Position numbers and translations under genes: made by a program. The notes below the pieces were generated by a model that was given only the letters and a program-made list of their open reading frames with translations, was not told the DNA's origin and made no database searches. Of a DNA stretch of 64,000 nucleotides, positions 1 to 64,000 are shown piece after piece. The stretch covers positions 806,001 to 870,000 of the forward strand of contig NW_024881540.1 in assembly GCF_019059575.1 (NCBI RefSeq), in the 5' to 3' direction. The first letter of the stretch is position 1. Each line of letters begins with the position of its first letter. Origin of the DNA: Amphibalanus amphitrite. Its lineage: Eukaryota > Arthropoda > Thecostraca > Balanomorpha > Balanidae.

Positions 1-767
1 GAGAGTTTTTCTCGAATAACTTTCGAATTAGTCAAGATAGGAACAAACTAAGGGCATCATCGTGATCCTCTCGTCAATCCGCATCGAATGATATATATGT
101 TGACCTCGAAAGGTCAAGGTCAAAGGTTGACCTCACGTCACGTGACCTCGAGGTAATCATGTATATCATTCGATGCGTCTTGACGAGCTGAACACAATGA
201 GACCATCCACGCGTCTATATCTTGTTCCTGTACGGAGTTATTGGCCAAAAACCTTTGGTGACCTTTGATGACGTCACATGACCTCACAGCTGCCCAACAG
301 CAAAACAGACCTCAAGGTAGTGAAGGTTGATCGTATATGAAGTTATGTATGGTATATGGGGCCATTCCGACCCGTTTTAGTGGTAAAAACAGGGAGTTGA
401 TTTTTCCCCCATTGACTTATAATGGGGAGGTCGCGAAACTGACCTGACCTTAGGACACCGATATCAAAATTCCGAGATATACAAATTGCACATACTGGTA
501 CCCTAACTAAAGCCTGAAGAGAAGAAATTGATCGGTCAAAAACTCTAGCTCTGGCGTGATTGCAAACTTTTCTGAGGTAGGGTCACCAAACCGCCTCTGG
601 TGACCTGACCTGAGGTCAGATCAACTCAAAATTTTCAGACATGTTGCGTAGAAGCCTTTTAGGAAAAGTCAGAAAATTTGAGCTTCCTAGCTCAACGCGT
701 TTGGGAGAAATAACCAAAAAACCTCAGGGGGGGGGGGGCTCCTGAGGCCCCCCCGCCAGGAATAGGG
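1..767 (-). mobile_element. G-hairpin element, left part cut by window edge
   Basis: Non-coding repeat. It is the reverse complement of most of the element at 11650-12638, running from the oligo-G/oligo-C hairpin at 726-755 back through the AGGTCA-rich interior. It ends in CCAGGAATAGGG followed by TTAA at 768-771, the expected flanking duplication. The other end lies outside the window. No protein-coding capacity is visible. Confidence 0.8.
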
Positions 768-771
768 TTAA

Positions 772-1508
772 GAGCCTCCCGATCAATTAAGAATGTTTCG
801 TTTGCTTCCGACAGCTGCTTTTTCAGAAATATGCAAAACGGTGCATTTACCGACAACTGCTGTAAATTGCGCCAGGGGGATGGCGCAATTAGAATCCAAT
901 TGCGCCCTATACTTAAACATGGCTAAGCGAATGAGACGGAATGCATGCACCCCGGCAGTGTAATGTCATTGCGGCTTACTTAAACATTTATAATGTTTAT
1001 CAGGCTGGATAAATAATAAATGTAAATTTAAATCGCGATGTTTTTTGCCCAGGTAAATAACTTAGCATGTGTCCGTATGTTTGTAAAAGTGCAACGAAAA
1101 CGTTTTATGTAACCGACTAGATATATGTGAAAGTATGCACCTATACGGTTAAATTTTCATTCGTTTCTCTCAAAATTATTAGTTCTTATCGTTTCGACAA
1201 CTTGTTGACATCAGTTTTTACTTTTTGATCATAGCTGTCACCCTCACGCCTGAGTCAATGTTGAAAATGCAGTATTTTGTGAATTACACCACAAGTTCGC
1301 AGCCTAAATGGCAGCTGCATTATAAGTTTGACGAGAGAAATAATTTGCGGACTGGCGACAGCGGTCTGCTCCTCTGCCTGGCATTAAGCTCTTTCTTTAT
1401 TGCAATCAGCTGATGATGCATTCATACTGTCGTGATACAATAGCTACACCATTATTCTATTTGCGCCCCCATGGCGCAATTGCCATGGGCGCAATTAGAA
1501 TTGAGGTA
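772..1508. other. Non-coding stretch with GCGCAATT palindromes
   Basis: AT-rich sequence without a recognisable gene. Two palindromes built on ATTGCGCC/GGCGCAAT stand out, at about 885-909 and 1461-1494. They may be the ends of a short unresolved repeat. Related GCGCAAT motifs recur at about 3770-3805. Confidence 0.4.
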
Positions 1509-2495
1509 GGGTAAGGTGCCTAATTAGCGACCCCCTTAATTTGAACAGTCATTGCTCACACTCTATGGGTGCCACTGTATTATTGGCTTGATTTTTGGAG
1601 AGATCTTTCATTTTTCTATTAAAATATAGTCATTTTCTGCCCCAAAATTCACTAACTTATTTGTAGTGAGCATTTTGGCAAACCATTGCAAAAAACGCTA
1701 ATAATAAAAACGCTTCCCGATTAGCGACCGGGGAGGGTCGCTAATAAGTCTATGGGTTTCCCCATATTAAAAATGGCAAAAAAATGCGATGCCTGAAAAG
1801 ATGAGATATGATCTCAAAAAGGTAACCTATATGCAAAGCACTCAATCACTCGAACAGGAACGTTTATCCAACACATTTACGTAAGTAAAAACTGATCACG
1901 TGATGCACCGAAGGCGAAAAGAAGGCGGAAACCCAAATTTTGCGGGCTATCTCGTACGATATTCGATGTCCGCGCTGAATTCGACACCCCTGCAGTCGGT
2001 GACGACTGACGACATTTGGCATCCCCTGTCACACATTGCAAGCTTCAGCAAAACCTCATTTTCATTTCTCTCTTTTCCCCTTTCTTTCCCTTCTTGAGCT
2101 ATTTGCGACCATGTCAGGCGCAAATAGGAAATATGAGTTGCGACACATTTTTAACCGCCATGCTGTGCACAGTTGAGCGATTCACTATGGGAAAACGGCA
2201 ATCAATTGAAAAAGGAATGTCGATTCAGAATAAAAAAGGTGCATCATCCTAATGTGCATCGCTTTTCATCAGAGAGGGCCCAAACACACACGTTTTGGAT
2301 AAGAAACTCGTCATTTTTATTTGAACTCACCTGAAACGTCCCACCAGAAACATCGACGACCGGAAAATAATTTAATTTGATAACCAAAGTATGGCTGACC
2401 TTTTGACGATATTTTTACCTCGTTTTCTCCTGCCAGTTTTTCTGTAGAGAGGTAGGTCGCAAATGGGAAAGGGTCGCTAATTAGGCACCTTACCC
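1509..2495. mobile_element. MITE-like element with 25-bp terminal inverted repeats
   Basis: The ends at 1509-1533 and 2471-2495 are inverted copies (GGGTAAGGTGCCTAATTAGC, continuing GACCC). Another GCGACC-type inverted motif lies inside near 1720-1745. No transposase is present; the short open frames inside match nothing I know. I could not find a convincing target duplication, so the superfamily is unassigned. Confidence 0.65.
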
Positions 2496-2504
2496 ACTTT
2501 TTAA

Positions 2505-3455
2505 CCCTCGCCCGTAAACGGCGATCTGCCACCTTCGCCCATGCAGGGGGGGGGGGGGGGGGGGGGTTGGTGCGACCCCCCCTTGGCGTTTGAAAACGGA
2601 GCGTCGTAGAGCTTAGCGGAAAAGACCAACGGATTGCTCTCGCCGAGATCTCGCGATTGGTGGTATATTTTTTGGTCCTAGGTCAACATTTGACCTACTT
2701 TTGACCGGTCAAAGGTCAAATTTTCGGGAAAATAGACTTTTTCAAATTTTCCGCGGCGATTGCGGCGAAACGGTGGGAGATATAGACTTGAAACCTTCAC
2801 TATCGTGTTCCTTGATCAATTCTCTATCGTTTGGTATGTATTTCGTTTCCCTAGCTCTAAAAATGGCGCGTTGGGAGCGCCGGAAGTCGGCAAGGTCACA
2901 GTCGGCGGCAGAAATTCGAAAAATCAAAATTTAAATTTTTGAAATCTGATTGTATTTTTGGATTTGGGATGTCCATTTGCTCCCCATAGAAGCTAATATT
3001 GCTGCATATTCCCATTGAGGTGACAAGAATTAGCAAAATAGTGGTTCGGGCGCTTTTCAAAAATAGTACCGGACGCTGTTCCTCTTGTGACGTCATAGCT
3101 CCGTGACCTGACCTGACCCGGTCAAGTTTCTTATACCATATGATAGCCAATACTTGCCCCAACATGCATGGGAAGTTTCATCACGATCCATCAACCGATG
3201 TCCGTACCACCGGCAGAAAACCTCGGGCGTTGGCACTCAGTTTGTGAAAATCCGGCCGGAGGCTGTTCCCTTTGTGACGTCATAACTCCGTGACCTGACA
3301 TGACCCGGTCAAATTTTTTTTTATCAAAAGATGCGCAAGGTTTGCCCCATAAGGTACCCAAAATTTGGCGGCGCTGCGCGCCGCCGTTTTTGCACTATTT
3401 CCGAAAAACCTCAGGGGGGGGGGGTTGCACCAACCCCCCCCTACATGGGCGAGGG
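2505..3455. mobile_element. G-hairpin element, complete, TTAA-flanked
   Basis: TTAA at 2501-2504 and 3456-3459 flank a 951-bp non-coding element. Its ends are inverted (CCCTCGCCC... and ...GGGCGAGGG). Each end carries an oligo-G / oligo-C stem-loop, near 2546-2583 and 3413-3441, with matching loop sequence TTGGTGC on inverted strands. The interior holds tgacctgacc runs and TGACGTCA. It was inserted immediately beside the 1509-2495 element. Confidence 0.85.
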
Positions 3456-3459
3456 TTAA

Positions 3460-5184
3460 TAAAAGCGTAGAAGTTATCATAAATATGCTGAAGGAAGTTT
3501 ACTGTTCAAGTGAAATATAATGAAAAAATGGGCTTATTTTCTAAATATCACTCTGAAAATCACACACGTATCACATATTTTTATAGCCAACGGTTCAAAA
3601 TACTGCAAAAAAGCTAAGAAAACGCCGTAATATCTTTGATGGCGTAACTGAGCCCTGCTGATTGGCTTCGTCGGAGAGCTTGGGCCATAAAAGGAACTAT
3701 CCAGTGGTAAAAATATTGTTTTCGAACACAAAATTATAAACATGCCATTGAATTCGTGGGAATGTTGGTGGGCGCAATTGGTTAGGAGGGCGCAATACAC
3801 CCACTTTCCCCTACACATGCATGACAAAGGAAGCTTATGTAAAGAGAGGAGTTGGCAAAAGCATTTCATAGTTAAAATTATTCAAAACTGCACACAGGGC
3901 AAACATAAAAAGCAGCAAGTGTGCTGTTCTAATATGCTAAGAAATAGTCCAAAACAAAATACATCTTTTCATGTTTGAACTGGTTGTTCTTCTATGCCAC
4001 TTCATCCATATCTTGATTACAGATGGGCTGTTGCTGTAGGCTGATGAAGTGACACTTGATTGCCTTTGTGCGAGTTTCAGTTGCAGCCTCCTAGGTACTG
4101 CACTGGAAAGCAGATTGAATTGAATGCCTCTGAAAGATAGGAATACAGGCAAAGTTAGCTGTAGTAGTGCCAATGATAATAGACATGACATTTTTGTCCT
4201 TTGACATACATTTGTTGAAGTCAAAGTACAAAAAGGTACAAAATAAATTGGTTTGCTTCAAGACACGCACACCGCACAAAGCCGCACAAACATTACACAG
4301 GGATATGAAATTGGTACACATAAAACTTGATTATTAAAAAGGTCAAAACTTGTAATAATAATTGAAGTAAAAGTTACAATCACAATCATTTGATTTAAAA
4401 TGACTTGACATAAGTCACAAGACGCAACGCTCCTATTCACTTAAGAAAGGTTTTTATGCTTTCATTATCCTCCACATATCAACCTGCTTGATACCAGGCT
4501 TTGCAATAGATAGTGTGTACATAACCCCGTGTTGCCATTTTATTAGAGCAAGTGGGGTTACAACAACAATGCTAATGTCAAACCCACATCTGCAACCCGT
4601 ACTGCAGTTTCAATCACCTTACAAGCACACCTTCTGGCAGTTTGAAAGGCAGAATGGTCATTACTACTTTCTCCTCATATTCAACACATATTCCCTTTAT
4701 ACCTACAGATACAGTTTAGACCTGGTTATGGCAAGCATTTTCGAGAAAAGATATGATTTAAGTCCACGACAAAGGTCGAGAGAAACAACACCAACATAAA
4801 ACACCGACTATGTAGCACTAATACTGTCAAATTCATAAAAATATATACATGAGTCGATCAGAAATTCACTGTAGATTTCGAAAATGATGTCAAATGCCAC
4901 TCAAATACCCCCATTCGCATGTACGATAAAACACTGACCTTCAATTCCGCGTGCCATTCTCCATAGGCCACTGTGTATTAAATAACGCGTTCACTGATAG
5001 CAAAAAATGAGACCCACATATTGACGCGTTTGCTACCAGCAAATCAGCGCTCGAGATGCCGAACGCTGATTGGTGGAGAGAGCCGTCGTTAGCAGTCCAT
5101 TACACGTTGTTTTCCTTGAACATGTGCGTGAGCGCTGATGCTGCTCACGGGTTGTTGCCATTTTTCGTAATGCTGAAGGCACGG
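3460..5184. other. Unassigned AT-rich intergenic sequence
   Basis: No gene, RNA or mobile element recognised. Only short open frames without recognisable domains are present. Confidence 0.4.
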
Positions 5185-5192
5185 GAGCAAAC

Positions 5193-6068
5193 TAGAGGTG
5201 GCAAAAGATGAGAATTTTGGGAACCAGACTCGAACCAGACCCGGCTGGCCATTTCTGGAACCAGCCGGACCCGGTATTAGTTGGAATTGGAACCAGTTGG
5301 ACCCGTTCCCCAAAAGTCAATTAAAGGGACCCTCCCACCTTCAAAAAAGTTTATGAATTGGCATGAAAGTGATGTCGCTCGGTTCAGAAAGAGCGAAAAC
5401 GAATATCTACCAAATTTCACCGAAAAATATTCACCGGTTTTCAAGATATTAGACTTTTACTTTTGTTTACTTTTTTGGGATCTCCGCTGTTTCTAGCGAC
5501 TTTATTTTAGAAGTGCGGCGTTTGCGGCAGATGTTGCGCGCAAATAGCATATACCACCGCGTGCTACAAAACGTTTTAGTCAAACATTTAAAAATCGTTA
5601 GATATTTGCGCTGACGTCACACATTCAGAGGGGTATTCCTAAGCATTAGCCCCTCTGAATCAAAATGCTGCAATTTTGAAATTCAATATTTCCGATTTAA
5701 GGCATTTCTCGATGTTGTGAGTGCCGAAACCGGTAATTGTGAGCCAGGGACCCCATTTTGGCTATCTCAACTCAAATCTAATGTTAAGGTGGGAGGGTCC
5801 CTTTAATACAAACTTCTTGTAGGTATCATTAGTTGCATCATGTAAAACAGGCTATTTCCCACTGGGAATACTCATGAGCTACTGTGTGCAAAGAAACATT
5901 CACTTCTTTCACTTCATATTTTGCAATAATGTGTAGTGTGCAAGATGTATAGTTTATGGTAGGACCCGGTTGGGCCCGTCAGAAAATTTCCAGGAACCGG
6001 TCTGGACCCATATGGGTCCAGACTGGTTCTTTGGACCGGGTCCTCGGGTCCACATTTTGCCACCTCTA
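5193..6068. mobile_element. hAT-type MITE with 8-bp target duplication
   Basis: The ends are TAGAGGTGGCAAAA (5193) and its inverse, ending at 6068. The 8-bp direct repeat GAGCAAAC flanks it at 5185-5192 and 6069-6076. Eight-base duplications and a TAGAGGTGGCAAA-like terminus are typical of hAT elements. There is no transposase. A TTAA-flanked MITE (5325-5802) is inserted inside. A second copy without that insertion lies at 6919-7328, which shows the order of events. Confidence 0.85.
5325..5802. mobile_element. TTAA MITE, copy 1
   Basis: A 478-bp non-coding element bounded by TTAA at 5321-5324 and 5803-5806, with terminal inverted repeats AGGGACCCTCCCACCTT. Three more copies are in the window (10679-11145, 47719-48188, and 52630-54302 interrupted). 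TTAA preference suggests mobilisation by a piggyBac- or Kolobok-like transposase; no such gene is seen here. Confidence 0.88.
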
Positions 6069-6089
6069 GAGCAAACCCCCCTGATGTGG

Positions 6090-6565
6090 ATGGAACCAGA
6101 TCGATACCTCTTTTTTTGACCAAGTCATAGCGAAAAAAAAACGTTCAAAATTGATGACGTCAAATTTTCAAACTCAATTTTTAGCAATTTTTGACCATGT
6201 AGCGCAAAACAAAGACCACCACTAGACTCGTGACGAGCTGCATCGAATCAATACCTACCCATTTGATGCAAATCTATCAACTTTGATGTTTGACCTTTTT
6301 GACCTGACATTGACCTGACCTCCGCCTAATGTAGTGACCTAAACCGCACCTGATGGTCTTATAACCAGCAACATTGAGCTGGACATGAAAAATTGGCCAT
6401 AAAACATGCATCGCACAACCCTAGTAAAGTTGGGTTCATGTGCTACTGCTGACCCTTATTGACCTGACCTGTGATCTGACCTGAAATTACCAGTGACCTC
6501 CAATAGCAACATTACAAGGAAACTTACGCCCAATCGCTAATTTTCGCGAAAATGCGTTTTACTGG
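6090..6565 (+). mobile_element. Fragment of a G-hairpin element interior
   Basis: Closely similar to the interior of the element at 53004-54196 (shared block gatcgatacctctttttttg..., gatgacgtcaaattttcaaa and the following AGGTCA/TGACC run). Neither hairpin end is present, so this is a fragment truncated on both sides. Confidence 0.7.
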
Positions 6566-6918
6566 ATGTTATAGCGCCCGTGTCAGGCGAACAACTTGGC
6601 CGTCGGTCAGCAAGAGCACTGAGTTCAGGCGGAGATGTGATGTCGCATGTCCGCCGACGTCACGCAGCGTCAGCCGCAGCGACGACGACGCGCCCGAGCG
6701 GTATCTCCTGCATCCCTGACGGTCCTTCTGACCAGCGGCGTCAGCGCGGTCAGCTGGTCCCGTCCACGACCGGCTGTGACCTCGGCGCCGGCCGGCAAGA
6801 GACACCGTTGTGTCAGCTCCCGGGGCCCAGTTTCAGGTACAGTGGTTCAATAAGCTGATCATTTGTGTCTGTCGAGACAAAGAAGACGAGCGGCAGTCTC
6901 TCATGGTTGGGTGCATCG
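6566..6918. other. CpG-rich segment of unknown role
   Basis: A short GC- and CpG-rich block between two repeats. Open frames on both strands are long for their size, but they have repetitive Arg/Ala composition, which is expected from base composition alone. No domain or splice pattern supports a gene. Confidence 0.35.
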
Positions 6919-7328
6919 TAGAGGTGACAAAAGGAGAAAATTTTGGGAACCAGACTCGAGCCAGACCCGACTGGACATTTCTCGAACCAGTCGGACCCGG
7001 TCTTAGTTGGAATCGGAACCAGTTGGACCCGTTCCCCAAAAGTCAATTAATATAAATTATTTGAAGGCATCATTAGTTGCATCATGTAAAACAGTTTTTT
7101 TTTTTCACTGGGAATACTCATGAGCTACAGTGTGCACTGCAAAGAAACATACATGAGCAAATGCTTTCTTTCCATCCACTTCATATTTTGCAATCATGTG
7201 TAATGTGCAAGATGTATGGTTTATGGTAGAAACCGGTTGGACCCGTCAGAAAATTTCCAGAAACCAGCCTGGAGTTGGACCCATGGTTCTTTGGACCGGG
7301 TCTTTGGATCCATATTTTGCCATCTCTA
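6919..7328. mobile_element. hAT-type MITE, second copy
   Basis: Homologous to 5193-6068 without the internal TTAA MITE. It starts TAGAGGTGACAAAA and ends TTTTGCCATCTCTA. The bases flanking it (gtgcatcg / gccctcac) are not a clean duplication, so the right flank has been rearranged, probably by the adjacent repeat. Confidence 0.75.
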
Positions 7329-8400
7329 GCCCTCACCCGCACATGCCATTTTCCCATCCTAGAACGCCATTGGGGGAGGGGTTGCCACCCCCGCGCCATT
7401 TCGTTCCTGTTGGAGATAGAGCTTCGCGGTAAAGACCAAAAAGATTCTTTGGGAAGAGACAAGTCCAATGATACCCAGTTTTACTCTTTCAGGTAAGTCG
7501 TTGACCTTCCAGGTCATGTCAAACTAAAAAAATGTTGCTGTTTTGGGTCATCGCCAGATGTAGCAGGCCAGATGTAGCATCTCGCCAGCCGGCAAATGTC
7601 GTGAGGGCTAGTGTTCGTATCTAAGTAGCATTTGGCCAGTTGGCAACTGCCGTGAGGGCTGTACATATTTACGCGTGTTAGATTAGGTCAGGTCACGTCA
7701 GGTCAGGTTAGGTTTGCTTTGGTTTGGGGCAGAAAGAAGCATCTCCGGGTAGCGCCTCCCCTTGGTTGCTAAAACGAAACACGCGAGTGCCAGACATTAC
7801 GAAGTCCAAAAGACAGTTACGTAGACGTCGGCTCATTCTGATTTTTTAATATGATGTGGCTTATGTTAGGAGAATAAAATAGGCATGTGAAAATCAGCAA
7901 AATCGAAGGGTCCTACCCAGTACCCATTTAAAAAAAATCATAATTTATTTTTTGAATTTTAATTAAATTCACTAATTAGCTAATTACGTCAAGATTGTTA
8001 TGCTCAAATTAAAGCCTAATCCATTCCCTCCATTTCACACTTTGTTTCGTGGTGATATGTCTAAAACTTCAATGGTTATGACGCTTTAAAGATGATAATG
8101 TGCCTTGCCTAAGTCAATGTTTGATGACGATTATCTCGTAAACGTGACGTCATATCCTGACAAAAATGTCTCCTTTCTTTTCACATATAGATGAGTAGTT
8201 TCACAAAGTTTCGCAAAAATCGGAGGAGGTGAGGCTCAAAATGGTCATTTTTTTTTGTCCCACTTGACGTGGAATGCCCCAATTGGAACATATTGATTTT
8301 GGGTATTCATCGGCTTCCTCTCGTCACGGACAGCATGCTCGTTTTTTACTTTCGACCAGGGGCGAGCGGATGGGGGGGGGGGTAAGAGACCCCCTTGTAT
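7329..8400. mobile_element. Degenerate G-hairpin element
   Basis: Begins CCCTCACCCG with a weak G/C hairpin near 7369-7396. It ends near a G-run at 8371-8382 that is preceded by the block catcggcttcctctcgtcac, shared with 12945-13833 and 19636-21018. The terminal bases and NTAA duplication are eroded, so the limits are approximate. Confidence 0.55.
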
Positions 8401-9199
8401 TTACGTCAGTGGCTGTCAAAACACCAATGCGGGCGATTGGGCCCTTGACTGACACGCAGTCTCAACTGGTTGTCAAATGTCAGGGCCCGGCCTGGCGCTC
8501 AGGGGACTTGTCACGTGAGCCGGGTGGATGGGGCTCAACGAGGTAACTGGAGGCTGGAGCGTCGGGGAAGTAACCTCTGTCCTTGATATGACGTATCACA
8601 CGGGACACAGGTGGTCACAGAGATTGGGGCAGCTGGCCGGCCGGTGCTCCGACCCATTTCGGTGGGATGGGCATGGGGTGTGACCCTTACAGAGGTCACT
8701 GGGGACCCGCGCCCAATAACTCTGGGGTCACTGGGGACATGGTCTGTTACACAGTCGACTCAAGCCCGGAGGTCTGGCCGTAATCACACTGTTATCTTAT
8801 TGCATGACATTTCAGGGTAGCCGTGGCTGACTCCGCATACCTCGGTTCAAAATATGTTGTGCTAGGGGCAAGGAACAACTCTTGCGTGTTTCGTCGTCAC
8901 TGCGTTCAGTGTTGCATCAGGTGTCCATTGTTGCTTCCTTACTGTTCAAATAAGTTCCTCTGACTTTGAGAGTAAGGATGTCGGCATCGTCCTTTCTCGC
9001 GTGGAACGATTCGTTCGGAATTACAGATGTTCATGAGTCAGATTATTATATCTCTTTTGCTTATTTGGGGAGCGGCACGAAGCTTTGAAGTGTGTTACAT
9101 TTGGTTATCGATATGTCATTCATGCAGCAACACAGTACCATTACTGTACACGATGTGATAGGACACAATATGTCTGCATAATGATTCTGTCAGCAGTGC
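8401..9199. other. Intergenic sequence without recognised features
   Basis: Mixed-composition DNA upstream of the first transporter gene. It has GGTCAC-type short repeats around 8560-8770 and no supported gene. Confidence 0.35.
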
Positions 9200-9823
9200 A
9201 GCGTGGCGGTGTGTCTGGTGCGTGCGGCCTGACAGTTGTGTCGGCGGCAGAGGGGGCCGGGCCGGGGGGGGGGGAGGCCCACCACGGCCCAGGTGGTGCC
9301 AGTCGGAACCGGCACGCGGCCAGACACGGCGCGCGGGCCGACAGTGGGGGCGGCGGCCGGCGACCCGCAGCCCCCGCAGCTGCGCCGCCGACACACCCGC
9401 TGACGAAAACTCCCCTCCGTCGGCGTCAGTCAGCTGGCTAGCGTGACGTCACATTCGTCGGATCGACCGCGACGTAGGTACGGTCTCTAACAGGGCGGCG
9501 CGGAGATCGCCGCCTTACAAAGCCAATCTCACAGCTCTGATGAGCGGATTCGTGACAATTGTGGCCCGGTCTGAGGGCTGCCCGGGTGCAGGCGACAATT
9601 TCGGGGCCGGCTGGCCCGCGGCTGACCGGGTCCTTGAGGCCGGGACGTGGGCCGCGGCCAGCGGCCGCGCTTGCGCGCGCGCCACCCCGCCGCGTCGGCC
9701 GGCCGCCCGCGCGCCGCGCCGTAGTCACCACTCGCCACGTGAGCGGCCAGAGAGGTCGGTCGGCGCCGGCGCGGCTCCCGCTGTCGGTCTGTTCAGTCTG
9801 CAACGTGCTCGACGCCATCCGCC
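9200..9823 (+). promoter_or_regulatory. CpG-rich 5' flank / probable promoter and 5' UTR of transporter gene 1
   Basis: Very GC- and CpG-rich sequence runs directly up to the start codon, in contrast to the AT-rich repeats around it. This is the usual look of a TATA-less promoter plus 5' UTR. Open frames here on both strands are Ala/Arg/Pro/Gly-rich composition artefacts. The transcription start cannot be placed from sequence alone. Confidence 0.5.
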
Positions 9824-10262
9824 ATGACTGAAGCGGCGGGGGACGGCGGCAGCGCCGACGGAGGCAAGAAGGTGACCCTGATGAACGGCGTGACCCTCAT
9901 CGTGGGGTGCATCATCGGCTCCGGCATCTTCGTGTCACCGACCGGCGTGCTGGCCAACGCCGGCTCGGTCGGCGTGGCGCTGATCCTGTGGGGCGTCTGC
10001 GGCGTCATCTCCACGCTGGGCGCGCTCTGCTACGCCGAGCTGGGCTGCTGCATCCCGCGCTCCGGCGGCGACTACTCGTACATCCTGGAGATATTCGGCC
10101 CGCTGCCGGCCTTCCTGCGCCTCTGGGTCGGTCTGGTGGTGATACGACCGAGCCTCTCCGCCATCGTGGCGCTCACCTTCGGAGAATACGCCGTGAAGAG
10201 GGTCTACCCTGACTGTCCGGTGCCAGGAAGTCTTACGAAGCTTTTGGCAGCTATCTGCATCT
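9824..10262 (+). CDS. Transporter gene 1, coding exon 1
   Basis: Encodes residues 1-146 plus the first base of codon 147: the short cytoplasmic N-terminus, TM1 with GSGIF, TM2, the re-entrant [12 protein letters not shown] region, TM3 and TM4 up to Cys131 and LLAAICI. Donor GTAAGT follows at 10263. The coding is continuous through AELG, where the paralogue at 56225 is split by an intron. Confidence 0.92.
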
Positions 10263-13200
10263 GTAAGTATATCACGGGCGAAAGCATAGTGTGACTGTTC
10301 TTGAATGTTTTACTATAATAATTCTGAATGCAACCAGTAGCGCAATGTTCAACACATGTTGTTGATGGTCGTATCATTCAAAGTGCTATAGCACCTGGTG
10401 AGCGCACCTGTAGCACCTATAGCACCTGTTCTTGTTATACCGGATTATTGAGCCATGTTCACAGTTGTACATACCTGATTGGAAATAACCGGGTCATCGT
10501 GGCACGGGTCAGCGCGCTCTTCCTTCCAGCGTGCCCAACCCAGAGCCCCACTGTCCCACTCGGTGAAATCGGCCCGGCCAGGTGGCGGCCCACGTAACCC
10601 GACCATCCGGAGCTCGATAGCCTTGGGCCGTCGCCTGGCGCACCAGCGCCTGACCACAGACAATCGATAATGAATTAAAGGGACACTCCCACCTTAACAT
10701 TAGTTTTGAGTTGAGATAGCCAAATTGGTGGCCATGGCCTGCAAATACCGGTTTGGGTACTCACAACATCGACAAATGCTTTAATTCGGAGATTTGGAAT
10801 TTCAAACTTGCAGTTTTCGGATTCTAAAGGGCTAGTGCATTGGTATGCCCCCTTAGAATTTGTGACGTCAGCGGAGATCTAACGATTTTTAAATCTTTTA
10901 CTAAAACGTTTGGTAGCACGCGGTGGTATATGCTGCTTTGCGCGCAACAAATGCCGCACTTTCAAATAAAGTCGCTAGGAACAGCGGAGATCCCAAAAAG
11001 TAAACAAAAGTAAAAGTCTAATATCTTGAAAACCGGTGAATATTTTTCGATGAAATTTGGTAGATATTCGTTTTCGCTCTTCCTGAACCGAGCGACATCA
11101 CTTTCGTGCCAATTCATTAACTTTTTTGAAGGTGGGAGGGTCCCTTTAATGAAACGCCGACGATCCTGATGTCAACCTGACGGTCTGCTTCGTAGTTCTT
11201 CGGTAGCTCACGTGGACATATGGTAGCTAACTATGCGATAGCCTCCGATCCTCGGGGCGCACCTAACCCTTCACTGTCAGTGTCCGCTATCCAGTATAAC
11301 CATTCCCCTGTTCCGCGCCCAACAGCGGACGGTCAGCATCATCCGAATGAAGTGGCTCACACCGGAGCGGGCTCACGTGCGGTGGGGTGACCGTACTCGC
11401 AGCTGGATGGCCTGTCCATCGTGACGGACTCAGCCGCAGCGACGCACCAGGGCGGCAGTCCAAACCAATTTCCCCAATGCCCCATACGGCCATATCCATT
11501 CGCTCTGAAATTGTCTCACTAAATCGCGAGGTCCTAACCCAATAAAACAAAACAAATAGCCCCGGCTCGATCTATAACATACTGATCAAATTGTTTAATT
11601 TGCGATCGAGCTGATTAAAATGTCCAGGTGCCCAGATGCGTTGGTTTAACCCTATTCCTGGCGGGGGGGGGGCCTCAGGAGCCCCCCCCCTGAGGTTTTT
11701 TGGTTATTTCTCCCAAACGCGTTGAGCTAGGAGGCTAAAATTTTCTGACTTTTCCTATAAGGCTTCTACGCAACATGTCTGAAAATTTTGAGTTGATCTG
11801 ACCTCAGGTCAGGTCAACAGAGGCGGTTTGGTGACCCTACCTCAGAAAAGTTTGCAATCACGCCACAGCTAGAGTTTTTGACCGATCAATTTCTTCTCTT
11901 CAGGCTTTAGTTAGGGTACCAGTATGTGCAATTTGTATATCTCGGAATTTTGATATCGGTGACCTAAGGTCAGGTCAATTTCGCGACCTCCCCATTATAA
12001 GTCAATGGGGGGAAAAATCAACTCCCTGTTTTTACCACTAAAACGGGTCGGAATGGCACCATATCCCATACATGACTTCATATACGATCAACCTTCACTA
12101 CCTTGAGGTCTGTTTTGCTGTTGGGCAGCTGTGAGGTCATGTGACGTCATCAAAGGTCACCAAAGGTTTTTGGCCAATAACTCCGTACAGGGTCAAGATA
12201 CAGACGCGTGGATGGTCTCATTGTGTTCAGCTCGTCAAGACGCATCGAATGATATACATGATGACCTCGAGGTCACGTGACCTGAGGTCAACCTTTGACC
12301 TTGACCTTTCGAGGTCAACATATATATCATTCGATGCGGATTGACGAGAGGATCACGATGATGCCCTTAGTTTGCTCCTATCTTGACTAATTCGAAAGTT
12401 ATTCGAGAAAAACTCTCTCCATATCTAGCGCCGCCATTTTGACTTTTTCGACCCCTGTGACGTCATCTTTGACCTGACCTGAAAATGACCTTAGTAAAAA
12501 TTGTAGACCTTGTCCATGCGTATCCGATGCCGTTTACCGCTTGTCGCTATCTTGCTTCGTTCTCGAGATCTCAGGGGGGGGCCGAATCGGCCCCCCCCCG
12601 CCAGTTTCTTGTCCCGGCGGAGCCCGCCAGGAATAGGGTTAAATTCCAGCCAAGCACAAACAAGTAGTACCTATACGATCGATGCCTGTCGTCTGATCAT
12701 GATTCACTTCAACATTAAGTGTCCGCCGGTTTCCGGGGAACAACGCATAAGCTGACTGAACTGTCCAATGATATGTCACCGACAATTCTGCGATCCCGGC
12801 TCCAACTGAGATCGTCCATATTGCAACAGACGTAAACTGCATTACAATTAGCACGGATATACCTTTAGTTATATAGGGGGTGAGTGGCCGCTCACAAAAG
12901 GTTGTTAGGTGTACGTTGTAATTGTATATATTGTCTAACATTAACCCTCGCATGTGTAGGGGGGGGGGGGGTCGGATGGACCCCCCCCATGGTTTTTCGC
13001 GAATAACTCGCGTAAAAAGCGGCCGATCGCGACGAAACTTTCAGTACCCTCGCATTGATCAATTTTACACCTACCCTGAAAATTTCATGACCCTAACCCA
13101 AATGACCTTTGACCTGTGACCTCTTTTCCGAGACCATGTTTGGCCGGAATCGCGATTTCGCGTATGTCGGCTCGCACTAGCCGCGTGTTTGCAAGCTTCT

Positions 13201-16200
13201 CGTGGTTTCAAACGTTCAAACATGTGATTTGATGTTACTCCCGTGTGTGTCAAGGTCACCTGAAGGTCAGGTCAGGTCATTGACCTTTGGTGACCTCGGG
13301 TGACCTCGGGTCACTTTTTCGAGTTTTACATGTTTCTAGGCTAGTTTTTGGAGCTGAATTCGAATTTAGCAACCATTTGAACATTTACGAAGTAGTTTTG
13401 GTGACTTCGTAACATGTTACGAAGCTGTCAGAGGCGGTTGACACGTACTACGAATACCCGTCACGACGCCTACTGGTTGACCTGACCTGACCTGACCCGA
13501 CCTGGTCTAAATGCTTCAAGACATCATCTGTGATCAAAACTAACACGATATTCGTGATCAGCACCCCGAAAAACCCCTTAGCAGCCACACTTTACGACTT
13601 TCTAACAGGTCCCGATTTTCCCGACTTTGGGTCATTGACCTGACCTGGAAGGTCAACCAATGACCTAGGACCTTAAAATTGGGTATCATCGGCTTCCTCT
13701 CGTCACGGGCAACACGCTCGTTTTTTCCGCGAAGCTCTAGCTCGATCAGGGGCCAAACGGCAAGGGGGGGGGGGTCCAACCGACCCCCCCCCCTACACAT
13801 TAGAAGCTGGCAAACGCCGCACACATGCGAGGGTTAACATACATGGCCTTAGCAGCCATAAGATTAACGCCAGGCGATGCCTCTCGCTGCAGTCAATTCA
13901 CAAATTTCCATTTCGGAACGGGAGGAACTGACGGACCTGAATTGAATAAACCCTCTTCACATGTCACGTCGTCACGATTACTATTCAATCCGCTTGCTAG
14001 CTGAAGCTTGGCACAATGGCAATGACAATAAAACAATATTTATCTTTGACCATTGCATAACACCCACATTTACAACCGCAACATTTACGTAAGTATGCAA
14101 AACAGTTTGTTGTGCATTACCGGTTACGCTCCTGATACGGCACTTCAACATGTTTTTGGACTCCAGCATTTGCAGGAATCACGATAAATAGCGTGCAAGC
14201 AGGGATAGTGTTGATGCACATGAGCTTGTCCCGTCCCCGAAGCAGGTGAGGTGAAGGGGTATATTCAGCTCACGTAGCTGAAAAGGTTAGCTGCGCTCAA
14301 AAAGCGAGTGGTAAGTGAGGAGGGACACTGAACAATAAGGCATATCGCTTTAAAAAGATCGTACATCTACATAGGTACATACATCAGATAACATCAATAA
14401 ACAGCATGCACTGTCACACGGCAAAACGCGATATGGATGATCACGGATATAAACGCTTAGGTCTTGGAACGAAGCATAACCCGTGTCCCGTTTGGGGGGG
14501 GGGGAGGAGGGGGGCGAAACGGCCTCCTCTCCTTTTTAGTCGATAGCTCCCAAAGTATATCGCCATGAAACTTTCAGGACGCCTCCGGGTATCAATTTTG
14601 CACCTTGTGACCAACTTTGTTCCAAAGCCTATGATAGGTTGGCCGCAAATGACGTCAGAGTTCCGTCATGTCTTGCCATTTTCGACAAAAAATGCTTTGC
14701 GGGAAGAGCTGTCACGCCTACAGGTTTGGAGATAGAGGAAAATGTTTAAGATAAAATAGTGTACAATTAACAGGATTACAAAACTGCTATCTCAAATTTC
14801 TGATTTTTTTTTTGTATTTTGCCCCCAAAACTAAAAGTGATTTTTTTGATATAATACCCCCAAAATAGGTACCTAAGATTTTCAAAATTTTGAAAAAACA
14901 GAATACATGTTGTATGATTATTGGTCTGCTATTGACATGCCAAATTTGAGCTCCATAGCTCTATTTTTGGCAAAGTTATGGCGATAAAACTGCTCAAAAT
15001 TTATGACGTTAATTTTTCAAACTCAATTCTTAGCCGTTATCGATAACGCAGAATAAAACGAAGAGCATCATTGGATTCTCCGTGATAGCCTGCATCGAAT
15101 AGACACCCCTTTTATGCAAAAATAGCAACTTTTAGCTTTAACCTTTTTTAACCTGACCCTGACCCGACTTCCACCAGAATGGAACCTAAGCCGGTCCTAA
15201 TGGTCGTGTAACCGACACCATTGAATTTGAAATGTGAAATTGGCCATAAAATATGTATCACACCACACTCCTGTGCCTTTTATTCAATGTTATAACGCAT
15301 TCCTTAGAAGGCCCGTGATCGGTGAAAAATGCGACATTTGACCTGACCTGTGACGTCATTGGTTGCACCTAGGTCACCGAAACTTGGTCACGAGGTAGTT
15401 CCCTGGCGGCGCTATGGAACGCCGGTTGAATTTTCAAAATCGGTCGGTAACTTTCCGAGATACGAGGAGGGGGGGGGGGCGAAATAGCCCCACCCTCAAC
15501 GGGTGGTAGGGTCCGCCAAAAGCCCAATGGGACGCGGGTGAAGTATTAAATAAAGGTGCCGTTAAATATGTGGGAATAAAAACATGCCTATGCGGGCTGA
15601 TCATTTGCGCTCTGTGTTGCAAATCACTTTTGTTTCCCGAACAGCAGCTGATGTTCGGACGGCATTGCGGCAGGTTAATTAAGGTCATCGAGCGTTTTTG
15701 CTGATGACATGTCTCGCTCACAGTGCAGAAAAGCGGCGACAAGTTATCTGGCAATCGAGTCATGCTGCTCCATACGTGTCCTCACATGTGCGCTGCCGCA
15801 AGTCGACACGACACTGATGTGATGTCTGTGTGTCGTTGCAGCCATCCTGACGTTCGTCAACTGCATGAGCGTGCGCTGGGCGATGCGAATTCAGGACGTC
15901 TTCACGGCTGCAAAGCTCAGCGCTCTGGTGGCGATCATCCTCGTGGGATTGGCTTACATCGGAATGGGTGAGTACTGAGTACCTAGGCTGTGCTCAGATA
16001 TTGTTTGTCTCTTTCTGCCAGCTGGGTGTCTGTCCGGAGTGGAATATCTCTGAAAGTGGCAATGTAGTAATGCCATTGTTTTAATCAATAGACATGCATA
16101 TCCATCCGCTTTCACTAGATTATTGTCGCCAATGGTGAAATGAACCGTCTCACGGTACAGGTAAGAATCCGGTGAACTGAAGCATGGTTATGCATCGCTC

Positions 16201-19200
16201 TGATTTTGCCGTCTGAAGTACGAGAACTATTCAAACTTTGTCTTTGATGAGGTCTCTCACTCTTTCCTCCCGTAACTCGATTGATTATGCTGTTTTTTCC
16301 TTGAAAAATCCCAAGTGTCGTCTGACGAAGATGCATTTCAAAGGAAGCACCCCTTATGTTTTTATTGATACGAGTAAAACGTTTATAATTGACGTTTATG
16401 ATATAACGTTTTTTTATAGACTGCATTCAGTAAAGCTTACTACACGTACGGCTCTCGCGAGATTAAGCGGTAGTTTTTGCACTTTTACATTTCCGGCTAT
16501 ATCTCAGAAACTAATTGATCTACGATGAAGCCATTTTACACGATCATGGCCGGCTTGTTACCCAACAAGTCGATCGCATCTTCAACACTTAAAAGCTTGA
16601 GACGACGAAGATATAGCCTGAAGTACACTAAATTTTCTAGGTGCAAAACCTACCGCTAAAACCCGCGAGACCTCTACATACGTGGATTATGCGACGATAT
16701 GCGTATTATAATTATTTTATGTATAAAGCGGGGCGCCCCTAGCATTAATGCCAATCAAGTGTGGAAAGTAATGTTCAATTACCTGATCCGGTCGTTTCAG
16801 CATTGCACGCGTACTAAGCGACTGTGTGATGTTTGTACAGTCCACAGCAGAAGTAATGTGGGGTTTCAGTCAATGGGTATGTTCTGCTTCTGAAGCTTAG
16901 GAACGATTAGCCAGACTACAATGAAACTTTGAATGTAGCTTATATGTATCGTCACCCTTGCAGCTGCAACTTTAGCTACTGACATCTTCTTTTCGATCAC
17001 TCCGCATTAAACAATCGCCAGTCAAAGCCAACCGTTGAGAAATGGTAAAACCCTACATTACTTTAGCGGTGGGCTGTACGTCCATTCATCACTCAGTGCA
17101 GCATTCAGCCCTGCCGTGGCTACTGAGGCTGGTTGAGGGCAATCGGAGCACTGGAACGAAGGTCGAAAACAAGTTAATTTAAAAGGCAGCCGATGAAGCG
17201 CAATAGTGACGGTTGAGGGAAGTCCAGCGGAGGTAGATAACCTGTTTGGGGTGCAGACTGCAGGTCGGATGAACTCTGCCAAACAGTCGGTAGGCCAGAC
17301 AAATCATGCATCATACATGTCATAGTGTTTTCAATGTATCTTTCTGGGTAGTGAGTACTGCAGTCACAAACAACATTTGCGAAACATGACGTGGTTATGC
17401 TCAAGTCGCATGACATCATACGTATGATCATTAATCAATAACAATGGCGCGTCAGCTCCCGCAATGCTGTAGCGTTCAGTAGCGTCGTACAGTCGTGTAC
17501 AGGTTGATGGTCCCCTACTCTTTATCCACCGGGTTCCTATGGCTCAGCATTGGCAGCAGCCGCCTGGTACCGGTAGGCTGTGCCGCATGACCCGAGAGTG
17601 AAGCGGCACAGCCTACCCACACTGTATGACACCGGCTCGGGTCGCCTGGTAGAGCGATTTGACCGGACGCTGCGTTACACCGGCTGGGGGGAGGGGGGGG
17701 GTAAAGGTCAGGCCTGTCTATTTAGCTAGGCTCGGTGGATGGGGCGGGCTGGAGTGTGGTGTGGGGCGGGGGTGATGTGGGGAGGGAGTGAGCGGACCTG
17801 GGGCTGGGTGTATGTGGTCACTTGTCGCATAGAACCGATCGTAATCCACCCTCCAAAAATTCGCTTTAGAGATATTCACAAAACCCAGGGGGGTTCAAAC
17901 ACCCATCTCCCAAGTGGGGTGCGGAAGGACAGGTAAGGGTCGATACGGTCTCCTCATGAATTGCAGCAAAGAAAGAAAACAGACCTGTCACCAAATAATC
18001 TTTCTGAAAAGTGGACTACTCGCATAGCCTCGGACACAGAAATAAACATCCAGCACGCGAAGCGTCTCGAACCGGGCCTCTCACTACCGGTCAGTTTGAC
18101 AGTCTTAGCACTCCTACGCTGAGCTACACCGGATTGTGGCCACGGCCGGGGCAAAGTCTGGCCGGGCGGGCGGCGGGGCCGGGAGTTCGGCAACAAAGTC
18201 AATGAATGTTTTTGTGGTTTCGGGTGCCGGTCGCTCTAGCTTGGTGGAATGATGATGGATCATTGGCAAAACTTTCAACGTGGAGTCCCGGTTCGAGCCT
18301 CATCGGGGCTCCGGCTACTTTTCCGAGTTAGGATCTGGTTTGATTTTAGTGGTTGCGAGCCATTTATAAGGTTTTATATCTACATGTCGATTGTCGATTG
18401 ATTGATTGATTGATTCATTCGTTCATTTATTACATGTCGACATTTAGTATACGAATTGACATCCAGGATCAATCCGATCAATCTACCATTTTCATAAGCG
18501 TATTGCCTAAGTATCATGCATATATGTGGCACAAGATCTATGGTTGCCTCGATACCGTGCCAAATCACGTTTTGCACAATGCACAAGTAAATTATATTCG
18601 CTGGGTCTTCCGTGCATTGTGCTTATCAAAAACAGGAATGCAATTGTTAAGCGACGCAAAATGTGCAATGCAGCAAGTGACCACACAACCCGCCCAGCCC
18701 CCATGGTTCACCAACACGCCCCACACCACTCCCCAGCCCACGCCAACCACCGAGACGAGCCCCTCCCCCCGCGCTGGTCTGACGTGACAGCTGGTCTACA
18801 AAGCGCTCCACCCGGCGACCCGAGCCGATGTCAAACGGCGTGGGTAGACTGTGCCGCTTCACTCTCCGGTCATGCGGCACAGCCTACCGGTACCAGGCGG
18901 CTGCTGCCAATGCTGAGCCATAGGAACCCGGTGGATAAAGAGTAGGGGACCATCAACCTGTACACGACTGTACACTCACCTACTAAGTGATGTTCGCCCC
19001 CCGACGGCCCAGCGTTTGACTGGAGCGGTAGACTGCGCCGTCTCACACCCAGGCTCAGCGGCACAGCACATCCCTCTGGCCTCAACGGTAGACTGTGCCG
19101 CCTCACACCCAGGCTCAGCGGCACAGTATATCTCTCTGGCCTCACACTCGTTAGAGACGCGTTTGACCTGGTCAGGGACGCGCCGCGCTGGTTGCCTTAT

Positions 19201-22200
19201 CGCTCACAGTCACATATCTGTGGCTAGGGGGCCTGCTGCGAATCGCTGGTCTTTCTGTGTCGACTCGAATATGATGCTTGTAAGTGTTCACGATCGCATT
19301 TAGCTCAGTGAGATTAGTTATAGCAATTTATATCGTTTGTTTTCTCCCGGGTGGGGTGGGGGGGGGGGTGTTTGGCCACACCTGCCAATGTCTGTGTGTG
19401 TCTGTAACGGAAACTGCGGCGCACGGCGAAGCAAAACTTGGCACAACTTATGAATTTCGTATCGCGTGTGGAATTCTTGACACCTGGTCACATCATAAAG
19501 TCAGGTCAAAATGCTCCTCTTTTTAGCGATGGCACCCGGATACAGGTGAATATGGCACACCGAATCACAAAATTCCACTCTTTACCCATTTTATGCCCCT
19601 GAAGTCATCTCACATCATGATACGTGTCTCCGTAACCCTCGCCGGCACGGGGGAAGTTGATGCACCCGCCACCCCCCCCCCCCCCCCACCCAAGGCGTCT
19701 CGCGAATAACTCGCGTAAAAAGCAGCCGATTGCGACAAAACTTTCAGTACCCTCGCATTGATCAATTTTACATCTACCCTGAAAATTTCATGACCCTGAC
19801 CAAAATGACCGTTGACATGTGACCTACTTTCCGAGACCATGTTTGGCCGGAAGCGCGATTCGGCGTATGTCGGCTCGCATTAGCCGCGCGTTTGCAAGCT
19901 TTTCGTGGTTTCAAACGTTCATACATGTGATTTGGTGTTGCTCCCATGCAATAGGGTGGATGGCAAGGTCACCTGAAGGTCAGGTCAGGTCAGGTCATTG
20001 ATCTTTGGTGACCTCGGTTCACTTTTTCGAGTTTTGCATGTTTCTAGGCTAGTTTTTGGAGATGAATTCGAATTTAGAAAGCATTTGAACATTTTCGAAG
20101 TAGTTTTGGTGCCTTCGTAACATGCTACGAAGTTGTCAGAGGCGGTTGACAGGTACTACGAATATCCGTCACGAACCCTACTGGTTGATCTGACCTGACC
20201 TGACCTGACCTGGTCTAAATGCTTAAAGACATAACCCACGAGCCGCTGGGGGGCATAAAGTTGCTCCCCCTTTACGTTTTGTGAAATATCTCCGAAACCT
20301 GATGAGCTACGAACGTGAAACTTGGCATAGCTTCAAATGAATACCTAGGCAATGTTTGAGGAAAGTTTGGTGGTTGTAGCAACTAAGATGACGTCACAGT
20401 GACGTCATAAAGGTTTGTCGTTTTCCGACATGGACCGTTTCTGATGACGCTGAGCATGAAACTCAACTGTAAATGAACTAGACAGCACCTGCTGTCATCC
20501 TAAAACATCTAACTACACTTCCATCTAGTTTCTGACCAATAATCGACCCTTTATATTCGGTCCAATATATCTGATGTATCGTGAGGAATATGAGAGTCGC
20601 AAATCTATAATTTTACTTATGACGTCACTGTGACGTCATTTCAAATGGGATCGACACCAAATTTGGACACAACCTCGGCTAGGTATTCAGGAAGATGTGT
20701 GTAAAGTTTCGCTTCTCTATCTCTCCGCGTTGCGGCGATATCGTCGCAGAAGTAAAGGGGGGGGCAACTATATGCCCCCCCCCAGCGGCCGGCGGGTGGC
20801 GCGGAGGCCCAGCGGCCGCCGGGATAATCTGTGATCAAAAGTAACACGATATTCGTGATCAGCATCCCCCAAAAAACCATAGCAGCGACACTCAACCAAT
20901 GACCTAGAACCTTAAAATTGGGCATCATCGGCTTTCTCTCGTCACGGGCAACACGCTCGTTTTTTCCGCGACGCTCTAGCTCGATCAGGGGCCAAACGGC
21001 AAGGGGGGGGTCCACGGCAATAGTTCCCGACTTGACTTATGCGCCGCTTGTTAGAAGTTGTCAAAATGGGGAACCAGAATTCGTGATAATTTTAATCCTG
21101 GTGACCTGCAGTGACCTTAGCGATAATCTGATGGAATAATAGCCCATGAAAAATACAACAGTGGGCTATAGATTGCTTTTTACTGCGTCTTTTTCTTTTT
21201 TTGCTTTCTTACCTTCCGAGATAACCATGCGTGGTCAAATACTTGTGTGGCCCCCTCCCTCACCGCCCACCATGGTAACGTTGGCTGAGAGGCCCACCTG
21301 TCAATTGCTCGGGATTCACCGACCACCGGCGCCACGCAACCACTCGACCGTTTTCTCCGAAGCGCCAGTGAACAACCTCGCGACCCACGTTCTCCCCTGC
21401 CTCGCAGACAAGCTGTGGCTGAGCCCTCACCTCGAACTGGTCACATGACTGACCTCGCCCGAGGCTCGCCAAGTGACCAAAGCGCAGACTGGGCGCCGCG
21501 GTGCCATGGGGTCGCCACCTATCAGAACAACAGTTTCACTGCGATAACACTCGAAAACCACCGCAGGTCCGTGGCGCTGTGGTTAGAAGGTGGGCTTGTA
21601 ATTGAGAGGCGGTGCGTTCGGCTCCTGCGGACGTCGTAACTTTTCTACAGAAAGGAGATCCGTGCCATTGAACTCATAGCTAAATAGTTTCCTGTATGTT
21701 GTTGCATGCCTTACCTGTTAACGCGTTGCATTGCTTGAAATTATATACTAGTGGGTATAGAAAGAAAGCATATTGCAGCGACTTCATTAGATAAATCCTA
21801 GTTACTTATGTCTGCATAGAGATGTCATCAAGGATGTTGAGTGGTGTCAAGGCATGCCGCCAACACCTCCGCACGTTCCACCATTTACACAGGCTTTGAC
21901 CTGCAATTGAAAACTGTAATTGATACCTACGCTGTCATCCCACAGCCGTTAGTTATAGGTCGTGGGCCCCGGACCTGGCTCCGCCTTGTGTTTACAGTGT
22001 TAAGTCATTTACCACCGGTCGGTCGGTCGGTCACGTGACTGACCTAGCCCGAGGCTTGGCCGGGTGACAGAAATGCGGGCCGCGTGCTGACTGATCGTCT
22101 CGCCTGACTTCGATGCACCTCCACGGGCGTAAAACGCTGGGCTGCGCGGGCCTACGAGGGTGTGCCGAGCGGCAGAGACCGTACCGATAGTGGGATGGGA

Positions 22201-25200
22201 ACGTCCCGATAGGACATCCCGTCCTGCCGCTCAAACGGTCACCCCGGAAATGGTGTAATCGAATGAGGAGTTTCCGTCACCTGCACCGGTCGTGTGGTGG
22301 GGTGACCGCCGTCTGGAAAGGGAAACGTGAGGAGCATGATGACTTCGTCCCGAGGAGGCCAAGAATTAATTTAATGCCGCGCTAGGAAAAACAAGTTCCT
22401 AACAAAAGAAATCACCCCAGCGTGGCCCAAACACACAACCCTCCAATCCATAGTCCAGCACCCTGCTGCTACGCCACGGAATACGCACAGACCAAGGCAC
22501 AGACTCCCAATTTGAAAGTAGATAAGTTTGTCGGAAGCCGCGAAGGTGTATCAATTGTGGGCGAAACGATCAGTCGGCACGCGGCCCGCACTCTGGTCAG
22601 ACAGCCGGGGCTCGGGCTAGGTCAGTCACGTGACCGACACGTGGTGAAGGACTCCACACTGTAAACACAGGCGGAGCCAGATCCGAGAGCCAAGGATATA
22701 ACTAACGGCCGTGGGGTCAGGGGTGCCAGATTATGTGTGACAGGTAGGTAGGGCCTTGGCCTACAGTTTACAAATGCAGGCTTAAGTGAAAATGGTCCTT
22801 GTTATTGCATTGGTGCAACGAGCAGAGATGTTGGCGGCACCTTTGACACCATTTACGTATTATTTAGGAAATGACATGTCTATGCAGTTGTAAATATCTG
22901 GGATCTAAGTAGGTATGCAAGTCGCTGCAATAGGTATGATTTTCTATTCTTGATAATTAAAATAAATGCAACGCATTAACAGGTAAGGCACGCAACTTTA
23001 ATCATGAAGCTATTAACCAACCAGCTGTCAAGTTACAATAGCACAGATCTCCTTTCTGTAGAAAAGCAACGACTCCCGCGCGATCCGAACACACGACAAT
23101 GCAAAGACCAGCCCGACGCCATACCACAGAGCCACGGATCCGCGGGCTGACCTGGCCCGGCCGGCTGCAGTGTCGATAGGTCGCGACCTCATGGCACCGC
23201 AGCGCCCAGTCTGCGCTTGGGTCACTTGACCAAGCCTCGGGCGAGGTAAGTCATGTGACCGGTTCGAAGTGAGGGAACCCACACAGAGTCCAGTAGTGAG
23301 TGAGATACGGAGCCCCTGGGCATAACCGCGTGCCTGTAGTTAGGGACTTGAACCACCAGCAGGGTCCCGAGGGCCGAAGTTTACACGCGGACAATATAAA
23401 TAAAGTTTTTATAGTCTATATTACCTATAAAGTTTACATAGTTATCCTACAAAGCTGCACTTGTTTGTGGGCGAGTGGCTGCTGGCGGTGGTGTGGTGGG
23501 TCTCGTGATGATGTATGATTGATGCGTTTTATAAGCAAATAAATAAATAATCAGGACACAAGAGACGGGCCAACACAGAAGTGAGAGCAGACTTTGGGTT
23601 TGTTGCTTTTCTCACTCTGTTTTTAGCAGGATAGGGGTTGTTTTCCATTGCCGCACAGTTCTTTCAAGCGCTGACGGATTTGTTCAGCCACAGCTTGGCT
23701 ACGGGCAGGGGAGAAAGAAGGTCGCGAGGTCGTTCACTGGCGCTTCGGAGAAAACAGCTGAGTGCAGTGGTTGCGTGGCGCCGGTGGTCAGCGAATCCCA
23801 GCATCTGACAGAACCAAGGAGCTGTTCGTGACCGTTTCCCTCACTCTCTCTAGACCAATGTCAACGGCCAGATATTTCGACCATTGTGTCAAGGCCACAG
23901 GTAGGGTTCGCCAACGGACCACCACGGAGGATTTTTGAGAATACGTTTGAGTATCGTCCTACTAAACAAGTGTCATTAGACCTGTCCAAAAAAAACCAAC
24001 TTTTCGATGGACAAGCTCCCCTGGTGTTTTCCCATTGCTAGATGGCCCAATAGCTAGCACACCGAATTTCAGCCCTCTAGCTAAACCCACGACCCTAGCG
24101 CAAGAGCGTCAAAGTTTTCCGGTGCGAAGTACACAGAGAAGGTCATTCTCCGGTGTGAGTCCTGCAGTTGTCGTGTCAGCAGCACTACGCATAAATGTAA
24201 AATAATGTGTGGTGAGATCCGTGTCATTGTCTGACACATCGACACATCTTCGCTCGTAAACTCGGCACAGGTGGTCTAACCCGTCTGATTTGTATTGAAT
24301 AATACATTACCTAGGAATGGTAATGACACAAAACAAAACGACAAACACGAAACAAGTAACAACTGGCAAATCATTATGTCACTTTTCCGAGGTAGGCAGC
24401 TTTATCCTACTTTAGATATAAGGTAACCAAAACACAGCGTCTGGTTTCCACTGCTGCTCGTATTTGGTACGAAAGACATATGTTGATGAAACGATAAAAC
24501 AAATGCATTTCTCAACAGACGATAAACAACCTAAATCACATCTTTTCTGTCACATCACAGCCAATGAAAGACGCACAGCACTGATCAGTCACAGAATCAC
24601 AGTCTCATGGCCTCAGACGGCGGCTGACAAGGTGGCTTTGCTGTAGTCTGGGTACCGCTGACGGTGCGCCTCCACAACCTGTAGCAGCTCCTGCAGCTCG
24701 AAGTCGGAGGTCGTGATGTGGCCGATGAAGTCACTAATGAGCTTTACTCCGCGCTCCGCAGTGTCGTTTGTGACCCGCAGGTGCAGGACGAATGTCGCCA
24801 GGCGATCAAAGCCCGGATCACCGTCCCACGGCAGCGGCTTTCGCAGAAATCCCGCGCTGATGCCGAGGACTCCGAACACTGTGCGGGATTCTGGTCCGAT
24901 GAAGTCATCCAGTTCCAGTGCCTTCACTTGGCCGGCCTCGGTGGGCAGAGTCGGGAGATCGGGCTTGCCCATTCTGGTTGCGGTTGCCTGCTCCGTCGCA
25001 TACTCGTGTATGACGTCTGCCATCCGCCGTTTCGTTGGAGGATCCACCAGGGAGCTGACCAGCGCCAAGGTAACCAGCTCCTGCGTGAGGTACCAGGTGT
25101 GGCGACCGTACACCTCCATTGCCGCCTCCGCTACCCTAGGGTCCACCCTGCGGAGAACGTTGAGGTCCTGGTACCTGCTGAGGTCGCTGACAGCGGCATC

Positions 25201-28200
25201 CGCAGCTGTTGTGCAGGTGAGCCACTCTTTGACGTAAAAGAGGCAGACAAACACAGCGAACCGCCGCAGCTTGTCGTGCATGTCCTTGGAGATGATGCCC
25301 AGCTCCAGTAGCTGATGTCGGAACAAGAACATCTTGATGCCGTAGATGACGTGGGCCATCCAGCGCGCCTTGTGGCAGGCACCCGGTTTCTTGAAGCGCA
25401 CAGATGCAGCGCCGTTTGCCTCTGTCGAGTCACCGCCCAGAGCTATAACTGCAAGGGACGCAGACTCTTCGTAGTCCGCACGCAACTGCTTCTTCCCACG
25501 GATGCAGGCCAGCACTGTCAGCACCTTTGTCGCTTGTTGCTTCAAATCGTCTTCCTCTAGTTGCAGGGTCTCATACTGCGTTTTGTTCAGCTTCGACCAG
25601 ACATTTTTAAACACTTTGAACAGCTTTGTTTCAGGCGTTTGGTCCTTGCCGAACAGTAATACCCACACAGCCTTAGCGGACAGCTCTTGAATATGGTGTC
25701 GACAGGACGTGTACAGCAGCTTCTTGGATAGCTTGGCCTCCAGCCTGATCGCTGCTCCCTTTTCCCAGCCAGTGTTAGATGCGGTCGTATCAAACGACAT
25801 AGCGCGCACACTGTCTTTCAACTTCCAGTCCTGGATGCACTGCAGGGCCTCGGATGCTTGCGATTCACCGGTTCCATCGCTGATCTTGCGCGCCGATAGA
25901 ATCTTGCCTTGGTTGCACTGAGATGTGTTGCCTGACACCATGACGGCCAGCCGTTCGCCCTTACCATCTTTATCTTCTAACAGCTTACCGTCCCAATGTA
26001 TGGTGGAGTCAACAGGCGGTGAGAAGTCTTCTTTAATTCGTTTAGCCTGCTGGTTACGGTTGGCAGATCGCTGGCGCCGCACCGTTGATCGACTGAGCCG
26101 GAACTGTTGCAGGTCACCTCCACCGGACTGAATGGCAGCCGCCAGCAGATACGTTGCAGCGCCATCAGTGACCTTGTTCCGGTCTAGTGCACTGGACACT
26201 GCGGCGTCCGCGACTCTCTTGGGGAGATGCAGCGTGACACTGCTGCATCGCGACGGCCGACCTACGGGGGCGACGTAGTCAGCATCGTCTTCCACATCCT
26301 CTTCTGCCGCGCCCTCGTCTTGTGCCAGTCCTGCGTCCGTGGTGTCGGCTGCGTCAGCTGCACTTTTGGACAGCTGCGGTGCTACTGCTGGAGCTTCTCG
26401 CTTCCGCTTCCGGATGACCCTTGCTTTGTAGCTGGTGTCTTCGCAAGCCAGGTGCATCTTACGATCCTTGCGTTGGTCTCGCAGAAATTTCAGGTCCATT
26501 TGTTTATCCGCTTTATCCCTGAGCCGATCCTGCTGAATGTCCCGCACGGCGGTTTCGGTTGTCAGGTCACACAGTTTGTTGATGAATGTCTCGAATTGCC
26601 GCCTCTTCTTCCTCTCAATCGCAGAATCCCGGTTCCTGCTCTTCTTCAGCCCGGCCCACTGGTTGTGCAGCTTTATGATGACGTCTGTAGCTTTGTCGGG
26701 GCGGACAGTTGTAAGCGTTGCAGCAGCGTACAGAGCCAGCGCTTCATCGGCGACCTTGGACGCCAGCCTCCTGATGCTGACGACGCCTACCTCGATTTCC
26801 TCCAGGTAGAAGAGCCGTTGTAGACATTCTCTCCTGGTAGGCAGCTGGGTAGGGCGAAACGCCTCAATGGTTTTACCCACGAGCCATATGCTGGCTCTGC
26901 TTCGGGATCGGCGTGCTGGATGAGCCTTCCCCGATCTCCTCGGGCTGGTAAACCCAGTTTCTCTGCCGCCTCGAGTGGTCGGCATGGTACGAACGAGTGG
27001 CCAGGAACAGTCTGAAAGCGAGAGAAATAAGATGGGTCCATTTCTATTACCGGTATACAAATGAATCCGAAATGTATCTACCAAAAATGAGCACGATTTA
27101 ATTTGAAAGCGACCATCAATTAAATTATCTATATTAGCTGCTGGGTTACTGCAGCTGTTTTGTGTGAAGATTTTCATGAGAACCCAGCATAGCACAAAAC
27201 AGAAAGCAGCCCATATTTAAAAGTGAGATGTGGAAATGAAACGACTGAAAATGTCCACTATTCATGCGACAAAACAAATAAGTGCTTTTATCGTTTTTGG
27301 TGCATATTTTATGCTGACGGGGCAACATTAAACAAACACACTAACCTCAGTTACGTAGCTGGTAGCGGTGCAGTAGAGTCGGTGGACAAAGCGCTGCGGT
27401 GCGGTCGGTGACCGGGGGACAAGTGACCGCGCCGACCGGTCGCGGCTCCCAGGTCAGCGTGGTCACGTGACCCAACCCCTCCGGTAATATGGCGAAGGCG
27501 GCACAGGGGCGGCGCGGGGATATAGGTGGGGGGGGGGGGGGGGGAGGGGCGCAGACCATGACACGGATCTCACCACACATTATTTTACATTTATGCGTAG
27601 TGCTGCTGACACGACAACTGCAGGACTCACACCGGAGAATGACCTTCTCTGTGTACTTCGCACCGGAAAACTTTGACGCTCTTGCGCTAGGGTCGAGGGT
27701 TTAGCTAGAGGGCTGAAATTCGGTGTGCTAGCTATTGGGCCATCTAGCAATGGGAAAACACCAGGGGAGCTTGTCCATCGAAAAGTTAGTTTTTTTTGGA
27801 CAGGTCTAAAGTGTCATATTTGTTTGTTTAACGATCCAATTCCATATCACTATCAAAGTTTTTCAGGATGCCGGTGAAGAAAGTTCATTCTTCTGCTAGA
27901 TTGACCTACAACATGCTTTCACTTACATTTTCTTATACAGGTTTTGCTCCGTCCCGCTGCGCTCAATGCCCGCGCGGGGAAAGTTAGCGGGGTTTCACTG
28001 TCAGAGGTTGTACCAGTGACAACTGTTTGGCCCTGCGACCGGTCGAAGGTTACCCCGCCCCACCGGGCGCTACCCCCACTCCTGACCAGTTGAAGCCGAT
28101 ACAGCCTCTGACAGCTCAGCGCGGCCAACTCTTCTTGTATGGGCATAATGCTTAGCTGAGTTGAGCAAAGTAGACAAAAACAAATGCAAATTCATACATG

Positions 28201-31200
28201 ATGTGAAAATGACAGAGCAATGAATCTTCCTCTCAGGTATCCTGAACAGCTTAGGTACCGACTTGAATTGTTAAACTAACAAAAATGAAGTCTGTTTAGT
28301 AGGGCGACAGCCGAAAGTCTCTTCTGTGGCCCGTCAGACAGCTGAGAGCGCCGGGTCTGCGCGTCGATAAGGGTCATTTGACGCCTTTGTGTGGCTTACT
28401 TTGATCCGTCGTGACACTGAGTTGTGTAATTGCGCCTTGTTGCCGGCTGTGAGAGACACATCTCAATATTTCAGAATACTTTTTTCGCTACATATTGTTA
28501 TTTTGGCATTCAGCTTTCACTGGTAATCGGAAAAAACATGACTATGATTTAATGACTGTCCTGGACAGCCCGTTGAATAAAAGATTTTTACGATTTTACA
28601 AAAACGCAATTTCTTAAAAAGGCCATCGAACGATTTCTATATAAAATACTGTTTTGGAATCAGCTCACCGTCAGCTTTCGAACGGTATGTTTCGTTTCTT
28701 TGGTGGATGAAATGACTTTCCAACGAGCCGTGCTGGTTCAACCGCCAACGCATTCCACCTATAAAAATAAAACCAGCATAACGCCTTTTGGGGCGACTAA
28801 CGGAGCGAGCGAGAGGGTGGGCCTTGCACGTGCGAAATCGCGAGGGGTATCTCCAACTGACTTGTGCACAGCACCCCACTAACCGGTCTCTAGCGATGTG
28901 CCAAATTTGAGCACAATCGGCCCAGCCGTTCTCGAGATCTGGAAGCGGCACCCTGCACGTGCGGACGTGCAAAATGAGCCCCAACTGACTTTTGCACGGC
29001 ACCCTGCTAACCGGTCCCTAACCGCGTACCAAATTTGAGCGCAATCGGTCCAGCCGTTCTCGAGATCTGGAATCGACCCCTGCACGTGCGCACGTGCAGC
29101 AGCACCCCAACTCTGGCACATGGATAATGGATATGCATTGCCTAGTGGGTGCCTACCTACATGCCAAGTTTCAGCGCAATCGGCCAAGTAGTTACCGAGA
29201 TATTGCAATAGTTACAAAACTGACACCTCTTCGTTTTGCACGTGCCACGTGCATAATGGGTCACCCACAAGCATCGGAAATAGTCCAATACTTGGTAGAA
29301 GGAATGAAACTACCCTACAAAAATTACCGCATGTAAATCGGTCAAGTGGTTGCTGAGATATAAGCATCGCAAAAGCGTGACCACGGCCGGCCGGCCGCTC
29401 ATACTCAGAAATGTCCGTTATTCTACGTAAGACTTCGCTCGCTTCGCTCGCTCCGTATAATGAGTGGTAAGGCGGCCAGCGCAGCGCGGCGCGTCCCTGA
29501 CCCAGCCCAACGCGTCTGTGCCGAGCGTGAGGCCAGAGGGATATACTGTACCGCTGAACCTGGGTGTGAGGCGGCGCAGTCTACCGCTCCAGTCAAACGC
29601 TGGGCCGTCGGGGGGCGAACATCACTTAGTAGGTGAGTGTACTATGAGACAGGTCGATGAAACAGGTCGTCCCTGTCGTTGGTCACTCCCGCCCGGTGAC
29701 CCCGATGGTCGTTAAAGGTAGTGTGCCACCTTTGAAAGATTTCCCATTTTATTTTTCCTAGGATAAGAAGCTTCTGTTTTTACCTAATATCGCAAAGAAA
29801 ATCAAAAATGGGCCTGGAATAGTGCCTTTTTCGCCTAAAAGTTTATCGGTTTTTCGATATGTATAACAACTGTAGTGGGCTGAGCTGTAAACAGGCGTCG
29901 GCAACAATCGCGAATGCGGCGCACATGTGACAATAAGCAAAGGTCATTACAGGGTGTTGCAGGTAAATTGGGAATTTTCAGACCTAATTTCAACATGCTA
30001 TTAATACGGTGAATGAAAACACAGAAAGTTGAAACTTCGCACGTGTGTTGTGTCATGTACGAACAGCCTTGTCACTCGATGTGACCGCCGTCGGCGTCCC
30101 GCACCCTCTCGAGACGGCGCCGGAAAACGGAGCACGCGCGCCGGGCCTCGTCCTGGTCAATGGTGCTGACTGCCTTCCTGATGGCCTTCTTCAGGTCAGA
30201 AACGTTGGCAGGAGTGGTCGAGTTGGCCTTTTGTTCTACCACGCCCCACATCCAAAAGTCGCATGGATTCAAGTCAGGCGAGTTGGAGGGCCATATGTCC
30301 TTGGGTACATATAGGGGGATCCTCTGGCTCAGGAAATCTTGCACCCTCTGGGAAGCATGTGCTGGGACGGAGTCTTGCACCAGCATGACTTTGCTCAAGT
30401 CATAGTATTTCATCATCCAGGGGATGAGAGACTCCTTCAGGATGGTCAAATACGCGTCAGTGTCGATCATCACACCAGCAGGCATGCAATTGGGCGGCAT
30501 TATGCGGCCATCACTTGCGACGGCCCCGAACACCATTACTGATGCCGTATTTTTGCCTTTCATCACGGGAGCCACTTTATCAGGGCTGTAGGCGATAGCC
30601 CGCGAGTTCCTGCGGTTGGCGACCTCTTCTACGATGAACTTTTTCTCATCGACAAATACTCTGACGTCACTCCCGAGGTGCTTGAGGAGATTGAGGACCT
30701 TCGGTGCCCTCTCCCTTCGTATCGCTCTTGCTGGTTCGGTCAGGAGGCTTCGTCGTTTTCTGGTAAACGACTTCATCCCGAGGTCCTCTCTCACGGCTCT
30801 GCTGATGGTGCTCTTGCTCACGTGACGGGCACGCGCAAGCTTGTTCATCGAGGTCCTCGGTTTGGCCTGTATCGAGCGTTTCAAGCCGCTCAGGAATGTT
30901 GGTGTCCGTTTTCGGTCACTGCGAGGTGTGTGAGAACGTCGAGCGACATCCCCTCCAGCTCCTACAGTCGGGATAGTTCGGTACACGGTAGACTTTGGGT
31001 ACCCAGTTAAACTTATTTTGTCCTTCGCGCTCTGTCCGGCGCGAACTAACTCACCAATCGTTTCCCTCCGACGCTGCTCCATGACTGCGCGATATGTTAG
31101 GATTAAAATTTCAATATCAAATGAAAAACAATTGTTGAAATTATATTGTGTCAAATTTCCATGATGTTCCTCCGCATACCAAATTTTTTGTAAGGTCATG

Positions 31201-34200
31201 AACTTAGTCCCAATTTATCTGCAACACCCTGTATAGAGTTACGACGTACGGGAATGAGTTATCAGCTGTCTAATCGTAGACAACACAATGTCGAGCCTTA
31301 AACTGTAAGCCTGTATTAGTATTGTTTCTTTTATTTGGCTGTCGAACATTATTTATGGTTTGAAATATGATTTTATGTAAAATAATTGATATGAAAAAGC
31401 CGTCTCTTAAGTTAAGACCCCATTTCACCACACGCAAGTGGCAGAAATGACAATGATCAGCTGACACATTTTTCTTGGCCGAAGTCAGAGCGCGCGGCCC
31501 GACGCACCACCACCGCACCACAAAGTATGAGCAGAAGCCGCGCCCAAAGCCAGGGCCCCGGTAACGTGAGGTAGCCGAGTTGGGGCAGCGTGCGCTGACC
31601 CAAGCCGGGGCCGCAGCTTTGGGCGCGGTCTACCGCATCCCCGCGGGCAGCCCCGGGCTATCACATGACACCGGGAGGACGCGCGGCCCCGGCTTGGGTC
31701 AACGCACGCTGCCCCGACTCGGCTACCTCACGTTACCGGGGCCCTGGCTTTGGGCGCGGTCTACCGCACCACCTAACAGGCGTGTTCGAAACCGCAGGAG
31801 ATGATGATGAACGGGTTTATCGAAACTTGATTGGATGAGCATATCAGTAATAGCGATTTCAGTGTGTGCAGTTATTGTTCATAGTGGTGTGAAATGTGGT
31901 TGGGGTACGACCGACAACCCGTCGGGGCGAATTTCGCACTGGGGTACTCAAAATTTGAAGAATTTAAGACGTTTCCATGAGTTTTGAAGGTATGGATAAG
32001 TTCTAAAAATCCGGTTCTCCTTATCTGGGCCATTAACTCCATACGGTCCAGGAAAGCTGGCACACTACCTTTAATGCCCGGTGACCTCAACCTGTGGTCG
32101 TTAAACCGCGCCCCGTTGAGGTCTGGCAGGTTTCAGGTCCTGTCGGGGGAGGGCGGGGGGGGGGGGGTGCCAAAGGGCCCCAGTCGTATCTCTGGAACTA
32201 ATAGTCGGATCGGGAAAATTCAAACAGCATTCAAAAGGGCTTGTCAAGATGCACCAGATACAGTATCGATTGCTTCAATATTTGATCCGTGACGTCACAG
32301 GGAGATCAAATAAGGTTAAATCTGTCCAATTTTCTATAATGATGAGCAGTCGGTTCTAAAAAGAGAAATCTAGGCTTCTAAAATGGGTCTGAATATGATG
32401 CATATCTTGGATCTAACAGGTGGACAGTCAACTGAATGGATGATGACCTATCATCTCACAAAGGTGGTCAGCCTCGACCAATAAAAAAAACGTAAATGCG
32501 TGTTACGTACGAAACGTCATGCTGGATTATTAATTTTCGAGTCGTTATTAAAGTATGACATTCATATGAAGCCACATAAACCTCATTGGCCAATTTTGTT
32601 TGCCATATGACGTCACAGGAAGGTCAAAAAGGTCAAATTGTACCGAGTTACATTGGCAAACATTTTATTGCAAAAAGTGACTTATCATGTAAAAAAGGCA
32701 TCAACAGTCGTATTTAGTCGGCAAAAGATGGATTAGTGTCATAGATACGGCTCTAAACTAATTTTAAGTACAAATGCTGAAAACAATGTGACGTCATCAT
32801 ACTAGTCCCTATATTTTCAAGTCTTTCAAATGGCTAAACCTATCTCTGGGATGAAAGCAGTAAGCTGATCTCTGATATGTAATCCGGTATGCTTAAAATT
32901 TCTTCAAATTACCAAAACATTTATAAAAAATCTAAATTTTGAGCTTGAAAACCTCAAGATCTTGAGTTTTTTATTTTAGAAACTAAGGATATCAATTTTG
33001 TTTGCCATGGTTTTGTATGTATACATAAATTACAAAAATTACAAATACATAAAAAATACAAAAATTCAACCTATACCTAGGTTGAATTTTTGAGTCACTA
33101 GGTTGATTCTGATTTTCCGCAAGTTTTTTCTTTTCCGACCAAAAATGACCGAACACGACCTCACTTTGACATTAACAGTCATGGCCTCATGACCTGAGCT
33201 CATGACCTGAGATGACCATAGGAGGACTTGCGCAAAATTGATGTTCGGAGAGGTACTGAAAACGGCGAGTCAACATTTGCGGTCGTTTGTGAGTTATCGG
33301 CAAAAGCCTCAGGGGGGGGGGGCCTTTGCCCCCATCGGGTCGCGGGGTAATGCTCGCGGACCTGTGGTTAGTGTCTGGGGGCCTGTGGTTGTTAATGCTC
33401 GTTGACCTGTGGTCAGTGCCCGGTGACCGGCGCGGAGACCGCCCACGCCCTGGTTGCGACCTTCCGGCGTATTGGTCTAATTGTATAACATGCGGTGTTA
33501 CGATTTTTCGGTGTGAATCACCATCCGAAATTCCGAATTCTTATTTGTAAGTCCAGGAAAATAAATACCTACATAATACTTATGCTGTGCACTGTTTAAC
33601 CCTATTAGTGGCAGGCTCCTGGATGCCCCTATTAGTGGCAGGGGGGGGGGGCTGTTTACGACCCCCCCCCCTGATATCTCGAGATCTAACCCGCGACCGC
33701 CTGGGGGGGGGTCGGATCCGACCCCCCCCTCCGTTTTTCTTGAATAACTCATGAACCACTTTCGCTATCTACTTGAAACTTGGCATACCTTCTCCCCCAT
33801 CAATTTGACGTCTCCTGTGCAATTTTTAAGAAAAAAATTCCAAAAATTTTTGAGATATATCGATTTTAGTGATGTAACTACATGGCGTTTTTAGTCAAAA
33901 AGTGGTAAATGTTTAAAAAATCGCCAAAAATCAGGGTTTGAAGCAAATTGCAAATTAAGGACATCAAAAGACGCAGCTCAACGAGTTCTTTAAAATGGCT
34001 ATCTCGGATTTTGCATAAAATGCGTTTTTCACCCCTAAAAATTCAAAAAACTATATTTTTTGGAAAACAGCTAATAAAATCCAAAATTTTGGGAATTTCC
34101 AAAAAACCGGAATATATGTTGTAGAGCTCTATTAGTACATTAGATGCCCCAAATTTCAACTTTCTATCTTGATTTTTGACCCCCAAATTGTAAAAAATAG

Positions 34201-37200
34201 CTCCAACATGCATAGGGCATGGTGACGTCATAAGCATTTTCGTGAATTAGAGGCACTTCTGAACATCGCATGTGAAAACAAATGGCACCACTAGATTCCT
34301 GGGACAAAGCTCGTCTAGAAAAGTGCATTTTTATGTCAAAAATAAAAAGTTGAAAAATTGACCTTTTTTCTTAGCCCTCGTTTTGTTATGTATAGTATAA
34401 ACGATTTTTTATGCTTTCAATGCACACTTATCACCAGCACAGTGACTTGGGGTCACATATAACCATTACCATCGGATTCGGCATGAAAAATAAGCCATAA
34501 AACATGTGTCGCACGCCCATGTAGCAGAAAGTGAAAACCGTGACCTTTCGTGACCTGACCTGACCTTGACCTGTACTTAGTATGACCCCTATACGCACAT
34601 GGTACCTTCACTAGGCCTTTGAGGTCATTTTTGGTGAGTTTCGAGCAGCAGCTATCGATTCCGCTGTCCGTAAGCCGATTCATGCAAAACCCCTGAATTT
34701 GACCTTTGACCTGACCTTGACCCGAAAGTTGACCTCAATCTTAAAATCTTAAGAGTGCTTTGAGAAGGTCTCGTAGAGACCTTTCGAACGCCGCCTCGCG
34801 GGGCTCGATACGACCATTGGTTCTCGAGATAACAGGGGGGGGGGGTCGGATCCGACCCCCCCCCAGGCTGTCGTGGGTACGGAAATAGCCCAGGCGGTGC
34901 CGGGCTAACGGCCGATTTTCAAAATTCAAACGGCATTAGATTTCGCTCAACGTGATCTACATTTCCAAAAAATAAAAATTAAAAAATGTCAATAGGGGGT
35001 TAGAGGGGGGTAAAAACGGGCAAATTGCAGATACATTTTAGACTGTTTATCACGGCCAGGTTTCTGAACCAATCTTAACGCAACTTTTGCCGATCGATAG
35101 AGAATGAACCAGGAATTCACATGGATCCTAAAAATATGCATTTTCAAAAATCATAGGCGGATACAGATCATTGAGATTGGGGGTACACAAAAAGTATAGT
35201 AAATAAGGTTTTTGTTGGTACTGTTTCTAAAAAGGGTGGTAATGGTCTTGTTATGTTACAATTTTCTTATGAGAGAACGACTACAATTGTATTGGTCATG
35301 CATAGGCGGTGTCAGGGCACCTATTAGTGGTGTCAATTTCAGAAAATGTGTGTCCAATGTCCGTCCAATGTCCAATACTTACGTCGACTGTCCGTCCAAA
35401 AATGTCCAAACCAGCCATTTGTCCAAAGATGTCCGACACCTACGCAATAGTTTACACTCAACACTGTTATTTAATTTGCTTTTGATGTACGATTACCAGC
35501 TCAAAAGTGTTAATCATATCGAAAGCTGAGTTTTATAATAGCCAATCAATGTTAAACACGATTACTTTATAAAAATGTTGAGGTGTAGCAAGCGATTGTC
35601 CAAAGTTGTCCAAAGCCCGCTGTCATTGTCCAACCGAATTCGGAATTGGACATTGGACAAAATCGGAATTCCGAAAATTCAAGTTCCGATTGACACCATT
35701 AGCACCTATGTTGGGAGGTAAAACATAACCCCCTTTTTGGACGCCTGGATCCGCCTATTATAGCAAAAAGTGTCAAAAGAGGATGCACAATAACTTTGTA
35801 TATGTTATCACATGATACCTTTCATTCACTGCTCGTAAAACTGGTGCATACAGTTATAATACATCAGCATCGTGATCTTCGCCCAAATGACTCGCTTCAC
35901 GAATAGGACCCCCCAATTCCCAGTGCTCTGGAGCCGCCCCTGATAAAGTTATGAACTTGAAATTTTCAGGGAATGTGCCCAATTTAGTTTTAGGAACAGT
36001 CAGAAAATTTCAGCATCGTAGCTTTAGCAGTTTCGGAGATATTCCCGAAAAACCTGAGGGGTGGATGAAAACAACCCCCCTGCCACTAATAAGGTTAACA
36101 ATTTACCCCTCGTAAAACTTTCACTAGCATAGTCTTTCGATCGCCTAAACTGCCCTTTTGACTGCTGAGAGTGCTGAGCTGGCCTTCACCCTTGCTCATG
36201 CCGCTTCGTTTAAGTCAATCAATTCAGCAAAATCAATCATCATATTCCCTGAGGGAGATTTGATTTGAGGAGCTGTTTGACAGTAGCCTGGGCTGATCAG
36301 AGATGATTACTGAACGATCAAGGTGACCTGATCCAGTCACAGCGCTGAACTGAGACAGCGCATATGAACTCAGTGGGGTACGTTTATGCTTATACTTCCC
36401 AGAGTTATACCTAGCTGTTCCATAGTGGAGGGATAGCCAGCCGGCCGTGCCCCTCAGACAGTCGTTGGACTAGCTGCAGTAGCAAACCCTATCAAAATAT
36501 TTGCCGATGCGTCCTGGTGCTGGGATCTTTCAGAAACATCTGCATCATTGGTGCCTGCTTTTAATGATTATCATTGTCAGCTGTTTTAAGGCATTCATCA
36601 GGCTCATTTAACTCTGAAAGACTTTAGATTTGAGTTACCGACTACCCTGCAGGCACCAGGCCATTGGTAGTCACATGCGGCTGACACAACACAGCCCCGT
36701 GCGACCATACAAACATATAGTACACACAAACTCCGGTCAGACAATACCGGGAACAAATGTGCTTCCATGGACACCGCTGATCCACTCTGATCCGGAGCAG
36801 TGCTCGCTGTAAACGTCAAACGTGGTGGCAGGCGAGTCGTAATCAGGCCCCTCAGGACCGCTTCCTTGATTGACTTGGGCTTTTTTTTGACAGAATGTTG
36901 ACCTCACCCATAAATATTGATTGCTTGATCGCAAATGACTAACCAGGCATTTTAACGACTTGTGTTGTGTTGTGTCGTTCGTTAGGTCACAGCGAACACC
37001 TGCAGCCGGCCACGGCTTTTGAGGGCGAGGTGACGGTCGGGGGCACGGCTTTGGCTCTCTACTCCGGCCTGTTCGCCTACGCTGGCTGGAACTTTCTCAA
37101 CTTCGTCACCGAGGAACTGCAAAACCCATACAGGTGAGGAGCACTGACTCGGGTGAAAATCAACTGTAATTAACATCTTTCAGTAAGCATTTCATGGCGG

Positions 37201-40200
37201 CTGTTTATGGAGATGGCGGCCGATAAAATAAACGTTGAACTAGCTTATTTTATCCTGAATCTTACAAAACATGACGAAGGTAAGTAGTTATCATTTATCG
37301 AATTCATTTACTATGCCAGGCACATAAAATGAAATGAGTGAAACTCGCCAGGCAGTTCGGGGCCCAAACACCGCTCCCAACAGAGCCCACTCTTCTGTAA
37401 GGCATGGTTAACATCGCAATGCTGCAGTTTTGCCATGCCACCTGTTCTTCTATCAGTATATGAATTGCAATTATTCATGGAGATCCGGTTTGAGCAGTGC
37501 TTTGAGGCCTCATGTTAGTGGTGCATTCTCGTGTAACTTGACCGGGGATCCGTCGCAGAAAAGGGGCGACCAGCTAATCTGTGGAATGGCCGCAGCTGTG
37601 TGTATGCGTTGGGCTTCACACGAATGTGATGGCTTCCCGTAGACTTTACGGGTTCCCCCTAGAGCAGCGCAGCTGCCCGCTTGGAGTCGAAAAGCATCAC
37701 CTCTTTTCGACGCTGCCATGACGGCTCCCTAAGCCGTCGTATTGGTCTAATTGTAAAACATGCGGTAAAACACTTCGAGGCTCGTTCAACGTCCTGCCCT
37801 CCTTAGGTCGGAGAGGTTCAAGTTAGGTCGAAGGAGAGATGTGATAGGTCAGTGATAGGAGATGTGATAGGAGACACGAACACGGCCGACATATTCACTG
37901 AACAAAGTCGAAATCTGCGCGAGAAGTACCGAATAAATTGGAACTATAATGCGTCCTTAATTGGGACTCAAGTTCAAAAATGGACGACACTTTCTAGGAC
38001 TTCGGTAGAAAACAAACGTTTCTAAAAAGGTAGAGCAACATGCGGGAATACCTTTGGTTACCCAAGAAAAATACAAAGACAGGTTGCACATTTTGACTTT
38101 CGGGCAGCACCAAGCTGCATCATCTTTGTATTTGCTGCCTTGGGCTAAAAAGAAGAAGAAGAAGATATTGTACGTTTAACTCGCTGCTATTTCTTTATTT
38201 ATAATCACTGTTATTTCTTCGTTTATGTAGATGAAACAATAGAGATCACCTATACGTCCCGTAAGTTGGCATTTAAACGACTATACTAGCAATGCTTTAG
38301 GTGTAAGAGATACGGCTGAGACCTATGATGAGATCAAGATTACTTTACTACTCGATGAGCTTATCATGCTCTTATGCGATAATGTACCAGATAAAAGTAA
38401 TTCGTTTACTAGATAAATATCTAGACATATACATTAAATGCAGTCGCCAGTGTGATGCAGAGAAGCTGACACATTGTGCAACTCCCCTGTGCGCTGCACC
38501 CACCGCTCCTCATTGTGTCACCGCGTGTCACTTGGCGGCGCCGGCACAGTGTTTACGGGGCCGCTGGCCAGGCCGTGTCATCCGATATACCTGCGCCCGG
38601 ACACAGAGCAGACGGGATGACCGTCTGGGTGGCCGCGCGGCGCCACCTAATGAGACCGCCTGAGGCCCCATTCAGCGACACCGAGCAGCAACACGGCGGG
38701 CTCGATGGTGACGACTGACGAGGCATTAACATGCTAATGCGGGTCTCATTGATCTGTAGCTTTAGCGGATATACGATAATGTCGCCGAATGTGATTCCGT
38801 GCATCACGTGAAAATAATGTCATCTAGTTATAATCTAGTGTAACATTCCATGACATCGGCATTGACATTGCACAGCGCTTCCAGGCCTCCAGTTGCTATT
38901 TAAACATCTTAAATCATCCGTTTTAGATATATGACAGCAGGCAAGTGGGACCACCACATTGTAGTCATAACAAATGATCTATGGTCTTTAATGCGCCTTG
39001 CTATGAGCGGAAGTGGTAACATGAAATGTAATATCATTTGCATGCATCACTAAACGTTCTTGTTTAGTGATGTGACTGCTCTGACCTCTGTCACCGCTAA
39101 ACTGCATTGTAGCGTGTATCTAACTATGTACAGGTCTCGGGGGTTTTAGCGGTAGGTTTTGCACCTAGAAAATTTTGTGTACTTCAGGCTATAGGTATCC
39201 TCGTCGTCTTAAGCTTTTAAGTCTTGAAGATGCGATCGACTTGTTGGTTCACAAGCCGGCCATGATCGTGTAAAATGGCTTCATCGTAGATCGATTAGTT
39301 TCTGAGATATAAACGGAAATGTTAAAGTGCAAAACCTACCGCTTTATCTCGCGAGAGCCGTAGGGGAGAGTGGGGCACATTCGTGCAAAAAATGGATAAA
39401 CCCATATATCTGTTCTTTGGTTAGTGCAATGGCAAAATTGTTGATTGTAGTATGGAAAGGAACTATTGCAGATAGTTTTCCTCTTTAAAAGTTATCCTAT
39501 AAAATTATTGCTTCCATTAGAAAAAATGACATTTATTAACTCTGAACATTTGCACGAAACTGCCCCACCTATGGGGCACATTCGTTCAAGAGATGGGGCA
39601 CTTCCGTTCACCCGGCAAAATTCGAGAAATTACCGGGCATTACCAGAAATTTACCAAAGGAAATTGGCAGGTGGTCATTTCACTTGATTCCTTTCGACAA
39701 GAATGCATTGCACAACAAATGTAGAAAGAATGGGCTGGCCAACAAGAATGTGCCAACTGCCGGCCTCCCTGACCTCGCCAAGTTCGCGTGAATTGCTCGT
39801 CACGACGTCGCAAGCAGTCGAGACTGAGTCAGGCGAGCGTCATTAGAGAAACCTACTACAGATAAAGTCATAAATCGCAAAAACTAAAAAAAAAATATGC
39901 ACGAATGTGCCCCCAGGCAGTGCGTACACGAACCTGCCCCACAACGTTATTAGTAATATATTTCAAAATTTCTTTTTGAAAAAATGACACTTTTTCAACA
40001 AACAAGTTTGCAGCAGTTCCGTGAATAGAGTGGGCTTCTTCACCCCCAATTTTGAAAAGCTGAACCACATTTCCGAGTCAGGATCACGAAAATGGATGAT
40101 ATGAGAAAAGTTTGGAAAGCTCACGAATATTACAAATTTGCGTTTTTATCAAGCATGACAGCAGGTACAGTGTTGTCTTCTACGGTGAACGAAGGGCGGC

Positions 40201-43200
40201 AATGATAGACATATTTCCATAATTTACCTTGAGCTCGTGCAGTCACTCGTGTTCCCATAAACTGCTGAAAACGAATGTGCCCCATGCACGAATGTGCCCC
40301 ACTCTCCCCTACATACCTACTTCTATGAGTATCTATGTGACCTTTCCCAGTGTAAATAGCCATTTGAGTCTTCGAAATCCAGACCTATATGTGTAGTTAT
40401 TTCACGATGAAACGTCCAGTTTTTTACGCTCTTCCGGTATAAGGAGACGATTTCACAGCCGGAAGGATGATGGGAATAAGGGGGAGACATTGGTCTGGGC
40501 GGGCACCCTGGTGACCCGTCGGGGCTCAGCCCTTCACGTGGACAGGCCAACAGCCACTGCACCCGGCTACGAGCCTGCTCCTGGGTGGAGCTACCCGCAT
40601 GGGATAAAGGTGAACGTCCAGCCCAGATCTTAGGGTTGAGGTGTGGAGGAGAAGGACTTTTGAGCATCCTGAGGATGGGAACGTCGGAACGGACGTCAAG
40701 TGATGCAATTAACGTTGGCCTTGAATACAGAAAATGGAAGAAACGAGCTACGTACCAGCAAAACAAAAAAGCCTCGAAATGATTTTCACGCTTTCTTATC
40801 ACGCTCCTATCCCTAAATCATACGGATCACCTAAAGGCGCGGGAACCGGGGGGCAGGTTGCCCCTCACCTCTGGGGCCGTGGGGGTGGTGCCCCCACATT
40901 TTTGAGACGGAATACCGCACTTTTTTGTATGTAGGTACCTAAATGTTTTCTTTTTTTGTTGACAAAGGCAAAGCCAAGGGATGAAAAATAAGCATGGCCT
41001 AAAGCCCGTGAGAAAACTAGATTTGGGGGTACCCTAGGTTGATCTCTATCATGGTGTGCCCCCCCCCCCCAGTCTTGAAAGTAGCATCCGGGCCCCTGCC
41101 CTAAATCATCTGATTTCATCCCTAATCCTCGCCTATAGCCGTGCGGCGTGCCTACGTCCCTCGCACTCCATGCCGCGAGATATGCAGCCTTCAGCCTGAA
41201 TTAGCTTCTGGCGTCAGTTGTGCTGCAGTGCACACAAACCGGAAATCACCAGTTTGCCGGAGAATCTGCCAATGGCAGGTCAGGGAAGGCGTGCGCCGGC
41301 GACTGGCCGCCACGTGCTCGACACATGCTGGGCGGCGCCCAATTAGTCTTGTCGTTGCGTCACAGCCGTCTGAGCGGTGGGTGTGGGGCGCGGTCTGTCA
41401 GATCCCGCCGCCAGTGGTGACTCGCCTGCCCAGCGCTCGCTGGCGGGCCTCCAAACGGCAGTGGGAGGAGACTGTGCGGTGCACGCTCCGTGCAGCGGTC
41501 CCGGGGGTTAATGGTCTTATTATGCTGCCGCTCCCGTTATCGCCGGACGACCGCGCCATTTAACCCCGCCTGGTATATGCCACCGTGGTGCCATCCTGTC
41601 GGCCAGGCTCTGGAATTACTTCAGATCTACAACTTCCAAAGCTGGAGTCTGAAGTAATGCGGCACGTGTTCATTGTCATCATGATTACGCCTGTATTATA
41701 ATAGCATGTCAGTCGATATCAGACATAAGCCCATGAATAAAGTACCGCCCTGTCACCACCCAGTACGCGCTGTGGTGGGATGGTTATTAGTCAATCATGT
41801 ACTGATGGCATGTCGGTGCCGACTTCCGGCAGGAACCTGCCTCGCGCCATCGGCATGGCCATGCCCATCGTGACGCTGGTATACGTGGCCGCCAACGTAG
41901 CCTACTTCTCCGTGGTCTCGCCGAAGGAAATGCTCGCCTCCCCAGCCGTGGCAGTGGTGAGTGTGTACATCTGAATCCACTCTCTGAAATACATGCTCCA
42001 AAAAATATGGCTCGAATAGTACTTGTCTGCTAAGTACCTACTGACAGTTCGGTTTGAGCCTGAGTCCCAGAAACTCAGTGGGAAGTAAACACCTCGAGAT
42101 GACGTAGCAGGATAGTTATGCTCCGCAGGAACATGAAACGCAAACTTCAGATATTGCGTGGGCATAAACATTGTGTCGTGACCTCAAGCTACTTTTACCG
42201 TAAATATATTATTTGTTGCTAAAGCTAGCTTCACCAAACGGGGAAAATGAATCAGACTTGCATTTGACGCATTGAGGGCACAAATTAAATAATGAATTAT
42301 CTAATTGCAGCATTTATGAGGGCATGTGTATTACCCTGTAGCTTCAGCCCTGCCCAAATAAAGTTGCAGTCTGCTGCGATGTCTGGGATCATGGCACTGT
42401 CCCGATTGTAACTTCCACTTTCCCCACCCTCAGTCGTTTGGCGACAAGACGTTCGGCGTGATGGCCTGGTGCGTGCCCGTCTTCGTGGCCCTCTCCACCT
42501 TCGGCAGCGTCAACGGCATCATCTTCACGTCGTCGAGGCTGTTCTTTGTGGGCGCCCAGGAGGGCCAGCTGCCCGCCCTGCTGTCGTTCGTGCACACGGA
42601 GCGCGGCACGCCCGTTCCGGCGCTGCTGACACTGGTGAGGGACCCCACACACGGCCTTGGAGAGGCCAAGTTGGTCGAAAGTCTCGCTGTTGATTCTTAT
42701 ATACTTCAGCCATGCATAACACATTGAATCATTTTAGTGCCGTTTTGTTAGCCAATATCCATGTTCGCCATGTTTGCCTAAAAGAAAAGAAGTTACTGCG
42801 TGAATCGTAAAGCAGGGTTACCTAATATTACATTTCATTTCATGTATTTTACATTTCACGGAACAATAATGCTTCAATAGCGTTACGTCCACGGTGTTGT
42901 TACCTCGCCGCCCGCCTGTGTCCTGACGCGGCGCGTCCCGCACCCGTTCTCAGTACGGCCTATCTCTGGTGATGGTGGCGCTCGGCGACAATGTATTCCA
43001 GCTCATCGACTACGTATCGTTTGTGCTGTGGTCGATGGTGGGCGGTGCCGTGGCCGGCCAGCTCTGGTGGAGGTGGGTGCGGTAGCGGTTCCCGGGAGAG
43101 CTCTTAGCTAGAGACCGGAAACACCCATTGGTGGCTGTTTACAAGTGCTGACAACTCGCATCAGCATCGCTATGTTTTGGGTGTATCAAGACTCTATTAT

Positions 43201-45418
43201 TTCTTAACTCATTGGCACCATAATCTGTGATAAAATATAGGGTATTCTTTTCTTTGATGAACAGGGATGAAGCTGAAAGCATCTCGGATGAAGTGTTGCC
43301 ATTTTCAGCTGCAACACTCTACATTCTTTCGTGGCTTTGAGACCGTTCAATGTGACAGGATAATTTTGCATTCAATCTTGAGATCCCGTTTTAATGCAGC
43401 GTTTTTCTACCCTCCCTGACAGATACAAGAAACCGGATCTTATTCGTCCGATCAAGTTCAACATCATCATCCCGATCGTGTTCTTCTGCGTCTGCGTGTT
43501 TCTGGTGGCAGTGCCGCTGATCGTTCAGCCATTCAACGCCGGTCAGTACCCACGCTGGGAACGCGTCATGTTGTGTGACAGGCCTTGAAGCATAACTTTC
43601 TTGTGATAACAAAATGATAAACTGAAATATTCACCAATAAATGGGTGTATAGGTAATGACCCGCCGGGATGCGCTATCAAACTCCAATAAACAAACAACA
43701 AAATTATCAATAATCATGGATGATAAAATACCAGTATAACGCCTTTTGGGGCGACTAACGGAGCGAGCGAGAGGGTGGGCCTTGCACGTGCGAAATTGCG
43801 AGGGGGTACCTCCAACTGACTTGTGCACGGCACCCTACTAACTGGTCTCTAGCGCTGTGTCAAATTTGGGCACAATCGGCCCAGCCGTTCTCGAGATCTG
43901 GAAGCGGTACCCTGCACGTGCGCACGTGCAAAATGGGTCCCAACTGACTTGTGCACGGCACCCTACTAACCGGTCCCTATCTATGTACCAAATTTGAGCG
44001 CAATCGGTCCAGCCGTTCCCGAGATCTGGAAACGACCCCTGCACGTGCGCACGTGCAGCAGCACCCCAACTCTGGCACATGGATATGCAGTGCCTAGTGG
44101 GTGCCTACCTACATGCCAACTTTCAGCGCAATCGGCCAAGTGGTTACCGAGATATTGCAACAATTACAAAAGTGACACCTCTTCGTTTTGCACGTGGCAC
44201 GTGCATAAGGGGTCACCCACATGAATCGGGAATAGTCCAATACTTGGTAGAAGGAATGAAGCTACCCTACAAAAATTACCGCGTGTAAATCGGTCAAGTG
44301 GTTGCTGAGATATAAGCCTCGCAAAAGCGTGACCACGGCCGGCCGGCCGGCCGGCCGGCCGGCCGGCCGCTCATACTCAGAAATTTCCGTTAATCTAAGG
44401 AAAGACTACGCTCGCTTCGCTCGCTCCGTAATCATATTTAAAATTTAAAGCTTATCTTTCTATATGTTGCGCCAGGATGTCGAATTTCCTTTTCCATAAA
44501 CGCTCCTTAACTTCATTTTCTGTCCAGCTCCGGGCTCAGAGGCCGGGCGTGGGTGTCGCGTAAACGTCTACGACGCAAGATATATTGCTGCATTTGATTT
44601 GTATATCAGCAATGAATTATTTCTACGCATTTACCTTCATCGTCGTTTATGCCGAATTTGAATGTTTGTAGTTTTGTAACGCTTAATGCCAGAAGTTTTA
44701 AAATAATAAATACCCATCCAAATTTGCCAGACTTCACTCTCAGCATGATGACCCTTTGTTTTCCGCTCATTGAGGCTGGCTGCTCATGCGATCAGTGACG
44801 TTTTCATGGCCTTTTTGCAGGAATGGGTGCGCTGATCGCCCTCTCTGGCATTCCCGTCTACCTGGTCGGTGTCAAGTGGACGAACAAGCCCAAGTGGCTC
44901 CTGCAAGCCGACCGTGAGTTCAGTAACAGCAACAACATTTCGAATCATAGTCCATTTTGACCGTGAATAACATTTAGGTACTTGCTATTTGATAGCATGG
45001 TGACGAAAATTTTGAAAACATTGGTCTGCCTCCCAGTAAGGCACCGTACAAAATAAATTGAGGCCTGCATTTTCATCCTGAAAGCATCATTTAAACCATA
45101 TGACACGGCTTGTTGGAGACAACAAAATGCATAGACCGTTGCATCGAATGTTGCACCGTAATATACAGTAACAGAGGTGCAATTTTGCACGATTTACCAA
45201 AAAGCCGGTTCTTTCTCTTTCTCACGCAACAAAGTTGTGGCCCCGTTCCTCCATCTCCGACTTAGATGACCTACGGTGGGAGGCACTCATTCATGCCATG
45301 ATTTGTGCCCACAGACCGGATAACGAAAGCCTTGCAAAAGCTGCTGATGGTCGCTCCGCAGCGTGAGGACAAGCCGGAGCCGCTGCTTCCCATGGACGAG
45401 AAGCCGGTGCCGACCTGA
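9824..45418 (+). CDS. SLC7-family (LAT/y+LAT-type) amino-acid transporter, nine coding exons
   Basis: Membrane exchanger of the APC superfamily that carries neutral or dibasic amino acids as the light chain of a heterodimer with a CD98hc/4F2-type glycoprotein. Coding exons: 9824-10262, 15842-15967, 36986-37133, 41833-41956, 42434-42634, 42954-43072, 43423-43541, 44821-44913, 45315-45418. Every junction is AG/GT and all phases join, giving 490 residues, normal for the family. Seen in the protein: TM1 substrate motif GSGIF (32-36), GALCYAELG (66-74), [11 protein letters not shown], Cys131 in PDCPVP at the place of the Cys that is disulfide-linked to the heavy chain, [17 protein letters not shown] (216-232) whose Phe218 matches the LAT1 gating Phe, FGSVNG and FTSSRLFF, and NKPKWLL near the C-terminus. 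The start is GCCATGA after a CpG-rich leader. Intron 2 is 21 kb and full of transposons. Whether it is system L, y+L or asc cannot be decided from sequence alone. Confidence 0.93.
10263..10674. other. Start of intron 1
   Basis: Intronic sequence with no recognised element before the TTAA MITE. Short GCACCTGTAGCACCTATAGC-type repeats occur near 10396-10432. Confidence 0.4.
10679..11145. mobile_element. TTAA MITE, copy 2
   Basis: A 467-bp copy with TTAA at 10675-10678 and 11146-11149 and ends AGGGACACTCCCACCTT / inverse. Reverse orientation relative to copy 1. Lies in intron 1 of transporter gene 1. Confidence 0.87.
11650..12638 (+). mobile_element. G-hairpin element, complete, TTAA-flanked
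   Basis: TTAA at 11646-11649 and 12639-12642. Ends CCCTATTCCTGGCGGG / CCCGCCAGGAATAGGG. Left hairpin near 11660-11698 and right G/C hairpin near 12574-12599. The interior has AGGTCA/TGACC runs and TGACGTCA at about 12141. A second, inverted copy of the same subfamily is cut by the window start (1-767). Confidence 0.85.
12945..13833 (+). mobile_element. G-hairpin element, complete, TTAA-flanked
   Basis: TTAA at 12941-12944 and 13834-13837. Ends CCCTCGCATGTG / CACATGCGAGGG. The hairpins at 12958-12987 and 13765-13793 carry related loops (TCGGATGGA and the inverse of TCGGTTGGA). The interior has the tandem tgacctgacctgacc run at about 13479-13502. Closely related to the copy at 19636-21018. Confidence 0.86.
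13838..14475. other. Intron 1 sequence without recognised features
   Basis: No gene or repeat structure recognised between two G-hairpin elements. Confidence 0.35.
14476..15541 (+). mobile_element. G-hairpin element with degraded target duplication
   Basis: Left end ATAACCCGTGTCCCGTTTGG, right end CCAATGGGACGCGGGT. G-rich hairpins at 14494-14541 and 15467-15495 with the shared loop CGAAA(c/t). Interior homologous to 53004-54196. Flanks read ATAA and TGAA, so the duplication is imperfect. Confidence 0.75.
15842..15967 (+). CDS. Transporter gene 1, coding exon 2
   Basis: Acceptor ttgcag at 15836-15841, donor GTGAGT at 15968. Completes codon 147 (Ser) and encodes TM5 and its loops: [20 protein letters not shown], then a [10 protein letters not shown] helix. 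This matches the LTFVNC-SVKWATRVQD-FTAGKL block of LAT proteins. Confidence 0.92.
16437..16685 (+). repeat. 225-250-bp dispersed repeat, copy 1
   Basis: Matches 39122-39366 in inverted orientation. The repeat is itself bounded by AGCGGTAG(t/g)TTTTGCAC near 16466 and its inverse near 16640-16660. Size and inverted ends suggest a MITE. Lies in intron 2. Confidence 0.7.
16686..17478. other. Intron 2 sequence without recognised features
   Basis: No supported gene or repeat. Confidence 0.35.
18062..18134 (-). pseudogene. tRNA-like sequence (SINE head or tRNA pseudogene)
   Basis: Minus-strand sequence has a good A box (TAGCTCAGCGTAGG) and a B box (GGTTCGAGACG) at tRNA spacing, with an Asp-like CTGTCAA anticodon loop. 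The anticodon stem is poor, so a functional tRNA is unlikely. It sits inside the 17479-18975 foldback. Confidence 0.5.
18222..18304 (+). pseudogene. tRNA-like sequence, plus strand
   Basis: A-box-like TAGCTTGGTGGAATG and B box GGTTCGAGCCTC at roughly tRNA spacing. The stems are imperfect. Probably a tRNA-derived SINE head inside the same foldback. Confidence 0.4.
18976..19195 (-). repeat. Dispersed repeat, copy 1
   Basis: Reverse complement of 29462-29645, including CACCTACTAAGTGATGTTCG and two tandem blocks of GGTAGACTG(t/c)GCCG...CAGCGGCACAG. It abuts the foldback at 17479-18975, which carries related GGTAGACTGTGCCGC hairpins. Confidence 0.7.
19340..19540 (+). mobile_element. Possible left-end fragment of a G-hairpin element
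   Basis: A G-run (19347-19370) followed by aaaacttggcac and a gtcaggtcaaaatg motif resembles the left side of this family. No terminus or duplication is preserved. Confidence 0.35.
19636..21018 (+). mobile_element. G-hairpin element, right terminus lost, with nested copy
   Basis: Left end GTAA-CCCTCGCCGG with a C-run at 19671-19688. The interior is nearly co-linear with 12945-13833, including the four-fold TGACC run at 20191-20212. Near the right hairpin (G-run 21003-21010) homology stops and no terminal GGCGAGGGTTAA is present, so the right end was lost. Another family member is inserted at 20235-20823. Confidence 0.78.
20235..20823 (+). mobile_element. Nested short G-hairpin element, ATAA-flanked
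   Basis: Interrupts the element at 19636-21018. Direct repeats ATAA lie at 20231-20234 and 20824-20827. Ends CCCACGAGCCGCTGGG / CAGCGGCCGCCGGG. The hairpin loops match inversely (GCATAAAGTTGC and GCAACTATATGC). The undisturbed sequence is visible in 12945-13833, so the insertion is well defined. Only 589 bp. Confidence 0.83.
21567..21632 (+). pseudogene. tRNA-like sequence in left palindrome arm
   Basis: GTCCGTG at the 5' end can pair with TGCGGAC at the 3' end. In between are a D-arm-like GGCGCTGTGGTTAGAAGG, a CTTGTAA loop and a TTCGGCT T-loop. At 66 nt with weak anticodon and T stems it is not a normal tRNA. The inverted arm carries a diverged counterpart on the minus strand at about 23066-23138. 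Confidence 0.45.
23066..23138 (-). pseudogene. tRNA-like sequence in right palindrome arm
   Basis: Minus-strand ATCCGTGGCTCTGTGGTATG...GTGTGTTCGGATCGC is the diverged partner of the tRNA-like unit at 21567-21632. Its position in the inverted arm fits duplication of one tRNA-derived module. Confidence 0.4.
23976..24233 (+). repeat. Left TIR of the 3.8-kb transposon
   Basis: 258 bp, inverse of 27552-27809, ending at a shared GTGTCAT(t/g)GTCTG. Confidence 0.9.
24613..26985 (-). CDS. hAT-like (CxxH) DDE transposase, 790 residues
   Basis: Single-exon coding region, stop at 24613-24615. The ATG at 26983-26985 is preferred to an in-frame ATG 70 codons upstream, because just before it (minus strand) a pyrimidine tract and AG at 27012-27013 look like a splice acceptor, so the upstream codons are probably intron or 5' UTR. 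Regions: basic N-terminus (1-35), charged coiled-coil-like segment (115-200), acidic linker (210-240), then an RNase-H-like core. Candidate catalytic and structural residues: D332 in HWDGK, D399 in [11 protein letters not shown]428-H431 in CRHH (the hAT-type CxxH), W542 in ARWMAH, and E744 in [10 protein letters not shown]. This order of D, D, CxxH, RW and E is that of hAT transposases. There is no obvious BED zinc finger. I cannot name the subfamily. No frameshift or stop breaks it. Confidence 0.85.
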   Translation of the reverse strand: MPTTRGGRETGFTSPRRSGKAHPARRSRSRASIWLVGKTIEAFRPTQLPTRRECLQRLFYLEEIEVGVVSIRRLASKVADEALALYAAATLTTVRPDKATDVIIKLHNQWAGLKKSRNRDSAIERKKRRQFETFINKLCDLTTETAVRDIQQDRLRDKADKQMDLKFLRDQRKDRKMHLACEDTSYKARVIRKRKREAPAVAPQLSKSAADAADTTDAGLAQDEGAAEEDVEDDADYVAPVGRPSRCSSVTLHLPKRVADAAVSSALDRNKVTDGAATYLLAAAIQSGGGDLQQFRLSRSTVRRQRSANRNQQAKRIKEDFSPPVDSTIHWDGKLLEDKDGKGERLAVMVSGNTSQCNQGKILSARKISDGTGESQASEALQCIQDWKLKDSVRAMSFDTTASNTGWEKGAAIRLEAKLSKKLLYTSCRHHIQELSAKAVWVLLFGKDQTPETKLFKVFKNVWSKLNKTQYETLQLEEDDLKQQATKVLTVLACIRGKKQLRADYEESASLAVIALGGDSTEANGAASVRFKKPGACHKARWMAHVIYGIKMFLFRHQLLELGIISKDMHDKLRRFAVFVCLFYVKEWLTCTTAADAAVSDLSRYQDLNVLRRVDPRVAEAAMEVYGRHTWYLTQELVTLALVSSLVDPPTKRRMADVIHEYATEQATATRMGKPDLPTLPTEAGQVKALELDDFIGPESRTVFGVLGISAGFLRKPLPWDGDPGFDRLATFVLHLRVTNDTAERGVKLISDFIGHITTSDFELQELLQVVEAHRQRYPDYSKATLSAAV
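27552..27809 (-). repeat. Right TIR of the 3.8-kb transposon
   Basis: Inverse of 23976-24233. Lies upstream of the transposase, so it probably carries the promoter. Confidence 0.9.
27817..28770. other. Intron 2 sequence without recognised features
   Basis: No gene or repeat recognised. Confidence 0.35.
28774..29459 (+). repeat. CACGTG-rich repeat element, copy 1
   Basis: About 690 bp, highly similar to 43731-44432. Ends ACGGAGCGAGCGA (28799) and TCGCTCGCTCCGT (29444-29456) are inverted. Inside, about three diverged tandem units of roughly 120 bp each carry gcaatcggtccagccgttc..., CCGTTCTCGAGATCTGGAA and a GCACGTGC(g)(c)ACGTGCA palindrome. Non-coding; probably a DNA transposon derivative. 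Confidence 0.75.
29462..29645 (+). repeat. Dispersed repeat, copy 2
   Basis: Inverse of 18976-19195, with a partner of the GGTAGACTGNGCCGC module. Confidence 0.7.
29950..31231 (-). mobile_element. Complete mariner (DD37D) transposon
   Basis: TA at 29948-29949 and 31232-31233 flank ends CAGGGTGTTGCAGGTAAATT and the inverse CAGGGTGTTGCAGATAAATT. 1,282 bp with a single intact transposase. TA duplication, length and termini are standard for Tc1/mariner elements. Confidence 0.93.
30072..31082 (-). CDS. Mariner-type DD37D transposase, 336 residues
   Basis: Cut-and-paste transposase. The ATG at 31080-31082 (MEQRRRE) gives the normal mariner length; an in-frame ATG 39 codons upstream would add an unrelated, hydrophobic extension. 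N-terminus: helix-turn-helix with a YPKSTVYR recognition helix (28-35), basic linker, then a second HTH ([20 protein letters not shown], 76-95). Catalytic core: D145 in VDEKKF, D237 in QDSVPAH, and D275 in SPDLNPCDF. The 37 residues between the second and third Asp define DD37D. The C-terminus is the usual GGHIE-type end. No frameshift or stop, so it could be active. Confidence 0.93.
   Translation of the reverse strand: MEQRRRETIGELVRAGQSAKDKISLTGYPKSTVYRTIPTVGAGGDVARRSHTPRSDRKRTPTFLSGLKRSIQAKPRTSMNKLARARHVSKSTISRAVREDLGMKSFTRKRRSLLTEPARAIRRERAPKVLNLLKHLGSDVRVFVDEKKFIVEEVANRRNSRAIAYSPDKVAPVMKGKNTASVMVFGAVASDGRIMPPNCMPAGVMIDTDAYLTILKESLIPWMMKYYDLSKVMLVQDSVPAHASQRVQDFLSQRIPLYVPKDIWPSNSPDLNPCDFWMWGVVEQKANSTTPANVSDLKKAIRKAVSTIDQDEARRACSVFRRRLERVRDADGGHIE
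31540..31757. repeat. GC-rich inverted repeat
   Basis: Arms of about 73 bp (31540-31612 and 31685-31757) are inverse copies with few mismatches, separated by about 72 bp. Both begin or end at GCGCCCAAAGCCAGGGCCCC. Part of the TTAA element. Confidence 0.8.
32105..33346 (+). mobile_element. G-hairpin element, degraded flanks
   Basis: Left TTAA 32101-32104 then ACCGCGCCCCG. Right end ATCGGGTCGCGGG then GTAA at 33347-33350. Right hairpin at 33312-33334 and a partly decayed left one near 32147-32175, sharing GCCAAAGG/CCTTTGGC-type loops. Interior AT-rich with TGACGTCA and TGACCT motifs. Confidence 0.72.
33467..33540 (+). pseudogene. tRNA-like repeat, copy 1
   Basis: GTATTGGTCTAATTGTATAA resembles a tRNA 5' half and D-arm and recurs at 37738. 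The 3' half is degenerate. Confidence 0.35.
33690..34904 (+). mobile_element. Nested G-hairpin element, CTAA-flanked
   Basis: Direct repeats CTAA at 33686-33689 and 34905-34908. Ends CCCGCGACCGCCTGGG / inverse of CCCAGGCGGTGCCGGG. Both terminal hairpins carry the same loop TCGGATCCGA on oligo-G/oligo-C stems (33703-33728 and 34837-34864). Confidence 0.87.
35154..35757. repeat. GTCCAA-rich inverted-repeat element
   Basis: Ends TAGGCGGAT(a/c)CAG are inverted. An inner inverted pair (CTATTAGTGGTGTCAAT near 35321-35337 and its inverse near 35689-35705) encloses many GTCCAA / TTGGAC words. No coding gene. Confidence 0.5.
36099..36985. other. End of intron 2
   Basis: No gene or repeat recognised before the exon 3 acceptor. 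Confidence 0.4.
36986..37133 (+). CDS. Transporter gene 1, coding exon 3
   Basis: Acceptor ag at 36984-36985, donor GTGAGG at 37134. Encodes the extracellular segment and TM6: residues 189-237, with [17 protein letters not shown]. Phe218 aligns with the LAT1 substrate-gating Phe, and the exon ends in the conserved NPYR, whose Arg codon is split. Confidence 0.93.
37134..39121. other. Intron 3, mostly unassigned
   Basis: A second copy of the tRNA-like GTATTGGTCTAATTGTAAAA unit lies at 37738-37800. A moderately CpG-rich patch lies at about 38470-38720. Nothing else is supported. Confidence 0.35.
39122..40325 (-). repeat. Dispersed repeat copy 2, interrupted by a TA-flanked element
   Basis: The inverse of 16437-16685. 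The match runs to 39362 and resumes at 40310. The intact copy reads gccgTAcgtg at the point where this one is split, giving a clear empty-site comparison. Confidence 0.7.
39363..40309. mobile_element. TA-flanked element with GGGGAGAGTGGGGC ends
   Basis: TA at 39361-39362 and 40310-40311. Terminal inverted repeats GGGGAGAGTGGGGCACATTC and continuing GTGCA. Several internal copies of GGGGCACATTCGT or its inverse occur (about 39574, 39593, 39897, 40270). 947 bp without a transposase. TA duplication suggests a Tc1/mariner-type mobiliser. Confidence 0.83.
40326..41832. other. Intron 3 end, unassigned
   Basis: GC-rich patches at 40850-40900 and 41140-41560, with short G/C hairpins (CTGGGGCC...GTGCCCCC near 40870-40897; C-run 41060-41071). 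No terminus of any element could be fixed, and no gene is supported. Confidence 0.35.
41833..41956 (+). CDS. Transporter gene 1, coding exon 4
   Basis: Acceptor ag at 41831-41832, donor GTGAGT at 41957. Starts by completing Arg238, then [20 protein letters not shown] (TM7) and the extracellular [17 protein letters not shown], matching the NLPRAI...AVAV block of LAT proteins. Ends in phase 0. Confidence 0.93.
42434..42634 (+). CDS. Transporter gene 1, coding exon 5
   Basis: Acceptor cctcag at 42428-42433, donor GTGAGG at 42635. 67 codons: [13 protein letters not shown]8 with [20 protein letters not shown], and the conserved [23 protein letters not shown] stretch leading into TM9. Confidence 0.94.
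42954..43072 (+). CDS. Transporter gene 1, coding exon 6
   Basis: Acceptor ctcag, donor GTGGGT at 43073. Encodes [20 protein letters not shown] and [19 protein letters not shown] (TM9 end and TM10). Ends inside an Arg codon. Confidence 0.92.
43423..43541 (+). CDS. Transporter gene 1, coding exon 7
   Basis: Acceptor gacag, donor GTCAGT at 43542. Encodes the conserved [13 protein letters not shown] cytoplasmic motif and TM11 ([19 protein letters not shown]). Confidence 0.93.
43731..44432 (+). repeat. CACGTG-rich repeat element, copy 2
   Basis: Close copy of 28774-29459, inserted in intron 7. It has the same inverted ACGGAGCGAGCGA ends, tandem units and CACGTG palindromes, plus an expanded (GGCC)n run at 44337-44369. 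Confidence 0.75.
44821..44913 (+). CDS. Transporter gene 1, coding exon 8
   Basis: Acceptor ttgcag, donor GTGAGT at 44914. Encodes TM12 and the signature near its end: [19 protein letters not shown] then [11 protein letters not shown], equivalent to the VWWKNKPKWLL region of LAT1. Confidence 0.93.
45315..45418 (+). CDS. Transporter gene 1, coding exon 9 and stop
   Basis: Acceptor cccacag at 45308-45314. Encodes the cytoplasmic tail [16 protein letters not shown] followed by an acidic/proline-rich end and TGA at 45416-45418. The amphipathic [10 protein letters not shown] matches the tail helix of LAT family members. Confidence 0.9.
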
Positions 45419-47714
45419 GTCAGCGTCTGAGCGCCGCGACGAAACCGACGCATCTGTCCGCATATCTCATACCGGCGATCGAATGGCCAAGGCGCACGAC
45501 CACAACTTATTTCAGCGCAACGGTTCTATTAAAGCGTGGACGATCGCTATGTTTAGTGCCATTGGATGTGTTCAACCTGTGTTCAAATGGTCATCAGCGT
45601 GGTGCCAGTCTTCTGCTTAATGTGTTCATATCGTGAGCTGGTTCTAAGCAATCTATCTTACAACCTTAGGGAAGTCCCAGTTTTAGCGGCACCGACATAG
45701 GGTTTTGTCCTATTCGCATTTTACCATTTGCTTTCCGTGGGCTGTGACCTTCACCTAGAGGATCATGAATGCCTATTATCAGATTTTTTACTCCATGGAG
45801 CGCGCTGTTTTTTTACATAGAAAGCTTAAACTAGAAATACGTCGTCATCAACCAACAAACAGCACGATTTCCGCCTTGAACATATTCAAACCGAAGAGTT
45901 ACTTTTCTAAACCCATGTTAAAATCATATTCAGCTCACTCAATTTTAAAATCTAGCACAAAATTGGTGTGCTCTGATTACGGTCACAACTTGAGCGATTT
46001 AAGACGTCTCACATACAGGCAACAACATGGGGGAACTTCTGGAAACGCTTGAATGTTTCTCATGCTTGAGTCATGTTCACGACATGACTCTGCAAAGGTC
46101 TGCAGAGTCATGTCGATGCAAAGGTCTGCAGCAGGTCAGAAAATTATTGCACTTTCCAAAAGTCAAGTAATTTTCTTCAGCCGTTTCTAAACAGTATTCT
46201 TGCGCACGAAAGTAATGCCACGTTCTTCTCATATGTGACGTGTCGACTTGAAGTATGGTGAATAATGCCTTTAATTGACCTTTAATTGACATCAATTCGA
46301 AAATATTTACTCGGTACAGAATTATGTTACTTTTTTCGCAGGCAATCAGTTGCCTGAATAGGTAGGCTGTGCCGCATGGCACGGGCCGAGTTCACAGTTC
46401 AATCCTGTGACCCAATGCTCACCATAGCCACACTTAATTGCGCGATGAACGGTGCAACTTAGCGTTTTATTCAACTGATACCTTCTGAGGAGTGGAACAT
46501 CATTCTGTAAGTAACTATATTATATACAATGCTTAGTTTTTCTCGCAGCAAACTCGTGACAAGGCTGATTTCTGCTTTCAAATCTTTGTTTCTTTTTTAG
46601 GAATCTTGAAAATGGAATATGCTATTTGTATAAGATATGTAATGCGAAAACTAACAGAAAGATCCAAATTCATTTGCGTATTGGGTCCCCTGGCCCGATG
46701 GGTGTCGTTGCTGTTTCGCTCCCCCGTGGAATTTGATTGAGAAGTATCTATCGGGTGTGCAGCTGGCGCTACTGGCGCCGGATCGCCCATCCGTGCGACT
46801 CAGTGCAGAACACTCACCGTGTCCTGATAGTCAGCCTTGCAACGGGAGCGTATTAACCTTAGATGTGCTTGTATGTATATACGCTGCTGACACTAGCCTA
46901 TACAGGGACTTGTAAGAGGACCCGGTTTCCATAACAAAGTGGAAAACTCGTGAGGCTTACGGACCTCTGCATGACATCTATGTCATATTCTGCACCCAAG
47001 GGACCAATCGAAGCCTCGTGGCTGCCTTCCCATGCTATAGCTGTCATGTGCTGCGTCATCAGTCGAGCCCCGTTTGTTCGGGCTGGACTGGACGTGGCCG
47101 TTTCATATAGCCCGGGGTGGGCGCCACCTACTGCCGAATTTCGGCAACGGTTGGACTGTGTCCACCAAGATCTATGTATCGGTCGCAGAACGTCTGCGCT
47201 GACCCCGGTGTGCAAAGTCACCTTAAAGGGACATGTTCATCTTGACAAAGTGAAGGTACTGAGTGCTAGTGCTGAAACACAGATATAATATATGGAAATT
47301 GCTAATCCAGCTACATTAACTGCTCAGTCGACATGGCTGTCGAAATAATATGTAGGTATGCTGCAAACAACGCACTAAAATTCCTGTATGGGCGCTGACT
47401 TTATATCAGCATAGACAAATACGTGGTTTACGAGTGGCTTGCGTCTCATTTGACTGATTTACAAGCTTTGTTTTATTTATTACTGGCATGTGAAAAAATG
47501 TACTTTTTTATTAAGATGCTTTCTAATAAAGGGAATCCCATCACGGCCGCTGCAAGAAATAATTGGCTGAACTGCAGCGGCTGCATAACATCTTTTTTAC
47601 TTAACGATGATTTTATCATTTATGTGGTTCGTTGATGTGCATCCCGCCTTCAATTCGAACTTCAAACAGTTCTAATGATGATGATCTTGCCTCCTGCCCA
47701 AATTATTTTTGCTA
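45419..47714. other. 3' UTR and intergenic sequence
   Basis: Downstream of the stop. An ATTAAA near 45528 could serve as a polyadenylation signal, but this is unproven. A dispersed repeat at about 46355-46512 matches 60975-61123. No further gene is recognised. Confidence 0.35.
46355..46512 (+). repeat. Dispersed repeat partner of 60975-61123
   Basis: Shares GGTAGGCTGTGCCGCAT, GAGTTCACA, cccaatgctcac, ttaattgcg and GGAGTGGAACATCATTC in the same order as the element at 60919-61132. The left end is diverged. Confidence 0.6.
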
Positions 47715-47718
47715 TTAA

Positions 47719-48188
47719 AGGGACCCTCCCACCTTAACATTAGATTTGAGTTGAGATAGCCAAAATGGGGTCCCTGGCTCACAATTACCGGTTTCGGCAC
47801 TCACAACATCAAGAAATGCCTTAAATCGGAAATATTGAATTTCAAAATTGCAGCATTTTGATTCAGAGGGGCTAATGCATAGGTATACCCCTCTGAATGT
47901 GTGACGTCAGCGCAGATATCTAACGATTTTTAAATGTTTGACTAAAACGTTTTGTAGCACGCGGTGGTATATGCTGCTTTGCGCGCAACAAATGCCGCAC
48001 TTTCAAATAAAGTCGCTATAGGAACAGCGGAGATCCCAAAAAGTAAACAAAAGTAAAAGTCTAATATCTTGAAAACCGGTGAATATTTTTCGATGAAATT
48101 TGGTAGATATTCGTTTTTGCTCTTTCTGAACCGAGCGACATCACTTTCATGCCAATTCATTTACTTTTTTGAAGGTGGGAGGGTCCCT
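47719..48188. mobile_element. TTAA MITE, copy 3
   Basis: 470 bp, TTAA at 47715-47718 and 48189-48192, ends AGGGACCCTCCCACCTT / inverse. Orientation as copy 2. Confidence 0.88.
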
Positions 48189-48192
48189 TTAA

Positions 48193-49772
48193 GCTTTTTC
48201 CGGACATGTTCAGAAGCATGCTCACATCTTGCAGTGAGAGTAATAGCTAACTGGCAGCCCTAATCGCTATCCGACAATGTTCAGACGAGTGACTTCGAAT
48301 CATGGGGCGCGGATCAGCCTGATCGGTCCGAGGGGATCAAATATCCAATGTCAACTCCATTTCTCCATGTTGAAGGTGAACATGTCCTTTTAAGCCCCTA
48401 GCGCCCCAGATGTCAGTGTAGCGCCAGTCTATGTGTAACGTCCTTTATGTATGGGTGCATGGTTGCCTGCAGTTGAGGGAAACTTCTGTTTGGTGACCAG
48501 ACGAAGAGGCCTGTTACGCCCAGTGAAGGAAACAGAGTAAGCATATGGAGCCAAAATTTGCAACACAAATGCAGCTCCTATTATTTGAAACATGAATTAT
48601 TTTCCTTTTAAGAATATACAATTCAGAGATGCACAGATAGGATTTAGTTTGTGGAACCTGTCCACTTCATAAAATCGTCAACTGATTACTTTGGAGTTTG
48701 GTGAGCTGATTGTTGCGAACTTTTATCCGGTGTAATTAGGAGCGGGGTATGCTTTCTATTGGCATTTATGTACTATACGCCTTATGTGAGGATTTCTTTA
48801 ACTAATGAGAAAAAAACATTAGAAGAAACTTTAGAATATGGGTGTTCTCAACAGAATAATCAACATTTTCGGCTCCTATTTTGTCACAAAATATAATGTT
48901 GGTATGGTCTTCTGGCCTGTAGGGCTTTAGTTTAAAGTTTTATGATGTGTTTATTTTTGCCGGTTCCGTTTTGTGGCTGAAGGGGTGCAGCATAAGTGGT
49001 CTTGTGCTTGTCCGTGCGTGTGGTCTCACATCAGTATAGGTATTATACTATGAGCGCTATTTTGAGCCGCGTCGGCGGATTTGGTTGGTGTTCGAGCCTC
49101 TTGTGTCTCCTGCTTCATTGTTTTATTAGATTGCTGTTATTGTAAATACTTAAGCTTCCACTGTCGATTTACCTATGCGAGTTGATGTTACGTTTCCGGA
49201 TATATTTTTTTTTGCGTATGCCTCGCAACCATAGATGTCTTAACCATTAATTGTTCATTCAACACGCTTAATGTTCCGACATCGCATTAAAGTTAAATCA
49301 GTTTTTATGTTCAGCGCTCGTAAATAAAGCAGCAATGTAAAATAAAGGAACAATGGTGTTATGAATTCGATTGGGTTTCCTATCGCATTCGCGGTCCAAC
49401 ACAACACTCGTTGACGGCTGAAGATGTGCTCGCTGCTGCCAGGAAGAGGGCGGTCAGTTCCTGCCCCCGGAACCACTCGTAGAATAACTGCCCGGGTTCG
49501 GACGTGGCCGCCGGCCCAGCACGGTCACATGTGGCCGACACATGTCCCTGGGCGGCTGCGGCTGAGCACCGGCTGGCCGGAAGGGATGGCACAAACGGTG
49601 GATAAACAAAACACGCGTCTGAACTCAGTCGGACAGAACATCCATCCTGACGAAAATCACATCAGAAGTTAAAGAATCACAGCACAGCTCAGCCAACATT
49701 TCTAAGCAAGGGAGAAATTCGTCACAAATTTATACGGAACGAGCGGTTTTCTTTGAGAATATTTTTTTGAGG
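48193..49772. other. Intergenic sequence without recognised features
   Basis: AT-rich, no supported gene. AATAAA-like signals near 49323 and 49341 have no associated coding region here. Confidence 0.35.
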
Positions 49773-49819
49773 GGGGGGGGGGGGGTCTGTTCAGGCTCTT
49801 TCGGCCTGAACAGACCATC
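49773..49819. repeat. G-run with adjacent perfect hairpin
   Basis: A run of G ending at 49786 is followed by GGTCTGTTCAGGC and its inverse across a 6-base loop. Resembles a relic end of the G-hairpin family, but no terminus is identifiable. Confidence 0.5.
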
Positions 49820-49992
49820 GCAGAGCTACATGGCATATTAGGATATCCCATGTAGGGATATCAGGGGCATTGGGCTGTGCGGGAAACCGACAGTGATCCC
49901 GGGGGCGAGACCGTCCCAGTGCAGTGGGACCGGATTGCCCCGTTGGGACAGTCCGCCCGCCTCCCAAACGGTCATCCCGGAGAGGATTATAA

Positions 49993-51169
49993 CCCGCGCC
50001 CCACTGGGGGGGGCTATTTATAGCCCCCCTCCCGTTTTTCTGCAATAACTTCCAAACCGCTTGACGGATCGACGCCAAACTTTCAGTACCTTCGGCTGCA
50101 TCAATTTGACACCTTGTGTCAAAATTTGAACTTCGTAGCTACCATAGGTCGGCCGGAAATGACGTCAGAGTGACGTCATGTTCGTCCGATTTCGACGCAA
50201 AACATTGAACCACGGCAATCGCTCCCAAGAGCTCAGTTTTTAAGCCAGATCCAATTTCTTTGCATGAAAGGACTCAGAATTGACCGCGCTATCAAACTGC
50301 TATCTCGGATTTTCAAAATTTTGAAAATTTTGAAAATCGTATATAATAATATTCAAAATTTATATTTTTACATTTTTTTCAAAAAGTTTTTGACTTTTCG
50401 AAAAAAACCGGAATATATGTGACAGAACGCATGAATATGACTAACTCTAGCAAGTTTTAGCTAAATATCTTCAAAAATGGCCAAGTTATACGCATTATTG
50501 CAAAAAATTCACAATTATTAATTTTTCAAATCAATTTTTCAGTACGTATTTGACATCGTAGACCAATATAAATGGCACCATCGTGTTCCTGAGCTCAAAC
50601 TGCATCCAATAGACACCTTTTTTGTTGAAAAATTTTAACTTCAAAATTTGACCTTTTTTGACCTGAAAGTGACCTGACCTAAGCTAAATTCGACTCAAAA
50701 TGACCTCGAATGACACAGACGACATCAAATTCGAAATATATGGCCTAAATGGACCATAAAACATGTGTCACGTGACCGACGCATGATATAATATTTTCGT
50801 GACCTGTGATGACCTGACCCTGACCTGAAAATCAAAGTACAAGTTTGGTACCCTCAAGGTATCTAGAGCATCTGTTCACGAGTGTGGAAACCAAAAATGA
50901 GCCTGATCTGACTTGTAAGACGGCGGCCAGAGCCCAAAATATGAACAAGCCAAAGTGCTAATAATTTTTACTTTGACCTGACCTGTGACGTCATCGGTGA
51001 CCTCGAGGTCAATGAAATTAGGTTTCGCTCGACAGTTTTTCCGGGGCTATCAGACGCCGTTTGAATTTTGACGATCGGCCCAGTAGTTTCGGAGTTAGGA
51101 GGGGGGGGCTATGAATAGCCCCCCCCCCCCAGTAGGGCGTGTTATACACAGACCCCAGTGGGGCGCGGG
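49993..51169 (+). mobile_element. G-hairpin element, complete, ATAA-flanked
   Basis: Direct repeats ATAA at 49989-49992 and 51170-51173. Ends CCCGCGCCCCACTGGG / CCCAGTGGGGCGCGGG, perfectly inverted over 16 bp. Hairpins at 50005-50029 and 51102-51130 with the shared loop CTATTNATAG. The interior includes the common GCCAAACTTTCAGTACC block and TGACGTCA. Confidence 0.88.
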
Positions 51170-51592
51170 ATAACGGGTTCTGGTGTGGGCCCAACCTCAT
51201 CCACCGGTTGCTGGGAGAGCCCGGAAAGGGGGATGCGGATGAGTTGTCTTGAGGATGACGTGGACGGATGAAAGAATGAAAGTACAATAGGATCGCCGGG
51301 ATCATTCGGTGTTTTTGGCTGACACCGTGCACAACGGACATGACAACTATTTAGTAGAAGAGCCATAAGTGAATCAAAAGCAATATAAAATGTGACTAAT
51401 TTAATCAATGGTCCCTGCAATACCAAATATTTACCGGTGATCCAGGATAATCATCCCTCATTTTCCGGATGCCGAAACACACAAAAAATAATTACACTCT
51501 TCGGTTCTTCGGAGCCAAGTACTCCCGTTAAGATGCTTCATTATCTCACTCTTGCGCGCGTCACGTGTTGACCTACACTCGAACACTCTTAA

Positions 51593-52625
51593 CCCTCGCC
51601 GGACCTATTTATTGGTTTTCTACATACGCGCCGGCCGAGGGGGGGGGGCGGGTACGACCCCCCCTCGCCGTTTCGCCCCTGGTGCAGCTAGCGCGTCGCG
51701 GAAAAAACGAGCGTGTGCGCCGTTACGAAACGCAGAGATTGGGACACGATTTTAAGGTCCTAGGTCAACTGGTGACCTCTGAGGTCAGATCAAGTGCCCC
51801 AAGGTACGGTTCAGTTTTTGGTGAATAACTTCGCAAAAAACGGCCGCAGAGCCGCGATTTTGGCAGCATCGTGTTTACCTTGCTCAGGCGCGTCGAATGA
51901 TATACTTTTTGTCCGGGTCAGGTCAACTTGGGGTGTTGACCTCAGGTCAAGGTCAGGTCAGCACCCCCAGGTCACGAAGTTGGTCGAAAGAGGTCATGTC
52001 GCATATCATTCGATTCGGCAGGTCTTCCTGAGTCCATTGGTGGCTTTTCCGACTCGCTAGCTCAATTTGATCAAGAGTTATTGACGAAAAACTAATATGA
52101 CCTTGATGACGTCATAAATGACGTCACGCAAGGTCAACATTGCAAAAGTGACGCATCTAACCTTGCAAGGAGTGCATCAAATCACGATTCTGTGTGCTTG
52201 AGATAGTTGGAGATCGTTCCCGGCGCCAGAATAGCAGTTTTCATTTTTCCCCATTGACTTATAATGGTGAGGTCACGAAAATGACCTGACCTCATATGAC
52301 CTTTAGGAAAAATCCGAGACATACAAGTTGTGAGACTCATAATGGATACTAGATCCTGCAAGTTTCATTTCCCTGTGACATCTCCTCTGGCAGTGAGGGC
52401 GTTGCGAAGTTGCGACATCTGAACACCGTGCAGAGGTTCACTTATGACGCCATAGGTCAGTGACCTGACCTGACCCAAAAATGCGGTTGGTGTCAAAAGA
52501 TCCAGCTTGAATCAAAGGTCAGGTATGCCAAGTTTCAGCTCTCTATCACCAGCGTGTTCGGAGCTATCGCGAAAAAAACCCTATGGAGGGGGCGGCACCC
52601 GCCTCCCCCCCTCGGCCGGCGAGGG
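51593..52625 (+). mobile_element. G-hairpin element, complete, TTAA-flanked
   Basis: TTAA at 51589-51592 and 52626-52629. Ends CCCTCGCCGG / CCGGCGAGGG. Hairpins near 51639-51665 and 52583-52611 with GCGGGTNCG-type loops. The interior is related to 11650-12638. The right TTAA is shared with the MITE that starts at 52630. Confidence 0.85.
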
Positions 52626-52629
52626 TTAA

Positions 52630-54302
52630 AGGGACCCTCCCACCTTCAAAAAAGTTTATGAATTGGCATGAAAGTGATGTCGCTCGGTTCAGAAAGAGCG
52701 AAAACGAATATCTACCAAATTTCACCGAAAAATATTCACCGGTTTTCAAGATATTAGACTTACTTTTGTTTACTTTTTTGGGATCTCCGCTGTTTCTAGC
52801 GACTTTATATTAGAAGTGCGGCGTTTGCGGCAGATGTTGCGCGCAAATAGCATATACCACCGCGTGCTACAAAACGTTTTAGTCAAACATTAAAAAATCG
52901 TTAGATATCTGCGCTGACGTCACACATTCAGAGGGGTATTCCTAAGCATTAGCCCCTCTGAATCAAAATGCTGCAATTTTGAAATTCAATATTTCCGATT
53001 TAACCTTCCAGGCGGTGGGGGGGGGGGCATTTTTTTGCCCCCCCCCCCCTTTAGTTTTTTCGATATATCTCGAGAACCGCTGCGCCGATCGTCACCAAAC
53101 TTTCAGTACCCTCCCGGGAGCAGCTAGCGCACATGGTGACCAAAAATTTTTCCAAAGGCTATGATAGGTTGGCCGCTAATGACGTCAGAGTGACGTCATT
53201 TTTGCCATTTTCGACCCAAAAAAAGGTTTCGCGGGAAGAGCTGTCAGGCCTACAGCTTTAGAGATACAGAAAAATGTTACAGACATAAAAGGTGTGGAAT
53301 TAAAAGGGCTACAAAACTGCTATTTCGGTTTTTCGAATTTTTTGGATTTTGACCCCCAAAAGTCAAAAAATAGATTTTATAAATATAATAGCCAAAAAAT
53401 CCAAAAAGTTTTTTGAATTTCGGAAAAACCGGAATATATGTGATAGTCCCTACCGCCTTCTATCTACATACCAAATTTGAGATCGATACCTCTTTTTTTG
53501 GCCAAGTTATAGCGAAAAAACTGTTCAAAATTGATGACGTCAAATTTTCAAACTCTATTTTTGGCAATTCTAGACCTCGTAGCGCAAAACAAAGACCACC
53601 ATCAGACTCCCCGTGACGAGCTGCATCGAATCGATACCCATTTTATGCAAAAATATCAACTTTAAAATTTGACCTTTTTTGACCTGACCTTGACCTGACT
53701 TTCACCAGAAAGTGACCTAAACCGTACCTGATGGTCTTATAACCAACACCATTGAGTTGGAAATGAAAAACTGGCCATAAAACATGCATCGCATAACCTT
53801 AGTAAAGCTGGGCTCATTTGGTGACCCTTGGTGACCTTTGATGACCTGACCTGTGACCTGATCTGGTATGACCAGTGACCTCTAATAGCAACATATGTAC
53901 TAGACAACTGACGCCTTATCGCTGATTTTCGACAAAATGCGTTTTACTCGGTGTTATAGCACTTTCCCTAGAAGCCACGTGAACGGTGAAACATTTTATC
54001 TTTGACCTGACCTGTGACGTCATCGGTGACCCCGAGGTCAATGAAATTTGGTTTCCTTCGACAAATTTGACAGAGCTATCGAACGCCGTTTGAATTTTCC
54101 GGATCCATCCAGTAGTTTCGGAGATAGGGGGGGGGCAAAAAAGTGCCCCCCCCCCCACCGCGCGGAAGGTGGCTGGTAGGCCCACCGCCTGCCGGGTTAA
54201 GGCATTTCTCGATGTTGTGAGTGCCGAAACCGGTAATTGTGAGCCAGGGACCCCATTTTGGCTATCTCAACTCAAATCTAATGTTAAGGTGGGAGGGTCC
54301 CT
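52630..54302. mobile_element. TTAA MITE, copy 4, split by a G-hairpin element
   Basis: Halves 52630-52999 and 54201-54302 together correspond to copy 1 (5325-5802). The left TTAA is at 52626-52629; the right flank has decayed to TTAT (54303-54306). Confidence 0.85.
53004..54196 (+). mobile_element. G-hairpin element inserted in a MITE
   Basis: TTAA at 53000-53003 and 54197-54200. Copy 1 of the host MITE shows the empty site (gatTTAAggc at the matching place), proving a TTAA duplication. Ends CCTTCCAGGCGG / inverse of CCGCCTGCCGGG, with a second CGCGGAAGG block. Hairpins at 53016-53051 and 54127-54157 with A/T-run loops. Confidence 0.9.
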
Positions 54303-54306
54303 TTAT

Positions 54307-54538
54307 GGAGTGTGGATGGAGCTGAAGAGCTCATAGACACCTACTGCCACTACGACACTCATAATACCGTTATGAGAGTCGCGTGACACCCAATATTAGT
54401 GTCATTTTTGCACAAGCTTATCGGCGTGTTTTTCTTGTGCAAAAAAAGACACTAATATTGGGTGTCACACGACTCTCATAACGGTATTATGAGTGTCGTA
54501 GTGGGTGTTCTATGAGCTCTTCAGCTTCATCCATACTC
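54307..54538. repeat. 232-bp palindrome
   Basis: Arms of about 100 bp, outer ends GAGTGTGGATGGAGCTGAAG / inverse, with shared ATAATACCGTTATGAGAGTC and CACCCAATATTAGTGTC. The spacer of about 17 bp starts cttatcggcg. Non-coding foldback within the nest. Confidence 0.8.
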
Positions 54539-54592
54539 TTTAAGAGTGTGTCGAGTGTAGGTCAACACGTGACACGCGCAAGAGTGATTTAA

Positions 54593-55711
54593 CCCGCGCC
54601 CTGCTGGGGGGGGGGGGGTGTTTGAACACCCCTTGTGGTTTTTCGCAAATATCTCAAAGTGCCGCCGTTTTTGGTACACCTTATCATACATCAATTCTAC
54701 ACATGTGAAACTTTCACACCAAGGTCATTCAAGGTCAGGTCACCAGGTCACTTGAAGTGACCTCACCTCATAAAAAGTTTCAATGTCTGTCATAGCTACA
54801 CCGAGTGACTGATCGCTTTGAAACTTTCAGCGATTGCTAAGGTCAGGTCAATTTTGCGACCTCCCCATTTTAAGTCATTGGGAGAAAATTGAAATGCGCC
54901 TCTTTTGGACGAAAGATAATATAAACACTCTTAAACACTGAATTACAAGTGGTTTAGACACACTGAACATGAAAATGGTGGCCGTTACCCCTGTTTATGC
55001 CCTGAGGTCATCTTAGGTCACGAATAGTATCTAACAGTTTTTCGCAAATAACTTTTGACAGAGGCATGCTAGAGCAATGAAAACGCCTTAGATGTGTTCA
55101 GCTCGACGATACGGATCGACTGATATGCAACTTGACCCTTTCCGGTCAGGTCATGACCTTGACCTGAGGTCAAATTTTCAAGCTGACCTTTCAAGGTCAA
55201 GTTATAGTTCATTCGATGCGTCTTGACAAGAGAAACACGATGCCGGTAAAAGTAAGCTCGTACAAGGCTTGGGTCAAAAGTTATTGCAGAAAAACTGTTT
55301 CCGAAAAAATCGGCTATTTTTGCAGTTTTTGCTCCCTGCAGGCAAAACCGTTGACGTTAGGTCAAATCTGAGATAATTAATCAGAAAGGGCGTTAATAGG
55401 GCTATCGAATGCGCTTTCCCGCGACGCTGTAGCTCTATTGGTTCCCGATTTATGCGTTGGCTTCTTGGAAATTGTCGACATTCGACCTGGAAATCGGCGA
55501 AATTTTGCCTTCAATGACCTCTGGTGACCTGACCTTTGACCTGACCAAAAAATTGACCGAAGTGATTTCGTCATTATTTTTGACGCTCTTTCGAACGCCG
55601 CATTCCGCGTATCGCTACGTGGCCCAGGAGCCGAGTTAGAACGGGGGGGGGGGGTGTTCAAACACCCTCCCAGCAGGGCGTGGAAATCCAGGACACCCAG
55701 CCGGGCGTGGG
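54593..55711 (+). mobile_element. G-hairpin element, complete, TTAA-flanked
   Basis: TTAA at 54589-54592 and 55712-55715. Ends CCCGCGCCCTGCTGGG / inverse of the CCAGCCGGGCGTGGG type. Hairpins at 54605-54633 and 55643-55669 with the shared loop TGTTTGAACA. A truncated right-end relative is at 63339-63441. Confidence 0.87.
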
Positions 55712-55715
55712 TTAA

Positions 55716-56224
55716 GGAAGCATCTTTATGGGAGTACTTGGCTCCGAAGAACCGAAGAGTGTAATTATTTTTTTTTTGTGTGTGAAGGCAAAGCTACCCT
55801 GTACCCAGAAAAAGAAGTTCAAAAAAATGATAAAGGTAAATTGCCCTTTTGCCCCCAGTTGGAATATCCGGCTAGCTCCCCTTTTGACGCGCAGTTCCAA
55901 GCAGCATCCACGTCGAACAATCCAAGTCAGTCTTGAAAATTCGCGGGCAATCTGTCCTCGCCAATCACCAAAACATCCCGGGGCGATGCTGCGAGGGTGC
56001 TACCTCGAGTGTGTCGGTCGCTGGCTAGATGTCTCCACTTGCGTGCTCGGTGGCCGGCCGCCGGCGCTGCGGCCGCCCGGGCCCGCTGGGCGGCGCGGGG
56101 CGGCAGTCAGCGCGGCCGGCCGCCGGGTGTCGTCAGTGCGTTATTCTGTGCCCGCTCCCCGCCCCGGGCTGCTCCAAGCCGTGGCCGTAACCCGACACCT
56201 TCCCACGTCGCGTCGCATCTTATC
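55716..56224 (+). promoter_or_regulatory. 5' flank of transporter gene 2, CpG-rich from about 56000
   Basis: GC- and CpG-rich sequence leads into the start codon, as in gene 1; presumably promoter and 5' UTR. An open frame extends upstream of the chosen ATG but has only Ala/Arg/Pro-rich composition. Confidence 0.45.
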
Positions 56225-56477
56225 ATGGGCCGGTTGAACTCTGAGACCCGTGCCGAAATGTCCCCCATGATGGGTGCCAAGGACAGCGTCACGATGAAGA
56301 AGGACCTGGGTGTGATGAACGGTGTCGCCATCATCGTCGGCATCATCATCGGCTCCGGCATTTTCGTGTCGCCCAAGGGTGTGCTGGTGTACTCGGGCTC
56401 CATCGGCCTGTCGCTGATCATCTGGGCGCTGTGCGGCCTGCTCTCGATGGTCGGCGCACTCTGCTACGCCGAGCTCG
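56225..56477 (+). CDS. Transporter gene 2, coding exon 1
   Basis: Residues 1-84 plus one base of Gly85. Donor GTAAGT at 56478. Contains TM1 and TM2. Confidence 0.9.
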
Positions 56478-59400
56478 GTAAGTGGCACCGCGCGAGCGCG
56501 CGCATTACTCGCGCCGCCGACCGCGCCACGCGGGGCGCCCCAGCTGTGCTCTAGCGCTGCGCAGCGTCCCACCGGAGCGGCGGCCGGCCCGTCACAGAGC
56601 CGCCCAGCGCGCCCGGCCCGCCGGCCAGCCAGCCATTGGCAGGAAATGAGGGCCTCAGGATGAACCACTTGCAATGAACGGCCGGCCGCTCCATGAGAGA
56701 CGGCGGTACGCCCGGACCCGGCCCCGGCACGTGGCGGTACGCCCGGACCCGGTCCTACGTCCGGACCCGGTCCGGCCCCGGCACGTGGCGGTACGGCCGG
56801 CCCCGGCCCCGGCACGTGTCAGTACGGCCGGTCGCGACCCGGCACGTGGCAGTACGGGTGGACCCGGCCCCTGCACGTGGCGCTACGGGTGGACCCGGCC
56901 CCGGCACGTGACAGTACGCCCGGGCCCGGACACGGTCCCAGCACGTGCCAGTATGGCGGGACCCGACCCTAGCACTGTCGGTACGCCGGACCCGGACAAG
57001 GCACGTGCTGGTACGGCCGGAGTGGGCCCCGGCACGTGGCCGTATGCCCAGACCTGGCCAGTGGCCACGGCAAGTCGTGGTATGCGGCTTTCGTGAGCCC
57101 CGCGGCACGTAGCAGTTAGAATAAAACCCAGTCGATTTTCCCGCAGAAAGCAAGACTAGAATTGTTTTCACCTAGTTGGCAAATAATTTCGACAGGGATC
57201 GTCCCAAAGCAAGGATCTTGGAATCATCTCTTTCTTCATACCAATCTCGAAAAATGCTTTATTTTGGTCCTGGGAAGTATCTTGACCTGAGATCAAGGTC
57301 GGGTCAAATAATACCTACCCGGCGGTCAGGCCAGGGAACATGCCAAGAAGGAAGTAAAACCGCGTGCCATTCGTTTTGCCACTGGTATACATACTTACAA
57401 AAGAAAAAGTAATGATCATATTATTAAGTGACCGCGATACAATCAGCTTAGGCCCTAGGGTCAAAAACGCAGAATAAGCATTGGACCAGCTAAGTGGCGT
57501 ATGAGAATGAGAAATGTCAGTTGTTACCTAGCATTGGGTATTTCAATCATGGCGCTAAAACCGAATTTTGCGTATTTTCCCCTTGTCAGCTATTGGGGAG
57601 TTTTTATGATTGCCCTGGACCAGACCCAATGCCATCTGTGGGAAAAAAAACTATAAACACGGTAGATAGTTGTACGAATTCGGGGGCTTGATTCTTTCAT
57701 TCAGGAGCTTGATTCTTTCTGTAAGACCAGAGATTGATGTTCTTACCAAGTTCTTACGAAAGAATATCTGGAAATGAGAGTTAAACAATCACGAGTAGGT
57801 ATAATGCGTTTCGAGCAGTTGTGGAAAACCGACAGTGGGGGCACCGATCTCGGCCGGGGAGGGTCAAATATGTATATGACTTTTTGTTTTAAATAGGGGA
57901 AAATACAAGGAAAAAAAAGAATGACCAATAACATGGCAGTGAATGTGAATATATATCGGTAATAATAATATAGGTAATATGTATTTATACAGTCATCATG
58001 ATAAAAGTACCTATCATCCTCCTAATGAAAATAAGTGGAATTTGTATACACTTCAACATTTGTTTTTGAATTTCAGGAGTACATTGTGAATGGCATATCG
58101 TAAATCGCTGAGAATCTTATCATTTATGATGCTTTTAGATATAGGCCCTGACATGAATATCCCCATCTGGATTCAATGTGTTCTTTCCGTGTTTCCTGTT
58201 TGACGGGGATCTGTCAGTTTCGGCGACTTCTGATGTAAACAATTCATCGCATGTGATCAGCACCAGGCACCAATTGTTGGGGACGGGGATGTCAACGGTT
58301 CCTATAGCGCTCAGATTTTAAACATTTGGACAAATAATTACTGCAAATCATGTCTAAATACCACGAAAGCGGAACAATGCCTACCAACGGGCGTGCGGTA
58401 TGCAGTATGATGCGTACCTACTCGTTTGGTAGGCATTCATTGAGCGGCGCGCGCAAGGCGAGACTTGCCAAATTTGCGGTCCGCGCCAATTTTGTCGTGG
58501 ATATTGTTACGAAGTTTAAAACGACATCCGTTTAAAAAGACATAAATTAAACTGAAAAGGTGTCTACAGTCCCTTACCAATAATGAACAATTTATCAATT
58601 AACCTTCGCCCCAGTGGGGGGGGGGCATATGTTACCACCCTGTCGCGTTTTTCGCGTGTAAATAAAAAAGCGCGGCGCGTAGCGCCGCGCCGCTTGGGGT
58701 AGCTTTTTGTACATCAATTTTGGACAATGTGTGAAATTTTTGACCCCAGGTCATGTCAGGTCAGGTCACCAGGTCAAGTTAACTGACCAAGCCTAAAAAA
58801 AAGTTTGCAATCATGTCCAGCCTGCAGTGTTTGTCAGAAAGGTTTCAAACTTGGTGGATTGCATGATGTTATAGGCGCCTACAATTTGTATATCTCGGAT
58901 TTTTTATATACGTGACCTAAGGTCAGGTCAGTGGCGTGACCTTACCATTATAAGGCAATGGAGAAAAATGAAAATGCCTCTAGATCCGTGTGTACGCATA
59001 GGAACAGTCCAAATATTTCAGAATCACAATGATTTAGTCCACTCGTGATGACCAAGGTGTCATTTTTGCTGATAGCCTCTAGACAGGTCATCCGAGGTCA
59101 CTTGAGGCTACAAACAGTTTTTTGCCAATAACTCGCGATTGGAAAGAGATAGAACGCTGGGGATGGTCTCATTGTGTTTGTCTTGTTGAGACGCATCGAC
59201 TGATATGCAACATGACCTTTTCCGGTCAGGTCATGACCTTGACCTGAGGTCAAATTTTCAAGTTGACCTTTCAAGGTCAAATTATAGTTCATTCGACGCG
59301 TCTCGGCGAGGGGAACACGATTCTGGCAATAGAAATGCCGTGGCTTTTTGTAGTCAAAAGTTATTGTCGAAAAACACTTTTCGTAAAAACAGCTATTTTT

Positions 59401-62400
59401 GGAGTTTTTGCCCTCTGGAGGCTAAACTGTTGACCTGAGGTCAATATTGATAATAATCTTTTCAAAAGAAGAGCTCAAAAGCTATCGTTTGCTGTTCCAT
59501 GCGTTTTTCTAGCTACCATAGTTCCTGAGATAGCGGCATGTTTTCTGAAAAATATAATGACAATTGGCAAATTTTGACCTTTGATGACCTCTGGTGACCC
59601 CAATATTGCTCTAAGGTGAAAAATGACTGAAATACTTTCAAACGTACGCATTGAGAGCTATCGACTGCTTTTTACCGCGTCTTTCTATCCCTCTTCGTTT
59701 TTGAGTTAGAGGTGGGTGGTAACATATGCCCCCCCACTAGGGCGAAGTTGGCTGAAACCGCCACTGGGGCGCGGGTTAATTGTTCAATTACCTAATTTAA
59801 TTGACTCAGTTACCTAAGTTTGTTAGAAGACATATGGATGTTGATAGGATACCTATAGCTGTAACAATAGCTGAGGACAGGGACGACTTGACTTTTCAAT
59901 TGTTTCGTCCCCTCAGCCTATGTGTCTGGTCATATCTCTCAGCTCCTGGTTCACTCGGTATAGGGGGCCCGAGGCTCCGTGCCGGGGCACGTGGGCCGCG
60001 GCTGGCCGGCGGCTATCGGCCGGTCGGCGCCGGCCGCGGCCATATGGCTGCTCGGGCCGGCCATGTGGCGCGCGCCGGGGGGCGGCTGCTTTTTGTCGAA
60101 TAGCGCGGCTCGCGCCGCCGCCGGGTCCAGCGGCCACTGCAGTCTCTGTGATCGGCGCGGAGACAAGATGCTGGCCCCCCGGGCGGCCGCCCTCCGCCCT
60201 GCGCCGGCCCGGCGCTATACCATGTCCAAGATAAACCATGCTTCAGTGGTGCCGCCGTGTGTTACCATGCAGTGCAAGCCGTTATGCATAAATAGCAACT
60301 CGGCATTGGAATTTTGAAGCTGATGGCATTTCCTTGTCATTCTGCTCTATCTCTCCTACGTGCATTATTTATTGCCCAGGGAAAATTCATTCTGCATTAA
60401 TGTCATTTTTTATTTACTCGGGAACGTTCCAGTGTTCATGTCAGTAGTCGAGCGTTCATATAGTTCATACTCATGCCCTGTTTGACGTGGGGGTTGGGGC
60501 AGCCAGCCGCCAGGACATATACGAATTACGGAAGTCTATACATAGACTGATGCGTTTGTTGTACAGAGTCCGGCATAAGTTTTCTCTTCTTAAAAATGTG
60601 CTCTCTAAGTACCTATAAGAGGCAGCGATCCTTTTTTTTAAATTCGAAAAAAACTTTTGCGATTTTTTGGCTATTAAAAAAAAAATACTTTTTTGATTTA
60701 AGAGGGTCAAAATCCAAACCTATCAGATCCTCTGAAAAAAATCTGGTTAGAATGTGTAAAATTGATGCGCGGAGGGGCCCTGAAAGTTTGGTGACGAGTT
60801 GACGACATCTGCAGCTGTTTAGGAGATAGATATCGACGGGAAAGGACAGGGGGGGGGGGCGTTTCGCCCCCACCCCCCACCCCCACCTTACGGGGCGCGG
60901 GTTAAGCCCGCAGGAGCCGTATAGTCAACTACAGAATGATGTTCCACTTTTCACAGACAATTATTTGCCTGGAGTGGTAGACTGTGCCACATCACACAGG
61001 TTGAGTTCACAAATTATAGCTTTGTCCCAATGCTCACAATTGACACGCCTTAATTGCGTGATAAACGGCAAAACTTGCGCTCCAGTCAACTGATAGCTTC
61101 GGAGTGGAACATCATTCGGTAGTCGACTATACTTCATGCTATTTTTTTATAGTTACGGCAATCATTCTTGATCCACATACCTAATGAAATGCATTTTTGG
61201 TTCATGTTGAAAATTGGTGCATTGGCATTACCATGTTCCATTTTGTCGGTGGTTCCACGAATGTCACGCAGAGTAGAGTGACTCTTGACATAGCTTGGTG
61301 ACAAAAAAAAAAAAAACGCTGATGCAGCGTTCGAGGAGGGAGCCAACAGCGCCAGCAAGAAGCCTACTCGTACACCGGAGCGCTTCTGTCGGACATGTTT
61401 ACCCCGGCTTATCACAGCTCTGTAATCATATGTTTCGCCCTTTGTTCAGTTTGTGCCGTTTTTAGGTTGACATATTCGGTAGATCTTTTTATACAAGCGC
61501 CACGCGCCTAAGACCAATATCCAATACAAACATTGTTTCCGGGAACTTTTTCATAAATTTAGCTCGAATATTTGAATGGGCGATTTGACAGCGGGAACCC
61601 ACGCTACGCAGACTTTGTTACCTCCCTGGTCCCCTACAGTCCAATCGTGTGGTTATTCATACTTTCGGGAAGATTTGGAATTCGGATGCCGTGCAAAGCA
61701 GGACTCGGTCCGTCCCACCGACCGATCAACCGTTGTTCTATATACCCTGGATCGACCGGCCGTGACTGTTCCCACCACCCGGCGCCATTCCAGTCAGGAG
61801 TTTCGTATCGCCGGCAACTCGAATCCGGGCACTGACTACCGCGGGGGCCAACGCTCTATCAACTGGGCTACTGAACGGTCAAAAAGCCACGAGAATTCTG
61901 CTCTTTTGGGTGGTGCTATTCGCCAGGACGAGCCACGAGATTTTTATGCTCACTGGCTACACCGACAGATCGACCGCTTTATAGATTTCAGCAATGCCAA
62001 CTATACGGAAAAGTAGGCGAACCCTGACCATCGTATTTTTTTTTTTTGTATAAAACATGTCTTTGTAAATAAAATGGCATCATTTGTTCCATTGTGAAAC
62101 TTGTATAACATATATTGATTTGGTTGTAGAGAAAATTAGATGCAGTGGCACCATGCGCTCCTGGGTTCGGGATCTACAAAAAACTTTTCTCGATAACTAC
62201 TCGTATGACCATTTTGTGGACAAAATAGCTCAGAAGATCAATGCGGGCCCGTTATTTGGCTTTTTAGCCGGTGTTGCCATTAGAATTTCTTTACTGGAAA
62301 TGCCGGTTTCTCAGAGCGTGGTGTAGATCTGGCTGGGTTTAGGTAGGCTATAGCCACTGGCGGTTGCATTGCGGCACAGTCTACCTTCTGTAATAGACTG

Positions 62401-63135
62401 CCGCATACTGCAGCCCTTCTACAGTTTACCTATGCCCACAGAATCTCCGCAGATTAGCCGCCGGTTTCTGGTCAAGTGACCTTAAGGCGACGTCAGTAGA
62501 TGGGAACGGGGCCGGGGGGGGGGGAGACGATGGGAAGACTGCAAGATGGGAGAGGGTTAAAATCGATTTGAATTTCATTGCCGCATGAAACATGCCTTGA
62601 AACCCACGACATTCGTAACAATACAAATATGGGTTTAATTTAGTCGTCTTCATCCTGAACTAAAGTAAAATTTAGCACAATCGGACGGTATATGGGTCTG
62701 TCCCTGGGCCTGCGTAACAAGCTCTGCTTGACATGGATCCCGTTACTCTGGGATCCCGTTCTACCTACTCGTTCATTCAACCATTCGATCTCACTTTAAA
62801 AGATATCGTTTCTTGAAAAAAGCAGTTAATTGACCCCAATACAGGTGTATCATGCAGTTTGACTCCGTCGCCTGCACAGCGCTCAGTTGGTGACAGCGGC
62901 GCGTCTCTGCCCACAGGCACCATGATCCCGCGGTCGGGCGGCGACTTCGCCTACATTCACGAATCGTTCGGGCCGCTGCCGGCGTTTCTGTTCCTGTGGG
63001 TGGCGCTGCTCATCATCATGCCGACCGGTAACGCCATCCAGGCGCTCACCTTCGCGTACTACATGCTGCAGCCCTTCTACAACACCTGTCACCCGCCGGA
63101 CGACGTGGTCCGGCTGGTGGCCGCCATGGTTATTT
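56225..63135 (+). CDS. Second SLC7-family amino-acid transporter, 5' part (two exons)
   Basis: Exons 56225-56477 and 62917-63135, joined in phase within a Gly codon, encode the first 157 residues; the gene continues past the window. The ATG has A at -3 and G at +4; an internal Met12 is an alternative. Motifs: [15 protein letters not shown] in TM1 (41-54), GALCYAELG (77-85), [11 protein letters not shown] (90-100), [11 protein letters not shown], and Cys142 in YNTCHPP at the heavy-chain disulfide position. It is a tandem paralogue of the gene at 9824-45418, in the same orientation. Differences such as [10 protein letters not shown] in TM4 against [10 protein letters not shown] in gene 1 suggest a different substrate preference, which is an inference. 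Confidence 0.9.
56700..57070 (+). repeat. GC-rich minisatellite with CACGTG in most units
   Basis: About ten diverged units of roughly 30-40 bp built on CCCGGCACGTGGCNGTACGG plus CGGACCCGG. It begins about 220 bp after exon 1 of gene 2. Open frames through it on both strands are repetitive artefacts. Confidence 0.8.
58603..59775 (+). mobile_element. G-hairpin element, complete, TTAA-flanked
   Basis: TTAA at 58599-58602 and 59776-59779. Ends CCTTCGCCCCAGTGGGG / inverse of CCACTGGGGCGCGGG. Hairpin loop CATATGTTACCACC at the left and its inverse at the right (59713-59737). The interior has GGTCAGGTCA runs and is related to 54593-55711. Confidence 0.86.
59960..60240. promoter_or_regulatory. Intronic CpG island
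   Basis: Short block of very high GC and CpG content inside intron 1 of gene 2, with CGGCCG/GGCCGGCC motifs and no transposon termini. It could be an alternative promoter, an enhancer or an older repeat. No splice or coding evidence. Confidence 0.35.
60690..60901 (+). mobile_element. Right-end fragment of a G-hairpin element
   Basis: Hairpin at 60849-60875 (loop CGTTTCG), right end CGGGGCGCGGG and TTAA at 60902-60905, preceded by the gacgagttgacga / gagatagatatcg block typical of right ends. No left end found. Confidence 0.65.
60919..61132. mobile_element. 214-bp MITE-like element
   Basis: Ends GTATAGTC(a/g)ACTAC and GAATGATGTTCCACT are inverted at 60919-60950 and 61101-61132. Internally similar to 46355-46512. 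No clear target duplication. Confidence 0.65.
61803..61880 (-). pseudogene. tRNA-like sequence (SINE head)
   Basis: Minus strand carries TAGCCCAGTTGATAGAGCG (A-box region) and GGATTCGAGTTGC (B-box-like) at tRNA spacing. Surrounding open frames on the plus strand are unlikely to be genes. Confidence 0.45.
62917..63135 (+). CDS. Transporter gene 2, coding exon 2
   Basis: Acceptor cccacag ending at 62916, donor GTGAGT at 63136. Encodes Gly85 (completed) to Ile157: [17 protein letters not shown]3, TM4 and Cys142. Ends one base into a codon, the same phase and place as exon 1 of gene 1 (after AAICI / AAMVI). Confidence 0.92.
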
Positions 63136-63338
63136 GTGAGTACCGACCATCCAACCCCTTCAGAACACGCTCCGTTTTTTATGATTTTAGCACACGCGAC
63201 TTTGTTGTTGCAATGATGGTGAGCACTAAATGATGCCTCCATTATTTATTGGCAGAAGTTGTCAAAAACTAGGAATGCAGATCGCTTACTGGCTATCAAA
63301 TGAGATCATTGTAGGATGTCGGCTAGCTTAGAAAAGCG
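63136..63338. other. Start of intron 2 of transporter gene 2
   Basis: No feature recognised. Confidence 0.4.
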
Positions 63339-63441
63339 GCCGAGTTAGAAGGGGGGGGGGGTGCTCTGTGTTCCCAGCCAGATCTTAACCCCCCCCCCGC
63401 AGCAGGGCGTGGAAATCCAGAAACCCCCAGCGGGACGCGGG
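63339..63441 (+). mobile_element. Right-end fragment of a G-hairpin element
   Basis: Matches the right end of 54593-55711 (GAGTTAGAA, G-run, GCAGGGCGTGGAAATCCAG, ...GACGCGG). TTAA at 63442-63445. The loop is different and there is no left part. Confidence 0.65.
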
Positions 63442-63445
63442 TTAA

Positions 63446-64000
63446 ACAGAAGTGACGATAATAACGAATTTACAATAAAAAAGCAGAAAAACCAGGATTT
63501 CGCGACAAAAAACGTAAACACGGCGGAACAGCGGCAAAACGGCTGCGCACTGACCATCTGGGCTGCAGGAAACAGCGCAGCTAAAATAACAGCGCTGCAG
63601 AGCTGTAGGGCACCACAGCCTCATTCCGCGCCGTGGCAGGGTAGGGAGTCGGGTACGTTTTGTCGGCACCTTCGACCGGACGTAAAATTTCATGTAAATT
63701 TGCTGAAATTTTTAATGAATTTGCAGTTCCAGTTACCTTCTGACGATTACTTGCTATGTACCGCACCTACTTGACATACAACTAAAGAAGCATATAATCT
63801 TGGAATGCCCATCTCACTCCGTTTTACAATCTATACACTTGTCAACACGTTCATTTCAACACGAACAGATACTGGCGCTCGCACGCATTCCGTTCACTGT
63901 TTATATACCCCGGGGACCCAGAGGCGTTTGTGTATTTTTAAATGTTGAGTGGTGGCTTGGGTCTTATGTGTATGGGCCTCGTGTATGTTTGAGACTGTTA
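63446..64000. other. Intron 2 of transporter gene 2, unassigned
   Basis: No gene or repeat recognised up to the window end. Confidence 0.35.

Follow-up and report, generated by a model that had tools for sequence, protein, structure and literature searches.

The G/C-capped elements found throughout the 64,000-nucleotide stretch of Amphibalanus amphitrite DNA analysed here (the window) are non-autonomous piggyBac transposons and do not constitute a new superfamily. We consider it probable that they carry two-part, matched addresses at their ends, that their interiors have been exchanged between families, and that these interiors form a nucleosome-scale array for host factors. At least some of the elements would be deletion derivatives, mobilised by piggyBac transposases of one clade whose genes lie in the same genome. 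The first part of the address, the arm (about bp 5-14), would be read by the transposase core, and the second, a palindrome of G-run, loop and C-run, by a dimer of the C-terminal cysteine-rich domain. The left end would hold one such module, and the right end the tip and arm, a spacer, and the module repeated some 27 bp deeper inside.

We propose that a single transposase lineage has to read both ends, which is why they match, and that address sets turn over as a unit, one interior being found under different complete sets. Interiors would pass from family to family, probably through break repair or template switching within G/C tracts that the families share; a matched pair of ends could then gain a new interior in one event. 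Within the interior, clusters of AGGTCA (or TGACGTCA) stand every ~165-190 bp, with ~140 bp of rhythmically AT-stepped DNA between them. We would guess that the clusters lie in linkers and are bound by host factors, which hold the element as an ordered, open array and so make it easier to reach the two ends and bring them together.

Elements in the window and the layout of their ends

The initial annotation of this DNA had quoted eight copies with a common layout, in which an NTAA duplication, a short inverted arm, a G/C hairpin and an AGGTCA-rich interior are followed by the mirror image. The shared layout is present in all eight copies, and each has the same 4 bp on both sides (TTAA in five, ATAA in two, CTAA in one); simple mirror symmetry does not hold, as one end is short and the other long. 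A strict script run over the window returned eight complete elements, including five of the quoted copies. It missed 20231..20827, 54589..55715 and 58599..59779, where G/C runs are interrupted or arms are different, and these were accepted on their visible end sequences. The features are listed below by position in the window.

1..771, minus strand: copy of the 11646 family, truncated by the window start; inverted repeats
2501..3459, minus strand: 951-bp element flanked by TTAA; strict script; short end at right; loops TTGGTGCAA / TTGGTGCGA
11646..12642, plus strand: 989-bp element, TTAA; strict script; poorly matched loops, CCTCAGGAG / CCGATTCGG
12941..13837, plus strand: 889-bp element, TTAA; strict script; called m12941; interior 92-94% identical to those of L074 and L061:22-910
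20231..20827, plus strand: 589-bp element, ATAA on both sides; without AGGTCA; TGACGTCA pairs close to both ends
33596..36098, minus strand: host element, TTAA, interrupted by the nested 33686..34908; strict script
33686..34908, plus strand: 1215-bp element, CTAA on both sides, nested in 33596..36098; strict script; identical loops, TCGGATCCGA
49989..51173, plus strand: 1177-bp element, ATAA on both sides; strict script; loops CTATTTATAG / CTATTCATAG
50006..50029, plus strand: short-end G-run, palindromic loop and C-run of 49989..51173, read from the sequence; putative CRD-dimer site
51101..51130, plus strand: long-end G-run, loop and C-run of 49989..51173, read from the sequence
51589..52629, minus strand: 1033-bp element, TTAA; strict script; five AGGTCA clusters, spacing 162-190 bp
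53000..54200, plus strand: 1193-bp element, TTAA; strict script; interior 89% like L073, arms differ
54589..55715, plus strand: 1119-bp element, TTAA; ends read by eye; identical loops, TGTTTGAACA
58599..59779, plus strand: 1173-bp element, TTAA; ends read by eye; identical loops, CATATGTTACCA

At the short end 13-15 nt precede the G-run, loop and C-run; at the long end 39-46 nt do so. The short end consists of an arm and a G/C palindrome. In 17 of 18 parsed elements the long end repeats this module 26-28 bp deeper inside, the long-minus-short offset being 27 in 13 of the 18. Four of 22 elements were left out of this parse, three with a non-TTAA target and one with an interrupted G run. Genome-wide, the pattern TAACCC N6-16 G7 N6-12 C5 matched 18,759 times on the forward strand (807.55 Mb) against five times for a reversed control, and 53,641 times, overlapping variants included, on the reverse strand against six. 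A T precedes 17,991 of the 18,759 forward short-end matches, giving TTAA as the target in these. Element tips read CCCT, CCTT, CCCG or CCCA, with a variable fourth letter and with CC imposed by the search patterns; the piggyBac terminal motif is given as CC[C/T]T in the coral study (PMC2872659).

G runs are 5 to 23 long among the end pairs inspected, and at least 26 different short-end loops occur within this one genome. By sequence alone, a hairpin and a duplex palindrome are indistinguishable. Palindromy extends into the loops: 69 of 84 outer loop positions are paired across 28 families, some of them with few copies, against an expectation of 29 under random reassignment of the 3' triplets (0 of 100,000). 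Arms agree at 0.755-0.915 within a family and at 0.33-0.36 between families (0 of 20,000). The palindrome had been suggested to be part of a functional terminus, and the data favour this, palindromic pairing being kept while the letters change and both ends changing together between families.

Transposase partners and known relatives

Autonomous partners with ends of this kind, for which the initial annotation had proposed to search, exist in the same genome. Complete TTAA-flanked elements with G/C palindromes surround PF13843 frames at L039, L040, L042 and L054, the Pfam match being confirmed on rerun for L040 and L054. Both ends are also present, with nested inserts, at L044 and at L036, where the flanks differ in one base. 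L055 has one end only; its missing long end was looked for in the L060 sequence and not found. The L040 and L054 proteins match the Trichoplusia ni piggyBac transposase (6x67) with E-values of 2.2e-78 and 1.3e-56, in alignments that span most of the length and reach the last cysteine of the C-terminal cysteine-rich stretch. This domain is present in both; the L039 frame diverges before it and the L055 frame stops before it. TVDE/TIDE, TADR/TMDR and GGVD line up with TIDE, TCDN and GGVD of T. ni; the D residues in them would be the catalytic ones.

In a transposase tree of 35 different frames of at least 480 aa, drawn from 50 loci of which seven with shorter frames were dropped, the seven rows assigned to this group fall together on a single branch (100/100), apart from the 28 others. 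Labels were set beforehand, by both ends for four of the seven (L039, L040, L042, L054), by the cysteine-rich tail alone for L036, by the tail and one end for L044, and by one end for L055. Ends on both sides of L044 and L036 were found subsequently; a second end of L055 was not. At least five transposase lineages with different arms are present and, as frames were taken from 50 of the 116 PF13843 matches, many non-autonomous families stand without a shown partner. Extra copies of lineages A and B have ends on one side at C42, C171 and C257 and on both sides at C431; at L076 the long end was looked for and not found, and this locus was left out. In the window, 2501..3459 is 81-87% similar to the autonomous ends of lineage A inside the arms, and 58599..59779 is 72% identical over 712 bp to autonomous lineage B (L054).

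Among the top 30 PF13843 matches, one, L036, belongs to this clade. Both ends were resolved in 18 of the other 29 (L009, L010, L013-L016, L019, L021-L023, L025-L029, L031, L032, L035), and these have CCCATTA-type or other tips without a G/C palindrome at their own ends; the lower-ranked L046 and L047, also resolved at both ends, likewise have such tips and no G/C palindrome. An element with an 867-aa ORF at 23976..27809 was rejected as a partner, with a flanking repeat of ~9 bp and different tips; a Pfam search of it gave no family.

The earlier statement that no described family has this layout was too strong. The partners encode piggyBac transposases, and a TTAA target, a palindromic internal repeat and a short/long offset make up the published design of moth piggyBac (PMC7351741, in the portion available to us); a named family matching these elements could exist. 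In that same portion, T. ni piggyBac (LE35/RE63) likewise has TTAA and asymmetric ends, which the authors of its structure termed a puzzling arrangement, together with a palindromic repeat of 19 bp, internal as it is here, and a right end that repeats the module further in. The difference between LE35 and RE63 is 28, against 27 here, the T. ni offset being taken from the published description with the DNA itself unaligned. The present elements differ in having a palindrome of G5+/C5+ runs that enclose a variable core of 8-13 nt, in the variety of short-end loops within one genome (at least 26), in their interior motif arrays, and in a cysteine-rich tail ~12 residues longer between its first and middle cysteines. 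The T. ni tip is also CCC, and piggyBac elements excise seamlessly by way of TTAA hairpin intermediates. Sola3 and other TTAA superfamilies have a transposase type of their own.

Kolobok shares the TTAA target and was rejected, its termini being 5'-RR and YY-3' in the excerpt available (PMC9587614) against CC...GG here. piggyBat of Myotis lucifugus likewise has a motif read by the core and then a palindrome read by two C-terminal domains; in the accessible part of its description, the palindrome has no equivalent at the right end and the C-terminal domain folds differently from the one in piggyBac (PMC11707139). Phmmer alignment to 9c0f was weaker than to 6x67 and ends before the tail. The CMITE elements of Acropora corals are likewise piggyBac-type MITEs with TTAA and with an interior more conserved between families than the TIRs. 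However, they are ~100 bp long with 13-14 bp TIRs, and neither a G/C palindrome nor a module offset is described in what was available of their report (PMC2872659).

Matched ends and proposed exchange of interiors

Loops had been reported to match within each copy, and the two ends do usually agree, although not universally: agreement scores are 0.89-1.0 in nine of 15 families and only 0.56-0.67 in the other six, as in the 11646 family (CCTCAGGAG vs CCGATTCGG). The comparison of loop identity that had been called for gave 0.82 within families and 0.50 between them (15 families; 0 of 100,000 permutations); this and the palindromy test used one row per family, with loops and arms entered by hand. 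All eight copies of the 951-bp family that were examined (the window copy and seven others, from 41 full-length places listed) carry the same loops, with a constant one-letter difference between the ends, TTGGTGCAA and TTGGTGCGA. Loop sequence is a property of the family and not of the copy. The idea that each copy homogenises its own ends is not supported. In L008, of the same family, a T interrupts the C-run after the loop.

The interiors of m12941, L074 and L061 (in the last, L061:22-910 matches) are 0.907-0.944 identical and their ends 0.71-0.78, L074 and L061 having other arms and loops. Next to the m12941-type interior, the L074 arm is found on 730+689 short ends and the m12941 arm on 916+918. 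The two ends of the element that encloses the L036 transposase match L074 at 97% (197 nt) and 95% (168 nt) identity. As one interior, 91-94% identical, stands under different complete end-sets, the ends behave as swappable addresses.

Three other accounts of these ends deserve consideration. The strength of the palindromes, with G runs of 5 to 23, would suit a single-stranded DNA or cruciform terminus, of a rolling-circle or hairpin-primed kind for example, in place of a duplex protein site; TTAA duplications, CC...GG tips and a DDE-type transposase partner make this very improbable, as does the position of the palindrome 13-15 or 39-46 nt inside the tip and not at it. A palindrome at a comparable place in piggyBac is bound as duplex by two cysteine-rich domains, according to the part of the structural report at hand (PMC7351741), and by this analogy the palindrome here is most likely a site for a dimer of the transposase C-terminal zinc domain. 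Gene conversion that equalises both ends of each copy would produce the agreement of ends seen within families, yet it is hardly credible when the same between-end difference is kept in all eight copies of the 951-bp family and when the 11646 and 33596 families retain badly matching loops. Somewhat unlikely, though of more weight, is the view that families with the same interior are sister autonomous lineages whose new ends evolved gradually: at least five transposase lineages have different arms, and distinct lineages with different ends and related interiors would mimic swapping without any exchange. However, the variable arm parts of m12941, L074 and L061 are dissimilar at 91-94% interior identity, and they differ simultaneously in all three arm copies, the boundary falling at the G/C tracts on either side.

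Across dozens of families in one genome the 27-bp offset stays nearly constant, even as arms and palindromes turn over. With several of the transposases at hand as well, these families offer a natural data set for the recognition code of the core and the cysteine-rich domain, which may also serve the search for orthogonal piggyBac tools.

Motif clusters and rhythm of the interior

The description of the interiors as rich in AGGTCA is borne out: the motif occurs 139 times in ten window elements that total 10,408 bp (13.4/kb) and 91 times in the remaining 53,592 bp (1.7/kb). The motif is absent from two of the 13 families first examined (20231 and L050m), is missing near the short end in five of 12 interior groups, and can be replaced by TGACGTCA, as in the pairs of the 20231 element. 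These motifs occur in autonomous and non-autonomous members, and AGGTCA and TGACGTCA are classic nuclear-receptor and CREB/ATF sites. Clusters lie ~168 bp apart, with 32 of 34 gaps within 135-215; because L072, L073, L074 and L061 share interiors with discovery families, this count uses one family from each of 12 interior groups, grouped by judgement. Motifs are directed inward from both ends (134/171 and 79/101). In the null for motif placement, placements failing 500 tries reverted to the observed ones, which makes it conservative. In 11 of 11 family pairs, conservation is higher within clusters than in the DNA that separates them, by a margin as small as 0.002; the pairs were hand-chosen and overlap, and the clusters were defined by motif content.

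The DNA between clusters, ~139 bp long, has a 10.25-bp AA/TT-type rhythm at twice background, a period picked after the peak was seen in the first set, and this rhythm is absent from other piggyBac ends and from DNA outside the elements. Motif-free stretches of 60-250 bp were taken, and the rhythm test was limited to those of 100-200 bp. A second set of families was picked by short-end sequence with interiors unseen (L061 came in with its flank); as four of its seven families share an interior with a discovery family, it is only partly independent. Its 18 stretches gave a broad peak at 10.0, with 0.612 against 0.588 for the largest of 100 shuffles. We found no SS-dinucleotide rhythm in the interiors and no clear 165-bp wave of GC content around AGGTCA clusters.

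Spacing and rhythm suggest a nucleosome-like organisation of the interior. We tentatively raise the possibility, without calling it likely, of a transposon clade with a chromatin programme of its own: a nucleosome-sized, rotationally phased interior array with host-factor clusters in linkers, whose spacing would stay fixed though sequence and motif (AGGTCA, TGACGTCA, G-runs) change, on a chassis with interchangeable matched end addresses, such that several transposase lineages could move one interior. If true, nucleosome phasing would have evolved as a transposon trait; matched, swappable end tags combined with regulatory-looking motifs at about nucleosome spacing would be unusual if confirmed. 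Judging by titles and the openings of abstracts, the literature listed held no paper on chromatin-scale transposon interiors or on G-tract piggyBac ends.

The ~165-bp spacing might instead have been left behind by the tandem duplication of a monomer and play no part in chromatin. L040, L054 and m2501 resemble themselves when shifted by 187 bp, and m58599 does so weakly at 176, which speaks for duplication. Such tandem similarity, with 187 bp as the main shift, occurs in four of 15 elements, so some of the spacing may have this origin. As an explanation of the whole it appears doubtful, given that 11 of the 15 have no 50-nt window of 66% self-identity at shifts of 80-329, that clusters are better conserved than intervening DNA in all the chosen pairs, and that the 10.25-bp rhythm between clusters is confined to these elements in the comparison with other piggyBac ends and outside DNA. 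Alternatively, the clusters could be accessory sites of the transposase, akin to subterminal repeats; the inward orientation of the motifs from both ends and their presence in autonomous and non-autonomous members alike would agree with this. We think it unlikely, because the 20231 element and L050m lack AGGTCA despite having the same kind of ends, because another motif can replace it, and because both motifs are familiar as nuclear-receptor and CREB/ATF sites, which would suit binding by host factors.

Transposase partners and the build of the ends

The elements capped by G/C palindromes (G-run, loop and C-run) are a piggyBac clade, and so do not represent a new kind of transposon. Searching this genome with PF13843, the piggyBac transposase family, gave 116 matches, of which 50 were fetched for study. 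Autonomous partners with such ends, for which the initial annotation had proposed a search, occur as the complete elements of lineages A and B below; two further elements had both ends located after the transposase tree was made.

Autonomous elements with G/C palindromes
L039, L040, L042 (lineage A): complete TTAA-flanked elements of ~3,965 bp, G/C palindromes around the PF13843 match
L054 (lineage B): complete TTAA-flanked element of 4,715 bp, G/C palindromes around the PF13843 match
C702:33509-39481 (L044): both ends located after the tree, TTAA on each side, nested non-autonomous copies inside
C778:130624-137199 (L036): both ends located after the tree, flanks differing by one base, nested non-autonomous copies inside

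The open frames of L040 (674 aa) and L054 (666 aa) both match PF13843 and align with the solved T. ni piggyBac transposase as far as the last cysteine; that of L039 diverges ahead of the Cys-rich tail. A tree was built from 35 different frames of at least 480 aa, 7 of the 50 loci being left out for shorter frames; in it the G/C-palindrome transposases form a single branch of seven rows with support 100/100. Four of these rows had been assigned to the group from both of their ends. The tail had placed L036, tail and one end L044, and one end L055, for which a second end was looked for and not found. The own ends of 20 other piggyBac loci, as resolved by script, lack a G/C palindrome and have tips of the CCCATTA type or other. 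Judged by eye, the piggyBac elements at L009, L035, L046 and L047 also carry, near bp 15-35 of one end, a palindrome in other letters (e.g. GTGTCCTCATATGAGGACAC).

All eight copies quoted in the initial annotation were recovered, each with identical NTAA on both flanks, but their ends, described there as mirror images, differ in build. From the tip inward, the short end consists of tip and arm (13-15 nt), G-run, loop and C-run, and the long end of tip and arm, spacer, a second arm copy, G-run, loop and C-run, the palindrome lying 39-46 nt from the tip. A script parsed 18 of the 22 elements submitted to it, which represent 20 non-autonomous families plus two autonomous elements; the offset between the two ends is 27 bp in 13, 26-28 bp in 17 and 32 bp in one. 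The forward strand of the 807.55-Mb assembly contains 18,759 matches to the short-end pattern and 5 to a reversed control; as the reverse-strand count includes overlapping variants, we infer some 37,000 short ends on both strands, if these are alike. The target is TTAA, with other bases in about 4% of cases: 17,991 of the 18,759 forward matches have a T before TAACCC. Flanks other than TTAA occur in three of the eight quoted copies.

In moth piggyBac, a palindromic 19-bp repeat occupies bp 17-33 of the left end, where the Cys-rich C-terminal domain binds it as a dimer, and bp 34-63 of the right end come close to repeating left-end bp 7-35 (PMC7351741). In piggyBat, the transposase core reads a motif at bp 11-16, and two C-terminal domains read the palindrome that follows (PMC11707139). 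Compared with these accounts, the barnacle elements show the same order of parts at almost the same offset, and G5-loop9-C5 also measures 19 bp.

Inheritance and probable exchange of end sequences

G-runs range from 7 to 23 G among copies of the 951-bp family (m2501, window 2501..3459) while the loop is constant, a pattern to be expected if slippage meets no constraint and recognition involves just the inner part of the palindrome. In the short-end loops of 28 families, 69 of 84 outer positions (three per loop) are complementary to their counterparts; redealing the 3' triplets gives 29 (0 of 100,000). The first position has C-G and T-A pairs, and the second and third have pairs in all four orders. 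Palindromy is thus retained while the letters turn over.

The proposal that both ends of a copy carry the same loop held in part: nine of 15 families score at least 0.89 and the other six only 0.56-0.67. Loop agreement is 0.82 within families and 0.50 between them (15 families; 0 of 100,000 permutations). Arms agree within a family at 0.915 (short with long-outer), 0.789 (short with long-inner) and 0.755 (long-outer with long-inner), against 0.33-0.36 between families, an excess reached in 0 of 20,000. Homogenisation within each copy, as also suggested, is contradicted by the 951-bp family, in which 8/8 fetched copies have identical loops and keep one same difference between their ends; agreement is thus inherited by the family and not remade in each copy.

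End addresses also appear to have been swapped between families. The interiors of m12941, L074 and L061:22-910 are 91-94% identical as far as the C-run and G-run of both palindromes, and the variable part of the arm differs in all three arm copies, as do the loops, those of m12941 and L061 having their outer letters in common. L074 is a deletion derivative of the autonomous element that surrounds the L036 transposase, matching its two ends at 97% (197 nt) and 95% (168 nt). With the interior next to the short end held fixed, the L074 arm occurs at 730+689 genomic places and the m12941 arm at 916+918. In further cases, L073 and m53000 are 89% alike over 1,156 nt, from nt 15 to 45 nt short of the end; m2501 is 81-87% alike to lineage A, with the arms outside the similarity on both sides; L072 and m11646 share 96% over 682 nt, with one boundary near the long-end palindrome and the other within the element. 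Coral CMITEs likewise have interiors better conserved than their TIRs (PMC2872659). In the simplest single event, an element with matched ends would take up a different interior by way of the shared G/C tracts. Gradual change would have to replace five segments together; unsampled sister autonomous lineages behind the families with the same interior and different ends remain a rival to exchange.

Spacing within the interiors

The AGGTCA richness noted initially was borne out, at 13.4/kb in ten window elements against 1.7/kb outside; eight other piggyBac elements have 0-1.5/kb. The hexamers are grouped into clusters. Of the pair distances between 60 and 260 bp, those of 130-210 bp make up 385 of 451 in the first 13 families examined and 281 of 322 in seven further families (null 0.47 and 0 of 2000 placements in each). 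When each of the 12 interior groups is represented by a single family, the gap from one cluster centre to the next is 135-215 bp in 32 of 34 cases (median 168; null 0.34; 0 of 2000). Measured from the long tip, the last cluster is 166-200 bp away in 11/12 (all but L077); measured from the short tip, the first is 150-184 bp away in 7/12. The other five have no AGGTCA there; four of them (m49989, m53000, L071 and L075) carry TGACGTCA at 171-191 instead, and the fifth, m33686, does not. Motifs point inward in 134/171 and 79/101 cases. Two families contain no AGGTCA. In m20231, TGACGTCA stands at 158/169 and 389/400; in L050m there are G or C runs at 188, 350, 511 and 684.

L040, L054 and m2501 show tandem similarity at 187 bp, so duplication may first have given the spacing. 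In L040:515-4485 (autonomous, lineage A) this similarity lies in the non-coding ends, with TGACGTCA at element positions 176, 364, 551 and 745. The array occupies only part of L077:11-1052, which lacks AGGTCA in its long-end half, and of L042m (L042:4528-5706), which has a 513-bp gap. Outside complete elements, clusters ~165-200 bp apart at window 6291-6494, 7502-7700 and 19966-20206 are probably decayed copies.

The motif-free DNA includes 58 stretches of 60-250 bp, whose median length is 139 bp (quartiles 121 and 151). Their AA/TT/AT/TA steps follow a 10.25-bp rhythm, a period picked after the peak was seen, with power 0.708 (35 stretches), 0.612 in the second set (18 stretches), which peaks broadly at 10.0, and 0.679 with one family per interior group (33 stretches). 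Dinucleotide shuffles give about 0.36 (largest of 100: 0.526, 0.588 and 0.500 for the 35-, 18- and 33-stretch sets), outside DNA 0.327 (largest of 500 samples 0.443) and the ends of other piggyBacs 0.378. GC-type steps in these stretches show no rhythm, and GC content no clear wave. Judged from sequence, the interior has the appearance expected of a nucleosome array whose linkers are bound by factors.

Among the papers listed in literature searches, most of them judged by title and opening of the abstract, none described G-tract piggyBac ends or nucleosome-spaced transposon interiors. As far as seen, the G/C palindromes and the large set of swappable matched addresses are new, and the newest feature would be the nucleosome-scale interior, which the initial annotation saw only as "AGGTCA-rich".

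Other features of the window

Further elements and exons
23976-27809: 3.8-kb element with 258-bp inverted repeats (99%) and direct repeat AAGTGTCAT at its flanks
30072-31211: 379-aa open frame, Tc1/mariner-like, weak DDE_3 match just below the curated cut-off
9743-10291: amino-acid permease-type exon, AA_permease_2 match
55937-56554 and 62817-63233: amino-acid permease-type exons, judged by eye

The 3.8-kb element is perhaps an unclassified DNA transposon; the 867-aa open frame on its minus strand has no Pfam match at E 0.1. The permease-type exons probably belong to a multi-copy host gene family.
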